The notes beneath the pieces were generated by a model, which was not told the origin of the DNA, made no database searches, and worked only from the letters and a program-made list of their open reading frames with translations. The translations under genes were made by a program, and so were the position numbers. Shown in pieces: positions 1-64,000 of a stretch of DNA of 64,000 nt; within the stretch, counting starts at the first letter, position 1; each line of letters starts with the position of its first letter. This DNA comes from Niallia alba (GTDB taxonomy: Bacteria > Bacillota > Bacilli > Bacillales > Cytobacillaceae). Location: positions 4,566,001-4,630,000 of the forward strand of contig NZ_JABBPK010000001.1 of assembly GCF_012933555.1 (NCBI RefSeq), written 5' to 3'.

Positions 1-485
1 TAATCTAGTAAAAAATTCACATTCATAAAACAAGGTACTGTCGAATCCTTCTTATAATATTGATAGCTACTCCAAGGATAGTATTCTGCCAGCTTAACCA
101 TCCTCGCCTCTACTGGGTTAAGGTGTATATAACGGCTAACTTCTAACATACCTTCTTTGTTCTCAATAACTTTGTCATAAAAACGTTTTTCAAAGACATG
201 GCCTGTTAAACGGTATTTGGTGTTATAGTAATTGGCATAACGTTTATTGATTAGTGCCATTAGCTTTGAGATGGGTACTTCACTAGAACGCAATTGGAAA
301 TGGAAATGATTATTCATGAGGCAATAAGAGGCGATTTCAAAGGGGTACTTTTCGTAGAGTTGCGTTAGGATATGAAGAAAAGCTTGAAAATCACTGGCAT
401 TCCGAAACAAGGGATCACGTCGATTCCCCCGGGAAACAATATGATAAAATCGCTCTGGTATATATACTCTTTTCTTATAGGGCAT
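1..485 (-). CDS. REP-associated tyrosine transposase (RAYT, Y1_Tnp), partial at window start
   Basis: This is a transposase of the IS200/RAYT type, the HUH-endonuclease family that acts on single-stranded palindromic DNA. The start codon lies at 485-483 and overlaps the TAA stop of the upstream comM gene (TAATG), so the two are translationally coupled. The frame opens MPYKKRVYIPERFYHIVSRG, carries the HUH triad as NNHFHFQ and the tyrosine context YIHLNPVEAR. It runs off the left edge of the window after about 161 codons. A complete 182-residue copy lies at 20070-20618. RAYTs are usually single-copy domesticated genes, so two copies here reflect duplication of the comM-RAYT pair. Confidence 0.85.
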   Translation of the reverse strand, partial: MPYKKRVYIPERFYHIVSRGNRRDPLFRNASDFQAFLHILTQLYEKYPFEIASYCLMNNHFHFQLRSSEVPISKLMALINKRYANYYNTKYRLTGHVFEKRFYDKVIENKEGMLEVSRYIHLNPVEARMVKLAEYYPWSSYQYYKKDSTVPCFMNVNFLLD

Positions 486-2020
486 TATTTCTCCCTCGCA
501 ATCGTCATTTGTTTATTCTGCTCCCAGCGTCTTAAGGTCATCGCTTCCCAAATGGCTTGATCAGCTATTCTTTCTTCCCCTGCTAAATCAGAAATGGTCC
601 TTGCGAGTCTAATAATTTTAATCTGAACACGATTGCTCCAGTTTTGCTTAGAAGATATTTGAGTGAGCGTCTTTTTCTGTTCTGTTGTCAAGGCACTCGT
701 TTCCACCAAAATTTCAAACGGAACCTTCGCATTGGATACCTCTTGTTGATACCGTTCATACTGGCGCACACGCGCTTTTTCCACTCTTTTACGAATATCG
801 TTAGAGGATTCTTGCGTCGTGGAGGGCCGGTTAACATTTACTGACTGTAAGGATAAAAGGATGTCCATTCGGTCATAGATAGGACCTGACAACCGATTTC
901 GGTAGGCTTGAATTTGCTTTTGGGAACAGGTGCAATAATGCTGAAGAGAACCGAGGTATCCACATGGACAAGGGTTCATAGCACCTATTAAGATAAAAGA
1001 AGCTGGATACGTCACAGTAGAATGCGCTCGACTAATGGTTACTTCACCTGTTTCGAGTGGTTGACGGAGCATATCAAGCGTTTTTTTGGAGAATTCTGCA
1101 ATCTCATCGAGAAAAAGAATCCCATGATGAGCCATCGAAATTTCACCTGGTCGCGGGTTCGACCCACCACCAATAATGGCGACAGCAGAAGCAGAATGGT
1201 GTGGATGCCTGAAAGGAACAAATTGATTATGGATACGCTTTTCACGAGCAAGCTGATACAAACTCATCACTTCGAGTTGTGCTTGATTTGTTAATGAAGG
1301 TAGGATGGAGGGAAAGGATTCAGCTAACAAGCTCTTTCCACAACCAGGAGGACCATTCATTAGCAAATTATGCTCACCAGCTGCAGCAATTTCTAATGCT
1401 CTTTTTGCTTTCTCATGTCCAATCACATGACAGAAATCCTTTTGATGAGTGTCAACATCTGGAGTTAGATGATTCTCTGAAGAAAAAGAAGGTTGAGACA
1501 GCATGCTTTCTTGCCCTTCCAAATGCTGAACGACTTCCTCGATATGAGACACAACTATACATTCAATATCCTGTAGCATATGAAGTGGCAGCACCGAATC
1601 ATAAGGTAAATACACTCGTTTGATCCCAAGTTGCCTTGCCGCAATAACAGCAGGTAGTATCCCTTCCCCACTCGCAACCGAACCATCAAGGGATAACGCC
1701 CCAATGAACGCCGTATCTGTGGGAATTTCACGCTTCACCTCCCCCAGTTCCTTCAAAGCAGCAATTGCGATAGCCAGATCAAATAGCGAACCATTTTTCT
1801 TTTGATCAGGCGGAGATAGATTCACAACTACCTTCTTATCCGTCACATCCAAATCAAAATGAGCAATCGACGCCAACACCCTCTCTCGAGACTCCTTAAC
1901 AGAAGCATCAGGCAACCCAACAATCACCATAGACTCCGTGTCCTGCGATATCCGCACCTCCACCTGCACACGGTAGCCCTCCAAACCTTTCAAACCAATA
2001 CTTGAAACTTTTGAAGTCAT
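485..2020 (-). CDS. comM: YifB/ComM family Mg-chelatase-like AAA+ ATPase (copy 1)
   Basis: ComM-family proteins are hexameric AAA+ helicase-like ATPases that promote branch migration during natural transformation. The 511-residue length is normal. The N-terminal ChlI-like domain (VGLPDASVKESRERV) is followed by Walker A GPPGCGKS near residue 222, Walker B ILFLDEIAEF, the sensor region GAMNPCPCG and the C-terminal Mg_chelatase_C domain. The ATG is preceded by GGAGGGAG at 5 nt spacing. A second full-length copy at 20615-22150 differs at roughly a dozen residues. Substitutions such as HNQF/HVPS and RQLG/RGLG lie outside the nucleotide-binding motifs, so both copies could be active. The downstream RAYT overlaps its stop codon. 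Confidence 0.93.
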   Translation of the reverse strand: MTSKVSSIGLKGLEGYRVQVEVRISQDTESMVIVGLPDASVKESRERVLASIAHFDLDVTDKKVVVNLSPPDQKKNGSLFDLAIAIAALKELGEVKREIPTDTAFIGALSLDGSVASGEGILPAVIAARQLGIKRVYLPYDSVLPLHMLQDIECIVVSHIEEVVQHLEGQESMLSQPSFSSENHLTPDVDTHQKDFCHVIGHEKAKRALEIAAAGEHNLLMNGPPGCGKSLLAESFPSILPSLTNQAQLEVMSLYQLAREKRIHNQFVPFRHPHHSASAVAIIGGGSNPRPGEISMAHHGILFLDEIAEFSKKTLDMLRQPLETGEVTISRAHSTVTYPASFILIGAMNPCPCGYLGSLQHYCTCSQKQIQAYRNRLSGPIYDRMDILLSLQSVNVNRPSTTQESSNDIRKRVEKARVRQYERYQQEVSNAKVPFEILVETSALTTEQKKTLTQISSKQNWSNRVQIKIIRLARTISDLAGEERIADQAIWEAMTLRRWEQNKQMTIAREK

Positions 2021-2168
2021 ACAACTCCCTCCAAACTATTTATTTTTATAGTACGATGAATGAAAATTAACCGAGAAAGAAACAATTCAAGAAAGATTAA
2101 AATAGGAAGATAAATCAATCGAGGTTAAAATAGAAGGAATTCTTATTAGTACAAGAACAACTGAACAA

Positions 2169-2363
2169 CTAACAGAGGGAAAGATATAATCTACCACTCC
2201 AATATTCTACAAAATAATCAAATTTCCTGCCAAAATGAAAATAAAAAGAAAGAAGACAACAATACATTTGCTGTACTTCTTCTTTAACAATATCTATAAC
2301 CATCACAAATAAAACGTCCGTGAAGCTTTCCTGTGAAACAAGATTATTCGAGGCGTCACTGTG
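2169..2363 (-). repeat. Type-2 dispersed repeat unit ending in the GTCACTGTG junction
   Basis: This segment contains CCTGTGAAACAAGATTATTC followed by GAGGCGTCACTGTG, the second form of the dispersed repeat in this window (others end near 22490, 23063, 26617 and 28241). On the minus strand it reads through a short frame, ...NNLVSQESFT..., with no confident start. It breaks at the palindrome and is joined directly to the small-peptide remnant at 2371. The left part matches the sequence downstream of the second comM copy. Confidence 0.6.
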
Positions 2364-2370
2364 CACCATA

Positions 2371-2551
2371 CATGAAGAAATTCAAGAAATGTTTCTATGA
2401 TCATCTCCTCCTTTCCTAAACGGAAAAAAGCGCAACAACCAACCATCCTCACAACATTCAGTTGCTAATTCAGTTCATCACATTCACACAATCTAATTCT
2501 CTATCAATCTTCGACAAATTTTGGGGCGTCACTGTGACCATAAGTTTTGAG
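2371..2551 (-). repeat. Type-1 dispersed repeat with a broken copy of the small peptide gene
   Basis: This is a copy of the repeat best preserved at 13832-14448. It has the AGGAAAGGAGGAGATGATC leader and the start of the small frame (ETFLEFL), then is cut after eight or so codons by the GTCACTGTG edge of the type-2 repeat at 2363. Its own right edge is the palindrome at 2528-2538, followed by CATAAGTT. The original ATG context is altered (ATAGAA replaces ATGGAA), so the peptide is not expected to be made from its normal start. Confidence 0.6.
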
Positions 2552-2616
2552 GTACCAGGCACCACATAGTTGAATACCCTATAAAAACATCAATAAGAAA
2601 ATGCGAGCGTGGTATT

Positions 2617-3261
2617 GTGAAGAATCGCGTTGAAATTGCTTCTGTATGGGTGCAAGTGATCGGAACAGTCCTTGCTGCTTTAGGAAATAGTGCTTGGAAA
2701 ATACTTAGTGAAGATGAAGTTAAAAACTTGGATTTAGTAGGGAATATTTTACAAGCTTTCGGAAATGCCGTCCAGGCAGATCAACAAGAAACGGTCACAT
2801 TTGAAAAGATTGGCACACAAATCCAAGCAATTGGAAATACCGTTGTGGCCAGTTCGTATATTTTATTGGAGGAGGATTTAGAAAGTAAATTAATCATTAA
2901 AGGGAATTGGCTTCAGGCATTCGGCGCACTTGTCGAAGCTGTCGATGAGGTGCTGGATAACTCAGGACCGGAACAAACATTAAATATCTTAGGTAATACC
3001 ACACAGGCAGTCGGTAACTCCTTCCAAGCAATCGGCGGGAAGCATATCCTCTTTAACAATAAAGATAAAGGATTATTTTTAGTAATTAGTGGAAGCTGGA
3101 TACAAGCAGTAGGAACGGTATTAAATGCAATTGGCCAAACCGATGAGGAATTAGCAGAAAATAACCATGTTAACCAAAATAAGAGTGTAGAAGATGCCTC
3201 TTCCTTTTATGAGCAAGAAAATCTCAAGCATGCTTGGGAAGAAAGGAATAAATATTATTAG
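2617..3261 (+). CDS. DUF6944-like repetitive protein of unknown function
   Basis: The 214-residue product is built from imperfect repeats of about 20-40 residues with the signature (I/L)QA(I/F)GN: for example QVIGTVLAALGNS, LQAFGNAVQA, IQAIGNTV, TQAVGNSFQAIGG and IQAVGTVLNAIGQ. I recognise this as the repetitive family called DUF6944 in Bacillus; no function is known. The start used is GTG at 2617. No strong Shine-Dalgarno is visible and the gene begins 66 bp from a repeat junction, so loss of some N-terminal repeats is possible. There is no signal peptide. The C-terminus is charged and Asn-rich. A hairpin terminator follows. Confidence 0.6.
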   Translation: MKNRVEIASVWVQVIGTVLAALGNSAWKILSEDEVKNLDLVGNILQAFGNAVQADQQETVTFEKIGTQIQAIGNTVVASSYILLEEDLESKLIIKGNWLQAFGALVEAVDEVLDNSGPEQTLNILGNTTQAVGNSFQAIGGKHILFNNKDKGLFLVISGSWIQAVGTVLNAIGQTDEELAENNHVNQNKSVEDASSFYEQENLKHAWEERNKYY

Positions 3262-3323
3262 CGAATTTCAAAGTTCAAGGTTAATAAACAAAAAAAGGAA
3301 AAGAAATCAATTAAATGATTCAG

Positions 3324-3360
3324 AGTGTAGAGAAAGTATTATTTTCTCTACACTTTTTTA
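3324..3360 (+). terminator. Rho-independent terminator
   Basis: AGTGTAGAGAAA pairs with TTTCTCTACACT across an 8-nt loop and is followed by a T run. It ends the repetitive-protein gene. Confidence 0.8.
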
Positions 3361-3433
3361 TTTTTATAGGATTATCAAAAATGGAATGGTAGGTTCTTTT
3401 ATAGAAGTTTTTAAAAAAAAGACTCTCATGCCC

Positions 3434-4799
3434 CTATCCCATTCTGGATAGATGCATGGCAATCTTCTTTATGTTTTGACAGGTAGCTGTCATTAATACT
3501 TGTTCGGCAGCCTTCTGTTTTCCACGTAACCGGCAGTAGCGAAGCCCATGCAGTTCTTTTGAATCTGCGAAGCTTCGCTCTACTTTTTCTTTTCTAAATT
3601 TATAAAGGGCCTTCCCTGATTTAGAAAGACGATTTAACCGAATCTTTTCCTTGTTTTCTTCCCAAACATGACGAGTAACTACTTTTGTATGATTTTTAGA
3701 ACGAGTACATTGGGAAAGCAATGGGCAATCTTTACATCGTTTGGGATTTGATTTATATTCTCGATATCCTTCGCGAGTTGTTGTGCGATAAGGCAGTATT
3801 TCTCCGTTTGGACAAGTGTAACAATCGGCTTCTTTATCGTAAGTGAATTTCCATTTGGGAAAGAGTCCTTTTACTGGACTATATCTTCTATGTGCGATTA
3901 CTCCAAAAATATTTCGTTCTTCTATCCCTTTACAAATAGGGTTTGTTAAATAACCAGAATCTAAAGCAACAGCTTCCACTTGAAATTGGAAACGATCGAT
4001 TTGACGATCAAGTCGGTCTAAATAAGGAACAGAATCATGGACATTCCCTGGGGTAACAAAGGCATCCGTAATGATGTTAAACTTCATATCCGTCGTACGG
4101 TGATCTAAATAACAGAACATCTCTTGTTTTATTATCACGGGACATAAAGCCACAATCAGGATCCGTTGTACTGACCCGAATTTCCTTTGTTTCCTCCACT
4201 GCCTCCTTTTTCTTTAGAGGCTTTTTTCCGTGGGCAGTCCGATCCTCCTCAATCGCTTTATCTAATTCTTCCACGTATTCACGTGTTTCCACTTTCACCG
4301 TTTCTCTGGTGAATTTATGTTTATTGGCATTCGCTTTCAAATGAGTAGAATCAGTAAATAAAACTCTCCCTCCAACCATTTTATGATTCATCGCTAAAAG
4401 AACAATCTCGTCGAAAATGTCCTGAAAGACAGTGGTATCTTTAAATCGATTACACCGATTCCAACTAATCGTAGAATGATGAGGAACAGGATCGGTAATT
4501 TTTAAACCAAGGAACCAACGATAAGCGAGATTTACTTGAATTTCCCGCTCTAATTGTCTTTCGGAACGGATGCCATATAAATAACCGATAAACATCATTT
4601 TAAATAAAATCAAGGGATCTAAAGATGGACGACCATTGTCTTCGGAGTAATAAGGACGGACTTTATCGAGGATAAAAGAAAAATCAATGTGTTTATCAAT
4701 TTTTCGTAAGAGATGATTAGCTGGAACAAGCTCATCTAAAAGAACAAATTCTACTTCGTTTTGAGTATGAGAACGGGTATGTAACATCGAAATCACCAA
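3434..4799 (-). pseudogene. IS1182-family transposase, frameshifted
   Basis: Two overlapping frames together encode a complete IS1182-type DDE transposase. The first (4799 to about 4120) has the N-terminal domain (LVPANHLLRKIDKHIDF, GRPSLDPLILFKMMFIGYL) and the first catalytic Asp in LFTDSTHLKANANKHK. The second (about 4115 to 3434) resumes with EMFCYLDHRTTDMKFNIITD and holds the C-terminal RGLR-like region YCRLRGKQKAAEQVL. The frames are offset by one extra base in the A run of AATAAAACAAGAG; removing one A restores SRDNKQEMFCYL. The copy is therefore probably inactive unless slippage occurs. It is of a different sequence type from the IS1182 fragment at 10163. Confidence 0.85.
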
Positions 4800-4868
4800 C
4801 CTATATTTGATAATTATATTATATCAAATTACCGCGGTGAATAGATAAAGTAAATATAAAAAATTAAA

Positions 4869-4893
4869 GGCTGTCGAGACTTTCTCGACAGCC
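4869..4893. terminator. Strong hairpin upstream of the IS1182 transposase
   Basis: GGCTGTCGAGA and TCTCGACAGCC form an 11-bp perfect stem with a 3-nt loop. Its position next to the transposase start suggests it is part of the IS end, where such hairpins limit impinging transcription. Confidence 0.5.
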
Positions 4894-4949
4894 TGGATTC
4901 CTTTCCCTTTGTCCTTCTGAGAAAGACAGAATGTACAATTTGTCTTTTT

Positions 4950-4966
4950 ATGGTGCCTGGCACCAT
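4950..4966. repeat. Palindrome ATGGTGCCTGGCACCAT
   Basis: A perfect 17-bp palindrome lies just past the stop codon of the permease. Related forms occur at about 2552-2566 and 20046-20058 (GGTGTCTGACACC). These look like small dispersed intergenic palindromes; a transcription-ending role here is possible. Confidence 0.5.
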
Positions 4967-4977
4967 ACCTATTACCT

Positions 4978-6354
4978 CTACTCCTCCAAATCCAAAGAAG
5001 TATCCTTCTTAAAAACTTTCAACAAAATCAAATAAACAATCCCGATTGCCAACCAAATAAATCCTAATTTCTTAGACAATGGGTCTAGGTTAATCCATAC
5101 GTAGCCAATAACGGCAAATCCGATTAGTGGTAACACGAGATGTCTAACATAATCTTTACTTTTTTGTTTTTTAATAAAGTAAATGACAACCGATGCATGT
5201 AAGAATAAGAATGCTGATAACGCGCCAAAGTTAACAACGGAAGCTAAGGAGTTAATTTTGGATGAAAAGAATGCTGTTACGATTAAAGAGATTACTGCTA
5301 CTACTAATGTACTTGCATATGGTGTTTTGAATTTCGGGTGAATTTTTGATAAAAACTTTGGTAGCTTACGGTCACGAGCCATACTGTAAAGAATTCGTGA
5401 AATGGCTGCTTGTGCAACGAGTGCGTCAGCTATTCCCCAAGCTAGGGCTGTAGCTAAGATTGTTGTCCATTTCAACCAAGTACCACCAGCTATTTCCGCA
5501 ATTTGATAGAAGGCAACATCTGCATTTTCAAATGTCGTATAATCTGGCCAGATTAGTGCTGCTACCCATGTTTGAATAATAAATAATAAGCCAACTACAA
5601 GTAAGGAGAAGATAATTGCTCGACCAACTGCTTTGCTACCACCTTTGGACTCCTCCGCTAATGTTGAAATCGCGTCAAAGCCTAAGAAGCTTAATACCGC
5701 AATCGACACAGCTCCCATGACCACGCTCATGCTGAAGTTATCCGCATCATACAATGGTTTAAATGTGAATTCAGCTCCATTCACCCCTTGTACAATGGCA
5801 ACAATACCTGTTACCACAAATACAGCTAAAACAATAAGCTCCAATACAACAATAATTTTGTTCGCTTTTGCTGTAAATTCAATACCTACTACGTTAACTA
5901 CCGTGTTAATTCCGATGAAAATAACAAGCCATACTAAAAGCGGAATTTCTGGAACTATATCATGTAATGCCGCTGCACTAACTAAATATAAAAGCGCTGG
6001 TACAAAAATATAATCGAGTAAGATTAACCAGCCTGCAATAAAACCAACAGACTCATTGATCCCACGTTGTGCATAAGAATAAACAGAGCCTGCGATTGGA
6101 AATGCCTCAGACATTCTTGCATAGCTTAATGCTGTGAAAATCATCCCAACCATCCCTATTAAGTACGCTAAGGCAACCATCCCATTGGAGCCTTGAGCAA
6201 CCGATCCATAAATACCAAATGGTGCGATTGGTACCATGAAAACTAAACCATATATCAGTAAATCCCAAAACGTTAAAGAGCGTTTAAGCTCTTGCTTATA
6301 GCCAGTGGAAGACACTTGGGCATTGTTTGAAGTTGATTTCTCTGGAACTGCCAT
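4978..6354 (-). CDS. APC-superfamily amino acid/amine permease
   Basis: This 458-residue integral membrane protein has about 12 hydrophobic segments and the APC signature near its N-terminus (LTFWDLLIYGLVFMVPIAPFGIYG, then SYARMSEAFPIAGSVYSYAQ). The central region FLGFDAISTLAEESKGG is typical of the family. It presumably imports an amino acid, amide or amine by cation symport. Its ATG is 3 bp after the acetamidase stop, with AAGGAGCG inside the acetamidase end, so the two genes are cotranscribed and probably handle the same substrate class. The substrate cannot be named from sequence. Confidence 0.85.
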   Translation of the reverse strand: MAVPEKSTSNNAQVSSTGYKQELKRSLTFWDLLIYGLVFMVPIAPFGIYGSVAQGSNGMVALAYLIGMVGMIFTALSYARMSEAFPIAGSVYSYAQRGINESVGFIAGWLILLDYIFVPALLYLVSAAALHDIVPEIPLLVWLVIFIGINTVVNVVGIEFTAKANKIIVVLELIVLAVFVVTGIVAIVQGVNGAEFTFKPLYDADNFSMSVVMGAVSIAVLSFLGFDAISTLAEESKGGSKAVGRAIIFSLLVVGLLFIIQTWVAALIWPDYTTFENADVAFYQIAEIAGGTWLKWTTILATALAWGIADALVAQAAISRILYSMARDRKLPKFLSKIHPKFKTPYASTLVVAVISLIVTAFFSSKINSLASVVNFGALSAFLFLHASVVIYFIKKQKSKDYVRHLVLPLIGFAVIGYVWINLDPLSKKLGFIWLAIGIVYLILLKVFKKDTSLDLEE

Positions 6355-6357
6355 CGT

Positions 6358-7275
6358 TTAATTCGCTCCTTCTTGGAAAAGTTCGATGTTGTATGCTTCC
6401 AAAATAGCTCTTGGAACGAAGAAGCGTGCTGTTTTCAATGGATCGACAATCTGACTAATTTGCGAATCTCCAGCTGCACTCATTAACATAGTGAATTCTT
6501 CGAGCGATAGGTCAGTATGTGGTCTTAATAGATGAATCATTTCTTTTACAGCCTGATTTGCGGCGTCATCCAATGATTTCATGGAAACTAAAGAAGCTAC
6601 GCCCTCTTCATTTTCAAGAACAGGGAAGTTCAAGCTATGCCCTTTAATCACCTCAAGCGTTACCGTCACCTTTGCAGGAATTTCAATACCAGATACACCA
6701 ATTTCCCCGTCTCCCATTGCAGCGTGTAAATCGCCTAATGCAAATAAGGCTCCCTCTTGAAAAACTGGAAAGTAAAGTGTCGCGCCAGTTGTGATTAGTT
6801 TTGTGTCCATGTTTCCACCGTGCGCTCCTGGTGTTCCGTTATTGACTGCTTCCTTTTCCGGAGCAACACCAATTACACCAATCATTGGATTTAATGGCAA
6901 TGCTAGTTTGTCATTAAAAATCGCCTTGTTATCTTGAATTGGAATGATCTTCGCCGTGAAGTTTTTGATTTCATCCCCCATCACGCCAAGGCCAGGACCA
7001 ACTACCATAACCCCTCTTTCTCCAAGCTCAATGTTATCAATCTTCACTTTCAGAATATCTCCTGGCTGCGCTCCTTCCACGAAGATTGGTCCAGTTGCCG
7101 GATTAATTTGATCCCAGTCAATTGCCTGAAATGTTGTGTCATTGGAAGTAATCTGATCTTGGAAACAATCATATGTATCAATGACCACTTGTGATCCTGA
7201 CTGCAGTGTCATTGCCGGCTTGTTTGCTTTATCCATTGCATAAATATACGATTCTTTTGATAAATGGTTCGCCAT
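6358..7275 (-). CDS. Acetamidase/formamidase family amidohydrolase
   Basis: This 305-residue enzyme belongs to the FmdA_AmdA family, which hydrolyses short amides to ammonia and a carboxylate. Family motifs are clear: NPATGPIFVEGAQPGDILKV, the PGAHGGNMDTKL metal-site segment and the GDLHAAMGDGEIG loop. Length is normal for the short bacterial members. It precedes the permease at 4978-6354 and lies about 100 bp downstream of the symporter of the two-component locus, which suggests a regulated amide-utilisation unit. Confidence 0.88.
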   Translation of the reverse strand: MANHLSKESYIYAMDKANKPAMTLQSGSQVVIDTYDCFQDQITSNDTTFQAIDWDQINPATGPIFVEGAQPGDILKVKIDNIELGERGVMVVGPGLGVMGDEIKNFTAKIIPIQDNKAIFNDKLALPLNPMIGVIGVAPEKEAVNNGTPGAHGGNMDTKLITTGATLYFPVFQEGALFALGDLHAAMGDGEIGVSGIEIPAKVTVTLEVIKGHSLNFPVLENEEGVASLVSMKSLDDAANQAVKEMIHLLRPHTDLSLEEFTMLMSAAGDSQISQIVDPLKTARFFVPRAILEAYNIELFQEGAN

Positions 7276-7379
7276 GCTTATCCCCTCCTAGAAATGTTAC
7301 TACCTATTCTAGCTTGTTTACCCGGAGAATGTTTGCAAAATTTTGAAGTCTTTTTGCACAAAACTGGCTTATTTTCAGA

Positions 7380-8633
7380 TTATTTATATTTTTCCAAAAT
7401 AAATAATACAAAACAGCAAATCAATGCTGCGATTGGAGCGACTAACCAAATCTCTTCCATCCATATAGTCAATCCAATGCTCACTAATGTCATAACTACC
7501 ATAATCAGGGTAACATTCTTTGCCCGAAATGTTCGTCCGATTATAAAAGGACAACCTGCCGCTCCAAAAAAACCTAGGAAAAACGGAAGCCATGCAGACA
7601 TACTCTCCGACAAGAAGATCGCTAATAGACCTAACACACTACAAGCAATAACCCCTATTAAGTATCCATGCCTTAGTAATCTGTACGCATAATGATTAGT
7701 TCTGTCCCTACTCTTTATCTTTAAAAAGACACTAATTAGTGAAAATAGGGATGTCCCGATTCCAATTGCTAATGCTCCTAGTACGATAAAAATGATGATA
7801 TGAATGATGACTTGATTCATTTGCTCCACTGCTTGATTTTGGACAAACAGAAAGAAGCTAAAGGAAAAAATCGAAAGCATAAATGCGAACCAAATAAAAG
7901 TAGAAAGACGTAATACGGTGACTCGGTGATTGGACTTCACGGCACTTGCTGTTTGCCAAAAAGTTAGGTTTGTGCAAGCTTGTCCAAATACAACCAAAAC
8001 AAACGTCATACTGGCAAAAATCACATCAGCAATGTTGCCACTAAACATCTCTCCCTGATATTTAGTGTATATAGTCTGAACCCCTTCCCCTAAATATAAA
8101 AATAATGTAACAATAACTCCGACAAGGAAGATTGCATAAAAGATGGTTGAGCCTATCTTCCTAACACCATAGCTTCCACCTAAGCCAAAAAATACGAAGC
8201 AAAAGCTGATAAAAATGGCAATTCCTCCAACGGATAATACATCCAATAAAAAATAAGCAAGAATCGTAAATTGCACAAATAGACTTGCCATGCTGGAAAA
8301 AGCAAAGAACCACAGATGGGAATTACCTTTCGCGTCTGTAACCTGCTTCACTTTTTCTTTGGTCATGATGTTGTTCAATAATAGGTACAAACCATATGTA
8401 CAGATGATCAGGATGGGAAATGTCGTTAACTGAAAAGCTTGCATGGACAATATAGGGACAGCAACGGTCACGCCTGAGATAAATTGTAGCGAGATTCCAT
8501 ACGTCCCTGCACTTAACCCAAGTTCACGACTTGTTACCATGTATTCATGGATACTGCGATGTGCACCAATTTTTTCAATAAAAAGGATAAGGACAAAAAA
8601 ACCGATAAATAAGAGAATATACCAATCAATCAT
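7380..8633 (-). CDS. Sodium:solute symporter (SSS family), complete copy
   Basis: This 417-residue protein has about 12 hydrophobic segments. The N-terminal part matches the SSS fold (EYMVTSRELGLSAGTYGISLQFISG). It is shorter than the usual 470-530 residues of the family. Its start overlaps the end of the response regulator gene by 8 bp (8626-8633), so regulator, kinase and transporter form one operon. The gene is complete here; the second copy at 16800-17785 is cut. The substrate may be related to the acetamidase and permease downstream, which is inference from gene order. Confidence 0.8.
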   Translation of the reverse strand: MIDWYILLFIGFFVLILFIEKIGAHRSIHEYMVTSRELGLSAGTYGISLQFISGVTVAVPILSMQAFQLTTFPILIICTYGLYLLLNNIMTKEKVKQVTDAKGNSHLWFFAFSSMASLFVQFTILAYFLLDVLSVGGIAIFISFCFVFFGLGGSYGVRKIGSTIFYAIFLVGVIVTLFLYLGEGVQTIYTKYQGEMFSGNIADVIFASMTFVLVVFGQACTNLTFWQTASAVKSNHRVTVLRLSTFIWFAFMLSIFSFSFFLFVQNQAVEQMNQVIIHIIIFIVLGALAIGIGTSLFSLISVFLKIKSRDRTNHYAYRLLRHGYLIGVIACSVLGLLAIFLSESMSAWLPFFLGFFGAAGCPFIIGRTFRAKNVTLIMVVMTLVSIGLTIWMEEIWLVAPIAALICCFVLFILEKYK

Positions 8634-9330
8634 GGAGCTTCTCCTTTAATTGACTAGGGGTGATTCCTTCCACTTTCTTAAAGGAATTACTAAAGTGATG
8701 CTGGCTGGAAAATCCAACTCTTTGGGCTACTTCAAATAAGGACCAATGTGGGTTTTCCTGCATCAATTGTTTTGCTTTTTTTATGCGAAATCTTGTTATA
8801 TACCCTGTAAACTTTTCCCCCGTTTCTTCCGCGAATTTTTTACTAAGGTATGTTGGAGAAACATATACTTGACTCGCTACATCTGCAAGCTGTAGTTTTT
8901 CTTGATAATGTTCGCGAATAATCTGAAGCACGCTATTAACGAGCGTCGACTTGGTATCAATCCATGCGTGTTTATCCATAAAGTCAGCAAGCATATCGTA
9001 GAATTCTTTCTCAATAACTGGTTTCACTAAGTAATCCATCACATGTAGCTTAATTGCTTGTTTAGCATATTGAAAGTCCTGATGTGCGGTAATAAGGACC
9101 ACTTCTATTTGATTATTATTAGATTGCAAAAATTCACAAAACTTCAAACCTGATTCACCTGGTAATTGAATATCCACTAATGCAAGGGAGAAGTTTGTCT
9201 CTCTTAGCAGGAGCTTTGCTTCACTCGCATCTTCTGACGTATAGATATTCCAATCTGGAAATTTCTTTGCTACTAGAAAGGAGAGTTGTTCCAGTTCCAA
9301 TGGTTCATCATCTACTATTAATATATTCAT
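8626..9330 (-). CDS. Response regulator, REC plus AraC-type HTH (YesN-like)
   Basis: This 234-residue DNA-binding response regulator has an N-terminal receiver domain (MNILIVDDEPLELEQL, phosphoacceptor Asp in ALVDIQLPGESG, then the Lys of YLVKPV). A C-terminal AraC-type double helix-turn-helix follows (LQLADVASQVYVSPTYLSKK and SLFEVAQRVGFSSQHHFSNS). Its start overlaps the kinase stop by 4 bp (ATGA). It likely activates the adjacent symporter and perhaps the acetamidase-permease pair. An identical second copy lies at 17778-18482. Confidence 0.92.
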   Translation of the reverse strand: MNILIVDDEPLELEQLSFLVAKKFPDWNIYTSEDASEAKLLLRETNFSLALVDIQLPGESGLKFCEFLQSNNNQIEVVLITAHQDFQYAKQAIKLHVMDYLVKPVIEKEFYDMLADFMDKHAWIDTKSTLVNSVLQIIREHYQEKLQLADVASQVYVSPTYLSKKFAEETGEKFTGYITRFRIKKAKQLMQENPHWSLFEVAQRVGFSSQHHFSNSFKKVEGITPSQLKEKLHD

Positions 9331-10070
9331 CTTTCACCCTCCGGCGTATATGGCCAAATGACTGTTGCCTCTGTTGCGTTATCTTTACGTTTTAATGAAA
9401 CATCTGTGTACATTTCAAATAATAATTCCAACCGTTTTTTAATATTTTCCAACCCTGTTCCATGCCCACTTTTTTGCTCAATCGCTCTATCCCCATTATC
9501 AGAAACTGTTAATCTCACCCAATCACCATGTCGCTTTAAGGCAATCATCAAATGCTTTTCGCCACGTTTTTTCTCCAAGCCATGCTTAAAGGCATTCTCA
9601 ACAAGCGTTTGTAACGTATAAGACGGCAGCTGGGTTTGATAGGCTCGTTCATCTAGCTCATACGTGATCGTAAGCTTTTTTCCAAAACGAAGCTGCTGAA
9701 TCGATAAGTAATTGTTTGTATGGAATAATTCCCTTTCAAATAAGACAAGCGCTGTCTGATTTGCATGCTGATACTTTAGAAATAAAGAAAATTGCTCCAT
9801 AGCTGTTATGAGATCATCATTTCGCTTCAAACGAGCAAGGGACATCATCGCATTTAAACTATTAAACAAAAAATGCGGACGAATCTTTTGACTGAGCTGT
9901 TCATACTCCATTTGCTGCAGCTGCTTTTCTAATTGAATTTGTTTATTCTCCATATGTAAATAATCAAACTCCTGATTAAGTAGTTTCATAATACTCAGCA
10001 AGACCAAAGCAATAATCGGAATTAATAGACTTACTATCAAAATACCAAAAAAAATAACCATAGCAAACAA
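9327..10070 (-). CDS. LytS/YesM-like sensor histidine kinase with one membrane helix
   Basis: This 247-residue kinase has an N-terminal transmembrane segment (about residues 3-30), a short coiled region, then the His_kinase domain with phosphoacceptor His in KIRPHFLFNSLNA. The HATPase domain shows LVENAFKHG, SDNGD and GTGLENIKKRL. It has no extracellular sensory domain, unlike typical YesM proteins, so signal sensing may need the symporter partner or the membrane. It is the first gene of the kinase-regulator-symporter operon. The second copy at 18479-19222 is identical. Confidence 0.9.
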   Translation of the reverse strand: MFAMVIFFGILIVSLLIPIIALVLLSIMKLLNQEFDYLHMENKQIQLEKQLQQMEYEQLSQKIRPHFLFNSLNAMMSLARLKRNDDLITAMEQFSLFLKYQHANQTALVLFERELFHTNNYLSIQQLRFGKKLTITYELDERAYQTQLPSYTLQTLVENAFKHGLEKKRGEKHLMIALKRHGDWVRLTVSDNGDRAIEQKSGHGTGLENIKKRLELLFEMYTDVSLKRKDNATEATVIWPYTPEGER

Positions 10071-10162
10071 TCCTTTTTCCGTTAAGCATAACTTTTTTTG
10101 TCAAAATGAGCAACGGAATCAGGTTGGCCGTTCAATGGAACGGAAGCAGAGGGACGGTCCGA

Positions 10163-10510
10163 GACCACTGAAAAAGTCCATTTTTTTAGAAACTAGATTT
10201 GAATAAAAGGGCTGAAATATCTAGATATGCCAATAAATTGGGAAAAACATAGTGTTTTTCAGTTCTTTTAGAAATTGAACCAGCCTTTTGAGAGGATAGG
10301 ATAGCTGCTATCCTCTTTAGATTTACTGCTAAGGCAGTAAGTTTTGCCTGTATGGACATGCTTTTTAGACCGTACCCCCTGGCACGATCTAGCCCGTGAA
10401 AATTTTTCATCTCACCGTTCTTCCACTCCTGACAAGCTCTTTTTTTATATTTCTCTCTGAACTCCTCTGTCTTTTGTTGTTGACTATATTCGTAGAATTC
10501 AAGGAAGTAG
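10163..10510 (-). mobile_element. IS1182-family fragment (transposase C-terminus and IS end)
   Basis: The minus strand encodes the C-terminal part of an IS1182-type transposase (EKYKKRACQEWKNGEMKNFH then GLDRARGYGL and LTALAVNLKRIA). The terminal sequence GACCACTGAAAAAGTCC at 10163 is typical of an IS1182 end. The N-terminal two thirds are missing because the fragment is fused at about 10511 to an IS66 end. The IS end sits exactly in the loop of the hairpin that is intact at 19301-19324, so insertion there defines the right edge of the 2.5-kb duplicate. Confidence 0.7.
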
Positions 10511-10556
10511 TTGGTCAACGACACTACCAGTGTCTTGTATTTCATTTAAAAAACTT

Positions 10557-11961
10557 CACTAGTGTTGCATTAATTTAATTTCACTATTAAAAATACTCGA
10601 AATGTTCACTTTTATTATTTTATGCATAGAAAAAGTCCTTTATAATGGATAAGTCAGGTGGTAACCCGTCCAAATCCACTAAAAAAGGACCAATCTCATG
10701 GACAAGATTACACGAAAAACTTCATTTGGACAATGGTTTTCACCAATAAATCTTCAATTATTTGAAGAAAACGTGAAAACGTTGAAATTAGATTTCTATA
10801 CGAAAAAACTAACGACAGAGTCATTTCTAAAATTATTACTTTTTGCGCAGCTAGAAGAAGTCGAAAGTCTGCATGCGCTGAGCGATTGTCTTTTCGATGA
10901 TCAACTGCAAAAGGGCATTGATCTTGATTCTATCAGTATTTCCCAACTCTCACGCCGTTTAAATGGCATGAATCCAGACTTATTCCAAAAGCTTTTCCTT
11001 GATTTAGTTTCACAAATTCATGCCAAAACGCACAACACGAAACTTGTGATGCCATTAAAAATCATTGATTCAAGCACATTGCCTCTCAATTTGACTAATC
11101 ATAAATGGGCAAAATTCCGCAAAACAAAAGCGGGTGTTAAATTGCACTTACGCCTTGTGTTTATGGAAAAAGGTATATCCTATCCCGAAAAGGCCATTAT
11201 GACAACGGCCAAAGAACATGACCGCGGTCAGCTTGAAGTAATGGTTGATGACAAGGAATGTATGTATGTGTTTGACCGTGGTTACTTAGACTACGAACGC
11301 TTTGATCGGATGACAGATGACGGCTACTTTTTCCTTTCTAGGCTGCGAAAAAACGCAGTCATACGGGAGGTTTACGATTTTAAACTACCCGAGAATACAT
11401 CTGTTTTGTCGGATCAAATGGTGTTGATTGGTACGACGCAAAACCGTGCCGAAAATTACTTTCGTCTTCTAAAAGTGATTGATTCAAAAGGAAATGAGCT
11501 TCATTTAATCACAAATCGTTTTGATTTAAGTGCTGAAGAAATCTCAAAGATGTATAAATCACGCTGGGCGATTGAGTTATTTTTCAAATGGATTAAACAA
11601 CATCTCCATATCAAAAAGTTTTACGGCCAAAGCGAATGGGCAATTCAGAATCAAGTGTTTATCGCACTTATTGTTTTTTGCCTGCATGTTCTCGCACAAA
11701 TCGAGACAAAAAGTAAACGAAAAACCCTACAAATTAGCCGATATTTACGGGCAGCTTTGTGGAAACCAGCACATATTTGGCTTCGAAAGATTGAAGGAAA
11801 AACCATTCCTTAATAAACAAATTGTCGTCGTCTCTTAAGTCTAATTGTAAAAAAATTTCCAAATGGATGGATCCACCTTTAGTTGGGTATTTACTTTTTT
11901 GGCTCTTAACAGGGGACATATTTAAACTGAATATTCTAACAACATTTATGCAACACTAGTG
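10557..11961 (+). mobile_element. IS4-family insertion sequence, intact, 1405 bp (copy 1)
   Basis: The element has perfect 14-bp terminal inverted repeats, CACTAGTGTTGCAT at the left and ATGCAACACTAGTG at the right. It is flanked by the 9-bp target duplication AAAAAACTT (10548-10556 and 11962-11970). One full-length transposase gene is inside. Near-identical elements occur at 39554-40957 and 47215-48619. Confidence 0.93.
10698..11813 (+). CDS. IS4-family DDE transposase
   Basis: This 371-residue transposase of the DDE_Tnp_1 fold has the first catalytic Asp in LKIIDSSTLPLN, the second in YVFDRGYLDYERFD, and the YREK-type Glu region YKSRWAIELFFKWIKQHL. The ATG at 10698 (MDKITRKTSFGQW) is the start shared with the other copies; in-frame GTG starts exist further upstream in copies 2 and 3. 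The copy looks complete and may be active. Confidence 0.92.
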   Translation: MDKITRKTSFGQWFSPINLQLFEENVKTLKLDFYTKKLTTESFLKLLLFAQLEEVESLHALSDCLFDDQLQKGIDLDSISISQLSRRLNGMNPDLFQKLFLDLVSQIHAKTHNTKLVMPLKIIDSSTLPLNLTNHKWAKFRKTKAGVKLHLRLVFMEKGISYPEKAIMTTAKEHDRGQLEVMVDDKECMYVFDRGYLDYERFDRMTDDGYFFLSRLRKNAVIREVYDFKLPENTSVLSDQMVLIGTTQNRAENYFRLLKVIDSKGNELHLITNRFDLSAEEISKMYKSRWAIELFFKWIKQHLHIKKFYGQSEWAIQNQVFIALIVFCLHVLAQIETKSKRKTLQISRYLRAALWKPAHIWLRKIEGKTIP

Positions 11962-12017
11962 AAAAAACTTAACTAAATAATAACCCAGGCCCCATCTAAA
12001 ACATAGGTGGGGTCTAT

Positions 12018-12558
12018 TTGACGCTTACGAGAAAAGTAAAAGAATTAGACCCGAAGGAACGTTTTGAACAACGTCTTAAACAAAGCAAACCAGTACTAGA
12101 CGCTTTTTTGTCATGGCTAAAAATACAAGAACAAAAAGTACTCCCTAAAAGTGGAATGGGCAAGGCGGTGACATACTGCCTCAATCAATGGGATAAACTA
12201 ATAGCCTTTTTGGAGGATGGTCGATTAGAAATCGATAATAATCGAAGTGAACGGTCGATCAAGTCAGTAGTGATCGGAAGAAAGGCATGGCTGTTCAGTA
12301 ATACACCGCAAGGTGCTAGAGCCAGTGCCATCATATACAGTATGGTGGAGACAGCAATCGCAAATGGATTAAATCCATATTACTATCTTCGCTATCTATT
12401 TGAGCAGCTTCCCAATATGAATTTGACAGATATGAATGCCTTAGACCGAATGCTTCCTTGGTCAACAACTTTACCAGTTTCTTGTATCTTTTAAAAAGTT
12501 ATCTAAATAATAACTTAGGTCCCATCTAATTAATAGGTGGGGCCTATTTGACGCTTAC
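12018..12558 (+). pseudogene. IS66 transposase (TnpC) C-terminal fragment plus IS66 right end
   Basis: The frame encodes the last 150 or so residues of an IS66 TnpC: WDKLIAFLEDGRLEIDNNRS, then ERSIKSVVIGRKAWLFSNTP and the LPWSTTLP end. It begins exactly at the terminal CGCTTAC of the preceding IS66 end, so its first codons are fused to another IS66 terminus. That is the pattern expected from an IS-adjacent deletion. It ends with a GGTCCCATCTAATTAATAGG hairpin and the terminal GACGCTTAC at 12558. No complete IS66 remains in the window. Confidence 0.85.
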
Positions 12559-12612
12559 AATCTAACTCTCTATCAATCTTCGACAAATTTCGGGGAGTCA
12601 CTGTGACCATGA
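12559..12612 (-). repeat. Type-1 repeat end abutting a truncated gene
   Basis: The sequence AATCTAACTCTCTATCAATC is followed by the palindrome at 12597-12607 and CATGAGTT. The IS66 end abuts it directly on the left, and the truncated ADP-ribosylglycohydrolase gene on the right. Confidence 0.75.
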
Positions 12613-13365
12613 GTTTATGCGATGGATTATATTAAGCATTTGACAGAGTGGATTTCTAATGCAAAAGATTCTAAATTAGTTTCCGGTCCATCCACTCTTA
12701 GAGCTGTCCAAGCAATTAAAAATGGCGTTCCTATTAACAAAACTGGATATGGCAATACAACCAATGGCGCCGCAATGAAGATTTCACCAATCGGACTTAT
12801 ATCCGAATACAACCAATTAGATGAGTTAATGAAAAATGTGTATGACATTTGTTTACCAACACATAACTCGAGCATAGCTGTATCTGGCGCTTGTGTAGTA
12901 GCAGCCTGCATTAGTTATGTTGCTGCTGGAGGGAAGGATCTAAACGAAATGTGGGAACTTGCTATAAAAGTTGCCGAAGACTCAAAAGGAATTGGGGCCG
13001 AGTTTCCGAGTCCATCCTTATCCTTCCGCATTCAATATGTCCGCGACATTGTTGATAATTGTCTCGAAGAAGAAGCTATCATACGAATTGTCAACGAATT
13101 AGGAACTGGGGTAGAAACGATTGAAACCATTCCTGCTGTCTTGGCTGTTGTACAGCTCGCTAATGGAGACCCGATGAAAGCCGCAAAAATCAGTGCAAGT
13201 TTAGGAGCTGACACAGATACAATCGGCGCTATTTCAGCAAGCATTTGTGGAGGGATGACTCCAAACTTTGATGAAAGTGATGTATCAATAATTGAAGAAA
13301 TCAATTCCTTAGATTTTGATAAACTCGCTGAGAAAGCACTTCCGTTCTCTCCATATTACATTTAA
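12613..13365 (+). pseudogene. ADP-ribosylglycohydrolase family protein, N-terminally truncated
   Basis: The 247-residue frame from 12622 covers the middle and C-terminal parts of a DraG/ARH-type hydrolase, which removes ADP-ribose from proteins or nucleic acids. Conserved parts seen are GYGNTTNGAAMKISPIGL and the metal-binding SLGADTDTIGAISASICGG. The N-terminal metal motif of the GDALG type and about 60-90 residues before it are missing. The cut coincides with the right edge of the type-1 repeat, 7-14 bp upstream. No Shine-Dalgarno precedes the ATG at 12622. The product would lack half the metal site and is probably inactive. Confidence 0.8.
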
Positions 13366-13414
13366 GAAAGGCTCTTAGGTTTTCGGCGGATTACTAAAAT
13401 TATCCTACACGAAC

Positions 13415-13501
13415 AGTTGGCAAGTGGTAAAGATTTTTGCTTGCCAACTAAACTAGGCTCCATCTAAATTAATAGGTGGAGCCTAGTTGATTGACGCTTA
13501 C
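13415..13501 (+). mobile_element. IS end fragments (hairpin plus IS66-like terminus)
   Basis: AGTTGGCAAG and CTTGCCAACT form a 10-bp stem at 13415-13449. It is followed by an IS66-like end with a TAGGCTCCATC / GGTGGAGCCTA stem and the terminal TTGACGCTTAC at 13501. No transposase sequence is attached. Confidence 0.55.
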
Positions 13502-13543
13502 CTTGTAAAAAGAATGGGCAAGAGTGGTAAAATTACGCGGCTG

Positions 13544-13776
13544 TAATCATCTTCTAAACTTCACGAAGGAATTCAAGAAATGTTCTATGATTACCAGCTC
13601 CTTTCCTTAACGGAAAAAAGCGCAACAACCAACCACCAATATCCAGTTGCTATTTAAGTTTATCATTCACACAATCTAATTCTCTATCAATCTTCGACAT
13701 ATTTCGAGGCGTCCCTGTGACCTCGAATTCTCTATCAATCTTCGACATATTTCGGGGCGTCACTGTGACCAAGAAT
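13544..13776 (-). repeat. Degenerate type-1 repeat with two consecutive palindrome edges
   Basis: This copy has the leader of the small peptide gene with a frame-disrupting change (GATTACCAGCTCC replaces the normal GATTATCACCTCC), so the peptide is lost. It then carries two successive ends, CTATCAATCTTCGAC followed by a GTCCCTGTGAC variant (13711-13721) and again by GTCACTGTGAC (13759-13769). The second end appears to be stacked onto the first. Confidence 0.6.
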
Positions 13777-13780
13777 TAAA

Positions 13781-14114
13781 TAATAACCCAGGCCCCATCT
13801 AAAACATAGGTGGGGTCTATTTGACGCTTACATATAAAAAAGCGTCAAACCATGTGGGTATAGTTTGACGCTTACTTTTCTAATATGTTCTTCCGAAAGA
13901 AATAGGCGCTTATCTCACGCACAATCCCCTTCAGAACTTCACGAAGAAATTCAAGAAATGTTTCCATGATTATCACCTCCTTTCCTAAACGGAAAGAAGC
14001 ACAACAACCAACCACCCTCACAATATTCAGTTGCTATTTCAGTTTATCACATTCACACAATCTAACTCTCTATCAATCTTCGACAAATTTCGGGCCGTCA
14101 CTGTGACCAAGAGT
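13781..14114. repeat. Tandem duplication unit 1 (334 bp)
   Basis: The unit comprises an IS66 right end (terminus 13831), a GCGTCAAA...TTTGACGC hairpin, the small peptide gene and the type-1 repeat edge. It is repeated head to tail at 14115-14448 with no difference that I could see. Confidence 0.85.
13872..13967 (-). CDS. Small amphipathic peptide gene, 31 residues (copy 1)
   Basis: The ATG at 13967 is preceded by AAAGGAGGTGATAATC, an essentially perfect Bacillus Shine-Dalgarno at 5-6 nt spacing. The peptide opens METFLEFLREVLKG and continues IVREISAYFFRKNIL, an amphipathic pattern with alternating hydrophobic and charged residues and a basic tail. Its TAA stop lies inside GTAAGCGTCAAA, which equals an IS66 left terminus, so the original C-terminus may have been longer and cut by IS66. 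A GCGTCAAA/TTTGACGC hairpin with a T run follows on this strand. The form resembles small membrane-active toxins of type I systems, but I do not recognise the family; that is inference only. Confidence 0.55.
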   Translation of the reverse strand: METFLEFLREVLKGIVREISAYFFRKNILEK

Positions 14115-14448
14115 TAATAACCCAGGCCCCATCTAAAACATAGGTGGGGTCTATTTGACGCTTACATATAAAAAAGCGTCAAACCATGTGGGTATAGTTT
14201 GACGCTTACTTTTCTAATATGTTCTTCCGAAAGAAATAGGCGCTTATCTCACGCACAATCCCCTTCAGAACTTCACGAAGAAATTCAAGAAATGTTTCCA
14301 TGATTATCACCTCCTTTCCTAAACGGAAAGAAGCACAACAACCAACCACCCTCACAATATTCAGTTGCTATTTCAGTTTATCACATTCACACAATCTAAC
14401 TCTCTATCAATCTTCGACAAATTTCGGGCCGTCACTGTGACCAAGAGT
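14115..14448. repeat. Tandem duplication unit 2 (334 bp)
   Basis: Second copy of the unit at 13781-14114, at an offset of 334 bp. Its right edge (palindrome 14431-14441 then CAAGAGTTA) abuts a recombinase gene that lacks its 5' part. Confidence 0.85.
14206..14301 (-). CDS. Small amphipathic peptide gene, 31 residues (copy 2)
   Basis: Identical to the gene at 13872-13967, with the same AAAGGAGGTGATAATC leader, the same stop within the IS66-like GTAAGCGTCAAA and the same downstream hairpin. Duplicated with its flanks as part of the 334-bp unit. Broken relatives lie near 2371 and 13560. Confidence 0.55.
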   Translation of the reverse strand: METFLEFLREVLKGIVREISAYFFRKNILEK

Positions 14449-15011
14449 TAAGTCTTATGTATGCAAGCGGAGCGCGTGCACAAGAAATATGTGACCTTAC
14501 GGTCGGAAATGTTCAGTTTCATCCAAAAGGCGCTACACTAAATATTACGGGGAAAGGCAGAAAGAGCCGCCGTATCGGTATTCCTATCGCCTGTGCCACC
14601 CCACTTAAGAAGTATATTGAGCACAGAAAAATCAGTGATAAACCTGAAAGGCATATATTTTCAAGCCAAACGCATGAGCAGATGTCGGTTTCCTGTATAG
14701 AGGGAATATTCAAAAAGTATATTACCGTTGCTAAAAAAGAAAAACCGTCCATGTTTCTTGCTGGTAGTTATCCACCTCATTCTATGAGACATACAACTGC
14801 CAGCCATATGCTTGAAGCCGGTGTTCCTCTGGTTGTGATAAAGAATTTTTTGGGACATGCATCTCTACAGTCGACTCAGATTTATGCGGATATTTCCCAA
14901 GACACGGTTAACAGGCATTTAAAAGAGTGGAATGAAAAATGGTTCCCTTCAAATATAGATGAAAGAAAAACTTCTCAAAGGTCAAATAGAATTCCAGATT
15001 TTCTGAATTGA
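14449..15011 (+). pseudogene. Tyrosine recombinase/integrase, catalytic domain only
   Basis: The frame (visible from the first in-frame codons at 14449, with an ATG at 14457) encodes the catalytic domain of a tyrosine recombinase. It shows the first Arg in YASGARAQEICDL, the HxxR motif HSMRHTTASHML, GHASLQSTQIYADIS with the nucleophilic Tyr, and a Lys-rich beta turn (TGKGRKSRR). The N-terminal SAM-like DNA-binding domain is absent, and the cut coincides with the type-1 repeat edge. The style resembles recombinases of RIT-type trios. A 15-bp-stem hairpin lies just after it, and its right flank breaks an IS66 transposase. Confidence 0.82.
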
Positions 15012-15050
15012 AAACCGAAATGTGTATCAAATAATTATCTAAGAAAAAAG

Positions 15051-15091
15051 AGAAGAATTGCTGTATTTTAAGGACATACAGTAATTCTTCT
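15051..15091 (+). terminator. Hairpin after the recombinase
   Basis: AGAAGAATTGCTGTA pairs with TACAGTAATTCTTCT (one G-U pair) across an 11-nt loop. It is a likely terminator or the structured end of the recombinase-bearing element. Confidence 0.55.
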
Positions 15092-15143
15092 CGGATAATC
15101 AAACTTCTTGGATAATGAGCCTTATCTAAGTTCTCGGATAAGG

Positions 15144-15788
15144 CTCATGCCAGACGTGGTTTTACCGATGTCTTAAAAGCACTGCCTACAAATAGTATAA
15201 AACCAGTCGCTGCGACCGAAGGTCTCCAATTCTGTAATCAACTTTTCACGATTGAGCGAAAGTTAAAGGAATTAGAGCCGGAAGAACGGTATAAACAACG
15301 TCTAGAGCAAAGTAAACCAATACTAGACTCTTTTTTGTCATGGCTAAAAGTACAAGAACAACATGTATTGCCTAAAAGTGGTCTCGGCAAAGCTATTACA
15401 TACTGTCTAAACCAGTGGGATAAGTTAGTGGCATTTCTAGAGGATGGTCGATTAGAAATTGATAACAATAGAAGCGAAAGGGCTATTAAGCCAGTAGTGC
15501 TTGGAAGGAAGGCTTGGTTGTTTAGTAACACACCAAATGGTGCGAGAGCCAGTGCCATCATATACAGTATCGTGGAGACAGCGATCGCAAACGGATTGAA
15601 TCCATATTACTATCTTCGCTATCTATTTGAGCAGCTTCCCAACTTGGATCTGACAGATCATGATAACCTTGACCAACTACTTCCTTGGTCAACGACACTA
15701 CCAGTGTCTTGTATTTCATTTAAAAAACTTAACTAAATAATAACCCAGGCCCCATCTAAAACATAGGTGGGGTCTATTTGACGCTTAC
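15144..15788 (+). pseudogene. IS66 TnpC C-terminal fragment with IS66 right end
   Basis: An open frame from about 15144 encodes HARRGFTDVLKALP through to FLEDGRLEIDNNRSERAIKP and the LPWSTTLPVSCIS end at 15736. It covers roughly the last 195 residues of an IS66 TnpC. The left edge falls at GGATAAGGCTCATGCCAGAC, where the recombinase element joins inside the conserved WAHARR region, so the recombinase element seems to have inserted into this IS66. The IS66 terminus GACGCTTAC ends at 15788. Confidence 0.82.
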
Positions 15789-15862
15789 TTTCAGTTTATC
15801 ACTCACACAATCTAATTTTCTATCAATCTTCGACAAATTTCGGGGCGTCACTGTGACCTAGA
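15789..15862 (-). repeat. Type-1 repeat end abutting an IS21 fragment
   Basis: TTTCAGTTTATCACTC leads into CTATCAATCTTCGAC and the palindrome at 15847-15857, followed by CTAGAGTT. An istA start fragment begins right after it. Confidence 0.7.
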
Positions 15863-15992
15863 GTTTTGATTCACTTCATGTCTGATATAATCAATTTGTG
15901 CCACTGCTAACATCTCCTAATAGCCTCCTGTTAAACGTTGTTGGTCCAACGAGGAGTTTAAAGTTATTATGAGAAGTTGACAAGTGGTTTTT
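15863..15992 (-). mobile_element. IS21 left-end fragment with the first codons of istA
   Basis: On the minus strand an ATG at 15913 opens MLAVAQIDYIRHEVNQN, typical of the N-terminus of IS21 IstA. It is cut after 17 codons by the type-1 repeat. The TTGACAAGTGG sequence upstream resembles an IS21 terminus and is shared with the istB remnant near 28440. Confidence 0.6.
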
Positions 15993-16031
15993 TTAATTTG
16001 TGTAGGGCCCGGAGGGCCCTACACAAATTAA
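15993..16031. repeat. Near-perfect 39-bp inverted repeat
   Basis: AATTTGTGTAGGGCCC and GGGCCCTACACAAATT flank a 3-nt GGA loop; two further T-A pairs extend the arms to 18 bp. No T run follows on either strand, so it is not a classical terminator. It lies between the IS21 end and an IS66 fragment. Confidence 0.75.
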
Positions 16032-16074
16032 CTGCCATTCCCTACATATTTAGTTTGCCATAAACAATTATAGT

Positions 16075-16457
16075 TTAAACCAATGGTCAAAACTCATTGT
16101 CTTTATGAAAGACGGGCGACTTGAACTCGATAATAATAGAGCAGAACGTTCGATTAAACCATTCGTTATGGGAAGAAAAGCATGGCTATTTGCCCAATCG
16201 ATGAAAGGAGCAACTGCCAGTGCGGTCATCTACAGCATTGTCGAAACGGCCAAAGAGAATCAATTAAATCCATTAAATTATTTAACTTATCTTTTTGAAC
16301 AGCTGCCACAAATAGATATAGATGATCAGGAAGCACTTGACCAGTTCCTTCCGTGGTCAAAGACTATTCCAGAGGAATGCCGGATTCCAGCTAAACTTAA
16401 ATAGAGAATACACTAATGCCCACCTGAAAAACTAGGTGGGCATTATTTTACGCTTAC
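16075..16457 (+). pseudogene. Second-type IS66 TnpC C-terminal fragment with end
   Basis: The frame from 16105 encodes MKDGRLELDNNRAERSIKPF, then MGRKAWLFAQSMKG and the LPWSKTIPEECR end. It covers about the last 100 residues of an IS66 TnpC that differs clearly from the other IS66 fragments here. The end has a TGCCCACCTGAAAAACTAGG stem and the terminus TTACGCTTAC at 16457. Confidence 0.8.
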
Positions 16458-16576
16458 ATTATAATATTGATAGTTTTGTATGTAAATAGAAAAAGGGATA
16501 GGTACATTTCTTACTTAGTGAAATGTGTATCTATCCCTTTTTACCTTTATTGAAAGGTTGATGTGTTAAATTCTAG

Positions 16577-16798
16577 GTCACAGTGCAGCGAGCCCCTATT
16601 AGTAGACATGAAAAAGTGACCAAAAAAGTGGCTTTTTCCCCGCACTTACTGGCTCAGATGTCCGCAAATAGTGGCTCAAAACTCCGCACTGCCGGCTCAG
16701 TCTATTCGCAATACTCAACTATTTCAGTTTATCATTCACTCAATCTAATTCTCTATCAATCTTCGACAAACTTCGGGGCGTCACTGTGACCATGAGTT
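16577..16798. repeat. TGGCTCA/TCCGCA repeat block followed by a type-1 edge
   Basis: Three 22-bp units of the pattern TGGCTCAnnnnTCCGCAnnnn (16645-16727) follow a palindrome half, GGTCACAGTG, in inverted orientation at 16576. The block from CAGCGAGCCCC onward is nearly identical to 28758-28890. A normal type-1 edge (16780-16790) follows and abuts the cut symporter copy. Confidence 0.65.
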
Positions 16799-17785
16799 CA
16801 TAACCCCTATTAAGTATCCATGCCTTAGTAATCTGTACGCATAATGATTAGTTCTGTCCCTACTCTTTATCTTTAAAAAGACACTAATTAGTGAAAATAG
16901 GGATGTCCCGATTCCAATTGCTAATGCTCCTAGTACGATAAAAATGATGATATGAATGATGACTTGATTCATTTGCTCCACTGCTTGATTTTGGACAAAC
17001 AGAAAGAAGCTAAAGGAAAAAATCGAAAGCATAAATGCGAACCAAATAAAAGTAGAAAGACGTAATACGGTGACTCGGTGATTGGACTTCACGGCACTTG
17101 CTGTTTGCCAAAAAGTTAGGTTTGTGCAAGCTTGTCCAAATACAACCAAAACAAACGTCATACTGGCAAAAATCACATCAGCAATGTTGCCACTAAACAT
17201 CTCTCCCTGATATTTAGTGTATATAGTCTGAACCCCTTCCCCTAAATATAAAAATAATGTAACAATAACTCCGACAAGGAAGATTGCATAAAAGATGGTT
17301 GAGCCTATCTTCCTAACACCATAGCTTCCACCTAAGCCAAAAAATACGAAGCAAAAGCTGATAAAAATGGCAATTCCTCCAACGGATAATACATCCAATA
17401 AAAAATAAGCAAGAATCGTAAATTGCACAAATAGACTTGCCATGCTGGAAAAAGCAAAGAACCACAGATGGGAATTACCTTTCGCGTCTGTAACCTGCTT
17501 CACTTTTTCTTTGGTCATGATGTTGTTCAATAATAGGTACAAACCATATGTACAGATGATCAGGATGGGAAATGTCGTTAACTGAAAAGCTTGCATGGAC
17601 AATATAGGGACAGCAACGGTCACGCCTGAGATAAATTGTAGCGAGATTCCATACGTCCCTGCACTTAACCCAAGTTCACGACTTGTTACCATGTATTCAT
17701 GGATACTGCGATGTGCACCAATTTTTTCAATAAAAAGGATAAGGACAAAAAAACCGATAAATAAGAGAATATACCAATCAATCAT
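16781..17785 (-). pseudogene. Sodium:solute symporter copy 2, C-terminally truncated
   Basis: The first 328 or so residues are identical to the symporter at 7380-8633, then the gene stops abruptly at 16800. The frame continues only a few codons into the type-1 repeat (ending VMNSWSQ). About 85 C-terminal residues, including the last membrane helices, are lost, so transport is unlikely. It overlaps the regulator gene as in copy 1. Confidence 0.85.
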
Positions 17786-18482
17786 GGAGCTTCTCCTTTA
17801 ATTGACTAGGGGTGATTCCTTCCACTTTCTTAAAGGAATTACTAAAGTGATGCTGGCTGGAAAATCCAACTCTTTGGGCTACTTCAAATAAGGACCAATG
17901 TGGGTTTTCCTGCATCAATTGTTTTGCTTTTTTTATGCGAAATCTTGTTATATACCCTGTAAACTTTTCCCCCGTTTCTTCCGCGAATTTTTTACTAAGG
18001 TATGTTGGAGAAACATATACTTGACTCGCTACATCTGCAAGCTGTAGTTTTTCTTGATAATGTTCGCGAATAATCTGAAGCACGCTATTAACGAGCGTCG
18101 ACTTGGTATCAATCCATGCGTGTTTATCCATAAAGTCAGCAAGCATATCGTAGAATTCTTTCTCAATAACTGGTTTCACTAAGTAATCCATCACATGTAG
18201 CTTAATTGCTTGTTTAGCATATTGAAAGTCCTGATGTGCGGTAATAAGGACCACTTCTATTTGATTATTATTAGATTGCAAAAATTCACAAAACTTCAAA
18301 CCTGATTCACCTGGTAATTGAATATCCACTAATGCAAGGGAGAAGTTTGTCTCTCTTAGCAGGAGCTTTGCTTCACTCGCATCTTCTGACGTATAGATAT
18401 TCCAATCTGGAAATTTCTTTGCTACTAGAAAGGAGAGTTGTTCCAGTTCCAATGGTTCATCATCTACTATTAATATATTCAT
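17778..18482 (-). CDS. Response regulator, REC plus AraC HTH (copy 2)
   Basis: Identical in protein sequence to the gene at 8626-9330: receiver Asp in ALVDIQLPGESG, and two C-terminal helix-turn-helices. It keeps the 4-bp overlap with the kinase. Since its own symporter is truncated, it could still act in trans on the complete locus. Confidence 0.9.
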   Translation of the reverse strand: MNILIVDDEPLELEQLSFLVAKKFPDWNIYTSEDASEAKLLLRETNFSLALVDIQLPGESGLKFCEFLQSNNNQIEVVLITAHQDFQYAKQAIKLHVMDYLVKPVIEKEFYDMLADFMDKHAWIDTKSTLVNSVLQIIREHYQEKLQLADVASQVYVSPTYLSKKFAEETGEKFTGYITRFRIKKAKQLMQENPHWSLFEVAQRVGFSSQHHFSNSFKKVEGITPSQLKEKLHD

Positions 18483-19222
18483 CTTTCACCCTCCGGCGTA
18501 TATGGCCAAATGACTGTTGCCTCTGTTGCGTTATCTTTACGTTTTAATGAAACATCTGTGTACATTTCAAATAATAATTCCAACCGTTTTTTAATATTTT
18601 CCAACCCTGTTCCATGCCCACTTTTTTGCTCAATCGCTCTATCCCCATTATCAGAAACTGTTAATCTCACCCAATCACCATGTCGCTTTAAGGCAATCAT
18701 CAAATGCTTTTCGCCACGTTTTTTCTCCAAGCCATGCTTAAAGGCATTCTCAACAAGCGTTTGTAACGTATAAGACGGCAGCTGGGTTTGATAGGCTCGT
18801 TCATCTAGCTCATACGTGATCGTAAGCTTTTTTCCAAAACGAAGCTGCTGAATCGATAAGTAATTGTTTGTATGGAATAATTCCCTTTCAAATAAGACAA
18901 GCGCTGTCTGATTTGCATGCTGATACTTTAGAAATAAAGAAAATTGCTCCATAGCTGTTATGAGATCATCATTTCGCTTCAAACGAGCAAGGGACATCAT
19001 CGCATTTAAACTATTAAACAAAAAATGCGGACGAATCTTTTGACTGAGCTGTTCATACTCCATTTGCTGCAGCTGCTTTTCTAATTGAATTTGTTTATTC
19101 TCCATATGTAAATAATCAAACTCCTGATTAAGTAGTTTCATAATACTCAGCAAGACCAAAGCAATAATCGGAATTAATAGACTTACTATCAAAATACCAA
19201 AAAAAATAACCATAGCAAACAA
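18479..19222 (-). CDS. LytS/YesM-like histidine kinase (copy 2)
   Basis: Identical in protein sequence to 9327-10070, with one N-terminal membrane helix, phosphoacceptor His in KIRPHFLFNSLNA and ATP-lid motif GTGLENIKKRL. The upstream flank here is likely the ancestral one, because the hairpin and sigma-factor gene follow without an IS interruption. Confidence 0.88.
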   Translation of the reverse strand: MFAMVIFFGILIVSLLIPIIALVLLSIMKLLNQEFDYLHMENKQIQLEKQLQQMEYEQLSQKIRPHFLFNSLNAMMSLARLKRNDDLITAMEQFSLFLKYQHANQTALVLFERELFHTNNYLSIQQLRFGKKLTITYELDERAYQTQLPSYTLQTLVENAFKHGLEKKRGEKHLMIALKRHGDWVRLTVSDNGDRAIEQKSGHGTGLENIKKRLELLFEMYTDVSLKRKDNATEATVIWPYTPEGER

Positions 19223-19300
19223 TCCTTTTTCCGTTAAGCATAACTTTTTTTGTCAAAATGAGCAACGGAATCAGGTTGGCCGTTCAATGGAACGGAAGCA

Positions 19301-19324
19301 GAGGGACGGTCCGAACCGTCCCTC
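19301..19324. terminator. Hairpin GAGGGACGGT/ACCGTCCCTC
   Basis: A 10-bp perfect stem with a CCGA loop lies just after the sigma-factor stop codon. There is no clear T run. Only its left arm and loop remain in copy 1 at 10149-10162. Confidence 0.55.
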
Positions 19325-19332
19325 CGATTCCC

Positions 19333-19818
19333 TCACAAGCCCAACGTCCGCTTCAACTTCTCCTTCGCTCCTTTCCTCCACCATTTAACCGCTGAAGGAG
19401 AAACCTGTTCTTTCTTCGCAATCTCTTTAACTGTTAACTGTTCAATAAAGGTAAACATGACCCACTTTGTTTCTCCTTCGTTTAATTCATAACAAAGTCC
19501 TTTTATATAGTCCTCTTCTTCTCTGTATAAAATAGGGCTTTCCATTACTTCCCAAAACTCTTCACTTGGATAAGCACTTCTTTCCGCCTCTCTTGTGCGG
19601 CGCTTCAATTCATCGAGAAATCTGCCTTGCATATGCCGATATAAATGATTGCTATATTTGCCTTTTTCTTCATCAAATGTAGACATTGTTTCCCAAATAC
19701 TGATTAACCCAATTTGAAAAAACTCTTGCTTATCTTTATAAATAGTCATCCTTTTCATCATATGATGGATCATCGGCGTAAACTCCTCGACTAATTGATC
19801 ATACGTCTTTCCTTCCAT
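19333..19818 (-). CDS. Sigma-70 family RNA polymerase sigma factor
   Basis: The 161-residue protein has a region 2-like N-terminus (FFQIGLISIWETMSTFDEEK, YSNHLYRHMQGRFLDEL) and a region 4 helix-turn-helix at the C-terminus (QLTVKEIAKKEQVSPSAVKW). It lacks region 3, as in small alternative sigma factors. The size and style recall competence-type small sigma factors of Bacillaceae, and a comM gene is nearby, but the regulon cannot be read from this sequence. No anti-sigma factor gene is adjacent. Confidence 0.8.
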   Translation of the reverse strand: MEGKTYDQLVEEFTPMIHHMMKRMTIYKDKQEFFQIGLISIWETMSTFDEEKGKYSNHLYRHMQGRFLDELKRRTREAERSAYPSEEFWEVMESPILYREEEDYIKGLCYELNEGETKWVMFTFIEQLTVKEIAKKEQVSPSAVKWWRKGAKEKLKRTLGL

Positions 19819-20069
19819 TATCGGTTCCTTTTAGAAAAGCACTTTTCTTGTTATTCCTAGGTACCTTTACTTTATAGAAAGAAGATACATACTTCGATGG
19901 AAGGAAAAGAAAGTATCTAGCTTAAAAGAGGAAAGAAGCTTTAATAATAGATGTTAAACTTGAAGTTTGAGTGGGGGATACTTGATAAATAGTAATAATC
20001 TACTTTTATTGGATATTCTTCTTGAGAAAGATAATAGACTTTTCGCGGTGTCTGACACCTGAATTTATA

Positions 20070-20618
20070 TTAATTAAAGGTTACGCTACAACAATACTTT
20101 TCCCGTTTCTGTGTCGATGTTCCTTCATAATAATCTAGTAAAAAATTCACATTCATAAAACAAGGTACTGTCGAATTCTTCTTATAATATTGATAGCTAC
20201 TCCAAGGATAGTATTCTGCGAGCTTAACCATCCTCGCCTCAACTGGGTTAAGGTGTATATAACGGCTAACTTCTAACATACCTTCTTTGTTCTCAATAAC
20301 TTTGTCATAAAAACGTTTTTCAAAGACATGGCCTGTTAAACGGTATTTGGTGTTATAGTAATTGGCATAACGTTTATTGATTAGTGCCATTAGCTTTGAA
20401 ATGGGTACTTCCCTAGAACGTAATTGTAAATGGAAATGATTGTTCATAAGGCAATAGGAGGCGATTTCAAAGGGGTACTTTTCGTAGAGTTGTGTTAGGA
20501 TATGAAGAAATGCTTGAAAATCACTGGCATTCCGAAACAAAGGATCACGTCGATTTCCCCGGGAAACAATATGATAAAATCGCTCTGGTATATACTCTCG
20601 TTTCTTATAGGGCATCAT
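20070..20618 (-). CDS. REP-associated tyrosine transposase (RAYT), complete
   Basis: This 182-residue Y1 transposase-like protein has the HUH motif in NNHFHLQLR and the catalytic-helix context EVSRYIHLNPVEAR. Its tandem ATGs at 20618 and 20615 overlap the TGA stop of comM. RAYTs are thought to process short palindromic (REP) sequences and are normally not self-mobile. The flanks contain GGTGTCTGACACC at 20046, and the window is rich in other palindromes, but no link to a specific repeat is shown. Confidence 0.88.
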   Translation of the reverse strand: MMPYKKREYIPERFYHIVSRGNRRDPLFRNASDFQAFLHILTQLYEKYPFEIASYCLMNNHFHLQLRSREVPISKLMALINKRYANYYNTKYRLTGHVFEKRFYDKVIENKEGMLEVSRYIHLNPVEARMVKLAEYYPWSSYQYYKKNSTVPCFMNVNFLLDYYEGTSTQKREKYCCSVTFN

Positions 20619-22475
20619 TTCTCCCTCGCAATCGTCGTTTGTTTATTCTGCCCCCAGCGTCTTAAGGTCATCGCTTCCCAAATGGCTTGATCAGCTATTC
20701 TTTCTTCCCCTGCTAAATCAGAAATGGTCCTTGCGAGTCTGATAATTTTTATCTGAACACGGTTGCTCCAGTTTTGCTTAGAAGATATTTGAGTGAGCGT
20801 CTTTTTCTGTTCTGTTGTCAAGGCACTCGTTTCCACCAAAATTTCAAACGGAACCTTCGCATTGGATACTTCTTGTTGATACCGATCATACTGGCGCACG
20901 CGCGCTTTTTCCACTCTTTTACGAATATCATTAGAAGATTCTTGCGTCGTGGAGGACCGGTTAACATTAACTGACTGTAAGGATAAAAGGATGTCCATTC
21001 GGTCATAGATAGGACCTGACAACCGATTTCGGTAGGCTTGAATTTGCTTTTGGGAACAGGTGCAATAATGATGAAGAGAACCGAGGTATCCACATGGACA
21101 AGGGTTCATAGCACCTATTAGGATAAAAGAAGCTGGATACGTCACAGTAGAATGCGCTCTGCTAATGGTTACTTCACCAGTTTCAAGTGGTTGACGGAGC
21201 ATATCAAGCGTTTTTTTGGAGAATTCTGCAATTTCATCGAGAAAAAGGATTCCATGGTGAGCCATCGATATTTCACCTGGTCGCGGGTTCGACCCACCAC
21301 CAATAATGGCGACAGCAGAAGCAGAATGGTGTGGATGCCTGAACGGAACAGAGGGAACATGGATACGTTTTTCACGAGCAAGCTGATACAAACTCATCAC
21401 TTCGAGTTGTGCTTGATTTGTTAATGAAGGTAGGATGGAGGGAAAAGATTCAGCTAACAAGCTCTTTCCACAACCAGGAGGACCATTCATCAGCAAATTA
21501 TGCTCACCAGCTGCAGCAATTTCTAATGCTCTTTTCGCTTTCTCCTGTCCAATTACATGACAGAAATCCTTTTGATGAGTGGCAACATCTGGAGTTAGAT
21601 GATTCTCTGAGGAAAAAGAAGGTTGAGACAGCATGCTTTCTTGCCCTTCCAAATGCTGAACGACTTCCTCGATATGAGACACAACTATACATTCAATATC
21701 CTGTAGCATATGGAGTGGCAGCACCGAATCATAAGGTAAATACACTCGTTTGATCCCAAGTCCCCTTGCCGCAATAACAGCAGGTAGTATCCCTTCCCCA
21801 CTCGCAACCGAACCATCAAGGGATAACGCCCCAATAAACGCCGTATCTATGGGAATCTCACGCTTCACCTCCCCCAGTTCCTTCAAAGCAGCAATTGCGA
21901 TAGCCAGATCAAATAGCGAACCATTTTTCTTTTGATCAGGCGGAGATAGATTCACAACTACCTTCTTATCCGTCACATCCAAATCAAAATGAGCAATCGA
22001 CGCCAACACCCTCTCCCTTGACTCCTTAACAGAAGCATCAGGCAACCCAACAATCACCATAGACTCCGTGTCCTGTGATATCCGCACCTCCACCTGCACA
22101 CGGTAGCCCTCTAATCCTTTCAAACCAATACTTGAAACCTTTACGGTCATACAAAACCCTCCAAACTATTTATTTTTATAGTACGATGAATCAAAACACA
22201 CTGGGAAAGAAACAATTCGAGAAAGAATAAAATAGGAAGATAAATCAATCGAGGTTAATATAGAAGGAATTCTTTTTAGAACAAGAACAACTAACAGAGG
22301 AAAGGAAGAGACAATCTACCACTCCAATATTCTACAAAATAATCAAATTTCCTGCCAAAATGAAAATAAAAAGAAAGAAGAAAACAATATAACTGCTGTA
22401 CTTCTCTTTGACAAATTCCATCGGCAATCCCACAAAACACTCTTGTAAAACTTTCCTGTGAAACAAGATTATTCG
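20131..22475. repeat. comM-RAYT segmental duplication, copy 2
   Basis: Aligns with 1-2350 at an offset of 20130 through both genes, with scattered base differences and small indels beyond the comM start. It is older than the 2.5-kb duplication, which shows no differences. Confidence 0.88.
20615..22150 (-). CDS. comM: YifB/ComM family Mg-chelatase-like AAA+ ATPase (copy 2)
   Basis: This 511-residue paralogue of the gene at 485-2020 carries the same motifs: Walker A GPPGCGKS, Walker B ILFLDEIAEF and GAMNPCPCG. About a dozen residues differ (for example VGKV start region, HVPS for HNQF, YDRY for YERY). It is followed by the coupled RAYT, and that by the sigma factor 250 bp further on. Both copies are intact, so gene dosage or slightly different roles are possible. 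Confidence 0.92.
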   Translation of the reverse strand: MTVKVSSIGLKGLEGYRVQVEVRISQDTESMVIVGLPDASVKESRERVLASIAHFDLDVTDKKVVVNLSPPDQKKNGSLFDLAIAIAALKELGEVKREIPIDTAFIGALSLDGSVASGEGILPAVIAARGLGIKRVYLPYDSVLPLHMLQDIECIVVSHIEEVVQHLEGQESMLSQPSFSSENHLTPDVATHQKDFCHVIGQEKAKRALEIAAAGEHNLLMNGPPGCGKSLLAESFPSILPSLTNQAQLEVMSLYQLAREKRIHVPSVPFRHPHHSASAVAIIGGGSNPRPGEISMAHHGILFLDEIAEFSKKTLDMLRQPLETGEVTISRAHSTVTYPASFILIGAMNPCPCGYLGSLHHYCTCSQKQIQAYRNRLSGPIYDRMDILLSLQSVNVNRSSTTQESSNDIRKRVEKARVRQYDRYQQEVSNAKVPFEILVETSALTTEQKKTLTQISSKQNWSNRVQIKIIRLARTISDLAGEERIADQAIWEAMTLRRWGQNKQTTIAREK

Positions 22476-22490
22476 GGATTTCACTGTGAC
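22300..22490 (-). repeat. Type-2 repeat unit
   Basis: Contains CCTGTGAAACAAGATTATTC then GGGATTTCACTGTGAC (22480-22490). The left part corresponds to 2175-2330. On the minus strand a short frame MEFVKEKYSSYIVFFFLFIF (hydrophobic, 29 codons) is open here but shifted in the other copy, so it is not called as a gene. Confidence 0.5.
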
Positions 22491-22547
22491 CTAAACTTTT
22501 CTACAATAGTCATTGAGTCAACCTAGATTTATATATCTCTTTATTAA

Positions 22548-22865
22548 CTACCGAGATCTCATTACTCTGGCTAAATTTAATTTGTTTTTGTTGAATGTTC
22601 TTGGAAAATTCCCATAATAACCAATGTCTTTTTTTGCATGTTTCATATTTGATATACCAGCTAATAAGTCATCGAAGTAGGAAAGATGTTCATATACTGC
22701 ATTCTCTGTATGTTCACTTAAAATTTCATACTCTTGATATAACCTGTGTGCGTACTGCCTAGTTATTTCTTTAGTCGCTTTAGCATCTTTGTTTTCAATT
22801 TCTCGTCTATAGTCATCCATAATATTAATAAAAGGCTCATTTTTAATTGGGGTCCAGTGCGGCAT
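22548..22865 (-). CDS. Hypothetical protein, 105 residues
   Basis: The ATG at 22865 has GGAGTG at 6 nt. The product (MPHWTPIKNEPFINIMDDYR at its start) is charged, soluble and predicted mainly helical, with no signal peptide. I do not recognise the family. It is isolated between a type-2 and another repeat block. The size and acidic/basic helical character would suit a small immunity-like or regulatory protein, but nothing shows that. Confidence 0.55.
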   Translation of the reverse strand: MPHWTPIKNEPFINIMDDYRREIENKDAKATKEITRQYAHRLYQEYEILSEHTENAVYEHLSYFDDLLAGISNMKHAKKDIGYYGNFPRTFNKNKLNLARVMRSR

Positions 22866-22989
22866 AGTATCACTCCATAATTTTTTACTTACTATTTCAA
22901 TACAAGAGAGAAAAATTCCTGTCGAACTAACTATTCTCTACAGAGAAAAAAGGATTATATTTAACTATTCAAATATAGCACTACTGCTG

Positions 22990-23250
22990 TACTTCTCCTT
23001 TAGCAATTTCACACAAATTCTCTCGTAGAACTTCCTGTGAAACAAGATTTTTCAGTGCCTCACTGTGCAGCAAGAATTTATTATCGGTTTGCCATTGGAA
23101 AGGGAAAAACGCCACCCCCCTCCAATATCCAACTACTATTTAAGTTTATCATTCACACAATCTAATTCTCTATCAATCTTCGACATATTTCGGGGCGTCA
23201 CTGTGACCAAGAATTCTTCGACAAATTTCGGAGCGTCCCTGTGACCAAAC
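22990..23250 (-). repeat. Block of one type-2 and two type-1 edges
   Basis: A type-2 unit ends in CTCACTGTG followed by CAGCAAGAATT (23055-23063). A type-1 edge then ends at 23197-23207, and a short partial edge with GTCCCTGTGAC ends at 23235-23245. On the minus strand the type-2 unit reads NLVSQEVLRE... to KGEVQQ and a stop. Confidence 0.6.
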
Positions 23251-23271
23251 CTGTAGTGGTGTTTTTTAAGT

Positions 23272-23345
23272 AAACGAAAAATTCGTTTCATAAAAAAGTT
23301 TCAATTTTTAGAACTTTGTTTACTTTTTGCAATTTCTGTCATATA
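23272..23345 (+). promoter_or_regulatory. Palindromic operator candidate and promoter of the secreted-protein gene
   Basis: AAACGAAAAATTCGTTT at 23272-23288 is a perfect 17-bp palindrome. Downstream, TTTACT and TATATT separated by 17 bp form a plausible sigma-A promoter. The gene's AGGAGG is at about 23363. Confidence 0.45.
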
Positions 23346-23374
23346 TTTAATCTATCATAATTAGGAGGTAATAT

Positions 23375-24496
23375 ATGACAAAAATGTTTTTAAAAAAACT
23401 ATTAATTTGTGCAGTCGTTTTTTTAATTATTGTTTCTAGTAATAATCTAGTAAAAGCAGAAACAAACGAAACACAAAAAGAAGGTAATGTAAATGGTGTT
23501 AGTGATGGTGTCGTTATTTCAGATACAGAGAGAAACAGATTAAAAGAGTTAGGATATATAGATGATTATATTAATAACATGACGGAAGAACAATATAATG
23601 CCACAAAAGAAGAAGCCGTTTTAGACACACAGGTTGTCACAGAATTCATAAAAACGACTGAATACTTTGAGGATGAAAATTGGGTTAACGAAGAAAACCC
23701 TGAAGTTATTGATACGGAACAAGAAATTTTAACACAAGCAGAGTTTAATGAAGAAGTATCTGAATTGAAAGAAAATACTCAAGAAATATTAGAAGATGAT
23801 AGTAAAGCTGCCCAATCAATTAAACAAAAAGCTTTAAGTAATGATTCTGTTTCACTGTTTGCAGTTGCAGATGATGGAGGATTGGCTTCCAGTACAACAG
23901 GCACTAATAGTAACAGTAACTATAAAAAGTTAACTATCACTATAAAAAAATTAACAAGCAATACTTTCTTACTAACTGCTAAAATGGATTGGAAAAAGGT
24001 TCCTGCAAATAGACTAAAAGATATTATATCTGTAGCTTGGGATTCAACAGATGATTACAATTATATTTTGTCGTCACTATATGGAACACAAGTAGCAACT
24101 GGAGTAAATCCATGGAATGGTAAGAAAAAAGTAATTACATATACGTATGATAGAGTGAATGAAGCTAACCTATGGGATGTTAATAAAACAGGAATTAGTT
24201 TAGTCCAGAATTTAAAAGATGATTGGGATGTATATGAAGTACAAGATATTGTTCAAACAATGCAGGTGAAATTAGAAAAAGACACAACTTGGAATACAAA
24301 ATGGTTAAATGCCGGAGCCGTTTATATGCATCAAACGAAGAATGTAAGCTTTGGCGTTGATTCTTTCTCTATTGGAGCTACTGGTGGAACAAGCGGTGTT
24401 GATGGAAGTTTAGAAATATCCTTTAAAGCTCCCGAAGTTAAAAAGAGTTTCGATACACAATTCAAAGCTTATGCACAATTACGTTTAAAGTGGTGA
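23375..24496 (+). CDS. Secreted protein of unknown function, 373 residues
   Basis: The start at 23375 has TTAGGAGG at 8 nt spacing. A Sec signal peptide is clear (MTKMFLKKLLICAVVFLIIV, cleavage likely after VKA). Residues 30-160 are acidic and helical (many Glu; TEQEILTQAEFNEEVSELKE region). A Ser/Thr/Asn linker precedes a beta-rich C-terminal domain (YKKLTITIKKLTSNTFLLTA). No cysteine motif, sortase signal or known enzymatic motif is visible. I do not recognise the family. The next gene is 4 bp downstream and probably coupled. Confidence 0.75.
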   Translation: MTKMFLKKLLICAVVFLIIVSSNNLVKAETNETQKEGNVNGVSDGVVISDTERNRLKELGYIDDYINNMTEEQYNATKEEAVLDTQVVTEFIKTTEYFEDENWVNEENPEVIDTEQEILTQAEFNEEVSELKENTQEILEDDSKAAQSIKQKALSNDSVSLFAVADDGGLASSTTGTNSNSNYKKLTITIKKLTSNTFLLTAKMDWKKVPANRLKDIISVAWDSTDDYNYILSSLYGTQVATGVNPWNGKKKVITYTYDRVNEANLWDVNKTGISLVQNLKDDWDVYEVQDIVQTMQVKLEKDTTWNTKWLNAGAVYMHQTKNVSFGVDSFSIGATGGTSGVDGSLEISFKAPEVKKSFDTQFKAYAQLRLKW

Positions 24497-24500
24497 AAAA

Positions 24501-24722
24501 ATGAGAAAAAAAATTAGTGTTTTTAGTGTTGTATTAGAAATACTTGGCTTATTATTGATTTTGCTGAGTCAGAAGATTGGAATGGAATTCACTATGTATT
24601 CTGAAGCTGGTGACCCGGCTGTTTTTGCAGGAAACTTGGTAATATTCTCATTAATACCAATAACAATAGGATTTTTACTTGTTTTAGCAGGTATTTTAAT
24701 TCAAGTTACTAAGTTAAAATAG
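24501..24722 (+). CDS. Small two-helix membrane protein, 73 residues
   Basis: The ATG follows the preceding stop by 4 bp, with GTGGTG as a weak binding site inside the upstream gene. Two hydrophobic segments (about residues 8-25 and 47-68) flank a short loop with acidic residues. It is likely an accessory or immunity-like partner of the secreted protein; that is inference from coupling alone. A terminator follows. Confidence 0.65.
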   Translation: MRKKISVFSVVLEILGLLLILLSQKIGMEFTMYSEAGDPAVFAGNLVIFSLIPITIGFLLVLAGILIQVTKLK

Positions 24723-24735
24723 TATTAAAATATAG

Positions 24736-24770
24736 AGCTACCTTTCTAATTAATTAGAGGTGGCTTTTTT
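24736..24770 (+). terminator. Rho-independent terminator
   Basis: AGCTACCTTTCTAAT pairs with ATTAGAGGTGGCT and is followed by six T residues. It ends the secreted/membrane protein pair. Confidence 0.8.
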
Positions 24771-24829
24771 ATTTAATGGAAAGGCTGAAAAATTGAATTA
24801 GAAAATATTTTTTAGATAATATCATATCT

Positions 24830-25045
24830 ATGAGAAGAGAAGATGCTATTGCAGATGGTATTTTAGTAGATTTAACAGAAACAGCAAAAGTGAGTGGAAT
24901 TAATTTTCAGTCGCTGTAAACATTACTTTATTGGCTGATGTAGTAGAATAGTAGAGCCAAATGAACTGGCAAAATCAATGGAGAATCAACTTCAGAAATA
25001 ATGTGGGATGTCAAATGGAAAAAAATGTTATAGTTATGAATGCAA
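24830..25045 (+). pseudogene. DUF6573-like gene remnant, frameshifted
   Basis: From ATG 24830 the frame reads MRREDAIADGILVDLTETAK, very like the start of DUF6573 proteins found on plasmids and other mobile elements. It hits a stop after INFQSL. One base later the frame continues VAVNITLLADVVE, and further on ESTSEIMWDVKW resembles the family's WDVLW segment. The gene is therefore decayed by at least one frameshift and several stops. Confidence 0.6.
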
Positions 25046-25075
25046 TCAGCACATAAATTGCGAACGAAACGGGGC

Positions 25076-25275
25076 GTCACCGTGACCTAAAGTGATGGCT
25101 CGCAATTTCCGCAAAGGGCGGCTCTTTTCTCCGCAATGACTGGCTCAAAACTCCTCATAAGTGGCTCATTTCATCTGCAATAATCATCGCTATTTAAGTT
25201 TATCATTCACACAATCTAATTCCCTATCAATCTTCGACAAATTTCGGGTCGTCACTGTGACCATGAGTTCAGTAA
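25076..25275. repeat. Type-1 edges and TGGCTCA units
   Basis: A partial edge GGGGCGTCACCGTGAC (25073-25086) is followed by three or four diverged TGGCTCA/TCCGCAA units (25095-25187). A full type-1 edge comes next, with its palindrome at 25251-25261 and then CATGAGTT. Confidence 0.6.
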
Positions 25276-25309
25276 CCATATTGATGCTCATCCTATCCTA
25301 CTTATAATT

Positions 25310-26206
25310 TTAGCGATACTCACTTCCTCCACCCCAAATAGCTCTTCCACCTGTATGCCCTGTTTGTTCATGAGTCTCTTTATCTACTAATTGAATGACT
25401 CCTGGCTCTTCATTATGATGCCATACAAAATTATCTGGTGTTTCCCCGTTCGCTAAGCTGTGTATATCGGTTTGAGATAATCCAATTTCCTTTGCTAAGG
25501 AAGGATCAGCCTGTATAGCTTGATACAAGTTTTCATTGGCAACAGCAAATTGAACATCATCACTTTCTAAATATAATTCCTCCGCTAATTCAACGTGAAA
25601 TGCTGAATCAAAGACAGGAAAAGTACCTTCAACTACTTGACCGTTTGGCAAATCTATATATTTCTCTGCAAAAGGAACTCCAGTATCTGGATGAATATTT
25701 CCACTTAGTCCATCATTTCTCGTATGTAACTCTTCTGCATTTACATCATCTGCCCCATCTATTACATCTAACACACCAATCGCAAGGCTTGATACAGCGA
25801 CAACCTTCCCGATATTTTTTAATCCATTAATCACTTGCTCCTTATCCCCTTGTGAAAAACCTCTAATTGCTTGCCCTGCATTTGCTGCTGTATAAGTGAC
25901 AGCGGAACCGATTCCCTTTATTGTTCTATCAGCAGAATCTTTCATATGAGACAAACCCGCCTGTTTATAATAGTCATCATCTTTTATAAGACCATATGTA
26001 CCTTTTACCGCACCATCAAGAAATTCCCCTGCATTATCCAGAGCACGATAAGACGCTTTTTGTATACCATCTCCTACTTCTTCTATCCACTTACCAGTAC
26101 CTTGATATCTAGTACCAACTGTCTTCCCTATCAGTTTAGCTGAGCCTCCCAGCAATCCTCCACCAACCGTGCCAATCGCCTTACCAACAGAACGAAAAAC
26201 CACCAT
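25310..26206 (-). CDS. Polymorphic-toxin-like protein with C-terminal WHH nuclease domain
   Basis: The 298-residue protein has a Gly/Ala-rich N-terminal half with amphipathic helices (AIGTVGGGLLGGSAKLIGKT), a short linker with NIHPDTGVPF, and a C-terminal HNH/ENDO VII nuclease of the WHH type (DNFVWHHNEEPGVIQLVDKE, then HEQTGHTGGRAIWGGG). Such domains are DNase toxins used in interbacterial competition and normally need an immunity protein. Downstream (lower coordinates) a repeat edge begins about 35 bp after the stop and no immunity gene follows, so the partner may have been lost. No LXG or signal sequence is visible. Confidence 0.75.
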   Translation of the reverse strand: MVVFRSVGKAIGTVGGGLLGGSAKLIGKTVGTRYQGTGKWIEEVGDGIQKASYRALDNAGEFLDGAVKGTYGLIKDDDYYKQAGLSHMKDSADRTIKGIGSAVTYTAANAGQAIRGFSQGDKEQVINGLKNIGKVVAVSSLAIGVLDVIDGADDVNAEELHTRNDGLSGNIHPDTGVPFAEKYIDLPNGQVVEGTFPVFDSAFHVELAEELYLESDDVQFAVANENLYQAIQADPSLAKEIGLSQTDIHSLANGETPDNFVWHHNEEPGVIQLVDKETHEQTGHTGGRAIWGGGSEYR

Positions 26207-26364
26207 AAATTAGTTCTCCTTACCTAAATTAATATACCTATTATACTTGAATTTTTTTCTATTTAATACTAATTTCTACTATTTAATTTACATAAATTAG
26301 TATAATAGAAACTAGTTTTTAATTCCCACGCAAAATATCCCATCTAGATTTTAGATGAGGGTAG

Positions 26365-26500
26365 CAATAAACCAATGTATCGAACCAGATTATGCAAAAA
26401 AGGGCTTAATGAGTAGATTACAATGATAGGAAATAAGTGATTTAAACTTCAAACATTCCCAATATTAACATGTAAAAATACACATCATCGTTTATGTTCA
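26365..26500 (+). pseudogene. Remnant of a second comK 3' end
   Basis: The sequence CCAATGTATCGAACCAGATT and what follows parallels the last codons and 3' flank of comK at 27425-27590 (residues near YRTW and KALNE, then AAACTTCAAACA and CGTTTATGTTCATTC). It is diverged and headless, evidence that the comK region was duplicated and one copy deleted. Confidence 0.65.
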
Positions 26501-26554
26501 TTCTTTTTTTCAGAGAAACAAATTGTATTTTTTGTCTTTTTATACTCTGATACC

Positions 26555-26625
26555 AAACTCTTAAACCTCCCGTGAAATATTCCTGTGAAACAGGATTATT
26601 CGAGGAGTAACTGTGACCTAGAATT
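26555..26625 (-). repeat. Type-2 repeat edge
   Basis: CCTGTGAAACAGGATTATTC, then GAGGAGTAACTGTGAC (26607-26617) and CTAGAATT. The change to GTAAC is synonymous in one reading frame (VTVTP). Confidence 0.55.
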
Positions 26626-26639
26626 ATGATTGTTCTTTT

Positions 26640-27012
26640 TTAGCCAATCTTTTAAATGAGAATTTGCCAATTCTACAATACACTCAAACATCAAACTGTC
26701 CGCAATACTCAAATAAATTCCCAAAATAATAGAAAATTCTATAAACACATATTATAGTTGGTTTTCATTTTAGATTTTTTATAGATAATAGTAAAAAAGG
26801 AGGATAATAATAGTTAACTTGAAAGAAAGGTAGTACCACAACTTTTCCGATACATTTCATTTATAATAATTGCTCATCATCTCACATATTTTCCCACCCT
26901 CTATTCATGGAATGAAATATGGACTCTTTCCAACCCACAATTAAGTTAATACAACATTCCTCCACACACCACACCATTAATTAAACAATCCACTTAAAAA
27001 GGAGCAGCTAAA
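26640..27012. other. Upstream region of comK, no gene seen
   Basis: AT-rich intergenic DNA of about 370 bp. An AAAAAAGGAGGATAATAATAG site at 26795-26815 looks like a strong ribosome binding site without a usable frame after it. AAAAAGGAGCAGC at 26997 is the binding site for comK. Promoter boxes cannot be assigned with confidence. Confidence 0.4.
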
Positions 27013-27471
27013 ATGAAAGAAATCCTTACTACGTACAAAGTTAATGAAGAAACAAACGCACTAAAACCAGCTTTTCAGCTAGACTATCAAACAATCGTAC
27101 TAGAGGGGCAGCGAGAACTCTATGTAAAACAAACTCCATTAGAATTAATTAAATTGGCAGCAAAAGAAGGAGGAGCAGAATATAATGGCCGGCGAATTTC
27201 AATGACTTATTTAACAGGCATTCATAAAAAAATTCCGATTCCAATTAATCCACTTAAAAACATCTATGCTTTTCCAACTTCTTCTCCAAATCAACCCCAT
27301 TGCTGTTGGATATTCTTCCAACATGTCGAAGAAATTAAACCAACAAAAGGCACCTATCGTTCTATTATCCAATTTAAAAATGGCATTGAAATAAAAATGT
27401 ACGAATCCCTGCATATCTTGGAGAAACAAATGTATCGAACCTGGTTATGCCAAAAAGCACTTAATGAGTAA
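27013..27471 (+). CDS. comK: ComK-family competence transcription factor, short form
   Basis: The 152-residue protein matches ComK through the core segment IPINPLKNIYAFPTSSPNQP with HCCWIFFQHV (compare the PTLSSTRPQCGWI region of Bacillus subtilis ComK), and through the final QMYRTWL. The classical protein is about 192 residues; this one ends about 35 residues earlier and so lacks the C-terminal tail involved in MecA-dependent degradation and multimer formation. It may be a ComK paralogue of the short type found in some Bacillaceae. The start has AAGGAGC at 8 nt. Confidence 0.82.
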   Translation: MKEILTTYKVNEETNALKPAFQLDYQTIVLEGQRELYVKQTPLELIKLAAKEGGAEYNGRRISMTYLTGIHKKIPIPINPLKNIYAFPTSSPNQPHCCWIFFQHVEEIKPTKGTYRSIIQFKNGIEIKMYESLHILEKQMYRTWLCQKALNE

Positions 27472-27621
27472 TTACAGTGATAAGGAAAGAAGTAATTTAA
27501 ACTTCAAACACTCCTAATAAAATTTTCTTTTGAAATTTGTAAAAATATAGAAAAATACACATTATCGTTTATGTTCATTCCTTTTTCCTCTTTAGATAAT
27601 GAGGAAAAAAGAGGGATAACA

Positions 27622-27891
27622 TTGTCCAACGAGCTATATAAAACCCAAATCTATAAATCAATATTCGGAAGAAAGATCCGAAATAAAAGAAACATAAGAA
27701 ATGTAAGTATTCAGCAACTTGCAGAAGATTCAGGGGTAAGTGTCAACCATATAAACAATATTGAGCTTGGCAAATCACACCCAAGCGCAGGTTTATTCCA
27801 TGCTATTTGTAACGCCCTACACATTGATGCAACCACGTTTTTTAAAGAAGTGATGGAAGAAGTGGAATTGTTGATATTGGAAGAGGAATAA
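27622..27891 (+). CDS. XRE-family helix-turn-helix regulator
   Basis: A TTG start at 27622 is preferred because GAGGG lies 6 nt upstream and the helix-turn-helix follows at normal distance; an in-frame ATG at 27571 has no binding site. The 89-residue product carries a Cro/C1-type HTH (VSIQQLAEDSGVSVNHINNI then ELGKSHPSAGLFHAICNALH) and an acidic C-terminus. It sits 150 bp downstream of comK and could be its co-regulator, but a separate role is equally possible. Confidence 0.78.
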   Translation: MSNELYKTQIYKSIFGRKIRNKRNIRNVSIQQLAEDSGVSVNHINNIELGKSHPSAGLFHAICNALHIDATTFFKEVMEEVELLILEEE

Positions 27892-27975
27892 CGTAGAACA
27901 CTAACTCCCTCATTTTCTAATCAACTAAGTTCTATAATAAATATGAAGTTATTAGAAAAGGAAATATGACTTTTT

Positions 27976-28006
27976 CTTCTGGGGACAGTACAATTGTCCC
28001 CAGAAG
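27976..28006 (+). terminator. Hairpin CTTCTGGGGACA/TGTCCCCAGAAG
   Basis: A 12-bp perfect stem with a 7-nt loop about 85 bp past the regulator stop. The stem is preceded by TTTTT and lacks a long T run after it, so it may terminate transcription from either side or be a dispersed palindrome. Confidence 0.55.
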
Positions 28007-28159
28007 TTTACAATTTGCTAACTTTTTTGATAAATTAAATATGAGCATCTAACGTACAATTCTATTAAGCTTCTAGGATAGAAGTGACCAAGCTTACTTC
28101 ATTTGCGATTTTCCACCTTAAAACTGAACTGCTTAACAAAACTATCATACTTCTTCATT

Positions 28160-28250
28160 GAAAAATTCCAACCGCATTCACACACAAAACCTCTCGTGAA
28201 ACATTCCTGTGAAACAAGATTATTCGAGGCGTAACTGTGAACTAGAATTA
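28160..28250 (-). repeat. Type-2 repeat edge abutting an istB fragment
   Basis: CCTGTGAAACAAGATTATTC, then GAGGCGTAACTGTGAA (28231-28241) and CTAGAATTA. The IS21 fragment starts immediately after. Confidence 0.6.
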
Positions 28251-28492
28251 ATGAAAACCGAAGTATAGTGATTACAACCAATCTTCAATTCGGTCAATGG
28301 AATCATGTTTTTGGCGACCCGATTCTAACAGAAGCTGTCATTGACCGCCTGATTCACCATTCTCATTTACTTGTTTTTAAAGGAGATAGTTTTCGTTATA
28401 AAGAGTCTTTATTGCATCAATAATTTGAAGTGACAAGTGGCATGCATATTTAATTGCCATTTGGTACATTTTTTAATTGCCAAATACAATCA
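28251..28492 (+). mobile_element. IS21 istB C-terminal fragment and right end
   Basis: The frame reads VITTNLQFGQWNHVFGDP, then LTEAVIDRLIHHSHLL and KGDSFRYKESLLHQ to a stop near 28426. This is the end of an IS21 IstB helper ATPase. The 3' flank carries the repeated AATTGCCA elements typical of an IS21 terminus. About 200 N-terminal residues are missing; the cut coincides with the type-2 edge. Confidence 0.72.
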
Positions 28493-28980
28493 TTCACACA
28501 ATCTAATTCCCTATCAATCTTCGACATATTTCGGGTCGTCACTGTGACCATGAGTTAACAATCTAACTCTCTATCAATCTTCGACAAATTTCAGGGAGTC
28601 ACTGTGACCATGAGTTACTGGCTCAGATGTCCGCAAATAGTGGCTCAAAACTCCGCAATGCCGGCTCAATCTATTCGCAATACTCAATTATTTTAGTTTA
28701 TCATTCACACAATCCAATTCTCTATCAATCTTCGACAAACTTCGGGGCGTCACTGTGCAGCGAGCCCCTATTAGTAGACATGAAAAAGTGACCAAAAAAG
28801 TGGCTTTTTCCCCGCACTTACTGGCTCAGATGTCCGCAAATAGTGGCTCAAAACTCCGCACTGCCGGCTCAGTCTATTCGCAATACTCAACTATTTCATT
28901 CACTCAGTCTAATTCTCTATCAATCTTCGACATATTTCGGGGCGTCACTGTGACCAAGAATTATTACTGTGACCAAGAGT
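28493..28980. repeat. Stack of type-1 edges and TGGCTCA units
   Basis: Four type-1 edges occur in under 500 bp (palindromes at 28538-28548, 28598-28608, 28749-28757, 28944-28954), plus a partial ACTGTGAC at 28968. They are separated by two blocks of 22-bp TGGCTCA/TCCGCA units (28617-28690, 28809-28892). The block at 28758-28890 is nearly identical to 16586-16735. This is the right-most occurrence of the repeat family. Confidence 0.7.
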
Positions 28981-29115
28981 TAAGGATTTTTTTATGGAGA
29001 AATGAATTGACAGAAAAAACAATCTATTGTTTATTAAAAAGTTATTTTAATGCGACGCTAGTGTAATTCTAGATATCTGAGAAAAGATTATATTTTTTTA
29101 AAATAATACTTAACA

Positions 29116-29171
29116 GTCTTAAAGTTGATTATATTAATTTGAATTTTTTTCAATATGATCAACTTTAAGAC
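29116..29171. terminator. Long inverted repeat at the end of the polysaccharide operon
   Basis: GTCTTAAAGTTGATTATATT pairs with AATATGATCAACTTTAAGAC (one mismatch) across a 16-nt loop. It lies 160 bp beyond the last glycosyltransferase gene and could end its transcription, although the T-rich stretch follows only after about 20 nt on that strand. Confidence 0.5.
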
Positions 29172-29333
29172 TCATTTTAGTAAAACTTTTAATTAATTTA
29201 TACATAACTTAAAAAATATATACTTATATATAACATTTTTAATAACCCGTACTAAACTAATTTCCCTTTTTCCAACAAGAGAACACTATAGTATTTTTGT
29301 GATATTCACTATTTTCAAGTTAACTAAAAATTA

Positions 29334-30320
29334 CTAATAAAATTTACGTTTCAGTTTTAAAGATGTTTTCCAAATTAAATCACCAAGGACAAAATTTTTA
29401 TTAAGGTATAAAGTTACAACTAAATTTTTTACTCTTTTTGTAATCATGCCTCCAGATGCAAATTCAATTTGCTTCCAATTTGGGAATTTTTTTGCCATGC
29501 TTACTTTAATTTCGTCAATTAAATTTGCACGAATATTCTTATCTTTAACTTGAGTTAATTTTTCTAGTATAGTTATATAAATTAAATGCTCAATATATAG
29601 TATTTCCAACTGTTTTTTTGATTTTTCTAATAATCCTAAGTCAGTAATTTTTTCATATACATTACTTAACATATGCTGCACATCTAAAATTTTATTAACA
29701 TTTAACTGATTAGTTTGTGAGCCTTCCCTTGACCTTTCATAAATATATAATGGTTCATTAATGTTAACTATTTTTTTCGCTTTAGCCACTATAACAGGCA
29801 CTATACCTAAATCCTCATACCAGTAACCTTCAGGAAATAAACAACCTTCCCATAGTGTTGCTTTATAAAACTTATTCCAAGGTGCACTGCATGCATCAGT
29901 CATTGTTATTCCACTTCCCCCGGAACAATATTTCAATTCTCCTCTTTCGTTTAAATCTAATCGATCAAACAGAACTAAATCGCAATTAGTACTTTTAACG
30001 GTCAACATACATTTTTCTAAGAGATGCTCATCAATGTAATCATCACTATCAACCATAATTAGATAGTCACCTTTAACTTTTTTCAATCCAAGATTTCTTG
30101 CACTAGCCTGACCTCCATTCTCTTTATTGTAGATAAAAATTCTATTATCTGATAAGGCTAGATCCTCTAAAATTTTTAATGAATTATCAGTAGAACCATC
30201 ATTGATAGCGATAACCTCAAAATTCTTATATGTTTGACTTAATACAGAATTTATACATCTCTCTAAATATTCTTCTACGTTATAAACAGGTATAATTATG
30301 CTAATTAAAGGATTATTCAT
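29334..30320 (-). CDS. GT2 family glycosyltransferase
   Basis: This 328-residue GT-A enzyme transfers a sugar from a nucleotide donor onto the lipid-linked repeat unit. The start NPLISIIIPVYNVEEYLERC, the GSTDNS motif and the metal-binding DSDDY (LIMVDSDDYIDEHLLEKC) are diagnostic. A helical C-terminal extension follows. It is the last gene of the polysaccharide operon, 12 bp after the flippase stop. Confidence 0.9.
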   Translation of the reverse strand: MNNPLISIIIPVYNVEEYLERCINSVLSQTYKNFEVIAINDGSTDNSLKILEDLALSDNRIFIYNKENGGQASARNLGLKKVKGDYLIMVDSDDYIDEHLLEKCMLTVKSTNCDLVLFDRLDLNERGELKYCSGGSGITMTDACSAPWNKFYKATLWEGCLFPEGYWYEDLGIVPVIVAKAKKIVNINEPLYIYERSREGSQTNQLNVNKILDVQHMLSNVYEKITDLGLLEKSKKQLEILYIEHLIYITILEKLTQVKDKNIRANLIDEIKVSMAKKFPNWKQIEFASGGMITKRVKNLVVTLYLNKNFVLGDLIWKTSLKLKRKFY

Positions 30321-30332
30321 TATTTTCTTCCT

Positions 30333-31754
30333 TTATAAAATTATTCTTTTCTTTTTAATTTTTTGTATAAATGAGACAATTGTTAAAAAGGTTTCTCTAT
30401 CCAAAAGTAATACAATTCCTATATATATAGTTTCTAATAAAATAATTTTTAATAAGACATAATCAGTTATTGAAAAGAATTTTGATATTATTAGACATAA
30501 TAGAAAGGACAATACATTCCATTTTATTGATTTACCAAAATGATAAATATACTTCTTATTAAAAAAACTATAACCAATAATTAAACTTACCTCAGTAATA
30601 ATAGCCGCAAATGCACCACCAACTACACCATATTTGTCCCCTAAAACAGCATAAGCAAATATAGCAATTATGAAAGTAATAAAAATAACTAACGTTCTAG
30701 TTCCTTGTTTGCCTATGGTAGTAAGATAGTCAGCAAGTGGATAACTAATAGATTGTAGTACAACTATCATAGCAAGAATCGATAATCCTTTACTCGCAGC
30801 CTCCCATTTTTGACCAAGTAGAAGTGAAATCCAAAAATCAGGATGCGTTATAAAAGGAATTGCTACTAAAATACCAACAAAAGACATAATTTTTAATTCC
30901 TGTATAGATAGTTCTCTATGTTTTTTTATATTACCACTATTCCCTAAAGAAAATAATCTTGGATAAAATGCAGTTGCTATTACACCAGGAATTTGATAAA
31001 GCACAGATGGAATTTTATATGCTGTAGAAAAATAACCTACATTTGATAATGTAGTTACTTTCCCTAAAATAATGGGTCCTAATTGAGGAAGAAGCATAAT
31101 AATAATACCATTTATCGTAAACAACCAGAAATTATCTAATATAGATTTAGTCCACCCTTTAAATAAAATTTTTTCTCTTTTTAATAAAAAAATAGAAACA
31201 ATTCCTGCTATAATATATGACATACTGAAGCAAATAGCAGCCATAAGAATAGTAGAATTAAGTATTATAACGAATAGCATACCGAAAGCACTAGAAAAAC
31301 CCTGAATTACATTTAATGCTGTACTAACACCCATACTTTCTTTGGCTTGGAAATAAGAAACCCCTACTCCCATAAATGAACAACCAATAATTGTTGGATA
31401 TACAACCCACCCTATTAAGGATTGAATATTTGTATCGTCATAAAAAAAATGAATAATAAAAAATGAAATTATAATTGAAACAACAGCAAAACATAATCTT
31501 ATTTTCAAATAACTATTAACCAAACTATCTATATTTATATTTGGTTTTGTTGCTTCTCTTATAAAGGTATTGGATAAGCCTGCATCTGTAAAGTAGGCCA
31601 TTACAGTTGCTATTGCTATTGCTATTGAAAATGCACCATAATCACTTGCTCCTATATATCTAGCTAACAAAATGGTTACAACTGCAGTAACCATTCGTGA
31701 ACCCATATTACCAAAGAACAGATAAATTGCATTTTTTAAGATTTTATTTCCCAA
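30333..31754 (-). CDS. Wzx-like polysaccharide flippase
   Basis: This 473-residue membrane protein of the MOP superfamily has about 12-14 helices; the N-terminus NAIYLFFGNMGSRMVTAVVT and the ARYIGASDYGAFSIAIA segment are typical of Wzx/RfbX. It moves undecaprenyl-linked repeat units to the outer face of the membrane for polymerisation. It pairs with the Wzy-like polymerase at 32547-33857. Base composition is very AT-rich. Confidence 0.9.
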   Translation of the reverse strand: MGNKILKNAIYLFFGNMGSRMVTAVVTILLARYIGASDYGAFSIAIAIATVMAYFTDAGLSNTFIREATKPNINIDSLVNSYLKIRLCFAVVSIIISFFIIHFFYDDTNIQSLIGWVVYPTIIGCSFMGVGVSYFQAKESMGVSTALNVIQGFSSAFGMLFVIILNSTILMAAICFSMSYIIAGIVSIFLLKREKILFKGWTKSILDNFWLFTINGIIIMLLPQLGPIILGKVTTLSNVGYFSTAYKIPSVLYQIPGVIATAFYPRLFSLGNSGNIKKHRELSIQELKIMSFVGILVAIPFITHPDFWISLLLGQKWEAASKGLSILAMIVVLQSISYPLADYLTTIGKQGTRTLVIFITFIIAIFAYAVLGDKYGVVGGAFAAIITEVSLIIGYSFFNKKYIYHFGKSIKWNVLSFLLCLIISKFFSITDYVLLKIILLETIYIGIVLLLDRETFLTIVSFIQKIKKKRIIL

Positions 31755-31832
31755 GGATTCAAATCCTTTCTACTAATTAATTTAATAATATTAAAATATT
31801 ACTTTAATTTTTAATTAGGAATAGATAATTTT

Positions 31833-32390
31833 TTAAGATTCCCTAATAATTTTATTTACAATAGTTTCCCTTTTATTCATATAAACAACATCATTAGCAA
31901 CATCCTTGGTAACAATTGAACCAGCAGCTATAACTGAATTATCCCCTATAGTAACCCCCTTCAAAATAGTTACATTTGAACCTACCCAGACATTATCACC
32001 TATAGTTACCGGTGCAGTTTTATAACCCTGTTTATACATATCTCCCAATTTATTAAATATGTGATCTTGATCATATATTTTAACATTTTCACCTAGTGCA
32101 GTATTATTTCCTATTGATATTTGGTCCATACTACATATGGAAACATTATTATTAAAAAAAACATTATCCCCTATACTAATTTTCCCATTTTCTGCTACGA
32201 TGTAAATATTATTTCTACAATAAAATTTACCTAAGAATATTAGATTTGATTCTTTGCCCATCATTTCTAAGGTAAATGATTTTCCTGTTAGTATTAATTT
32301 TTTAAATTTAAATTTACTTCGATAAATAAGCTTATACATTATTATATAAATTACCGAACGAATTCTTAAGAGTATACGCATACACAGCAA
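31833..32390 (-). CDS. Hexapeptide-repeat acyltransferase
   Basis: This 185-residue LbH acetyltransferase has the hexapeptide pattern in ISIGDNVFFNNNVSICSMDQ and VTIGDNVWVGSNVTILKGVT. The catalytic His is in YDQDHIFN. It likely O-acetylates a sugar of the repeat unit. The coding start at 32390 is used; a later in-frame Met (residue 4) is also possible. Confidence 0.85.
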   Translation of the reverse strand: MLCMRILLRIRSVIYIIMYKLIYRSKFKFKKLILTGKSFTLEMMGKESNLIFLGKFYCRNNIYIVAENGKISIGDNVFFNNNVSICSMDQISIGNNTALGENVKIYDQDHIFNKLGDMYKQGYKTAPVTIGDNVWVGSNVTILKGVTIGDNSVIAAGSIVTKDVANDVVYMNKRETIVNKIIRES

Positions 32391-32546
32391 TTCATTTCTC
32401 TCCTCTATTAATAAATAGCTAACTTTTGATAACCACTAAGCAAAAATGCAATAAAATTCTTAGATTTTCACTTAACCTATAAATCTTTTTTTAAAAGTCA
32501 AGAGTAATTGCTTTCCAATTTAGTGTTTCAGTAACTATCTAAGTTA

Positions 32547-33857
32547 TTACACATTATTTTTTTCCCTTTTTGGATATAACATTTTAAAAATAATTAAAAG
32601 TATAAATAATAGAAAAGGAATTTTTATCAAAAAATCAAAAAAATATGCATACCATCTACTAAAAAGTACTATTGAATATATACAAGTTATTGTGATAATT
32701 ATCCTTTTTTTTTCGAAATAGGCTAATTTTATTACCTTATTTATTAGTATTGATGCTAAAATTACACCAAAAATACCTAACCAAAAATACCATTGTGAAT
32801 AAATATATCCTCCTCCTAGGGTTACTGCAAATTCTTGGATATATCTCGAGACATTTGATCCTTGAAATAGTTCTATGCTTCCAACTGGGAAAAATTGAGA
32901 AAAAATCATATCGAAAAATGAGTCTATCCTTTGAGCAAAGCTAACTGTATTATCCTGAATTACACCAACCATTGCCATAGAAGATTGTGTCACATCTCCT
33001 TCATTTCCCAATATTAAAGTTGGTGGATTAGACCGATCAAAAAATATTTTACTAGTTTGCCAGTTACTATCTCCAGCAGTATTTCTAGCAATAAATAAGT
33101 ATTCCATGAAAATATTTAGAGAAAACGAACCTATAATTATCCACAATGCTTTAATTTTCTTCTCATAATAAAATATAAATAAAAGTAACAGAGATTCTAC
33201 GACTTCAATTCTACCAGAATATACAAGCGTCTTTATACACACCAAAACTATCATAATATGAATTATTATCTTATTTATTAAATTATTTTCTGAGAATAAT
33301 TTAACTAGTATAATAAAAATAAGAATATATTCAAACGTTATACTAAACGGTAGATTATATTGTTTCCCAGAATTATTTAATAATAGAAAGAATAAGTACC
33401 CAATTATACCGAAGATATATATTAGGTTATTCTTCCTCATATTGAATTCATCAAAATTATCACATAAAAATCTATTTTGTATAAATTTTTCTTTATTGAT
33501 AAAAAATAAATAATTAAGTGCAAACATACCAATAAGTAACTGGAATAGAACTAATAATAATAAATCATTATTATTATAGTTACCTACACCAGAAATCTTT
33601 GTATACGGAAAAAAAGCAGGTATAGTAAAGATATAACTATAATTGTAAATAAAAATACTGAATATTAACATTGTTGGTATTTTATGAGTTTGAAAAATCA
33701 ATACGATATTTAAAATATTAAGTATTATAGAAAAAACAACTAATTTATTATTTAAGCTTACAGAACTATTATAATATATAACTAAAGCTACCCAAAATAC
33801 TACTGAGATTAGTAAAAAGGTTAAGTTCCGAAAAGAAATTCCCTTGTTAGAGAGCAC
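32547..33857 (-). CDS. Wzy-like oligosaccharide repeat-unit polymerase
   Basis: This 436-residue protein has about 12 hydrophobic helices and a large extracytoplasmic loop (about residues 255-345), as in Wzy/O-antigen polymerases. Sequence conservation in this family is low; the assignment rests on topology, length and position between a flippase and glycosyltransferases. Confidence 0.75.
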   Translation of the reverse strand: MLSNKGISFRNLTFLLISVVFWVALVIYYNSSVSLNNKLVVFSIILNILNIVLIFQTHKIPTMLIFSIFIYNYSYIFTIPAFFPYTKISGVGNYNNNDLLLLVLFQLLIGMFALNYLFFINKEKFIQNRFLCDNFDEFNMRKNNLIYIFGIIGYLFFLLLNNSGKQYNLPFSITFEYILIFIILVKLFSENNLINKIIIHIMIVLVCIKTLVYSGRIEVVESLLLLFIFYYEKKIKALWIIIGSFSLNIFMEYLFIARNTAGDSNWQTSKIFFDRSNPPTLILGNEGDVTQSSMAMVGVIQDNTVSFAQRIDSFFDMIFSQFFPVGSIELFQGSNVSRYIQEFAVTLGGGYIYSQWYFWLGIFGVILASILINKVIKLAYFEKKRIIITITCIYSIVLFSRWYAYFFDFLIKIPFLLFILLIIFKMLYPKREKNNV

Positions 33858-33889
33858 CTCTCCACTTCCCTCCTAAAAAATGATAAATC

Positions 33890-34990
33890 TTAATGGCTTT
33901 TGAATATAGCAACCCATTCCTTAAATATTCTATCTTGTGAAAAATTCTCTTGCATATGCCTTACTCCATTATATCCAAACTGTTTTCGAAGATTTTCATC
34001 TAAAACTAAATTTTTAATTTTTTCTGATAATAGTCCGATATTATTTTTCTCTACAATATATCCGTTAAAATTATCTACAATAATATCATGTATACCTGAT
34101 GATGAATCATAACTTATTAGTGGCACACCACAAGAAGCCCCTTCTATTAATGACATAGGTAAACCTTCAAAATCTGATGTTAGAAGCACAATATCTGATT
34201 CACTTAAAATTTTCTCAATCTCTGCTGTTGTTCCTTTTAAAGAGATACTATTAGTTAATCCTTTATTTTCAATCATCTTTCGTATTTTATCTTTATCTGG
34301 ACCGCTACCGAATATTTGATACTCCCACCCAGAAAATAAACTCGAATTAATTAATTCTTCAATAGCCTCAATAGAATGATCAAGTTGCTTTACGCTATTA
34401 TCTAACCTTCCAATATATGTGATTTTATGATTATTGAAATTCGTTCTTACACTAGGTAATATTTGACTAACATTATATACATAATTCCCATTCTGGGCTT
34501 TAAATTCTTCATTATATTTTTTTAAATCATTTTTAGACAAAAATACTACATTATCGATATCTTTATAATGATTATTTAGCAAGTTTCTTGTAAGGCGCCC
34601 ACTGCGATAATGTTCATAACAATTATGCACCATTAATATTTTTTGGAATGCTTTACTTCTAAATGGGATATGTTTAATATCGGTAAAAAAAACAATATCA
34701 GGATTTGTGTTTTCAATAACCTTATTAATCTTTTTTTTACTCATAAAATCTAATAATCTATACACTGATAAATGATATCTTAAAAATTCAATTGCAGTGT
34801 AAACATATTTTACTTCTATATTCTTTTCTATTTGATAAGAGTTTCCTTGGGTTGCAATTTTTTTATATATACTTACTAAGCTAACATTATATCCTTTTTT
34901 GGACAAAAGATTTGCTAAATCAATTGTAGCTTTTTCAGTTCCTCCTAATTTATTAACACATCCCAGTACAAAAGTAATATTTTTTCCCAT
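33890..34990 (-). CDS. GT4 family glycosyltransferase
   Basis: This 366-residue GT-B enzyme has an N-terminal GGTEK loop (LGCVNKLGGTEKATIDLANL). The donor-binding C-terminal domain has YIGRLDNSVKQ and the EX7E-type motif in SDFEGLPMSLIEGASCGVP. It builds the repeat unit. It sits between the polymerase and the ManC gene. Confidence 0.88.
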   Translation of the reverse strand: MGKNITFVLGCVNKLGGTEKATIDLANLLSKKGYNVSLVSIYKKIATQGNSYQIEKNIEVKYVYTAIEFLRYHLSVYRLLDFMSKKKINKVIENTNPDIVFFTDIKHIPFRSKAFQKILMVHNCYEHYRSGRLTRNLLNNHYKDIDNVVFLSKNDLKKYNEEFKAQNGNYVYNVSQILPSVRTNFNNHKITYIGRLDNSVKQLDHSIEAIEELINSSLFSGWEYQIFGSGPDKDKIRKMIENKGLTNSISLKGTTAEIEKILSESDIVLLTSDFEGLPMSLIEGASCGVPLISYDSSSGIHDIIVDNFNGYIVEKNNIGLLSEKIKNLVLDENLRKQFGYNGVRHMQENFSQDRIFKEWVAIFKSH

Positions 34991-35165
34991 GCTTCACCTC
35001 TAAAATAAGAAAATATAATGGATAATATTATTTTTAAAGACACCATTTATATTATAAATACTACTTTTATAATATAAAATAATTGTCTTTTAATTAATAA
35101 AGTTTTAGTAACTAACTATTATTTCACTAAACTATATTTTGGGATAACTAAATTTTTCAAGTTAT

Positions 35166-36533
35166 TTATATCTTATTAAAACAGTTTTTTTCAACTTCCT
35201 CCCAATTATCATTAATCCTATTTATATCTTCTTCTATAAGATTAATTCCTTGTTGTACTTCAATAATCTCTAAGTCTTGTAATGCTTTTATTGCATGTTT
35301 CTGATATTCCTTAATCTGTATGGCGTCACCTGATCTAACTACCTGCATTTTATCATCAATAATTATGATTCCTTCTCCTTTAATTATAGTCCAATTTTCT
35401 GTACGATATTTATGATACTGATAACTTAAATTTTTACCTTCATTGATTTTCAAGTGTCTTGTAATAACTTGATGATTAGTAAATGTAGAATAATCTAATA
35501 TTTTATAACTTCCCCAGTACCTTTCTTCATACATTGGTATTGCTTCATGTCCAGACATTAATTCTTTAATTTTGGGGCTTTCTTCTTTACTTGCAACTAA
35601 TATCCCATCTGGACTAGCTGCAACTATTGCATCTTTAATTCCTAAAACAGACACAGGTATATTAAGCTCATTAATCACATGTGTATTTATAGAGGACTCA
35701 CTAATTCTTCCTTCCCCTATTTTATTAATTGCCATCTCTTCCGTTAAAGTATTCCAAGTACCCAAATCTTTCCAGTAGCTATTAAAAGAAGTAACAACAA
35801 TTTTATTAGCTTTTTCCACGACTGCATAGTCAAAACTTATTTTTTCTAATTTTTCATAATCTTTCAATAACTGTCTGTAAGTAGTTGGGTATCCTTTTTC
35901 TTTTAATAACGAAATTATATAACCTAATCGAAAAGCAAAAACACCACTATTCCATAGGGCTTTCTGTTCTATTAGTTCTTTTGCTAACCGTTCGTTAGGC
36001 TTTTCTGTGAACTTAACTACTCTTTTATAAGCATCCTCATTTTCTTCCTCCGGGACTATATATCCATATTTTTCAGATGGATACGTAGGCTTTATGCCAA
36101 TTAGTGCTAAATCTGCTTCGCTTTTAAAAACAACATTTTCCAAATTCTTAATTTTTTCAAAAAAAGCATCTTCTACATAAGGATCTACCGGTAAAACAGC
36201 AACTACTTCATCTTCTGATATATTCTTTTCCGTATATAAATAAGTAGCTGCTAGTGCTATTGCTGGAAATGTATCTCGACGGCATGGCTCAGCAATTACA
36301 TTTACTTCATCTCCAATTTGTTTATGAATCATCTCAACTTGCGCCTTACTTGTTGCTAAAGATGTTTTATTATGAAGGTTTACACTTTTCAATTGTTTAT
36401 ATACACGCTGTAACATAGATTCCAACTTGTTATTTTCAGACAAAATTACCTTTAAAAATTGTTTTGATCTCGCATCATTTGATAATGGCCATAGTCTTTT
36501 TCCTGAACCACCAGATAATAGAATTACTTGCAT
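35166..36533 (-). CDS. manC: Mannose-1-phosphate guanylyltransferase
   Basis: This 455-residue enzyme makes GDP-mannose from GTP and mannose-1-phosphate. The pyrophosphorylase signature (MQVILLSGGSGKRLWPLSND) and FTEKP active-site segment (VVKFTEKPNERLAKEL) are present. A cupin-like C-terminal domain follows (YQYHKYRTENWTIIKGEG). Its presence suggests that the polymer contains mannose or a GDP-mannose-derived sugar. The downstream phosphomannomutase/isomerase genes are not in this window. Confidence 0.9.
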   Translation of the reverse strand: MQVILLSGGSGKRLWPLSNDARSKQFLKVILSENNKLESMLQRVYKQLKSVNLHNKTSLATSKAQVEMIHKQIGDEVNVIAEPCRRDTFPAIALAATYLYTEKNISEDEVVAVLPVDPYVEDAFFEKIKNLENVVFKSEADLALIGIKPTYPSEKYGYIVPEEENEDAYKRVVKFTEKPNERLAKELIEQKALWNSGVFAFRLGYIISLLKEKGYPTTYRQLLKDYEKLEKISFDYAVVEKANKIVVTSFNSYWKDLGTWNTLTEEMAINKIGEGRISESSINTHVINELNIPVSVLGIKDAIVAASPDGILVASKEESPKIKELMSGHEAIPMYEERYWGSYKILDYSTFTNHQVITRHLKINEGKNLSYQYHKYRTENWTIIKGEGIIIIDDKMQVVRSGDAIQIKEYQKHAIKALQDLEIIEVQQGINLIEEDINRINDNWEEVEKNCFNKI

Positions 36534-36535
36534 TT

Positions 36536-37615
36536 TTAACTCTCCAATACTCTTTGATATAACTCCTCTAATGAATGATTCATTTTTTTACTAGTAAAAA
36601 GTTGCAAAAACCTTTGATAACCATTCTCTCCCATTTTTCTCAATTCTTTTTTCTCTAAATCTCCTAATATTTCTTCTAATGAATTCATTCTATCTAAATC
36701 AAATACATAGCCATTATAATTATTCAGAACTATCTCAGGTAATGCACCTCTATTGCTTACAATACAAGGTTTTTTATTCCTCATTGCTTCTACAGCAACT
36801 AGACCAAAACCTTCCCATCTTGATGGGATAATTAAGGCATCCATTTTACATATATATTCATCTAATTTTGAATTTTCAACTTTACCAATTAGATGCACAT
36901 TATCTGGTAATACCAACTCTTCTTTATTTGAAAGTACCGATTCACCAATAATATATAATGCAATACTATTATTTTTATAATTGGAAAAAAACTTAATCAG
37001 TAAATCTAACCCTTTCTGTTTATCGAATCTGCCTACAAATAACAAATTAATTTGGTTATTATTCACTTTTAAGTTGGTAGCATTCCTAATTATAGTATTA
37101 CTATTAAGACCATTATATATTAACACTAATTTATTACTATCTATATTCCTTTCTATTGCTTTATTCATTTCAAAATTAGATATATCAGTTATAATGTCGG
37201 TGTTTTTTGTTAGCATTCTTTCTACAATAGCATAAATATTTTTTTTCCAAGTTGACGTTTCCTGATTAAAAGACCAACCATGTGGAGTATAAACAATCTT
37301 CCAGTCGCCTTTTCTCTTTCCTATTCGAAATGCAGCCCCAGCAAAAGTACTGTGTAAATGCACAATATCTGGCTTTATTATCTCCGTAATATCTTTCATT
37401 TTTCTACGCAATTCACTTAAATTACTTATATTTCTTTTATACTGATATCTAACAATATTACTCTGCGGGATATAATTGAATTCTTCAGAATTCAAGTCAC
37501 TAATTGCTAAATAAACATTTTTCTTACCATATCTCTCTTGCTGATACGGAATTATTTGATTTAAATATGTAGCAATTCCACCTTTTGCATACTCTGCAAG
37601 ATGTAATATACGCAT
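36536..37615 (-). CDS. GT4 family glycosyltransferase
   Basis: This 359-residue GT-B enzyme has the N-terminal GGIATYL loop (LHLAEYAKGGIATYLNQIIP), the central LFVGRFDKQKGLDLLIKFF and the donor site SRWEGFGLVAVEAMRNKKP. Its stop is 2 bp from the ManC start, so the two are coupled. Confidence 0.9.
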   Translation of the reverse strand: MRILHLAEYAKGGIATYLNQIIPYQQERYGKKNVYLAISDLNSEEFNYIPQSNIVRYQYKRNISNLSELRRKMKDITEIIKPDIVHLHSTFAGAAFRIGKRKGDWKIVYTPHGWSFNQETSTWKKNIYAIVERMLTKNTDIITDISNFEMNKAIERNIDSNKLVLIYNGLNSNTIIRNATNLKVNNNQINLLFVGRFDKQKGLDLLIKFFSNYKNNSIALYIIGESVLSNKEELVLPDNVHLIGKVENSKLDEYICKMDALIIPSRWEGFGLVAVEAMRNKKPCIVSNRGALPEIVLNNYNGYVFDLDRMNSLEEILGDLEKKELRKMGENGYQRFLQLFTSKKMNHSLEELYQRVLES

Positions 37616-37636
37616 ACTTCACCCCTGTAATAAAAA

Positions 37637-38719
37637 CTATTTTATTTCTTTAATGATGTTATATAGGTGTTTTGCGGTAAGATTCCATGAGAATTGTTGA
37701 GCATATTCTAGACCTTTTAATGATAATTCTTCTACTAAAATCTCATTTTCAGATAGCGATCTAATTTTTTGTAGAAGTTCCTTTGGATCGTTATATTGAA
37801 AAAAAAGAGCGTTATTCTTTAAAATTTCAGGTATAGATGCAGAGTTTGCTGCAATAACAGGAGTACCTAAAGACATAGCTTCCAAAGGTGGTAACCCAAA
37901 TCCCTCATATTTAGAAGGAAACAAAAATACTTTTGCATTCTTGTACAGAGTAATTAGTTCTTCATCACTAACGTAACCTAATTTAGTTACATATTGACTC
38001 TGATTTGCTCCGTCATCCTTGAATACTTTTGAAGATTTCCCACCAACAATTACAAACTTTTCTATTGGTTTATCAATAATACTTAGCATATCAATAATAA
38101 CCTGAAAGTTTTTATTAGGATTTGCACTACTAACAGCTAAGTAATACTCGTTACTGACAAGATTATTATTTTTCAAAAAATCATTTTCAATACTTTTTAT
38201 CTTTGATATATGTTCCGTCCCCAGATACGAGACTGAAACTTTACCTTTCATATTTGGAAAATAATGTTCCAATCTATTTTTTGAAAAGTTTGAAACGGTA
38301 ATAATTTTTTTAGCTCTTTTAGCAAAACTTTGAAATAAGATATTATAAAATTTAATAAACTTCGGTGTAAATCCCTCTGGAGCATCAAGAATTGCAGCAT
38401 CATGAACATATATGATTTGATTTTTTTTATACACGGGTGCTGTATTACAGAAATTCACCAATATTTCTCTTTTAGAGTAACAGGGTAATTCTAATTGTTC
38501 CCATGCATGCCCTTTTAAATATCCAACAGATTTAACATTAATATTTTTAAGTTTTAGGTCTTTAATTTTATCTTTTGGAGTCAAAATAGTAAAATAGTGG
38601 TCATTAATGACTTTATTCGTTATTAATTCATCTAACCTTTTTACTATTTCTTCAGCAACACGTTGTACTCCTGTTGTAGTTTGTGTTAAAAATCTACCAT
38701 TTATATAAATCTGCTTCAT
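37637..38719 (-). CDS. GT4 family glycosyltransferase (mannosyltransferase type)
   Basis: This 360-residue GT-B enzyme has [20 protein letters not shown] at the N-terminus and [20 protein letters not shown] as the donor-site motif. The style matches mannosyltransferases, which fits the nearby ManC gene; the exact linkage cannot be known. Confidence 0.88.
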
Positions 38720-38748
38720 TTAATTACTCCTACATATTTAATAGTTGT

Positions 38749-39435
38749 TTAATAAGCTCCCTTATTATTAAACACCAATAATAAAGTCCTAATAATAATA
38801 ATAATATCTTTAAAGAAATTTCTTTCCATAATATATTTTAAATCTAGTTCAACCATTTCTTCAAATCCAATATTACTCCTTCCACTTATTTGCCAGAGCC
38901 CCGTACACCCAGGTTTAACTAAAAGTCGTTGTTTTTGATAAGATGTATATATGTCTACCTCTCTTTTAAGTGGTGGTCTAGGTCCTACTAAACTCATATC
39001 TCCTTTTAATACATTTAAGAGTTGTGGTAATTCGTCAATACTCGTTTTTCGAATGAAGCTTCCAACTCTTGTAACACGAGGATCTTGTTTCATTTTAAAC
39101 ATAGCACCTGTAGTCTCATTTTGCTCAAGTAAACCTTCCAATAATTCCTCTGCATTAGAAACCATTGATCTAAATTTAAACATAGTAAAGGGTCTTTCGT
39201 TTTTCCCAATACGAGTTTGAGAAAATAACACTGGTCCTTTTCTGTCCTCTAATTTTATACATATAGAAATCATTAGGAACAGAGGAAATAAAACCAGTAT
39301 TCCTACTAGCGATAAAATAATATCAAATAATCTTTTAAGATATAGATAACCTTTTTTTTCATTAGTAGCTAATATATATTCTATTTCTTGATATTTTTTT
39401 TTATATTGAGTATTTGATAGAGACAATACTAGCAC
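38749..39435 (-). CDS. Initiating sugar transferase (undecaprenyl-phosphate glycosyl-1-P transferase)
   Basis: This 228-residue protein of the Bac_transf family starts the repeat unit on undecaprenyl phosphate. One N-terminal membrane helix (LFDIILSLVGILVLFPLFLM) precedes the catalytic domain with FTMFKFRSMV, TSIDELPQLLNVLKGDMSLV and GPRPPL. It is the short monotopic form without the N-terminal helical bundle. It is the first glycan gene after the IS4-family insertion, so its transcription may now depend on read-through or a promoter in the IS. Confidence 0.92.
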   Translation of the reverse strand: MLVLSLSNTQYKKKYQEIEYILATNEKKGYLYLKRLFDIILSLVGILVLFPLFLMISICIKLEDRKGPVLFSQTRIGKNERPFTMFKFRSMVSNAEELLEGLLEQNETTGAMFKMKQDPRVTRVGSFIRKTSIDELPQLLNVLKGDMSLVGPRPPLKREVDIYTSYQKQRLLVKPGCTGLWQISGRSNIGFEEMVELDLKYIMERNFFKDIIIIIRTLLLVFNNKGAY

Positions 39436-39553
39436 CCTCCTGTCTTATTATTATTCTTAATTACTAGTTCTAGATTTCATTAGAATCTTTTTTATTTTTT
39501 ATAATGGTTACCTCAAGCTCAACAAATAGAAGTTTCAAACATTTTTATTAATT

Positions 39554-40957
39554 CACTAGTGTTGCATAAATGTTGTTAGAATATTCAGTTTAAATATGCC
39601 CCCTGTTAAGAGCCAAAAAAGTAAATACCCAACTAAAGGTGGATCCGTTCATTTGGAAATTTATTTACAATTAGACTTAAGAGACGACGACAATTTGTTT
39701 ATTAAGGAATCGTTTTTCCTTCAATCTTTCGAAGCCAAATATGTGCTGGTTTCCACAAAGCTGCCCGTAAATATCGGCTAATTTGTAGGGTTTTTCGTTT
39801 ACTTTTTGTCTCGATTTGTGCGAGAACATGCAGGCAAAAAACAATAAGTGCGATAAACACTTGATTCTGAATTGCCCATTCGCTTTGGCCGTAAAACTTT
39901 TTGATATGGAGATGTTGTTTAATCCATTTGAAAAATAACTCAATCGCCCAGCGTGATTTATACATCTTTGAGATTTCTTCAGCACTTAAATCAAAACGAT
40001 TTGTGATTAAATGAAGCTCATTTCCTTTTGAATCAATCACTTTTAGAAGACGAAAGTAATTTTCGGCACGGTTTTGCGTCGTACCAATCAACACCATTTG
40101 ATCCGACAAAACAGATGTATTCTCGGGTAGTTTAAAATCGTAAACCTCCCGTATGACTGCGTTTTTTCGCAGCCTAGAAAGGAAAAAGTAGCCGTCATCT
40201 GTCATCCGATCAAAGCGTTCGTAGTCTAAGTAACCACGGTCAAACACATACATACATTCCTTGTCATCAACCATTACTTCAAGCTGACCGCGGTCATGTT
40301 CTTTGGCCGTTGTCATAATGGCCTTTTCGGGATAGGATATACCTTTTTCCATAAACACAAGGCGTAAGTGCAATTTAACACCCGCTTTTGTTTTGCGGAA
40401 TTTTGCCCATTTATGATTAGTCAAATTGAGAGGCAATGTGCTTGAATCAATGATTTTTAATGGCATCACAAGTTTCGTGTTGTGCGTTTTGGCATGAATT
40501 TGTGAAACTAAATCAAGGAAAAGCTTTTGGAATAAGTCTGGATTCATGCCATTTAAACGGCGTGAGAGTTGGGAAATACTGATAGAATCAAGATCAATGC
40601 CCTTTTGCAGTTGATCATCGAAAAGACAATCGCTCAGCGCATGCAGACTTTCGACTTCTTCTAGCTGCGCAAAAAGTAATAATTTTAGAAATGACTCTGT
40701 CGTTAGTTTTTTCGTATAGAAATCTAATTTCAACGTTTTCACGTTTTCTTCAAATAATTGAAGATTTATTGGTGAAAACCATTGTCCAAATGAAGTTTTT
40801 CGTGTAATCTTGTCCATGCGATAGTCCTTTTTTAGTGGATTTGGACGGGTTACCACCTAACTTATCCATTATAAAGGACTTTTTCTTTGCATAAAATGAT
40901 AAAATTGAACATTTCAAGTATTTTTAATAGTTAAATTAAATTAACGCAACACTAGTG
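39554..40957 (-). mobile_element. IS4-family insertion sequence, 1404 bp (copy 2)
   Basis: Terminal repeats begin CACTAGTGTTGCAT and end GCAACACTAGTG. The element closely matches copy 1. Unlike copies 1 and 3, the flanks do not share a 9-bp duplication: TTATTAATT on the left and AATTCTGAT on the right. It separates the kinase/phosphatase module from the glycan genes. Confidence 0.9.
39702..40817 (-). CDS. IS4-family DDE transposase
   Basis: Identical or nearly so to the product at 10698-11813 (MDKITRKTSFGQW start, catalytic LKIIDSSTLPLN, YVFDRGYLD and WAIELFFKWIKQ). The frame is open to an earlier start at 40856 (MVTRPNPLKKDYR), but the shared internal ATG is preferred for agreement with copy 1. 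Intact. Confidence 0.9.
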   Translation of the reverse strand: MDKITRKTSFGQWFSPINLQLFEENVKTLKLDFYTKKLTTESFLKLLLFAQLEEVESLHALSDCLFDDQLQKGIDLDSISISQLSRRLNGMNPDLFQKLFLDLVSQIHAKTHNTKLVMPLKIIDSSTLPLNLTNHKWAKFRKTKAGVKLHLRLVFMEKGISYPEKAIMTTAKEHDRGQLEVMVDDKECMYVFDRGYLDYERFDRMTDDGYFFLSRLRKNAVIREVYDFKLPENTSVLSDQMVLIGTTQNRAENYFRLLKVIDSKGNELHLITNRFDLSAEEISKMYKSRWAIELFFKWIKQHLHIKKFYGQSEWAIQNQVFIALIVFCLHVLAQIETKSKRKTLQISRYLRAALWKPAHIWLRKIEGKTIP

Positions 40958-41176
40958 AATTCTGATATATTTATTAAATTGTTTTTTATTTTCGTAGATT
41001 TTATTATTTTAGGTAATATTTAACATTTATGCTGTTTTGATATCTACTTATAAAATTCCTATGAAGGAATTCTTTAGTTCTAAAAAATTTCTATTTTATT
41101 AATTAAAAATTTCCAATGATAATATTTCTGATTTTACAATTTTAATTAATTGACGCATAATCACTAAGCTTTTTTT

Positions 41177-41941
41177 CTAAAACAATTTAAAAAACTTCTT
41201 TCTCTTAATCATTTCAGGTATTTCCTTCATCACATTTCCATCTTTCAACAATAGTTCCACATTTTCTTTAAAAAGATAAAAATAATCAATCCCAAAACTC
41301 TCTTCAATAACAGAATAAGCCTCAACAATTTTAAAACTACGATTACGGAGGTTATGAGCATCAGATGCCACAAAATGACTTAAATTATGCTCAATCAACT
41401 GCTCTGAAAACTTTTTCACATTCTTCCCAAAATAACCAGCCACACTAGAAGCCGTCACTTGCGTCAACGCCCCATTTTTCACAAACTGATAAAGAAGATC
41501 CGGCTTCTCTTGCAACTCTTTATTTCTCTCTGGATGAACAATAATTGGTATAATTCCCTCTGTTTGCAGCTCATACAACAATCTTTCTGCATATCGTGGA
41601 ACAGAGGAAGAAGGAAACTCAATGAAAAGGTATTTTGTATGATTAAGTGTTAGAATTTCTTCCTTATAATAATCTTCTAACACTTCTCCATATATTCTCA
41701 CTTCCTGTCCGGGAAGTATCGTAAGAGGAATATTTTCTTGTTTTAAAACGGTGTTTAAATCATTTACTTTTGTAAGAATAGAAGATTTCGAATTACTAAA
41801 CTGATTATTCTTATGATGAGGTGTAGCGATAATTGTTGTTATCCCTTCTTTCACAGCGGCATTTGCCATCGCTACACTATCTTCAATTGTCGCTGCCCCA
41901 TCATCAACCCCAGGTAATATATGACAGTGGATATCAATCAT
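41177..41941 (-). CDS. ywqE: PHP-type tyrosine-protein phosphatase (CpsB/YwqE)
   Basis: This 254-residue manganese-dependent phosphatase of the PHP fold shows metal-binding motifs MIDIHCHILPGVDDGA, ATPHH, VHPERN and ASDAHN. It dephosphorylates the BY-kinase encoded just upstream and so sets capsule output. In homologous loci it is followed directly by glycan genes; here an IS lies 220 bp downstream. Confidence 0.93.
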   Translation of the reverse strand: MIDIHCHILPGVDDGAATIEDSVAMANAAVKEGITTIIATPHHKNNQFSNSKSSILTKVNDLNTVLKQENIPLTILPGQEVRIYGEVLEDYYKEEILTLNHTKYLFIEFPSSSVPRYAERLLYELQTEGIIPIIVHPERNKELQEKPDLLYQFVKNGALTQVTASSVAGYFGKNVKKFSEQLIEHNLSHFVASDAHNLRNRSFKIVEAYSVIEESFGIDYFYLFKENVELLLKDGNVMKEIPEMIKRKKFFKLF

Positions 41942-42063
41942 CGTGCTACCCCTCTCTATTTTTTTACTAATCTTTTATTATTTTCCTATAACAATATAAA
42001 ATAGTACCATCGAACTACTCATTCGTAAATAGCGAAGAATGTCGAATCTCGCCTGATTGATTG

Positions 42064-42771
42064 TTAATTTGTGCCATAGTAATAATAATCACCTTTTTTG
42101 TCCGCTTTTTTGTTATTTAACACAACACCTAGTATTTTTCCAGCAGAACAAGAAAGCTGCTCTTTTGTCTTAGCTACAGCTTCTTTATCCGTTTTTCCAC
42201 TACTTACTACTAAAATACTTCCATGACAAAGATTTGCCAATACTTGTGCATCCGTTACAGCTAGCACTGGTGGCGTATCAAACAATACAATATCAAATTC
42301 TTCTAACGCTTTTTCTAAGAAATGGTTCATTGCTCTTGATCCTAAAAGTTCCGATGGATTTGGCGGTACTGGTCCGCTTGGAAGTATATATAAATTTTTC
42401 TCATCATACTGATGAACAGCTTCCATTAAATCCATTTGGTTCGTTAAGATAGATGTTAATCCAGCTGTGTTGTTTAGATTAAACGTATAATGAACAGTTG
42501 GTTTACGCAAATCGGCATCTACCAATAACACTGTTTTTCCTTGTTGCGCAAAAACGATTGCCAGGTTAGCTGCTGTTGTTGATTTCCCTTCTCCGGGTCC
42601 AGAAGATGTTACTAAGATCGAACGAACTTCTTCATCGATGCTAGAATAAAGAATATTTGTCCGAATATTTCTATATTGCTCTGAAATAGGAGATTTTGGA
42701 TCATACTTTGCAATTAATTTTCTTCGGTTTAAAGCTAATCCGCCTTTTTTTGCTCTCTTACTTGCTGCCAA
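42064..42771 (-). CDS. ywqD: Bacterial tyrosine kinase (CpsD/CapB/YwqD)
   Basis: This 235-residue BY-kinase has Walker A SSGPGEGKSTTAANLA, Walker A' VLLVDADLRKP and Walker B FDIVLFDTPPV. A short C-terminal tyrosine cluster (GDYYYYGTN) is the autophosphorylation site. It works with the separate membrane modulator encoded upstream, with a 14-bp gene overlap, as in Gram-positive systems. It controls polymer length and amount. Confidence 0.94.
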   Translation of the reverse strand: MAASKRAKKGGLALNRRKLIAKYDPKSPISEQYRNIRTNILYSSIDEEVRSILVTSSGPGEGKSTTAANLAIVFAQQGKTVLLVDADLRKPTVHYTFNLNNTAGLTSILTNQMDLMEAVHQYDEKNLYILPSGPVPPNPSELLGSRAMNHFLEKALEEFDIVLFDTPPVLAVTDAQVLANLCHGSILVVSSGKTDKEAVAKTKEQLSCSAGKILGVVLNNKKADKKGDYYYYGTN

Positions 42772-43501
42772 GTAAATCCCCCCTACCTCTTCCTTTTTGA
42801 GTCCCTCTCATTTTCGCTTCTACATTCTCATCAATAGTTGTAATTGCGCCTAATACTGGCAACTCTAGTAATTTCTCGATATCTTGCTCCGTTTTTACTG
42901 TATTATCCAAATATTCTAGTAAGAATGCTAATCCAACACCTATCATCAATCCTACAACTGCAGCAATTGCAATATTTAAAGGTGGATTAGGGCTGATTGG
43001 TGCTTGATTTTCTTGATCATCTGCTAATGGCAGTATACTTACATTATCAACCATCATTAAATTTTTAATTTCTTTTTCAAACACTTCCGCTGTAGTATTA
43101 GCAATTTGCAACGCAATTGCGGGATCTGGATCGGTTACTGAAACGGTCATAATTTGTGAATTTTGTGCACTTTCAACTGAAATTTTTTCGTTTAAATCAG
43201 ATACAGTCATTTCTAAATCTAATTCTTTTTTTACATTATTCAAAATGGCTGCACTTTTGATAATAATGCTATAAGTATTTATTAATTGCACATTTGTTTG
43301 TACTTCATTGTAATTGTAAATAGATTGATCTTCTTTTGCCTGGTTAACAAGAATTTGCGTCGAAGATTTATACTCCGGTGTAATAATGAAATAACTTACT
43401 ATTCCACTTACAATCATTGCAATGAGAGTAATCGATATAATAAGTGTCAATCGTTTCTTAAGTGTGTCGAATAATTCTTTCAAACTGATCGTTTCTTCCA
43501 T
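42758..43501 (-). CDS. ywqC: Chain-length regulator / BY-kinase modulator (CapA/YwqC, Wzz family)
   Basis: This 247-residue protein with two membrane helices (about residues 18-38 and 175-195) flanks an extracytoplasmic Wzz domain. The N-terminal ISLKELFDTLKKRLTLIISI and the Pro-rich segment before the second helix (ISPNPPLNIAIAAVVGLMIG) are typical. The cytoplasmic tail activates the kinase. First gene of the operon; GGAGG precedes the ATG. Confidence 0.92.
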   Translation of the reverse strand: MEETISLKELFDTLKKRLTLIISITLIAMIVSGIVSYFIITPEYKSSTQILVNQAKEDQSIYNYNEVQTNVQLINTYSIIIKSAAILNNVKKELDLEMTVSDLNEKISVESAQNSQIMTVSVTDPDPAIALQIANTTAEVFEKEIKNLMMVDNVSILPLADDQENQAPISPNPPLNIAIAAVVGLMIGVGLAFLLEYLDNTVKTEQDIEKLLELPVLGAITTIDENVEAKMRGTQKGRGRGDLLGSK

Positions 43502-43725
43502 GACTTCCTCCTAAAAAAAAATAAAAACCAAAAATATTATATCATATATCGTTGCATATATTGTCATTTCTTGTCATAATTTTAAGTGAATTGTTAATAC
43601 GTGTTTTACTATACCAATTAATTTACATATTTGATATATATTTTTCAAAATAGGGATAACTTTCCTATCTATTGTACGATTATGGTAGATTAATAACCGA
43701 TTATACTTACTTTTGGGAGGTTTCA

Positions 43726-44517
43726 ATGAAAGCTACTATTCTATCCATCCTATCCATCATTCTTGTGGTCATTCTCGTAATTGGGAATATTCACTGGAAT
43801 ATTCGCTCAGAAAGTCCTCTATCTACTATTCATCCTACTGAAGGTGCAAATACGGAAGTAGAAAACAAAGAGCAGTACTTTAGTCTCGATTACTATATGA
43901 GCTTTGCCAAATCATGGCCAGATGGTGCCCAGCAAGTATTGGAGGAAAAATTAACAGATAAACAATCCTTTCATATTTTGTTGGTTGGCTCTGATGCAAT
44001 CGGTGATCAAGAGCTTGGATTAGTTACACCATTACAGGAAGCATTAGCTAGTAAATACGATAAATATGTAACAGTTGAAAGCATAACTTATGATGAAACT
44101 TCATCCGATTATGTAAATGATAACGAATATGAATCTCTTATCTCTAAGAAACCAGATATGGTTATCCTAGAGCCATTCCTATTGAATGATAATGGCGTAG
44201 TTGATATTTCTACCACATTAATGAATCTTAATCAGGTGATTAAGGAAACAAAAGATGAGCTTCCAAATGTTACATTCATTATGATGCCTGCACACCAACT
44301 GTACAATGCAGCTCTTTATCCTATGCAAGTGAGAGATTTACAGAAGTATGCTGAATCAAAAGATATTCCTTACTGGAATCACTGGGAAGCCTGGCCTGAT
44401 AGCAAAGATCCTAAAGTTCAAGATTATTACAATACTGAAGGAGATAAGTCAAAAGCGAATGAGCAAGGTTTTGAACTTTGGAGCAACTATTTAGCGAAAA
44501 AGCTTATTTCTGAATAA
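43726..44517 (+). CDS. SGNH/GDSL hydrolase-like exported protein
   Basis: The ATG at 43726 is chosen because GGGAGG lies 6 nt upstream; an earlier in-frame ATG at 43672 has no site. The 263-residue product has an N-terminal signal anchor (MKATILSILSIILVVILVIG), then a hydrolase-like domain with LLVGSDAIGDQ in the position of the usual GDS block and PYWNHWEAWPD near the C-terminus. The canonical Ser is in GSDA. It is transcribed away from the capsule operon and may modify acyl groups on the polymer, as inferred from position. Confidence 0.72.
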   Translation: MKATILSILSIILVVILVIGNIHWNIRSESPLSTIHPTEGANTEVENKEQYFSLDYYMSFAKSWPDGAQQVLEEKLTDKQSFHILLVGSDAIGDQELGLVTPLQEALASKYDKYVTVESITYDETSSDYVNDNEYESLISKKPDMVILEPFLLNDNGVVDISTTLMNLNQVIKETKDELPNVTFIMMPAHQLYNAALYPMQVRDLQKYAESKDIPYWNHWEAWPDSKDPKVQDYYNTEGDKSKANEQGFELWSNYLAKKLISE

Positions 44518-44532
44518 AAACTTATTTAACTA

Positions 44533-44556
44533 AGCGAGGAGTTCTCGCTTTTTTCT
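44533..44556 (+). terminator. Rho-independent terminator
   Basis: AAGCGAG and CTCGCTT flank a GAGTT loop and are followed by a T run, 15 bp past the hydrolase stop. Confidence 0.82.
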
Positions 44557-44637
44557 TTTTATCTGTTCTATATAACGTACGATTATGTTATCATATTTTC
44601 TGAATATTTGTAAATAACGCTTTTTGTTTCATTTAAA

Positions 44638-44652
44638 ATGTAAGCGTTACCT
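44638..44652. promoter_or_regulatory. cre-like catabolite response element
   Basis: ATGTAAGCGTTACCT matches the cre consensus WTGNAANCGNWNNCW at every defined position. It lies in a 500-bp intergenic stretch between the hydrolase terminator and mscS. No gene starts close to it (the nearest is mscS 370 bp away), so a real target is not evident. Confidence 0.4.
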
Positions 44653-44659
44653 AGTTTCT

Positions 44660-45020
44660 TCTATTATATATAGGAAGTTTTTTCAATTTGTAATAAGGAA
44701 GACAGGTGGTTAATTTTAGTATCACCTTTTTTATTAACAATCATATATGGTTAACTCTATAAACATACCGTTTATCTCTATGTTTGAATAAGAGTATTTA
44801 TACGGAGGAAATATAATTAATGTGTTTAGTTTTTGTTCATTCTTATTTTTGGTATATGTTATTTATCATTGTTCCTCTAACATTAGGCAGTTTTCCATCA
44901 CACTAAAATTTTTTCTATGATTAAAACTTCCTCGTTATATTACATTTTATTTACTCTTTAGTAGATAGGCTAGAGCCCATGGCTTCCTATGCTATAATGA
45001 TGGGCGAGGTGAATTTTTAA
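44660..45020. other. Intergenic region before mscS, no gene seen
   Basis: About 360 bp of AT-rich sequence with no convincing frame. A short AGGTG...CACCT stem with a T run at 44704-44733 may be a weak terminator. GAGGTG at 45006-45011 is the ribosome binding site for mscS. Confidence 0.4.
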
Positions 45021-46136
45021 ATGGGTAATTTACAAGTATGGTCACAATGGGAGCGATTTATAGCTGCTTTTGAGCGGTTTAACTGGATTGATTTAGGTAT
45101 CGCCTTATTAATCTTTCTTGTATTCTTAGGATTTCGAAAGCTATTTACGATGTATATTTATAAATTAGTGTTAGCGATGGTGAAGAAATTACCGGTAGAT
45201 ACTGTTTCCAAAATATTGCTGGCGTATGAAAAGCCATTGCGCTGGTTCTGGGTCATTATTGGAACATATTTGGCTTTGACTTATTTACCATTTCCGATTA
45301 CAACCTTCCACTTTGTGCAACAAATCTATAAGTCGTTTATTATCGGTTTAATTGGCTGGGGAATTTTTAATTATTTTTCTGATCAATCGAATCCGTTTGA
45401 ACGAATGATTTCTCGAACAAAGTTAGATTCTGATAGTATGCTGATTCCATTCTTAGGAAGAGTTTTTCGTATGCTTGTCGTTATCTTTACGGTTGTCAGC
45501 ATTTTGGATACTTGGGATATTCAAATTGGTGCCTTTGTTGCTGGTCTCGGGGTTGCGGGTCTTGCCTTTTCCTTAGCTGCACAGGACACTGTTGCTAACT
45601 TCTTTGGCGGTGTCGTGATTATTACGGAAAAGCCGTTTTCTAAAGGGGATTGGATTCAAACTCCTTCTGTAGAAGGAACGGTTGAGGATATTTCCTTCCG
45701 CAGTACGCAAGTTCGAACTTTTTCCGACACCATTGTAACGGTTCCAAACTCAAAGCTTTCGAATGAGGCGATTACAAACTGGTCAAAAATGTCGAAGCGA
45801 CGCATTGATTATGAGCTAGCTATTTCGTACCGAACACCAAATGAAAAACTGAAAACAGCTTTAAAAGAAATAGATGAAATGCTAAGGGCACACCCAGGTG
45901 TACATCCAGATGCAATCATGGTTCGTTTTACCGATTTCCGCGATTATTCGTTAGGAATCTTCGTCTACTTCTTTACTAAGACAACTATTTGGGCGGAATA
46001 CTTAGTGGTTAAAGAAGAAACAAATCTACAAATACTTAGTATCTTAGAGAAACATGGTATTGAAATAGCCTTGCCTAGTCAGCAGATTTATTTGCCGGAG
46101 AAAGAGGACGGGAAGAAATTGCTGGCTGGTGAGTGA
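45021..46136 (+). CDS. Mechanosensitive channel of the MscS family
   Basis: This 371-residue channel opens under membrane tension during osmotic downshock. Several N-terminal helices precede the pore helix VAGLGVAGLAFSLAAQDTVA and the beta domain motif FFGGVVIITEKPFSKGDWIQ. The C-terminal cytoplasmic domain has NWSKMSKRRIDYELAISYRT. Length and layout resemble the YbdG/YkuT-like group. The ATG has GAGGTG at 9 nt. Confidence 0.92.
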   Translation: MGNLQVWSQWERFIAAFERFNWIDLGIALLIFLVFLGFRKLFTMYIYKLVLAMVKKLPVDTVSKILLAYEKPLRWFWVIIGTYLALTYLPFPITTFHFVQQIYKSFIIGLIGWGIFNYFSDQSNPFERMISRTKLDSDSMLIPFLGRVFRMLVVIFTVVSILDTWDIQIGAFVAGLGVAGLAFSLAAQDTVANFFGGVVIITEKPFSKGDWIQTPSVEGTVEDISFRSTQVRTFSDTIVTVPNSKLSNEAITNWSKMSKRRIDYELAISYRTPNEKLKTALKEIDEMLRAHPGVHPDAIMVRFTDFRDYSLGIFVYFFTKTTIWAEYLVVKEETNLQILSILEKHGIEIALPSQQIYLPEKEDGKKLLAGE

Positions 46137-46202
46137 GTTTATTAGGTGCATTAAAGGTGAAAAGAGAAGGCGCGGTTGTGAAACTGCGCCTTCTCTTTAT
46201 TT

Positions 46203-46345
46203 AGTTTGGCTGATATATTTATAGGTTGGCTGATTTCTTTGCTGCTTTGGCTGATATTTCTATTGTTTGGCTGATATTTTTGCTACTTTGGCTGATATAT
46301 TTATAATTTTGCTCATTTCTATGTTTTTTTCGCTGATTCCTCCTC
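46203..46345. repeat. Diverged TTTGGCTGAT repeat array
   Basis: Six units spaced about 21 bp begin with TTTGGCTGAT or a close variant, followed by alternating ATATTT-type and TTCTTT-type spacers. Same family as 60049-60356 and 61471-62222. Confidence 0.75.
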
Positions 46346-46553
46346 CGCTTTCATTAATCACTCCATTAATTCTAGCTATTCCACCACTATGCTTTTTTGT
46401 TTTTTCTGAGAAACCCATTTAATACTAAATTCCAGCATAATAGAATTCGAATTGGAGAATGTTACAGGCATTTTAAACGTTAACGAAAATTAGTTTATTT
46501 CGAAAGAATAATTCCAAACAATACTGCGCATTATGAAAGAAAAAGGAAATTTT
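46346..46553. other. Intergenic region, no gene seen
   Basis: About 200 bp between the diverged repeat array and the first CBO0543-like gene. No frame, hairpin or promoter stands out. Confidence 0.3.
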
Positions 46554-47000
46554 ATGATTGGACTATTAATAGCGATTTTCGTATTTAACCTGGTAAGTTT
46601 TAAAGTAAATAAATTGCTTAATTAGAAGCAAGTGGCTCATATCTGGATGTTTACAGTTGCTTTTCAGGTCGTTGTTGATCAGTATGTGGATTTAAAGTAT
46701 CAAGGTTACTATTATTTTTCAAAGAGTATTGATATTGCGGCTGTTCTTCCTATTACGGTTTTAGTACCGCCGGTTAATATCGTATTTTTAAATTGGTATC
46801 CTTTTGATAGTTCCGTGAAAAGAAAAATGATTTACATATTATTATGGGTAATATTTATGCTTCTTTATGAAGCTTTAGCATTGTTACCTGAGCCTTGGGG
46901 TTATTTTAATTATGGTTGGTGGGAGTTCTGGCATTCCGCAATAGCAGATCCTATTCTTCTTTACATGTTATTAAAGTATTATCAATGGTTTGTTAAATAA
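46554..47000 (+). pseudogene. CBO0543-like membrane protein 1, in-frame nonsense
   Basis: From ATG 46554 (AAGGAAA site upstream) the frame reads MIGLLIAIFVFNLVSFKVNK then LLN, hits TAG at 46623-46625 and continues in the same frame KQVAHIWMFTVAFQVVVDQY to the stop at 47000. The protein is a homologue of the intact 49027-49479 product (four to five helices; shared N(I/V)VFLNWYPF and GW(W/K) segments). A GTG at 46632 could restart translation, but the first helix would be missing. Confidence 0.75.
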
Positions 47001-47214
47001 CTTAAAGGATATAAAAATCCAATCTAAAAGGTGACAATATGAACAAGATGTTAATAGTCTTTTTGCTAGTATCTTACTTAGTAATTGGGGTTATTTTTTT
47101 ACTTATGCCCAAAAGATTAACAAAACAAGAGATTTATATTACCTGGTTCGTCGTAACAGTACAGGCTTTAATTGCAGATATTTTTTGGGGAGAAATTCTG
47201 GATTTATATGATTT

Positions 47215-48619
47215 CACTAGTGTTGCATTAATTTAAATTCACTATTAAAAATACTCAAAATGTTCAATATTATTATTTTGCGCAAAGAAAAAGTCCTTTA
47301 TAATGGATTAGTCAGGTGGTAACCCGTCCAAATCCACTAAAAAAGGACCATCACATGGACAAGATTACACGAAAAACTTCATTTGGACAATGGTTTTCAC
47401 CTATAAATCTTCAATTATTTGAAGAAAACGTGAAAACGATGAAATTAGATTACTATACGAAAAAATTAACGACAGAGTCATTTCTAAAATTACTACTTTT
47501 TGCGCAGCTACAAGAAATTGAAAGTCTGCATGCGCTGGGTGATTGTCTTTTCGATGACCAGCTTCAAAAAGGGATAGACCTTGATTCTATTAGTATTTCT
47601 CAGTTGTCACGGCGGTTAAACGGCATAAACCCTGATCTATTTCAAAGGCTTTTCCTTGATTTAGTGTCACAAATTCATGCCAAAACGCATTACACGAAAC
47701 TCGTGATGCCGTTAAAAATCATTGATTCAAGCACATTGCCACTTAATTTGACCAATCATAAATGGGCTAAATTCCGCAAAACAAAAGCAGGTGTAAAGTT
47801 ACATTTGCGCCTTGTGTTTATGGAAAAGGGTATATCCTATCCTGAAAAGGCCGTTATGACAACGGCAAAAGAACATGACCGTGGTCAGCTTGAAATCATG
47901 GTGGATGACAAGGAATGCATGTATGTGTTTGACCGTGGTTATCTAGACTACGAGCGCTTTGATCGCATGACTGATGATGGCTACTTCTTTCTTTCACGGC
48001 TACGCAAAAATGCAGTCATACGGAACGTTTACGATTTTAAGCTACCCAAGGATACAGCTGTTTTATCAGACCAAATGGTGTTGATAGGTACGACTCAAAA
48101 CCGTGCTGAAAATTACTTTCGGCTTCTAAAAGTGATGGACTCAAAAGGAAATGAACTTCATTTAATTACAAATCGTTTTGATTTAAGCGCCGAAGAAATT
48201 TCAGAAATGTATAAATCACGGTGGGCAATTGAGCTGTTTTTTAAATGGATCAAACAACATCTCAGCATCAAAAAGTTCTACGGTCAAAGCGAATGGGCGA
48301 TTCAAAATCAAGTATTTATCGCACTAATTGTTTTTTGCCTACATGTTCTCGTGCAAATCGAGACCAGAAGCAAGCGAAAAACCTTACAGATTAGCCGTTA
48401 TCTAAGGGCTGCATTGTGGAAACCAGCGAATGTTTGGCTTCGAAAGATTGAAGGAAAAGCCATCCCTTAAATATGCAAATTGTCGTCGTTGCAAAAGTCT
48501 AATTGTAAATAAATTTCCAAATGGATGGGGCCACCTTTGATTGGGTATTTACTTTTTTGCCTCTAAACAGGGAAGGTGAGTAAACTGAAAATTATGACAC
48601 TATTTATGCAACACTAGTG
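47215..48619 (+). mobile_element. IS4-family insertion sequence, 1405 bp (copy 3)
   Basis: Terminal repeats are CACTAGTGTTGCAT and ATGCAACACTAGTG, with a clean 9-bp target duplication, ATATGATTT. More diverged from copies 1 and 2 than they are from each other. Confidence 0.93.
47355..48470 (+). CDS. IS4-family DDE transposase (copy 3)
   Basis: This 371-residue transposase is related to the other two copies, with substitutions such as KLDYYTKKL and SIKKFYGQS. Catalytic motifs are intact (LKIIDSSTLPLN, YVFDRGYLD, WAIELFFKWIKQ). An earlier in-frame start exists at 47316 (MVTRPNPLKKDHH). The CDS is open and probably functional. Confidence 0.9.
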   Translation: MDKITRKTSFGQWFSPINLQLFEENVKTMKLDYYTKKLTTESFLKLLLFAQLQEIESLHALGDCLFDDQLQKGIDLDSISISQLSRRLNGINPDLFQRLFLDLVSQIHAKTHYTKLVMPLKIIDSSTLPLNLTNHKWAKFRKTKAGVKLHLRLVFMEKGISYPEKAVMTTAKEHDRGQLEIMVDDKECMYVFDRGYLDYERFDRMTDDGYFFLSRLRKNAVIRNVYDFKLPKDTAVLSDQMVLIGTTQNRAENYFRLLKVMDSKGNELHLITNRFDLSAEEISEMYKSRWAIELFFKWIKQHLSIKKFYGQSEWAIQNQVFIALIVFCLHVLVQIETRSKRKTLQISRYLRAALWKPANVWLRKIEGKAIP

Positions 48620-49026
48620 ATATGATTTAATAAAAGAGGATGGCGATTTATTAATCGATTTAATCATCCAAATATCATTGCCAGCTTTTTTTGGCATTTT
48701 ATATATGAATTTTATGCCTAGAGAAAGAAACAAATTTATTGTCTATTTTGTTTTTTGGGTCGCTTTTTCCGTAGCATACGAGACCTTAGCTGCTTTTGTT
48801 GGATATATAAATTATAAGGGCTGAAACTTTTGGTATACTACTTTATTTTATATGTATGCCTGCCTCTTTATGCGCTGGCACTATTGGTTCATACGAAAAG
48901 CGATTAAGAATGATTCTATGTCATAGATTGGATACTATTATGAAAGCGCTCGAAATAATGGGGTGCTTTTTATGATTTTAGGAAAGGATAAACAGGTAAA
49001 AGACACTATAGATCGGAGTAAAAAGG

Positions 49027-49479
49027 ATGTTATTTCTTTTCGTCACAGTTATCATTTTCAACCTAATTGCTTATTTAATTCCTAAACGTATCAGTCCAAT
49101 GGTTCTATTGGCTACAACATTGTTTGCCATGTATTTACAACTCATTACAGATGTCTATTTAGGCTTAAAATATCATCTATACGGATATTTCGATAAGGGT
49201 GTTAATTGGTCTACTTTAATCTATGCTTTTGGTATATATCCAGCCATTAACGTAGTATTTTTAAATTACTATCCTTATGGGAAAAAAATATATAAACATG
49301 CTATCTACATTTTGGGTTGGAGCATATTAGCAATGGGCTATGAAACGCTTTTCATTTGGACTGGAACTTTTTATTTAAATGGTTGGAAACAGTATTATTC
49401 TGTGATCGTTTATCCCATTCTTTATATTATTCTAATGGTGTTTCATAAGATCGCAGTAAAATTTATTAAACAGAGTTAG
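49027..49479 (+). CDS. CBO0543-like integral membrane protein 3, intact
   Basis: This 150-residue protein with about five hydrophobic helices (from MLFLFVTVIIFNLIAYLIPK onward) carries the family motif NVVFLNYYPYGKKIYKH and YETLFIW. I place it in the CBO0543 family of unknown function, which is common in Bacillaceae, often in tandem. GGAG lies 10 nt upstream of the ATG. It is the only intact member of three here. Confidence 0.78.
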   Translation: MLFLFVTVIIFNLIAYLIPKRISPMVLLATTLFAMYLQLITDVYLGLKYHLYGYFDKGVNWSTLIYAFGIYPAINVVFLNYYPYGKKIYKHAIYILGWSILAMGYETLFIWTGTFYLNGWKQYYSVIVYPILYIILMVFHKIAVKFIKQS

Positions 49480-49539
49480 GGGAAAAAGAATTATTTATTT
49501 TGTATTTATGACTCTTTTAGCGAAAATAACCATCTCTAG

Positions 49540-49570
49540 TTGACTCTCCCCTAACAGGAGAGATTACACT
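49540..49570 (+). promoter_or_regulatory. MerR-type promoter and BmrR-like operator
   Basis: TTGACT and TACACT are separated by 19 bp (CTCCCCTAACAGGAGAGAT), the over-long spacer that is the hallmark of MerR-family activation. The CTCTCC...GGAGAG dyad inside it closely resembles the known BmrR site. It drives the pump gene, and the regulator gene follows the pump. Confidence 0.85.
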
Positions 49571-49608
49571 TAATATTTGTAGCTAACTACTCAAGGAGAT
49601 GGCAAATT

Positions 49609-50772
49609 ATGTTGAAACAAAATATTACTTTATCTATCTTACTTATCAATCTATTCATTGCCTTTCTGGGCATTGGTCTTGTTATTCCTGTTACTCCTTC
49701 GATTATGAATGAGTTAAATCTTTCCGGTGCTGTTGTTGGTTATATGGTGGCGGCTTTCGCGATTGCCCAGTTGATTGTCTCTCCTATTGCTGGACGCTGG
49801 GCAGACCAGTATGGAAGAAAACGAATGATTGTAATCGGGTTGTTTATATTTGGGGCATCTGAAATATTATTCGGGGTTGGAAAAACAGTCAGTGTTCTGT
49901 TTATCTCGCGGATGCTTGGCGGGATTAGTGCGGCGTTTATTATGCCTGCTGTTACTGCCTTTATTGCCGACATTACTACATTGGATGCTAGACCTAAGGC
50001 ACTTGGCTATATGTCTGCTGCTATTTCCACTGGATTTATTATTGGTCCTGGGATTGGTGGATTTTTAGCGGAAATCGGGACTCGTATGCCTTTTTATTTT
50101 GCCGGTATTTTAGGTTTTGTTGCTGCTATCCTCTCTTTCTTTGCTTTAAAAGAACCAGAGCAGCGGTCCGAGGAAAAATCAACGAAAGAAGAAAAGGTCG
50201 GCTGGCAGCGGATTTTTGCACCGATGTATTTTATTTCTTTTCTAATTATCTTTATTTCATCGTTTGGTTTATCTTCGTTTGAATCATTATTCTCATTATT
50301 TGTTGATCATAAATTTGGATTTACGCCGAAGGATATTGCGATTATCATAACAGGTGGGGCAACCGTTGGTGTTATTGCACAAGTAGCTTTATTTGAAAAG
50401 CTTACAAAGTGGATGGGCGAAATTCTTTTAATTCGCTACAGTCTTATCTTTTCGACGGTTCTCGTATTAATTTTAACAGTAGTGCACGCTTATTTTCTGA
50501 TTCTGTTTGTTACGATTATTGTTTTCGTAGGGTTTGATTTAATGAGACCTGCCGTTACTACGTATCTTTCAAAAATTGCTGGAAACGAACAAGGCTTTGT
50601 CGGCGGAATGAATTCGATGTTCACAAGCATCGGCAATGTATTCGGTCCGATTATCGGGGGGATATTATTCGATATCGATTTAAATTATCCTTTCTACTTC
50701 GCCTCTGTCTTTTTAGCAATTGGAATTGCCTTGACACTTGTTTGGAAACAGCGGTCATTAGCTAATAATTAG
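49609..50772 (+). CDS. MFS multidrug efflux pump (Bmr/NorA type)
   Basis: This 387-residue pump has 12 membrane helices; the DHA1 signatures SPIAGRWADQYGRKRMIVIG and GPGIGGFLAEIGTRMPFYFA are clear. It expels lipophilic cations by proton antiport. The upstream MerR-type operator and downstream MerR regulator make this a bmr-bmrR-like pair. The ATG has CAAGGAG at 9 nt. Confidence 0.9.
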   Translation: MLKQNITLSILLINLFIAFLGIGLVIPVTPSIMNELNLSGAVVGYMVAAFAIAQLIVSPIAGRWADQYGRKRMIVIGLFIFGASEILFGVGKTVSVLFISRMLGGISAAFIMPAVTAFIADITTLDARPKALGYMSAAISTGFIIGPGIGGFLAEIGTRMPFYFAGILGFVAAILSFFALKEPEQRSEEKSTKEEKVGWQRIFAPMYFISFLIIFISSFGLSSFESLFSLFVDHKFGFTPKDIAIIITGGATVGVIAQVALFEKLTKWMGEILLIRYSLIFSTVLVLILTVVHAYFLILFVTIIVFVGFDLMRPAVTTYLSKIAGNEQGFVGGMNSMFTSIGNVFGPIIGGILFDIDLNYPFYFASVFLAIGIALTLVWKQRSLANN

Positions 50773-50792
50773 TTTGAATGGAGTTGAATAAA

Positions 50793-51620
50793 ATGGAAGA
50801 GAAGCTTTACTCCATTGGGGAAGTATCGAAAGTAGCCAATATTACCATTAAAGCACTTCGCCATTATGATAAGATTGGCTTATTTAAGCCAGCTTATGTC
50901 GATCCGAAGACCAAATATCGCTACTATCGAGATTCCCAATTATATCGCCTAGATATCATAAAATCACTGATTTCTATCGGCACTCCGCTTAGTCAAATTA
51001 AAGAAATTCAAGAGACCGATAACTTGGATTTCGTCGCTTTTTTGAAAAAACAAGAAGACTTGATAACCGAAAAAATAGCTTCTTTACTAGAGACGCAACA
51101 ATCCATTAGAGAGATCCGAGAGGAATTGCAAAGACAGGAATATCCGTTTGGAGAAATTATTGTGATGGAAAAAGAAGAGCAGCCCATTATTCAAACAAAA
51201 GTAAAAAATATTGGGCCGGCGACAATCCTAAATCCTTCCTATAGCAACCTAAAGAAAGCCACAAAAGAAGAATTCCGCAACAATGGGTATGGCTCGATTA
51301 TTCCTTTCGGACACTATGAAAAAGTAGAAAATATTTCTTATAGTTACCTTTATACACCCGCCCCATTGCGAAAACAGATTTCCAGTCTTTCCAGCGAAGC
51401 GGAGCGAGCGATTATCCCTAAGGGGAAATATGTAAGCATCAAAGTAAAATCAAATACGTTCAAAGAATACTTTCAGACATTGCAAAAGTTAATTACCTAT
51501 GTCGAGGAGCAAAAATTGACGGTGAAAAGCGACATTTATGAAACATTCTCGATCGGACTTTATCATAAGAATGAGGAGTATATTAGTGAGTTTAGTGTGC
51601 GGGTTGCTGAGGCTGACTGA
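50793..51620 (+). CDS. MerR-family transcriptional activator (BmrR-like)
   Basis: The ATG at 50793 is preferred because GGAG lies 9 nt upstream; the frame is also open from ATG 50778, which has no site. The 275-residue protein has an N-terminal MerR winged helix (EKLYSIGEVSKVANITIKAL then RHYDKIGLFKP), a dimerising coiled coil, and a GyrI-like effector domain with FSIGLYHKNEEYISEF. It binds the spacer of the pump promoter and untwists it when drug is bound. Confidence 0.88.
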   Translation: MEEKLYSIGEVSKVANITIKALRHYDKIGLFKPAYVDPKTKYRYYRDSQLYRLDIIKSLISIGTPLSQIKEIQETDNLDFVAFLKKQEDLITEKIASLLETQQSIREIREELQRQEYPFGEIIVMEKEEQPIIQTKVKNIGPATILNPSYSNLKKATKEEFRNNGYGSIIPFGHYEKVENISYSYLYTPAPLRKQISSLSSEAERAIIPKGKYVSIKVKSNTFKEYFQTLQKLITYVEEQKLTVKSDIYETFSIGLYHKNEEYISEFSVRVAEAD

Positions 51621-51955
51621 AGGTGAAAATAGGATGGGGTAAGTGCTAGGATTAAGTCCGTATAATTGTGCAAAAAGAAAAGAGTCAAATTAATTCCCTT
51701 TTGGCAACAATGTTTATCAGCGACGAAAAACAAGTTAGAGGAATCAATTATAACTCATTTACAGTTTACCCAAGATATTTACCTTTTAAAAGAATTTGTT
51801 ATGAACTCTAATATTAAATCGGTTATTAAATCTTTCATCGTTTTCGTACTTAATAAGATTATGAAGAAAGAACTAGATCATTAACCATCAGCCCTTAATT
51901 TAATGGCACTCGGGCACTAATCCGAGCAAGAAAACAATAAATTTAAAACATCTCA
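51621..51955. other. Region after the MerR gene, no recognised gene
   Basis: A frame of about 70 codons (51672-51884, Lys-rich, ending FIVFVLNKIMKKELDH) is open but has no binding site and no recognised homology. Probably not a real gene or a fragment of one. Confidence 0.3.
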
Positions 51956-52239
51956 CCATAAAAAAGTTAGGTCTCGGACCCGACTTTTTCTTTTACTGCT
52001 TATTTTCCTTTGGCAAAAATAGCACTTCAAAATCTTCTAAGTCCTCGATACCATCCGATTCCATTTTTTTCAAAAGTTGCTACCAATAACCTTATCCCTT
52101 CTTCCACCTTTGCTTGCTCGCTTGGTTGTAAATTTTCTAATACCGATCCCATTATTTGCTGGATTGGCTTTGGGGCTGTTTCTTCGATTATCTTAACCAT
52201 TTTTTCTGTTAACATAATCTGAACAGATCGCTTGTCTTT
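51956..52239 (-). pseudogene. MarR-family regulator, duplicated 3' fragment
   Basis: Repeats the last third and terminator of the MarR gene at 53708-54208 (LTEKMVKIIEETAPKPIQQI, then LENLQPSEQAKVEEG). It has a frameshift near EKNGIGW and no N-terminal half. The similarity starts in the shared GGTCTCGGACCCGAC terminator and stops at about 52239. Confidence 0.8.
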
Positions 52240-52588
52240 GGACCACTGGGGTCAGGATTCTTAGCCTTTTTTTGTGGGGCATTGGTTCCCTGATTAGAAG
52301 CAAGAATTGGGCTGTATGATGTGGATGGCTCTTTGGCATTGGTTTATATTTTTAATGTATGATGTGGAAGCTTTTTGTTAACTCTTGTTTGTTTTACTTG
52401 GTTTTTGGCGATGGATTACTTGAATGGACCAAAGTTAGGGGATTATCAGCCTAAGTTATGGCTTTATCAGCCAATGTTGCGGCGGTGGCAGCCATTCATT
52501 GGCACCCATGTGATGTCTACCACTAGAATAAGACGGAACAATGATATAATATATATGATCTCTAATAAGGAAAGGAGCGCCGAAAGAC
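52240..52588. other. Degenerate intergenic region
   Basis: No gene seen. Two inverted copies of the GGCTGAT motif (TTATCAGCC at 52443 and 52468) suggest a small remnant of the TTTGGCTGAT repeat family. Confidence 0.35.
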
Positions 52589-52837
52589 ATGGAATGGAGT
52601 GAGGTTCGCAAATTATATCCAAATCAGTATGTCAAACTTAGCATCCTTGAGTTTCACATAGAAGATAATAAAAAAATTGTAACGGATGTCGCATTGATTA
52701 ATATTATTGAAGATTCTAAATTGGCTACAAAAGAGTTACTTAAATCTAAAGGGAATACCATTGTTTATCATACAGGTTCTGAAAAAATTGTTATTGAATT
52801 GAGAACTCCAAGTGGCTTAAGAGGTATGAGATTATGA
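52589..52837 (+). CDS. Small hypothetical protein paired with a retropepsin
   Basis: This 82-residue protein (MEWSEVRKLYPNQYVKLSIL) has AAAGGAGCG 10 nt upstream. Such a short partner, translationally coupled to an aspartic protease-like gene, recurs in Bacillota. Its stop overlaps the next ATG (ATGA). Function unknown; because the partner is broken it may no longer matter. Confidence 0.68.
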   Translation: MEWSEVRKLYPNQYVKLSILEFHIEDNKKIVTDVALINIIEDSKLATKELLKSKGNTIVYHTGSEKIVIELRTPSGLRGMRL

Positions 52838-53211
52838 AGTTAGAATTAGTGAATTGTTTACTTGAAGTGGAAATGACGATTTCTTATAAAGGAAAAACGA
52901 AAGTAATAGATAAGCTTATTATTGATACAGGTGCAGCTCATACTCTTATCTCATCCGATATTGTCTTTGACCTTGGTATCTACTTTGAAAATGGAGATCC
53001 TTTAGTCAGTGCATACGGTATTGGCGGTGAAGAATATTCTTTTCGAAAACTAGTTGATTTTATAAAAATAGGTACACATGAAATACATGAAATGAAGTAG
53101 GATTTTGGAAATTTAGATGACTGGGAGATCAATGGTCTCATAGGGCTTGATATCCTAATGAATGGAAAATTCCTCATTGATTTAGAGAAATTAGAATTAC
53201 GAATTCCATAG
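52834..53211 (+). pseudogene. Retropepsin-like aspartic protease, in-frame nonsense
   Basis: The frame shows the catalytic DTGA of retroviral-type proteases (KLIIDTGAAHTLISSDIVFD). It stops at TAG 53098-53100 after HEMK, and the same frame continues DFGNLDDWEINGLIGLDILM then FLIDLEKLELRIP to TAG. The GLIGLDIL segment is the conserved hydrophobic-hydrophobic-Gly segment of the fold, so the last third was part of the protein and is lost by a single-base change. Confidence 0.82.
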
Positions 53212-53673
53212 AAGAGTTGCAGATAAAATCGGACAAAAGATCGGTTCATTTAGCCAAATTTATTTTACGATAATTAGGTTACCCTTCCATTTTTGAAGGG
53301 GAAAATAATTTAATTTTAAGTGCTACTCTAATTAGGAATCACAAGAACAAAAGAGGTCTTATTCTTAATTTGGAGTACAGAACGGTTTAATAAAAATGGA
53401 GAACATAAAAGAGGAATAAAATCTGATTTCTTAAGTAATACGTATTGGCATTTTATTAGAAATACAGTGGAACTATAGACCATATTTAGATACTGCAAGA
53501 ATGATTACGCATAGCAGATTAAAGGAGATTATACATTAATACCTTATCTCTATTTATTTTTCCCCGCATTTTCATCGGACTGATTAGCTCATCTTTACTA
53601 AAAGCATTTGGTTCTTATATTAGCAGGTTATACTATTTCTATCCTTCGTATAATGGTGATTTTTAGCAGGCAT
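53212..53673. other. Intergenic remnant region, no gene
   Basis: About 460 bp with only short broken frames (one late frame is hydrophobic). No motif, repeat or hairpin that I can assign. Confidence 0.35.
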
Positions 53674-53705
53674 TAAAAAAGTCAGGTCTCGGACCCGACT
53701 TTTTC
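53674..53705 (-). terminator. Rho-independent terminator
   Basis: AAAAAAGTCAGGTC and GACCCGACTTTTT form a stem, bidirectional in form. It ends the MarR gene; a copy stands at about 51958-51990. Confidence 0.75.
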
Positions 53706-53707
53706 TT

Positions 53708-54208
53708 TTACTGCTTATTTTCCTTTGGCAAAAATAGCACTTCGAAATCTTCTAAGTCATCGATACCATCTGCTTCCATCTTCTTCCCAACAGCTGCTAC
53801 CAATAACCTCATTCCTTCTTCTACCTTTGCTTGCTCGCTTGGTTGTAAATTTTCTAATACCGATCCCATTATTTGCTGGATTGGCTTAGGTGCTGTTTCT
53901 TCGATTATCTTAACCATTTTTTCTGTTAACATAATCTGAACAGATCGCTTGTCTTTCGGATTCGGTTTCTTAATGAGCAACCCTTTTTCTGTTAGTCGTT
54001 CCACGATATCTGAAACAGTACTTTGCGTCATACGCAGATTTTGGGTAAGCTGCTTTACGCTAATTTTTTTATTAATAAAGACTTCGAGCATTACACGGGC
54101 TTGGGGAGCAGTCACACCATGTCCTTCTGCATGCCTCTGCAGGCTCTTCATTATAAATCGATTCAAGAAGTCGATCGATTCCCAAATGTACGTGGCCCTA
54201 TCTAACAT
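53708..54208 (-). CDS. MarR-family transcriptional regulator
   Basis: This 166-residue winged-helix protein has the wHTH core ISVKQLTQNLRMTQSTVSDI, then VERLTEKGLLIKKPNPKDKR (the D-x-R wing motif). It lies downstream of two ABC exporter genes transcribed the same way but separated from them by a terminator, so it has its own promoter. It probably controls the exporter and itself; the nearby AATCAATTGATT palindrome is a candidate site. Confidence 0.88.
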   Translation of the reverse strand: MLDRATYIWESIDFLNRFIMKSLQRHAEGHGVTAPQARVMLEVFINKKISVKQLTQNLRMTQSTVSDIVERLTEKGLLIKKPNPKDKRSVQIMLTEKMVKIIEETAPKPIQQIMGSVLENLQPSEQAKVEEGMRLLVAAVGKKMEADGIDDLEDFEVLFLPKENKQ

Positions 54209-54228
54209 TTTTTACCCCCTTCTGTAAA

Positions 54229-54240
54229 AATCAATTGATT
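54229..54240. promoter_or_regulatory. Palindrome AATCAATTGATT, MarR operator candidate
   Basis: A perfect 12-bp palindrome 20 bp upstream of the MarR start codon. Such AT-rich palindromes are typical of MarR-type autoregulatory sites. Confidence 0.5.
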
Positions 54241-54250
54241 CTTACTTTGA

Positions 54251-54281
54251 AGAAAAACTCGCTAACCTTCTGCGAGTCTTT
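54251..54281 (-). terminator. Rho-independent terminator of the ABC exporter operon
   Basis: ACTCGC pairs with GCGAGT across a 9-nt loop, followed by a T run on the minus strand. Confidence 0.75.
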
Positions 54282-54300
54282 CTTTTATTTATGGAAATCT

Positions 54301-56151
54301 TTACGATGCTTCTTCAAACTGGCTATTATAAAGCTCTGCATAGAATCCATTCTTCTCCATTAACTCCTGATGTGTTCCTGCTTCGACAATATCTCCCTCT
54401 TTCATCACGAGAATTAAGTCAGCATTTTTGATCGTTGAAAGTCTATGTGCAATGACAAAGGAAGTTTTTCCTTCCGTCAGCTTATCCATTGCTGTTTGAA
54501 TTAGTAATTCCGTACGCGTATCTACAGAGCTAGTCGCTTCATCTAAAATAAGTAAAGGCGCCATTTTCACCATAGCACGTGCGATAGTGATAAGCTGTTT
54601 TTGACCTGCTGATAGGCTCGTCTTGTCATCCAAGATCGTATCATAGCCGTTCGGTAATGTTTGAATGAAGTGATGTAATCCAACTGCTTGGCAGGCAGCT
54701 TCCACTTCTTCATCGGATACCCCTTCTCTTGAATAGACGATATTGTCGCGGATAGAACCTTCAAATATCCACGTATCTTGGAGCACCATACAGAAAAGAT
54801 CGTGTAAAGCCTCTCTTGTCATTTCGTTTGTTGGGATACCATCAATCGTTATCTCGCCATCATTTATTTCATAAAAACGCATAAGCAAATTAATTAACGT
54901 TGTTTTTCCCGCTCCAGTCGGTCCTACAATTGCGACTTTCTGTCCAGCATTTACGCGTACAGAGAAATCTTGAATAACCGTTTTATCTTCGCTATAGCCA
55001 AAACGTACATGCTTAAATTCTACATCGCCTTTGACATTCGTAAGTTTTTCTTTCTTCTCGTCTTCAGTTGCCAATTCTTCTTCTGATAAGAATTCAAAAA
55101 CACGTCCACTTGCTGCCGCTGTTGACTGTAGATTTGTCGCTGCTTGTGCAATTTGCTGAAGTGGCTGTGTGAATAAGCGAATATACAACATAAAGGCAAC
55201 AATTACACCAAATGAAATATTGCCGTTAACTGCAAGCGTTGCACCGACAATACAGACAACTACATAGCCGAAGTTCCCAATAAACATCATTAGTGGCATC
55301 ATCAGCCCTGACATAAATTGTGATTTCCACGCACTCTCATATAGTCGTGTATTGATGGCAGAAAAGGCATCCTTCGCCTGTTGCTCTCCATTATATGCTT
55401 TCACTACATTATGGCCAGAGTAGATTTCCTCAATATGACCATTTAGTTTTCCAAGCTCTTGTTGCTGTTGAGCGAAGTACTTTTGTGATTTCGAAATGAT
55501 AAAAAACATAAACGCAAACCCAATGAAGGTGGATAGAATAGCTGAAATAGCCATAATCCAGTTTGTATAGAACATCATGATTAAGGAACCTACGAACATC
55601 GTAACAGCAGTGATTAAGCTACTAATACTTTGGTTCATCGTCTGTCCAACCATATCGACATCATTTGTGACCCGACTAAGCACATCACCTGTTGTTGTAT
55701 TATCAAAATATCTTAACGGCAAACGATTGATTTTTACTGAAATATCTCTTCTTAATTGTTTAGAAATTCTTTGTGTCACAGTTGCCATAATATAGCCTTG
55801 CACATAGTTAAAAATAAATCCTAAACCATATAGAAAAACCAAAAGAATGGCTACATCATAGACAGCATCAAGATCAATTTCTCCCATCAACCCTGCTGTA
55901 ATATAATCCGTCATTTTGCTAAGCTGATCAGGACCAATAATACTAAAGATCGCCGCTGCCATGGCAAGGATTAATGCAAAGATAATGATGGGGAAATAGG
56001 CCTTACAGTAGACAGCCAGTTCCTTTAAACTTGAAAAATTCATGCCTTTCGCACCTGGAGGGATCGATTTGGCTGGTTGTTTACCCAACTCGTCTGTTTG
56101 GGGTTGATTTCGTTTATTTTTGGCTTCTTTTGCATCCGTTTTTTTACCCAA
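54301..56151 (-). CDS. ABC exporter half-transporter, second subunit
   Basis: The start is taken as TTG at 56151 because AAAGGAGGAA lies 8 nt upstream; the frame is open further but the upstream part reads back into the first ABC gene. The 616-residue protein has an ABC_membrane domain (six helices) and an NBD with Walker A GPTGAGKTT, signature LSAGQKQL and Walker B LLILDEATSSVD. The N-terminal KNKRNQPQTDELG tail is charged. It overlaps the end of the partner gene by 8 bp, as in BmrCD/LmrCD-type heterodimers. Confidence 0.9.
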   Translation of the reverse strand: MGKKTDAKEAKNKRNQPQTDELGKQPAKSIPPGAKGMNFSSLKELAVYCKAYFPIIIFALILAMAAAIFSIIGPDQLSKMTDYITAGLMGEIDLDAVYDVAILLVFLYGLGFIFNYVQGYIMATVTQRISKQLRRDISVKINRLPLRYFDNTTTGDVLSRVTNDVDMVGQTMNQSISSLITAVTMFVGSLIMMFYTNWIMAISAILSTFIGFAFMFFIISKSQKYFAQQQQELGKLNGHIEEIYSGHNVVKAYNGEQQAKDAFSAINTRLYESAWKSQFMSGLMMPLMMFIGNFGYVVVCIVGATLAVNGNISFGVIVAFMLYIRLFTQPLQQIAQAATNLQSTAAASGRVFEFLSEEELATEDEKKEKLTNVKGDVEFKHVRFGYSEDKTVIQDFSVRVNAGQKVAIVGPTGAGKTTLINLLMRFYEINDGEITIDGIPTNEMTREALHDLFCMVLQDTWIFEGSIRDNIVYSREGVSDEEVEAACQAVGLHHFIQTLPNGYDTILDDKTSLSAGQKQLITIARAMVKMAPLLILDEATSSVDTRTELLIQTAMDKLTEGKTSFVIAHRLSTIKNADLILVMKEGDIVEAGTHQELMEKNGFYAELYNSQFEEAS

Positions 56152-57901
56152 TTTCGAGTTCCTCCTTTGATAATTGTGATAAGGCAATTTCTTGATATAC
56201 CTCACAAGTTGTCATCAGCTCATCATGTGTTCCCATTCCAACTACTTCGCCTTTATCTAATACAAGAATTCGGTCAGCATCTTTAATGGTTCCAATGCGC
56301 TGTGCAACTATAATGTTAGTGGCATCGTTTATTTCCTCTTTTAGCTTGGAACGTAGAACACGGTCTGTTTTATAGTCCAATGCGGAAAAGGAATCATCAT
56401 ATAAATAGATTTCCGGATTTTTATAAATAGCACGCGCAATCGATAATCTCTGTTTCTGTCCACCAGAAAGATTTGTTCCACCTTGTGAGATCGTTGCATC
56501 ATATTGCTGATCCATTTTTTCAATAAAATCCTTCCCTTGAGCAATTTCAACTGCTCGTTGGATGTTCGATTGTTCTACAGATTGCTTAGATTCTTCCCCA
56601 AGCGTGACATTGGAAGAAACAGAACCACTGAACATAACTGCTTTTTGCGATACATAACCAATTTTATCTCGTAATGCTTCTAGCTTGTAATCTTTTACAT
56701 TAAGACCATCAACGAGAATCTCGCCGTCCGTTGCTTCCATAAAGCGTGGTATCAGGTTCAGCAAGGTACTTTTTCCGCTACCAGTAGAACCGATAATCGC
56801 TACCGTTTCTCCTTTGGAAGCAGTAAAGCTGATATCTCGAAGAATATAATCACTTGCACCAGGATACTTAAAGCTAACTTGGCGGAATTCAATCTCTCCG
56901 ATCTTATCTCCAGCCGTTTTCGTACCACTCTTTATTTTCACATCTGTATTTAGCACTTCGTTGATTCGCTTAATCGATACTGCAGCACGAGGAAGCAGCA
57001 CAAATGTAATGGAAACCATCATAAAGGCCATGATGATTTGCATTGCATAGGAAGAGAAGACAACCATATCCGAGAATATTGGCAAGCGATCTGGCATGGC
57101 TGCATTATTAATTAACACAGCACCAATCCAATAGATGGCAAGCGTCATTCCTGACATAATGAGGGAAATGGTTGGCATCATCAAAGCCATGATTCTTGTA
57201 GTGAATAAATTCGTATCAGTTAGTTCCTTATTCGCTTTCTCAAACTTATTTTCATGATAGTTGGATGCATTATAAGCATGAGCAACACGAATCCCACTTA
57301 AATGCTCTCTTGTTACCATATTAAGATTATCCGTTAATTTCTGGATAATTTTAAATTTAGGAAGGGCAACGATAACAATCGTAGCTATTAACACTAATAG
57401 TACTGCAATTGCCACACCAGTAGCAGCGGTCCATTCCCAACTCTTTCCGGTAATTTTCAAGATCCCCCAAACCGCAATAATTGGAGCCTTGATGACAATT
57501 TGCAAGCTTAAGATAATCAACATTTGCACTTGTATAATGTCATTTGTAGAACGAGTAATTAAACTAGCCGTAGAAAAACCAGAAAGTTCTTCCATTGAAA
57601 AAGATAAAGTTTTATCAAAGACTTTTTTACGCAGACGGTTAGAAAAACCAGCGGCAACTTTTGCGGCAAAGAAAACCGTGATAATGGAAGCCACCATACT
57701 TCCCACCGCACAAAGGATCATAAATCCACCTTGTGTTAAAACGTCACTTAGCTCACTTCCCTCTGTCTGTACAAGTCTAGTTATTTCAGCCATATAATCC
57801 GGAAGCTTCAAATCAAGCCATACTTGTAAAATAATAAAGACTAATGCACATGAAATGAACATCCAGTCCTTTTTTTGAAAGTTTTTAAAAATGTTTAACA
57901 T
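56144..57901 (-). CDS. ABC exporter half-transporter, first subunit
   Basis: The start at 57901 (MLNIFKNFQKKDWMF) has AGGAGGAATGG upstream; a longer frame to 57970 lacks a site. The 585-residue protein has six membrane helices and an NBD with Walker A GSTGSGKST, signature LSGGQKQR and Walker B IYLYDDSFSALD. The residue after the Walker B Asp is Asp rather than the catalytic Glu, so this subunit carries the degenerate site of a heterodimer. The partner has the normal ILDEA. Confidence 0.9.
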   Translation of the reverse strand: MLNIFKNFQKKDWMFISCALVFIILQVWLDLKLPDYMAEITRLVQTEGSELSDVLTQGGFMILCAVGSMVASIITVFFAAKVAAGFSNRLRKKVFDKTLSFSMEELSGFSTASLITRSTNDIIQVQMLIILSLQIVIKAPIIAVWGILKITGKSWEWTAATGVAIAVLLVLIATIVIVALPKFKIIQKLTDNLNMVTREHLSGIRVAHAYNASNYHENKFEKANKELTDTNLFTTRIMALMMPTISLIMSGMTLAIYWIGAVLINNAAMPDRLPIFSDMVVFSSYAMQIIMAFMMVSITFVLLPRAAVSIKRINEVLNTDVKIKSGTKTAGDKIGEIEFRQVSFKYPGASDYILRDISFTASKGETVAIIGSTGSGKSTLLNLIPRFMEATDGEILVDGLNVKDYKLEALRDKIGYVSQKAVMFSGSVSSNVTLGEESKQSVEQSNIQRAVEIAQGKDFIEKMDQQYDATISQGGTNLSGGQKQRLSIARAIYKNPEIYLYDDSFSALDYKTDRVLRSKLKEEINDATNIIVAQRIGTIKDADRILVLDKGEVVGMGTHDELMTTCEVYQEIALSQLSKEELEIG

Positions 57902-58152
57902 GAATCCATTCCTCCTCCTGCAGCCAAACATCCTACCGGTTGCAGTTCTTGTTTGACCTGTTGCTTTCATTGTGTTCGAACTAATGGATTCTTATTCTAT
58001 AAAAGGATCCATGTGTTGCTTAGTTTCTGAAAATTAAAATACATCGAACAAGATACATCGTATCCGATATATCGTATGCGATTATATTAATGATTTTAAG
58101 GTTGGTTGTCAAACAAAAACATTTACCAGGTTTGGAAGGAGGTGCAAAAATA

Positions 58153-58180
58153 AACAGCCCCCTGATTTAGAGGCTGTTAT
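58153..58180 (-). terminator. Rho-independent terminator
   Basis: AACAGCC and GGCTGTT stem with TATTTTT after it on the minus strand, ending the thioredoxin-like gene. Confidence 0.75.
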
Positions 58181-58184
58181 CGAT

Positions 58185-58742
58185 TTATTTAATAATCTCT
58201 TGTAATCTGCTCTTAAAGCTCTCATACACATATGCCCAAATAGCTGGGTCCGTGCGATACTTTGTTTGTAACTGGGTATAAAACTCTTTTTGCTTTTCAT
58301 CAAATGTTGGATCCTCTTTTGCTGGAAGCTTAGCGCGACCCTCTGTTACCATTGCTTGTACTTCTGGTGCACGAGGTCCCCATTTACCAATTAGTTCCCC
58401 TTGTTCATTCAAAATAAGCACCATTGGAATTGCTCTGCCGCCGTTTGTCAAATGACGATCAATTAAATCCGTATCCGCATCCCGTAATGCCACATGCATC
58501 GGTAGACCAGCAGCTTCGACTACTTTGCGGAGAACAGGATTAATCACCATCGCATCGCCACACCAATCTTCTGTAATTGTTAAGAAGTGCAATTTTTGCT
58601 GCTTTAATTCCTCCGCAAATCCATCTTGTGGTAAGGTGAAGTTTTCATATACTTCATAACTTTCCTCTTTTAATGTACTCATATTCTCCATATATACTTG
58701 AATCGTTGAACCTTCTTCAAAATATTGTTGTTCCGTTTTCAT
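58185..58742 (-). CDS. Thioredoxin-family protein with a single active-site Cys
   Basis: This 185-residue protein has a thioredoxin-like core (LHFLTITEDWCGDAMVINPV, RAIPMVLILNEQGELIGKWG with the cis-Pro). The usual CxxC is replaced by WCGDA, so it has one Cys and is unlikely to act as a classical disulfide reductase. It matches the bacillary 'thioredoxin family' group with the same motif. Function is unknown. Confidence 0.8.
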   Translation of the reverse strand: MKTEQQYFEEGSTIQVYMENMSTLKEESYEVYENFTLPQDGFAEELKQQKLHFLTITEDWCGDAMVINPVLRKVVEAAGLPMHVALRDADTDLIDRHLTNGGRAIPMVLILNEQGELIGKWGPRAPEVQAMVTEGRAKLPAKEDPTFDEKQKEFYTQLQTKYRTDPAIWAYVYESFKSRLQEIIK

Positions 58743-58958
58743 TTATGTACACACTCCTTTTTTTGTAAGCCTTCTCTATTATTTTACTATTTATCTGCTT
58801 TTCATTCTATTTATTGGATTGGGGATAAAGTAAAACTTCCATTAGGGGGAAGTCTTACTGACCATTAAGAGTGGAATAAATTTCTTTTTCTGATAGTTGA
58901 TTGTATAGAGCTTTGTTACAATGATTTTAAGAATATACTTAAAGATTGGAGTTATGGC

Positions 58959-60029
58959 ATGAAGAAATTTCTTTCTACGCTCGGTATGGCTTTGATTGGG
59001 GGAGTGTTTGGCGCTACACTTACGCTTGCTATTTTATCACAAGAATGGAGTATCACTAATTTCCTTATCGGCGTCATTTGTTTAATCTTATTTTATGTAA
59101 TACATATTATTTTACATGAAGCTGGACATCTTATTTTTGGAAAATTAACTGGCTATTCGTTTGTTTCATTTCGCGTTTTTTCTTGGACAATCGTTGCAAC
59201 TAAGGATGGCTTGAAATGGAAAAAGCTGCATGTGCCAGGTACGTTAGGTCAATGTTTAATGGCACCACCACCGTATGTGGAAGGAAAATTTCCATTTAAG
59301 CTGTATTTATGCGGTGGCGTAATCATCAATTTTCTCAGTAGTGCAGTAGTTGGTGGCATTGCTTGGATAGTAAGTAGCGATGCTTTTCCCCTGCCTGTAA
59401 CTCTTTTCGTTCTCATCGGGCTCTTTATCGGGGTAACCAATATTATCCCCTATGGCTTTAACGATGGAATGTCGTTAAAAATGGCTTGGAGTAAAGAAAA
59501 GAAACAATGGCAACTCTACTCCCAATTCTATGTCTATGCCCAAACTTCTAAAGGTGTTTTGTATCAAGAATTGCCAGAAGAATTATTTAACCTACCAGAT
59601 GGCGATGATGGCAGTGACTATTTTTCGCAGTGGACATTATGCATACAGCAAGTTCTAGCAATGGAACGCTTAGATTTTGAAGAGGCAAAAAGAATTAATG
59701 ATATGCTGTGGGCAAGAAAAGACGCGCTTATCTCCCTTTTCCGAGTAGAAGTGGCAAAAGAGCGATTATTTTTATTGACTGTCCTAGAAGGCGATATGGA
59801 AGAAATTCGTTCCATTTATCAGAACAAAGAAATTAAACGATTTTTAGCCATTAAGCAAATGAGCAACAAACGAATTGCCGCTGCTTATGAATTGTATGTG
59901 AACGGAGACCAGGATAAAGTAGCCGCACTTTGTGAAGAAGGGGCTAAGCTGGAGAAAAGTAATCCAAATGCGACTGATATTGTGTTGGAGAAGCGGTTGA
60001 TGGCGGTTTTGTTGGGGGAGAAGTTGTAA
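58959..60029 (+). CDS. M50-family (site-2-type) membrane protease
   Basis: This 356-residue protein has four or so helices in the N-terminal half, with the zinc motif HEAGH in IILHEAGHLIFGKL and the second metal ligand region NIIPYGFNDGMSLKMAW. The C-terminal half is soluble and helical, resembling repeats of a TPR type. The substrate is unknown; no sigma/anti-sigma pair is adjacent. The ATG has GGAG at 7 nt. Confidence 0.82.
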   Translation: MKKFLSTLGMALIGGVFGATLTLAILSQEWSITNFLIGVICLILFYVIHIILHEAGHLIFGKLTGYSFVSFRVFSWTIVATKDGLKWKKLHVPGTLGQCLMAPPPYVEGKFPFKLYLCGGVIINFLSSAVVGGIAWIVSSDAFPLPVTLFVLIGLFIGVTNIIPYGFNDGMSLKMAWSKEKKQWQLYSQFYVYAQTSKGVLYQELPEELFNLPDGDDGSDYFSQWTLCIQQVLAMERLDFEEAKRINDMLWARKDALISLFRVEVAKERLFLLTVLEGDMEEIRSIYQNKEIKRFLAIKQMSNKRIAAAYELYVNGDQDKVAALCEEGAKLEKSNPNATDIVLEKRLMAVLLGEKL

Positions 60030-60048
60030 GGTGGAATTTTTGGGTGGT

Positions 60049-60356
60049 GGTTGGCTGATTTCGGCCCGGGGTTGGCTGATATATTTCTACTTTGGCTGAT
60101 TTCGGCTCGGGGTTGGCTGATATATTTCTACTTTGGCTGATTTCGGCCCGGGGTTGGCTGATATATTCCTGCTTTGGCTGATTTCGGCTCGGGATTGGCT
60201 GATATATTTCTACTTTGGCTGATTTCGGCCCGGGGTTGGCTGATATATTTCTACTTTGGCTGATTTCGGCCCGGGGTTGGCTGATATATTTCTACTTTGG
60301 CTGATTTCGGCCCGGGGTTGGCTGATATATTTCTACTTTGGCTGATTCCTCCTCCA
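60049..60356. repeat. TTGGCTGAT tandem array, 42-bp higher-order unit
   Basis: Alternating units TTGGCTGATTTCGGCCCGGG and TTGGCTGATATATTTCTACT repeat about seven times, starting right after the M50 gene. The 42-bp pair is nearly constant, with C/T changes only in the GGCCCGGGG part. Confidence 0.9.
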
Positions 60357-60433
60357 TTTCGGTCAATATTCGGTGGATAATGAGCACAGTTTCATTCTCT
60401 ACTCATCATCCATTCGAATATTTATTTAATTAC

Positions 60434-61387
60434 TTACGGTTTATGATACTTTCTCCCTTTGTTTTCTCCTTTACTTGGCAAATTCATTCTTACTAGCATC
60501 TTTGCAGCTGTCTCACGTGAAGAAACGTTGGCAAATTTGCGGAATTCCTTATTTGTAATAGTGGCTTTTATTAATAAAAGGTAATCGGTCACAGTTTGGT
60601 GATGCGCATCTTTGTCATATGTGTTGCAGTGAGGACAGAACCATTTGCGTTTTTGGCGTATCATTGCAAATTTTTCGCAAGATGGGCATTGTACACCTGT
60701 GATGAGGTCGCTTGGTTGAACTCCGTATTTTTTTAATAAATCGACGGTTTCTGGAGTGTTATTTTTCAAGAGGTTTTTTGCTGCTTTGCGAAGCAACTTG
60801 ATATCAACAATGGAAGCCCTTCTATATTTCGCGACGAGCTTATCCCATTTTTCTGAAAAACTGTGGCTGTGAATGACTACGTCTTTAATGGATGGATCTC
60901 CTTTTATAATAGTGGAGGGATTGCTGAAAATTACGATGAATTCGATGGGGAGTGGTGGGAGATTATGCTGTTTGAAGTATGTTAGTAATTGACGCTGGTG
61001 TCTTTTTGCTTGGGAAATTGGATTAGAAAAACCTTCTACCTTTTCATCTCCTGTTCGAATCATTTGATTAAAGTTGGAGTCGATTTCCACTTCTCCGTAA
61101 TAGTTTTTGCATTCGACAATAAGAGCGAATCGTTGGGTGAGGATGAGGTAGTCGATCTGAAAATGGTTTTTTCCATCGTAAAGGCGAAGATTATGGATAA
61201 TGAGGCAATCCTTTTCTGGTAAAAATTGTAGATGATACTTCATTTCTTTCTCGCCATTATAACCAGTAAGCAGTTTCCTTAAGTCTTTCATTACATTCGG
61301 TCTTAGTTTATGCGTTTCTTTTAACCTTTTAATGAGTATTTCTGTAGATTTTAATCTATCACTCTTGCAAACTTCGTTTAAAAACAA
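60434..61387 (-). CDS. NERD-domain protein with C-terminal zinc ribbon
   Basis: The TTG start at 61387 has AGGAAGTG at 5-7 nt. The 317-residue protein has a nuclease-related domain (NERD) with QIDYLILTQRFALIVECKNY, the restriction-endonuclease-like fold. A CPSCEKFAMIRQKRKWFCPH zinc ribbon follows, then a basic C-terminus. It may process DNA; its role is unknown. It stands alone between two TTTGGCTGAT arrays. Confidence 0.83.
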   Translation of the reverse strand: MFLNEVCKSDRLKSTEILIKRLKETHKLRPNVMKDLRKLLTGYNGEKEMKYHLQFLPEKDCLIIHNLRLYDGKNHFQIDYLILTQRFALIVECKNYYGEVEIDSNFNQMIRTGDEKVEGFSNPISQAKRHQRQLLTYFKQHNLPPLPIEFIVIFSNPSTIIKGDPSIKDVVIHSHSFSEKWDKLVAKYRRASIVDIKLLRKAAKNLLKNNTPETVDLLKKYGVQPSDLITGVQCPSCEKFAMIRQKRKWFCPHCNTYDKDAHHQTVTDYLLLIKATITNKEFRKFANVSSRETAAKMLVRMNLPSKGENKGRKYHKP

Positions 61388-61470
61388 ATTACCACTTCCT
61401 TTCTCTTTTTCTATTTCAGTTATTCTATTTTATTGCTTGGAATTCCTTTTTGTGGGGGAAGGAATTGGGT

Positions 61471-62222
61471 TTGGCTGATATATCTGTAGTTTGGCTGATA
61501 TATCCATACTTTGGCTGATTTCCTCCCTAGTTTGGCTGATATAACCATGCTTTGGCTGATTTCCTCTCTAGTTTGGCTGATATATCCATGCTTTGGCTGA
61601 TTTCCTCTCTAGTTTGGCTGATATAACCATACTTTGGCTGATTTCCTCCCTAGTTTGGCTGATATAACCATGCTTTGGCTGATTTCCTCTCTTGTTTGGC
61701 TGATATATCCATGCTTTGGCTGATTTCCTCTCTTGTTTGGCTGATATATCTGTACTTTGGCTGATTTCCTCTCTAGTTTGGCTGATATAACCATGCTTTG
61801 GCTGATTTCCTCTCTTGTTTGGCTGATATATCCATGCTTTGGCTGATTTCCTCCCTAGTTTGGCTGATATATCCATACTTTGGCTGATTTCCTCCCTAGT
61901 TTGGCTGATATATCCATGCTTTGGCTGATTTCCTCCCTAGTTTGGCTGATATATCCATGCTTTGGCTGATTTCCTCTCTAGTTTGGCTGATATAACCATA
62001 CTTTGGCTGATTTCCTCCCTAGTTTGGCTGATATATCCATACTTTGGCTGATTTCCTCTCTAGTTTGGCTGATATATCCATGCTTTGGCTGATTTCCTCT
62101 CTAGTTTGGCTGATATATCCATGCTTTGGCTGATTTCCTCTCTAGTTTGGCTGATATATCCATGCTTTGGCTGATTTCCTCCCTAGTTTGGCTGATATAA
62201 CAATGCTTTGGCTGATTTCCCC
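61471..62222. repeat. TTTGGCTGAT tandem array, 41-bp higher-order unit
   Basis: About 36 units starting with TTTGGCTGAT alternate between ATATATCCATGC (or close variants) and TTTCCTCYCTAG tails, giving a 41-bp period over about 750 bp. On the minus strand the array is open in frame for about 100 codons, but this is periodicity, not a gene. Confidence 0.92.
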
Positions 62223-62326
62223 CATGCTCTAGCTAATTCCCACCAAACTCCGCCCAAATACATAACCATTTTCCCGCGAATACCCTCAACTACCGCCCAA
62301 TTCCCCACTCCTTAAGTCAGCCTACC

Positions 62327-63169
62327 TCAAAACTCCTCATAAACAGCTGGATCTTGATCGGCAATCCGGCCATCTGCACGAGTAAGACTAGAAATTTTGT
62401 TCATTTCTTCTTCGGTCAGTGTAAAATCGAATATTTCTAAGTTTTCTCGTTGGCGTTGTGGGGAGCTTGATTTTGGAATTGGCAATGCTCCTAGTTGGGT
62501 GTGCCATCTGAGGATGACTTGGGATATTGATTTTCCGTGTGCTTCTGCTATTTGTTGAATGGTTTCGTTTTCTAATACATTGTTTGCTCGGCCGAGTGGG
62601 CTCCATGATTCGGTTACGATGCCGTTTTCTTTGTCGTAGGCTAGTTGTTCTTTTTGTGAAAAAAATGGGTGTAGTTCTACTTGGTTAATACTTGGCAGTA
62701 CGCCAGTTTCTTTTTTCAAGCGTTCGAGATGCTCTGGTAGGAAATTGCATACGCCAATAGAGCGGATGAGACCCCATTTTTTTGCGTCAATTAATGCTTG
62801 CCATGCTTCTACGTATAAATCTGTTTTGGGATTTGGCCAGTGAATAAGAAATAAGTCGTAATAATCTAACTTTGTGCGGTAAAGTGATTCTTGGATGGTG
62901 TAGAGTGCTTTGTCGTACTGGTGGTGTCGACCTGGAAGTTTGGAAGTTATGAATAACTGTTCTCTGCTTACTGTGCTGCGGCGAACAGCTTCTCCTAGTG
63001 CTCCTTCGTTTTCGTAATTGAAAGCAGAATCTAGTAAACGATAGCCCGTATCAATCGCTGAGGTTATTGCCTGAACGCCAGACGCTCCTCGTAAATTATA
63101 GGTACCAAGGCCAATTGCAGGAATAACAAGACCATCATTAAGTGTGATTTGTGGAATCGTTGTAGACAT
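62327..63169 (-). CDS. Aldo/keto reductase (YvgN/YtbE type)
   Basis: This 280-residue NADPH-dependent TIM-barrel reductase has the tetrad Asp in GYRLLDSAFNYENE, Tyr in FNYENEG, Lys in FITSKLPG and His in LFLIHWPNP. NADPH-binding residues lie in LPIPKSSSPQRQRENLEIFD. It reduces aldehydes such as methylglyoxal in related proteins. Confidence 0.92.
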   Translation of the reverse strand: MSTTIPQITLNDGLVIPAIGLGTYNLRGASGVQAITSAIDTGYRLLDSAFNYENEGALGEAVRRSTVSREQLFITSKLPGRHHQYDKALYTIQESLYRTKLDYYDLFLIHWPNPKTDLYVEAWQALIDAKKWGLIRSIGVCNFLPEHLERLKKETGVLPSINQVELHPFFSQKEQLAYDKENGIVTESWSPLGRANNVLENETIQQIAEAHGKSISQVILRWHTQLGALPIPKSSSPQRQRENLEIFDFTLTEEEMNKISSLTRADGRIADQDPAVYEEF

Positions 63170-63360
63170 GAATGATTTCCTCCTTCTCTAAATTAGGAAA
63201 AGATTTCCTCATCTACAAAGTATAGAGGATATCTAGTAACAAATTCTAGTGATTTGCTCCATCTATTTACCTTTATTTCAAAATATTTTTCTTTCATTCC
63301 GTAATCGGTATGTTAAAATATAGGATATATATTAAAAAAATGTATGGGGAGGGAAAAAGT

Positions 63361-63651
63361 ATGAAAAGCACAGGAATTGTTCGAAAAGTAGATGAATTAG
63401 GACGTATTGTTATTCCAAGAGAATTGCGAAGAACATTAGGAATTGAAATTAAGGATCCTTTGGAAATTTTTGTCGAAGGGGAAAAAATCGTCTTTCAGAA
63501 GTATAAAGCGTTTGAAGAATGTGCGATTACTGGGGAAGTCTCACCCGATAACATCAGTTTTGGTAACGGAAAGCTTGTGTTAAGCAAGGAAGGCGCAGAA
63601 TTATTAATGAAAGAATTGGAGTCGGTCTTTGCAAATGATTCTCACAAGTAA
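63361..63651 (+). CDS. abrB: AbrB-family transition-state regulator
   Basis: The ATG at 63361 is preferred because GGGGAGGG lies 8 nt upstream; the frame is open to 63310 without a site. The 96-residue protein has the swapped-hairpin DNA-binding domain (MKSTGIVRKVDELGRIVIPR then ELRRTLGIEIKDPLEIFVEG) and the C-terminal multimerisation part. It represses post-exponential genes, including competence and often capsule genes. Confidence 0.9.
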   Translation: MKSTGIVRKVDELGRIVIPRELRRTLGIEIKDPLEIFVEGEKIVFQKYKAFEECAITGEVSPDNISFGNGKLVLSKEGAELLMKELESVFANDSHK

Positions 63652-63676
63652 ACGATATACGAATATTTATTATAGG

Positions 63677-63725
63677 ACAATTCCATCATTTTTCACTCGA
63701 TAGATGGGATTGTCTTTTCTTTTTG
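63677..63725 (+). terminator. Rho-independent terminator
   Basis: GACAATTCCATC and GATGGGATTGTC form a long stem, followed by TTTTCTTTTT. It ends abrB. Confidence 0.82.
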
Positions 63726-63777
63726 AGAATAAACACCTTGCGCCCATTTCCCCCATTACGAATGGTAGTCCCCCACC

Positions 63778-64000
63778 CTAAGAGGAACTGTTCCATTCTA
63801 CAACATTTCTGCCTGTTTTCTTTGCTTTATATAGCATTTGATCTGCTTCTTTAATTAACTCATCTAATGATTTGCCATCGGATAGACCTCCTAATCCAAT
63901 GGAAACGGTTACTTTTTCATCTGGCTGGGTTTCTTCTCCAAAAAATCGATAATCCTCCACATTTTTGCGAAATCGCTCAGCAATGTTTACAGCTGTTTGC
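63778..64000 (-). CDS. GGDEF-domain protein (diguanylate cyclase), C-terminal part only
   Basis: The minus strand encodes the end of a GGDEF domain: QTAVNIAERFRKNVEDYRFF, VTVSIGLGGLSDG and ADQMLYKAKKTGRNVVEW. The active-site GGDEF loop lies beyond the window, so catalytic competence cannot be judged. It would make cyclic di-GMP if intact. Confidence 0.82.
   Translation of the reverse strand, partial: QTAVNIAERFRKNVEDYRFFGEETQPDEKVTVSIGLGGLSDGKSLDELIKEADQMLYKAKKTGRNVVEWNSSS

Follow-up and report, generated by a model that had tools for sequence, protein, structure and literature searches.

The best described relatives of the locus reported here are the REP/REPIN-RAYT systems (TnpA_REP, the E. 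coli REPtron), in which a Y1/HUH transposase with a Y---NP signature is linked to short palindromic repeats that differ between lineages, have a GT[AG]G foot, form inverted pairs and are dispersed. The IS200/IS605 family uses the same HUH single-strand chemistry; IS608 has a subterminal hairpin and is cleaved 3' of the right-end hairpin. IS91/ISCR elements and Helitrons combine a Y2 HUH enzyme with helicase activity, have a 3' hairpin near a fixed end and capture neighbouring DNA, and integron arrays consist of one-way units that end in a joining site and differ in order between relatives. Among the RAYTs themselves, TnpAY1 subclass 2.1 (Bertels group 1, TIRYT) is found in 14.9% of strains, and the sections of PMC6006769 that describe it give the motifs NHVH or NH[YF]H, Y[IV]HLNP or YIELNP, and W[EQ] or FQ, together with a median length of 238 aa and a long C-terminal HTH-like domain, and report no REP-like sites. 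TIRYTs have been described with inverted repeats (PMC3733652). The island examined in this study can be placed among the REP/RAYT systems as a variant of its own, with RAYT motifs that fit the subclass for which PMC6006769 gives no REP-like site.

The window (the whole stretch of DNA analysed, 64,000 nucleotides of the Niallia alba genome, G000) contains 22 GTCACTGTGAC-type edges at 2.3-29.0 kb, all of them on the + strand, which agrees with the original prediction of at least 22 palindrome copies in this interval. From 5' to 3', an edge consists of a conserved arm (in type 1, TTCGACAAANTTCGGG), then a short palindrome and finally a tail of 7-9 nt whose last letters are often TT. The edges are as follows, with the arm or weight-matrix evidence where it applies:

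2330..2373, + strand, type 2 edge, variant GTCACTGTGCA (arm match, matrix)
2501..2546, + strand, type 1 edge joined to DNA upstream of a DUF6944 gene; relative G008 is edge-free there
12570..12615, + strand, type 1 edge adjoining a truncated ADP-ribosylglycohydrolase
13684..13729, + strand, type 1 edge (GTCCCTGTGAC; matrix)
13732..13777, + strand, type 1 edge stacked directly on edge 13684..13729 (matrix)
14070..14115, + strand, type 1 edge closing the first 334-bp unit
14404..14449, + strand, type 1 edge closing the second 334-bp unit and adjoining a truncated recombinase
15820..15865, + strand, type 1 edge (matrix)
16753..16798, + strand, type 1 edge joined to the interior of a copied ORF
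22455..22498, + strand, type 2 edge, ~330 bp upstream of ComM-B
23034..23077, + strand, type 2 edge, variant (arm match, matrix)
23170..23215, + strand, type 1 edge (matrix)
23216..23253, + strand, left-truncated, stacked edge (matrix)
25050..25094, + strand, edge with diverged arm (GTCACCGTGAC; matrix)
25224..25269, + strand, type 1 edge (matrix)
26582..26625, + strand, type 2 edge (arm match, matrix)
28206..28249, + strand, type 2 edge adjoining a 57-codon tail
28511..28556, + strand, type 1 edge (matrix)
28557..28616, + strand, type 1 edge, a 60-bp unit stacked on edge 28511..28556
28722..28767, + strand, edge with type 1 arm, joined inside the palindrome (GTGCAGCGAGCC) and hence not at the usual offset
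28917..28962, + strand, type 1 edge (matrix)
28963..28981, + strand, left-truncated, stacked edge of 19 bp (matrix)

Both conserved left arms that had been predicted were recovered, type 1 in 14 exact copies and type 2 in five (allowing one mismatch), every one on the + strand. With up to two mismatches allowed, GTCACTGTGAC matched 43 times on the two strands compared to 6.1 expected, a count in which most sites enter twice because of the palindrome and which 0 of 100 shuffles reached. The weight-matrix scan of the window found 22 sites (2355-28963, all +), which, since the matrix was trained on 21 of them, is a re-listing plus one and not independent evidence. To the left of the window, 50 kb scanned with the same matrix gave six further sites, four + and two -, of which the one at -513 has no arm and is doubtful. 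In the whole genome (5.24 Mb), the exact arm CTATCAATCTTCGAC occurs 16 times (15 +, 1 -), always within a 40-kb island (C1:4555-4595 kb). Column conservation drops 8-10 nt to the right of the palindrome, close to the predicted 8 bp, and the anticipated stacking is seen in four pairs (13711/13759, 23197/23235, 28538/28598 and 28944/28963 in the matrix scan). Compared to REPs, these repeats form one-way, head-to-tail clusters near a gene rather than dispersed inverted pairs, the exact arms of G000 all lying within 40 kb, and the GT[AG]G foot is absent, the foot of the edges listed being, by eye, mostly TTCGGGGC or TTCGGGTG. Of seven real edges folded as DNA, two clearly beat their shuffles (z -2.96 and -3.80) and five do not (z -1.43 to +1.60); such models faintly suggest that the palindrome may act as a hairpin. 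Arm-tail base pairing as a guide found no convincing support: some column pairs had significant mutual information, but in no nested antiparallel pattern, and the signal is probably phylogenetic. The window had no Rfam match at gathering thresholds, and the papers listed by a literature search for the edge motifs look unrelated by title and abstract start.

A search for a recombinase or transposase accompanying the repeats identified a RAYT plus a ComM/YifB AAA+ ATPase gene, a pair present in the island in two copies:

1..485, - strand, RAYT copy A (Y1/HUH transposase; Y1_Tnp match), its ORF (-60..485) running past the left end of the window
485..2020, - strand, ComM/YifB-like AAA+ ATPase copy A (Mg_chelatase, ChlI, Mg_chelatase_C)
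19333..19818, - strand, sigma-70-like factor (Sigma70_r2), beside RAYT copy B
20070..20618, - strand, RAYT copy B, 182 aa (Y1_Tnp; TnpA_REP 4er8, E 7.6e-6)
20615..22150, - strand, ComM/YifB AAA+ ATPase copy B, with a 4-nt overlap with RAYT copy B
27013..27471, + strand, ComK paralogue (Pfam ComK, 3.6e-37), one of three in the genome

The two RAYTs are 97% identical. In copy B, H61 and H63 lie in NHFH and Y120 in YIHLNP, and these residues, with N124 and P125, are at least 95% conserved across 67 aligned RAYTs. The enzyme shares with the REP systems its Y1/HUH type, its Y---NP signature (compared to Y---Q in IS200/IS605 TnpA) and its match to the solved TnpA_REP structure. Both motifs fit the subclass 2.1 row in the part of PMC6006769 that tabulates them; however, the W[EQ]/FQ position reads FE (VFEKRF), the protein is shorter than the subclass median, and only Y1_Tnp was matched in Pfam, with no long C-terminal HTH-like domain. 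The NCBIfam model REP_Tyr_transpos scored 77.5 bits against a cut-off of 80. ComM-B matches ComM 8rxd (E 6.2e-83) and scores 473.4 bits with TIGR00368, over the cut-off of 362.4, which places it in the YifB family; the genome's only two YifB-type genes are those in the island, adjoining RAYT. Eight other Y1_Tnp matches, one with a stop, are present in the genome and are more distant from the island RAYT, so another enzyme could be making the joint. Judged by title and abstract opening, none of the papers matched in a literature search for a Y1 transposase with ComM/YifB in Bacillus suggests this locus. In contrast to IS91/ISCR elements and Helitrons, the island has a Y1 enzyme with a separate ComM-type ATPase and no full pair of ends was seen; in contrast to integrons, it has an HUH enzyme and sites joined to arbitrary DNA, and the island ORFs searched include no intact integron integrase, only an N-truncated XerC-like fragment. 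Integron attC/integrase, SCC-type att and XerCD dif systems were set aside because this truncated protein is the only tyrosine recombinase among the ORFs searched.

Several genes and copied segments adjoin edges; they are listed here with the source segment of one copy:

7648..10166, unstranded, source segment of the 16800-19317 copy (end of an unassigned hydrophobic ORF, response regulator, further ORF)
8626-9330, response regulator within that source segment
12622..13365, + strand, ADP-ribosylglycohydrolase without its N-terminus (Pfam profile 72-278 of 287)
13781..14448, + strand, 334-bp edge-to-edge tandem duplication (300/300 identical at spacing 334)
14457..15011, + strand, N-terminally truncated tyrosine recombinase (XerC profile 137-284 of 295, C-terminal part only)
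16781..17785, - strand, ORF cut at an edge, copy 2 of 7380-8633, no family match
16800..19317, unstranded, copy of 7648-10166 beginning at an edge (99.96% identity over 2519 bp)

The original prediction named five genes as cut at edges. For the ADP-ribosylglycohydrolase (12.6 kb) and the tyrosine recombinase (14.45 kb) the truncation was confirmed by the profiles above, and G008 is continuous across the first of these cut points. The third (16.8 kb) is also cut, ending at the edge where copy 1 goes on, but the name symporter found no Pfam or NCBIfam support. The putative istA (15.86 kb) and istB (28.25 kb) do abut edges, the former being only a 16-codon ORF start and the latter only a tail of 57 codons. 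The left ends of the 334-bp copies differ by ~4 nt, so this is not an exact cassette duplication. For 19 edges, a second copy of the right flank within the same sequence was located upstream only in 13, downstream only in four and on both sides in two (raw counts, with minus-strand rows ignored as self-matches from the coordinate frame).

One-way repeat clusters beside RAYT relatives were found in many bacteria, which from their genus names we take to be members of the Bacillaceae / Bacillus group. Collecting copies in relatives, as had been proposed, located the arm TTCGACAWANTTCGGG, usually followed by GTCACTGTGAC or GTGACAGGCAC, beside RAYT homologues at 63 of 74 named loci; these loci are related to each other, and p-values overstate their independence. 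Compared to the TIRYT/TIRtron layout of long terminal inverted repeats on both sides, the repeats are mostly direct, with 184 of 199 arm matches antisense to RAYT and 15 sense (reversed-sequence control, 5). Eight of the 15 sense matches are on the 3' side of RAYT, no more than 2 kb from its start (L077, L114, L121, L126, L133, L136, and L141 twice), so some lineages may have the TIRYT layout. The matrix scan of the same 74 loci gave 57 antisense matches, one sense match and none in the control, and 204 of 216 edges share one orientation relative to RAYT (L070 and L084 being excluded from edge counts as duplicates of G009 and G010). Arm matches numbered 147 (control 20) in the 14 genomes with a best RAYT match of 51% identity or more, 44 (control 26) in 23 genomes with a more distant match, and 31 (control 21) in 24 genomes without one. 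G028 has 14 arm matches and no RAYT match at E<=1e-10; in G010 and G059, each with a close RAYT, the strict arm has no match, the G010 edges being type 2. Differing in this respect from REP/RAYT systems, about two thirds of the loci have a ComM gene beside RAYT (49 of 74, with 38 on the 5' side and 11 on the 3' side; none at 25), a count that misses L111 and L139 through its distance rule.

Of 84 informative edges, 32 lose right-flank homology to relatives or second copies at +5..+11 nt past the palindrome, compared to 14 of 326 control points; homology runs through at five of the 84 edges compared to 220 of the 326 control points (edges without 250 bp on the right were skipped; 214 of 216 were used). 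Homology is broken at 82 edges, and at 50 of them the break falls outside this range (8 at +1..+4, 14 at +12..+40, 28 beyond +40). Distant relatives blur the start of homology in these counts. When edge-free comparison DNA is required, 27 of the 32 breaks remain: 27 of 74 edges break at +5..+11, and the next four 7-nt windows hold 7, 1, 3 and 2. These comparisons with edge-free DNA, with G008 at the 2501-2546 joint among them, support a fixed edge at which genes are cut. The identity profile of 37 joints is ~0.25 to +6, 0.46-0.57 at +7..+9 and at least 0.78 from +10; as these joints were preselected by alignment start at +5..+12, the profile can speak only for how sharp the joint is between those limits, and a shifted edge is present in some of the sequences compared. 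Nine non-IS blocks of at least 400 bp are common to the G000 and G008 islands, in different order and the same orientation, and by our own reading of the comparison eight of the 18 block ends fall no more than ~10 nt from where a G000 edge ends. Judged from these alignments, the joint at an edge is fixed and its partner arbitrary, a property that sets the edges apart from the REP/RAYT systems.

On balance, the sequence evidence favours reading the edges as probable single-strand recognition and joining sites of the island RAYT, working with the ComM-type ATPase. RAYT would cleave the strand at 7-9 nt beyond the palindrome on the 3' side, and the 3' end of the edge so freed would be rejoined to another 5' end, either DNA past another edge or an arbitrary site, and the ComM-type ATPase, encoded just before RAYT, may serve as the unwinding partner. 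Such cutting and rejoining would produce units with a fixed right end, an arbitrary left end and one orientation. Units could be duplicated locally, perhaps via circles or by an edge being joined to DNA upstream of itself, and a gene whose interior is joined to an edge would be truncated at that point. What the sequences establish is the conserved site, its orientation, its linkage to RAYT and often to ComM, and the precise position of the joint; the action of RAYT, the choice of strand, a folded palindrome, the circles and the part played by ComM go beyond them.

A tentative and rather unlikely alternative is that the edges are right ends of two-ended IS200/IS605-like elements (RAYT-ComM and non-autonomous derivatives), the left ends having diverged or been lost and the stacking reflecting insertion beside existing ends. 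G000 from ~-8014 to 2546 compared to G008 4140989-4141007 is indeed readable as a 10.6-kb two-ended insertion with its left joint within TTTGTCTTTTTATGGTGCC (motif at -8032..-8014); a copy of TTTGTCTTTTTATGGTGCC with two mismatches lies within ~60 bp past the RAYT-A stop codon, and a more diverged CTTTTCGCGGTGTCTGACACC lies at the same place in copy B and G008. However, the TTTGTCTT motif behaves as its own repeat family, the 22 units show no left end in common, and a low-power test of 285 edges against distant relatives gave no clean case of two-sided insertion into an unrelated site, the insertions of at least 25 bp being stacked, tandem or repeat-internal (the set double-counts some edges, as L059-L063 and L066-L067 overlap named loci L076, L131, L086 and L117). 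Also in contrast to IS200/IS605, a right joint is defined with no left end recognised, an AAA+ ATPase gene lies alongside, and there are two copies at ~95% rather than many near-identical ones. The original prediction offered a transposon terminus, a crossover site or a one-ended mobile unit; the fixed edge, cut genes and linked transposase are supported, and the edges do not behave like a classical terminus, given the missing common left end, the mostly direct orientation and the absence of clean two-sided insertions in the test above. Of the three, the one-ended mobile unit fits closest.

The orientation bias alone might instead come from REP-like units that insert into a single strand at the replication fork and hop locally, with no function for the array. 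Lagging-strand single-strand targeting is stated for IS608 and ISDra2 in PMC6006769, and the G030 edges spread across 67 kb, many between ORFs. This explanation is quite unlikely, and the opposite orientation of neighbouring clusters within G036 may count against it. It is very doubtful that RAYT, or replication stalling at the palindrome, merely removes DNA rightward from the edge to a random point: the truncated genes examined do sit just right of edges and left-truncated edges do come after edges, but the G000 and G008 blocks differ in order rather than merely in pieces lost, several partners are duplicates with a second copy upstream that deletion alone does not yield, and the shared edge orientation is left unexplained. 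That homologous recombination among inert intergenic repeats reshuffled the island, with IS elements making the truncations, is hardly credible, since recombination within a repeat, even one with 46-176 bp of recognisable homology in an island with IS66, DDE_Tnp_1 and DDE_Tnp_1_6 transposase genes or fragments, cannot reproducibly set a breakpoint just past the palindrome beside edge-free DNA, at an offset that stays the same when pooled over several genera with different palindromes.

If the edges are joining sites of the island RAYT, subclass 2.1 RAYTs would gain a proposed substrate, a joint placed to a precision of a few nt and an ATPase partner, which opens the function of RAYT relatives to an oligonucleotide cleavage test. 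The same proposal suggests how islands of gene fragments in one orientation could arise in Bacillus-group bacteria, and it would connect a ComM-type protein with a nuclease of single-stranded DNA in Firmicutes; in that phylum, according to PMC11612176, RadA has the role in transformation, ComM being canonical in Gram-negatives. A speculative and decidedly improbable extension has RAYT-ComM islands serving as one-way arrays for DNA capture, coupled to competence: the HUH enzyme would open a chromosomal edge, ComM would drive branch migration, and incoming ssDNA would be joined at the edge without homology on that side, so that foreign fragments pile up in one orientation as in an integron without an integrase. 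ComK-like matches lie near RAYT at 16 of 74 loci (raw count) and, together with the ComK paralogue and sigma-like gene of the island, fit competence control.

The dispersed repeat family of the original prediction was borne out, with 43 matches to the palindrome GTCACTGTGAC (up to two mismatches) in the window against 6.1 expected. A weight matrix, for which 21 of the same window sites served as training set, listed 22 edges, each an arm followed by a short palindrome and a tail, from 2355 to 28963. Both kinds of arm were found exclusively on the plus strand in the window, the type-1 arm in 14 exact copies and the type-2 arm in five copies at up to one mismatch. When copies were collected genome-wide, as had been proposed, the exact type-1 arm was present 16 times in the 5.24-Mb genome, always within C1:4555-4595 kb of the window's contig (the window starts at C1:4566001) and 15 times in the same orientation, while matrix matches extended to approximately 15 kb left of the window, where coordinates are negative.

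The position at which homology breaks was examined against G008, a genome of the same genus, in which the blocks of this island of approximately 40 kb are reordered with constant orientation. Among nine blocks of at least 400 bp that are not insertion sequences, 8 of the 18 ends fall within about 10 nt of an edge end in the window's genome (read by eye). Comparison with edge-free DNA was possible at the edges at -10778, 2528, 12597, 16780 and 28598, where the right flank continues in G008 and no edge is present. Since the loci are related and not independent, p-values for the following counts serve only as a guide. Over all loci, the right flank was informative for 84 of 214 edges, and homology first breaks 5 to 11 nt after the palindrome at 32 of these. 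Eight break at +1 to +4, 14 at +12 to +40 and 28 later; five run through. At control points (326 informative, from five random sets), 14 break at +5 to +11 and 220 run through. The most frequent single break start is +10 (10 edges). When the compared DNA was required to be edge-free, 27 of 74 edges break at +5 to +11, and the next four 7-nt windows hold 7, 1, 3 and 2. A profile of 37 joints, pre-selected for starts at +5 to +12, agrees with the break-point count. Relative to the palindrome, the joint thus keeps its position to within a few nucleotides; 2-3 nt of shared sequence are perhaps involved.

In the clearest case both copies of a segment belong to the same genome: 16800-19317 matches 7648-10166 at 99.96% identity, and this second copy begins in the middle of an ORF right after an edge. 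For 19 edges the right-flanking DNA is found once more within the same sequence, upstream only for 13, downstream only for 4 and on both sides for 2 (counted without a control); an upstream excess is expected if an edge joins earlier DNA, or if an edge-ended unit circularises and re-inserts. The earlier reading of the repeat is partly supported: the edge is fixed and its partner arbitrary, and it does not behave like a classical transposon terminus.

The transposase that the original prediction sought is present in the island as a gene pair it did not mention, consisting of a RAYT (a Y1/HUH transposase) and ComM (a YifB-type AAA+ ATPase), carried on two segments that are 94.8% identical:
-69 to 2367, duplicated 2.4-kb segment with the gene pair
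20061 to 22491, duplicated 2.4-kb segment with the same gene pair
RAYT copy B is a Y1_Tnp protein of 182 aa with NHFH and YIHLNP motifs; the best solved relative of the RAYT is TnpA_REP (4er8, E 7.6e-6), and it scores 77.5 against the NCBIfam REP-associated tyrosine transposase model, where the cut-off is 80. The ATPase gene encodes a 511-aa YifB/ComM AAA+ protein (473 bits versus a cut-off of 362; ComM 8rxd, E 6e-83) and in copy B the two genes share 4 nt. No Mg_chelatase_C genes were found in the genome apart from the two in these pairs, and the only genomic matches to the island RAYT at E<=0.001 are its two copies; the genome has eight further Y1_Tnp matches in other places, all more distant and one containing a stop. 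Each ComM has a type-2 edge approximately 330 bp upstream. Genes for a ComK paralogue and for a sigma-like factor are also part of the island. Besides the ComK paralogue at 1.37 Mb, two are located in the island or no more than about 30 kb from it, at C1:4523926-4524366 and window 27013-27471. The sigma-like stretch at -38583 shares 82% identity with the one at 19350. Window 22491-22880, a 390-bp stretch to the right of an edge, is 100% identical to contig C91 of G009, another species whose RAYT is only 93% identical, which suggests recent horizontal exchange of array DNA.

A protein search yielded 74 named RAYT loci, from Bacillus-group genera judging by their titles. A ComM match adjoins the RAYT in 49 of these, lying 5' of it in 38 and 3' of it in 11; a ComK-like match is present anywhere in the locus in 16. 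The arm TTCGACAWANTTCGGG (up to two mismatches) occurs in 63 of the 74 loci, 184 times antisense to the RAYT and 15 times sense, compared to 5 matches in the same sequences read reversed; on named RAYT loci, the window-trained matrix gave 57 antisense matches, 1 sense match and none in the control. With both arm and palindrome demanded, 204 of 216 edges share a common orientation; the palindrome is GTGACAGGCAC in 109 and GTCACTGTGAC in 51, the rest being variants. One genome (G030) has all 23 of its edges on one strand, spanning 67 kb around its RAYT. In eight loci (L070, L077, L112, L116, L117, L118, L134 and L136), only two of which have a ComM neighbour (L070 and L134), an edge lies immediately past the RAYT stop codon, so that the RAYT gene there begins right after the edge. 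Eight of the 15 sense matches may represent a TIR-like arrangement: they come from other loci, most of them more diverged, and are no further than 2 kb from the start of the RAYT, 3' of it. TIRYTs carry inverted repeats according to PMC3733652.

Arm abundance was compared among 61 genomes grouped by best RAYT match. In the 14 genomes with a match at least 51% identical there are 147 arm matches, against 20 in the control. The 23 genomes whose match is more distant have 44 (26 in the control). Genomes lacking a match number 24 and have 31 (21 in the control), G028 by itself contributing 14. Two genomes with a close RAYT, G010 and G059, have no match to the strict arm; the edges of G010 are type 2. 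The 14 arm matches of G028 lie on contigs C1, C2 and C4; at E<=1e-10 no RAYT was matched in G028, where the enzyme has perhaps been lost.

It is proposed that an HUH enzyme would recognise arm and palindrome and cut at a fixed distance 3', which would produce the observed joints and the kept orientation while leaving the other end free. The RAYT is taken as the cutting enzyme, with ComM as its putative helicase where present. Folding gives this mechanism only partial support: among seven real edges, a window edge of type 2 (z -2.96) and an edge of locus L138 whose stem includes the tail (z -3.80) clearly beat their shuffles, and the other five do not. Competence-coupled capture of foreign DNA by the edge arrays, an idea drawn from gene neighbourhood only, is improbable. 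The edges work like REP/RAYT sites, but with a one-sided outcome. The REPs described in PMC3733652 are of the GTAG and CGTC kinds and occur mostly as inverted dimers; since the edges have neither the canonical GT[AG]G foot nor inverted-pair features, they are not classed as canonical REPs. Y1 proteins are classified in PMC6006769. Judged by search listings, the literature covered, with few subscription papers and no preprints, yielded no description of the RAYT-ComM pair or of the edge repeats.

A second repeat, TTTGTCTTTTTATGGTGCC(T/A)GGCACC, is strongly one-way (10:1 in the window's genome, G000, and 16:1 in G008):
G008 C1:4080-4221 kb, TTTGTCTTTTTATGGTGCC repeat region
G000 C1:4498-4571 kb, TTTGTCTTTTTATGGTGCC repeat region
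G008 4132128-4132619, minus strand, second RAYT, 43% identical
The second RAYT has seven of the 17 G008 copies next to it, at 4132-4146 kb, and may form a parallel system with them. The joints of the edges at -10778 and 2528 fall within the TTTGTCTTTTTATGGTGCC motif, and the large G000 segment from about -8014 to 2546 may have been inserted as a unit with two ends, the left one joined within this repeat.

Additional features were observed. The type-1 unit at window 13.9-14.5 kb contains, on the minus strand, a ribosome-binding site and a hydrophobic ORF of about 30 codons (METFLEFLREVLKG..., by eye) resembling a type I toxin peptide. A similar stretch lies upstream of ComM in L078, L081, L083, L096 and L100, with an inverted-repeat module beside it in some loci. 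At gathering thresholds, Rfam matched only riboswitches, in L081, L083, L100, L018 and L053. A further ORF in the array is a possible polymorphic-toxin fragment:
25310-26206, minus strand, ORF matched by Colicin-DNase and WHH nuclease
Offset self-matches also revealed tandem arrays with a period of approximately 41 bp at 60051-60352, 61470-62223 and -29063 to -28532.
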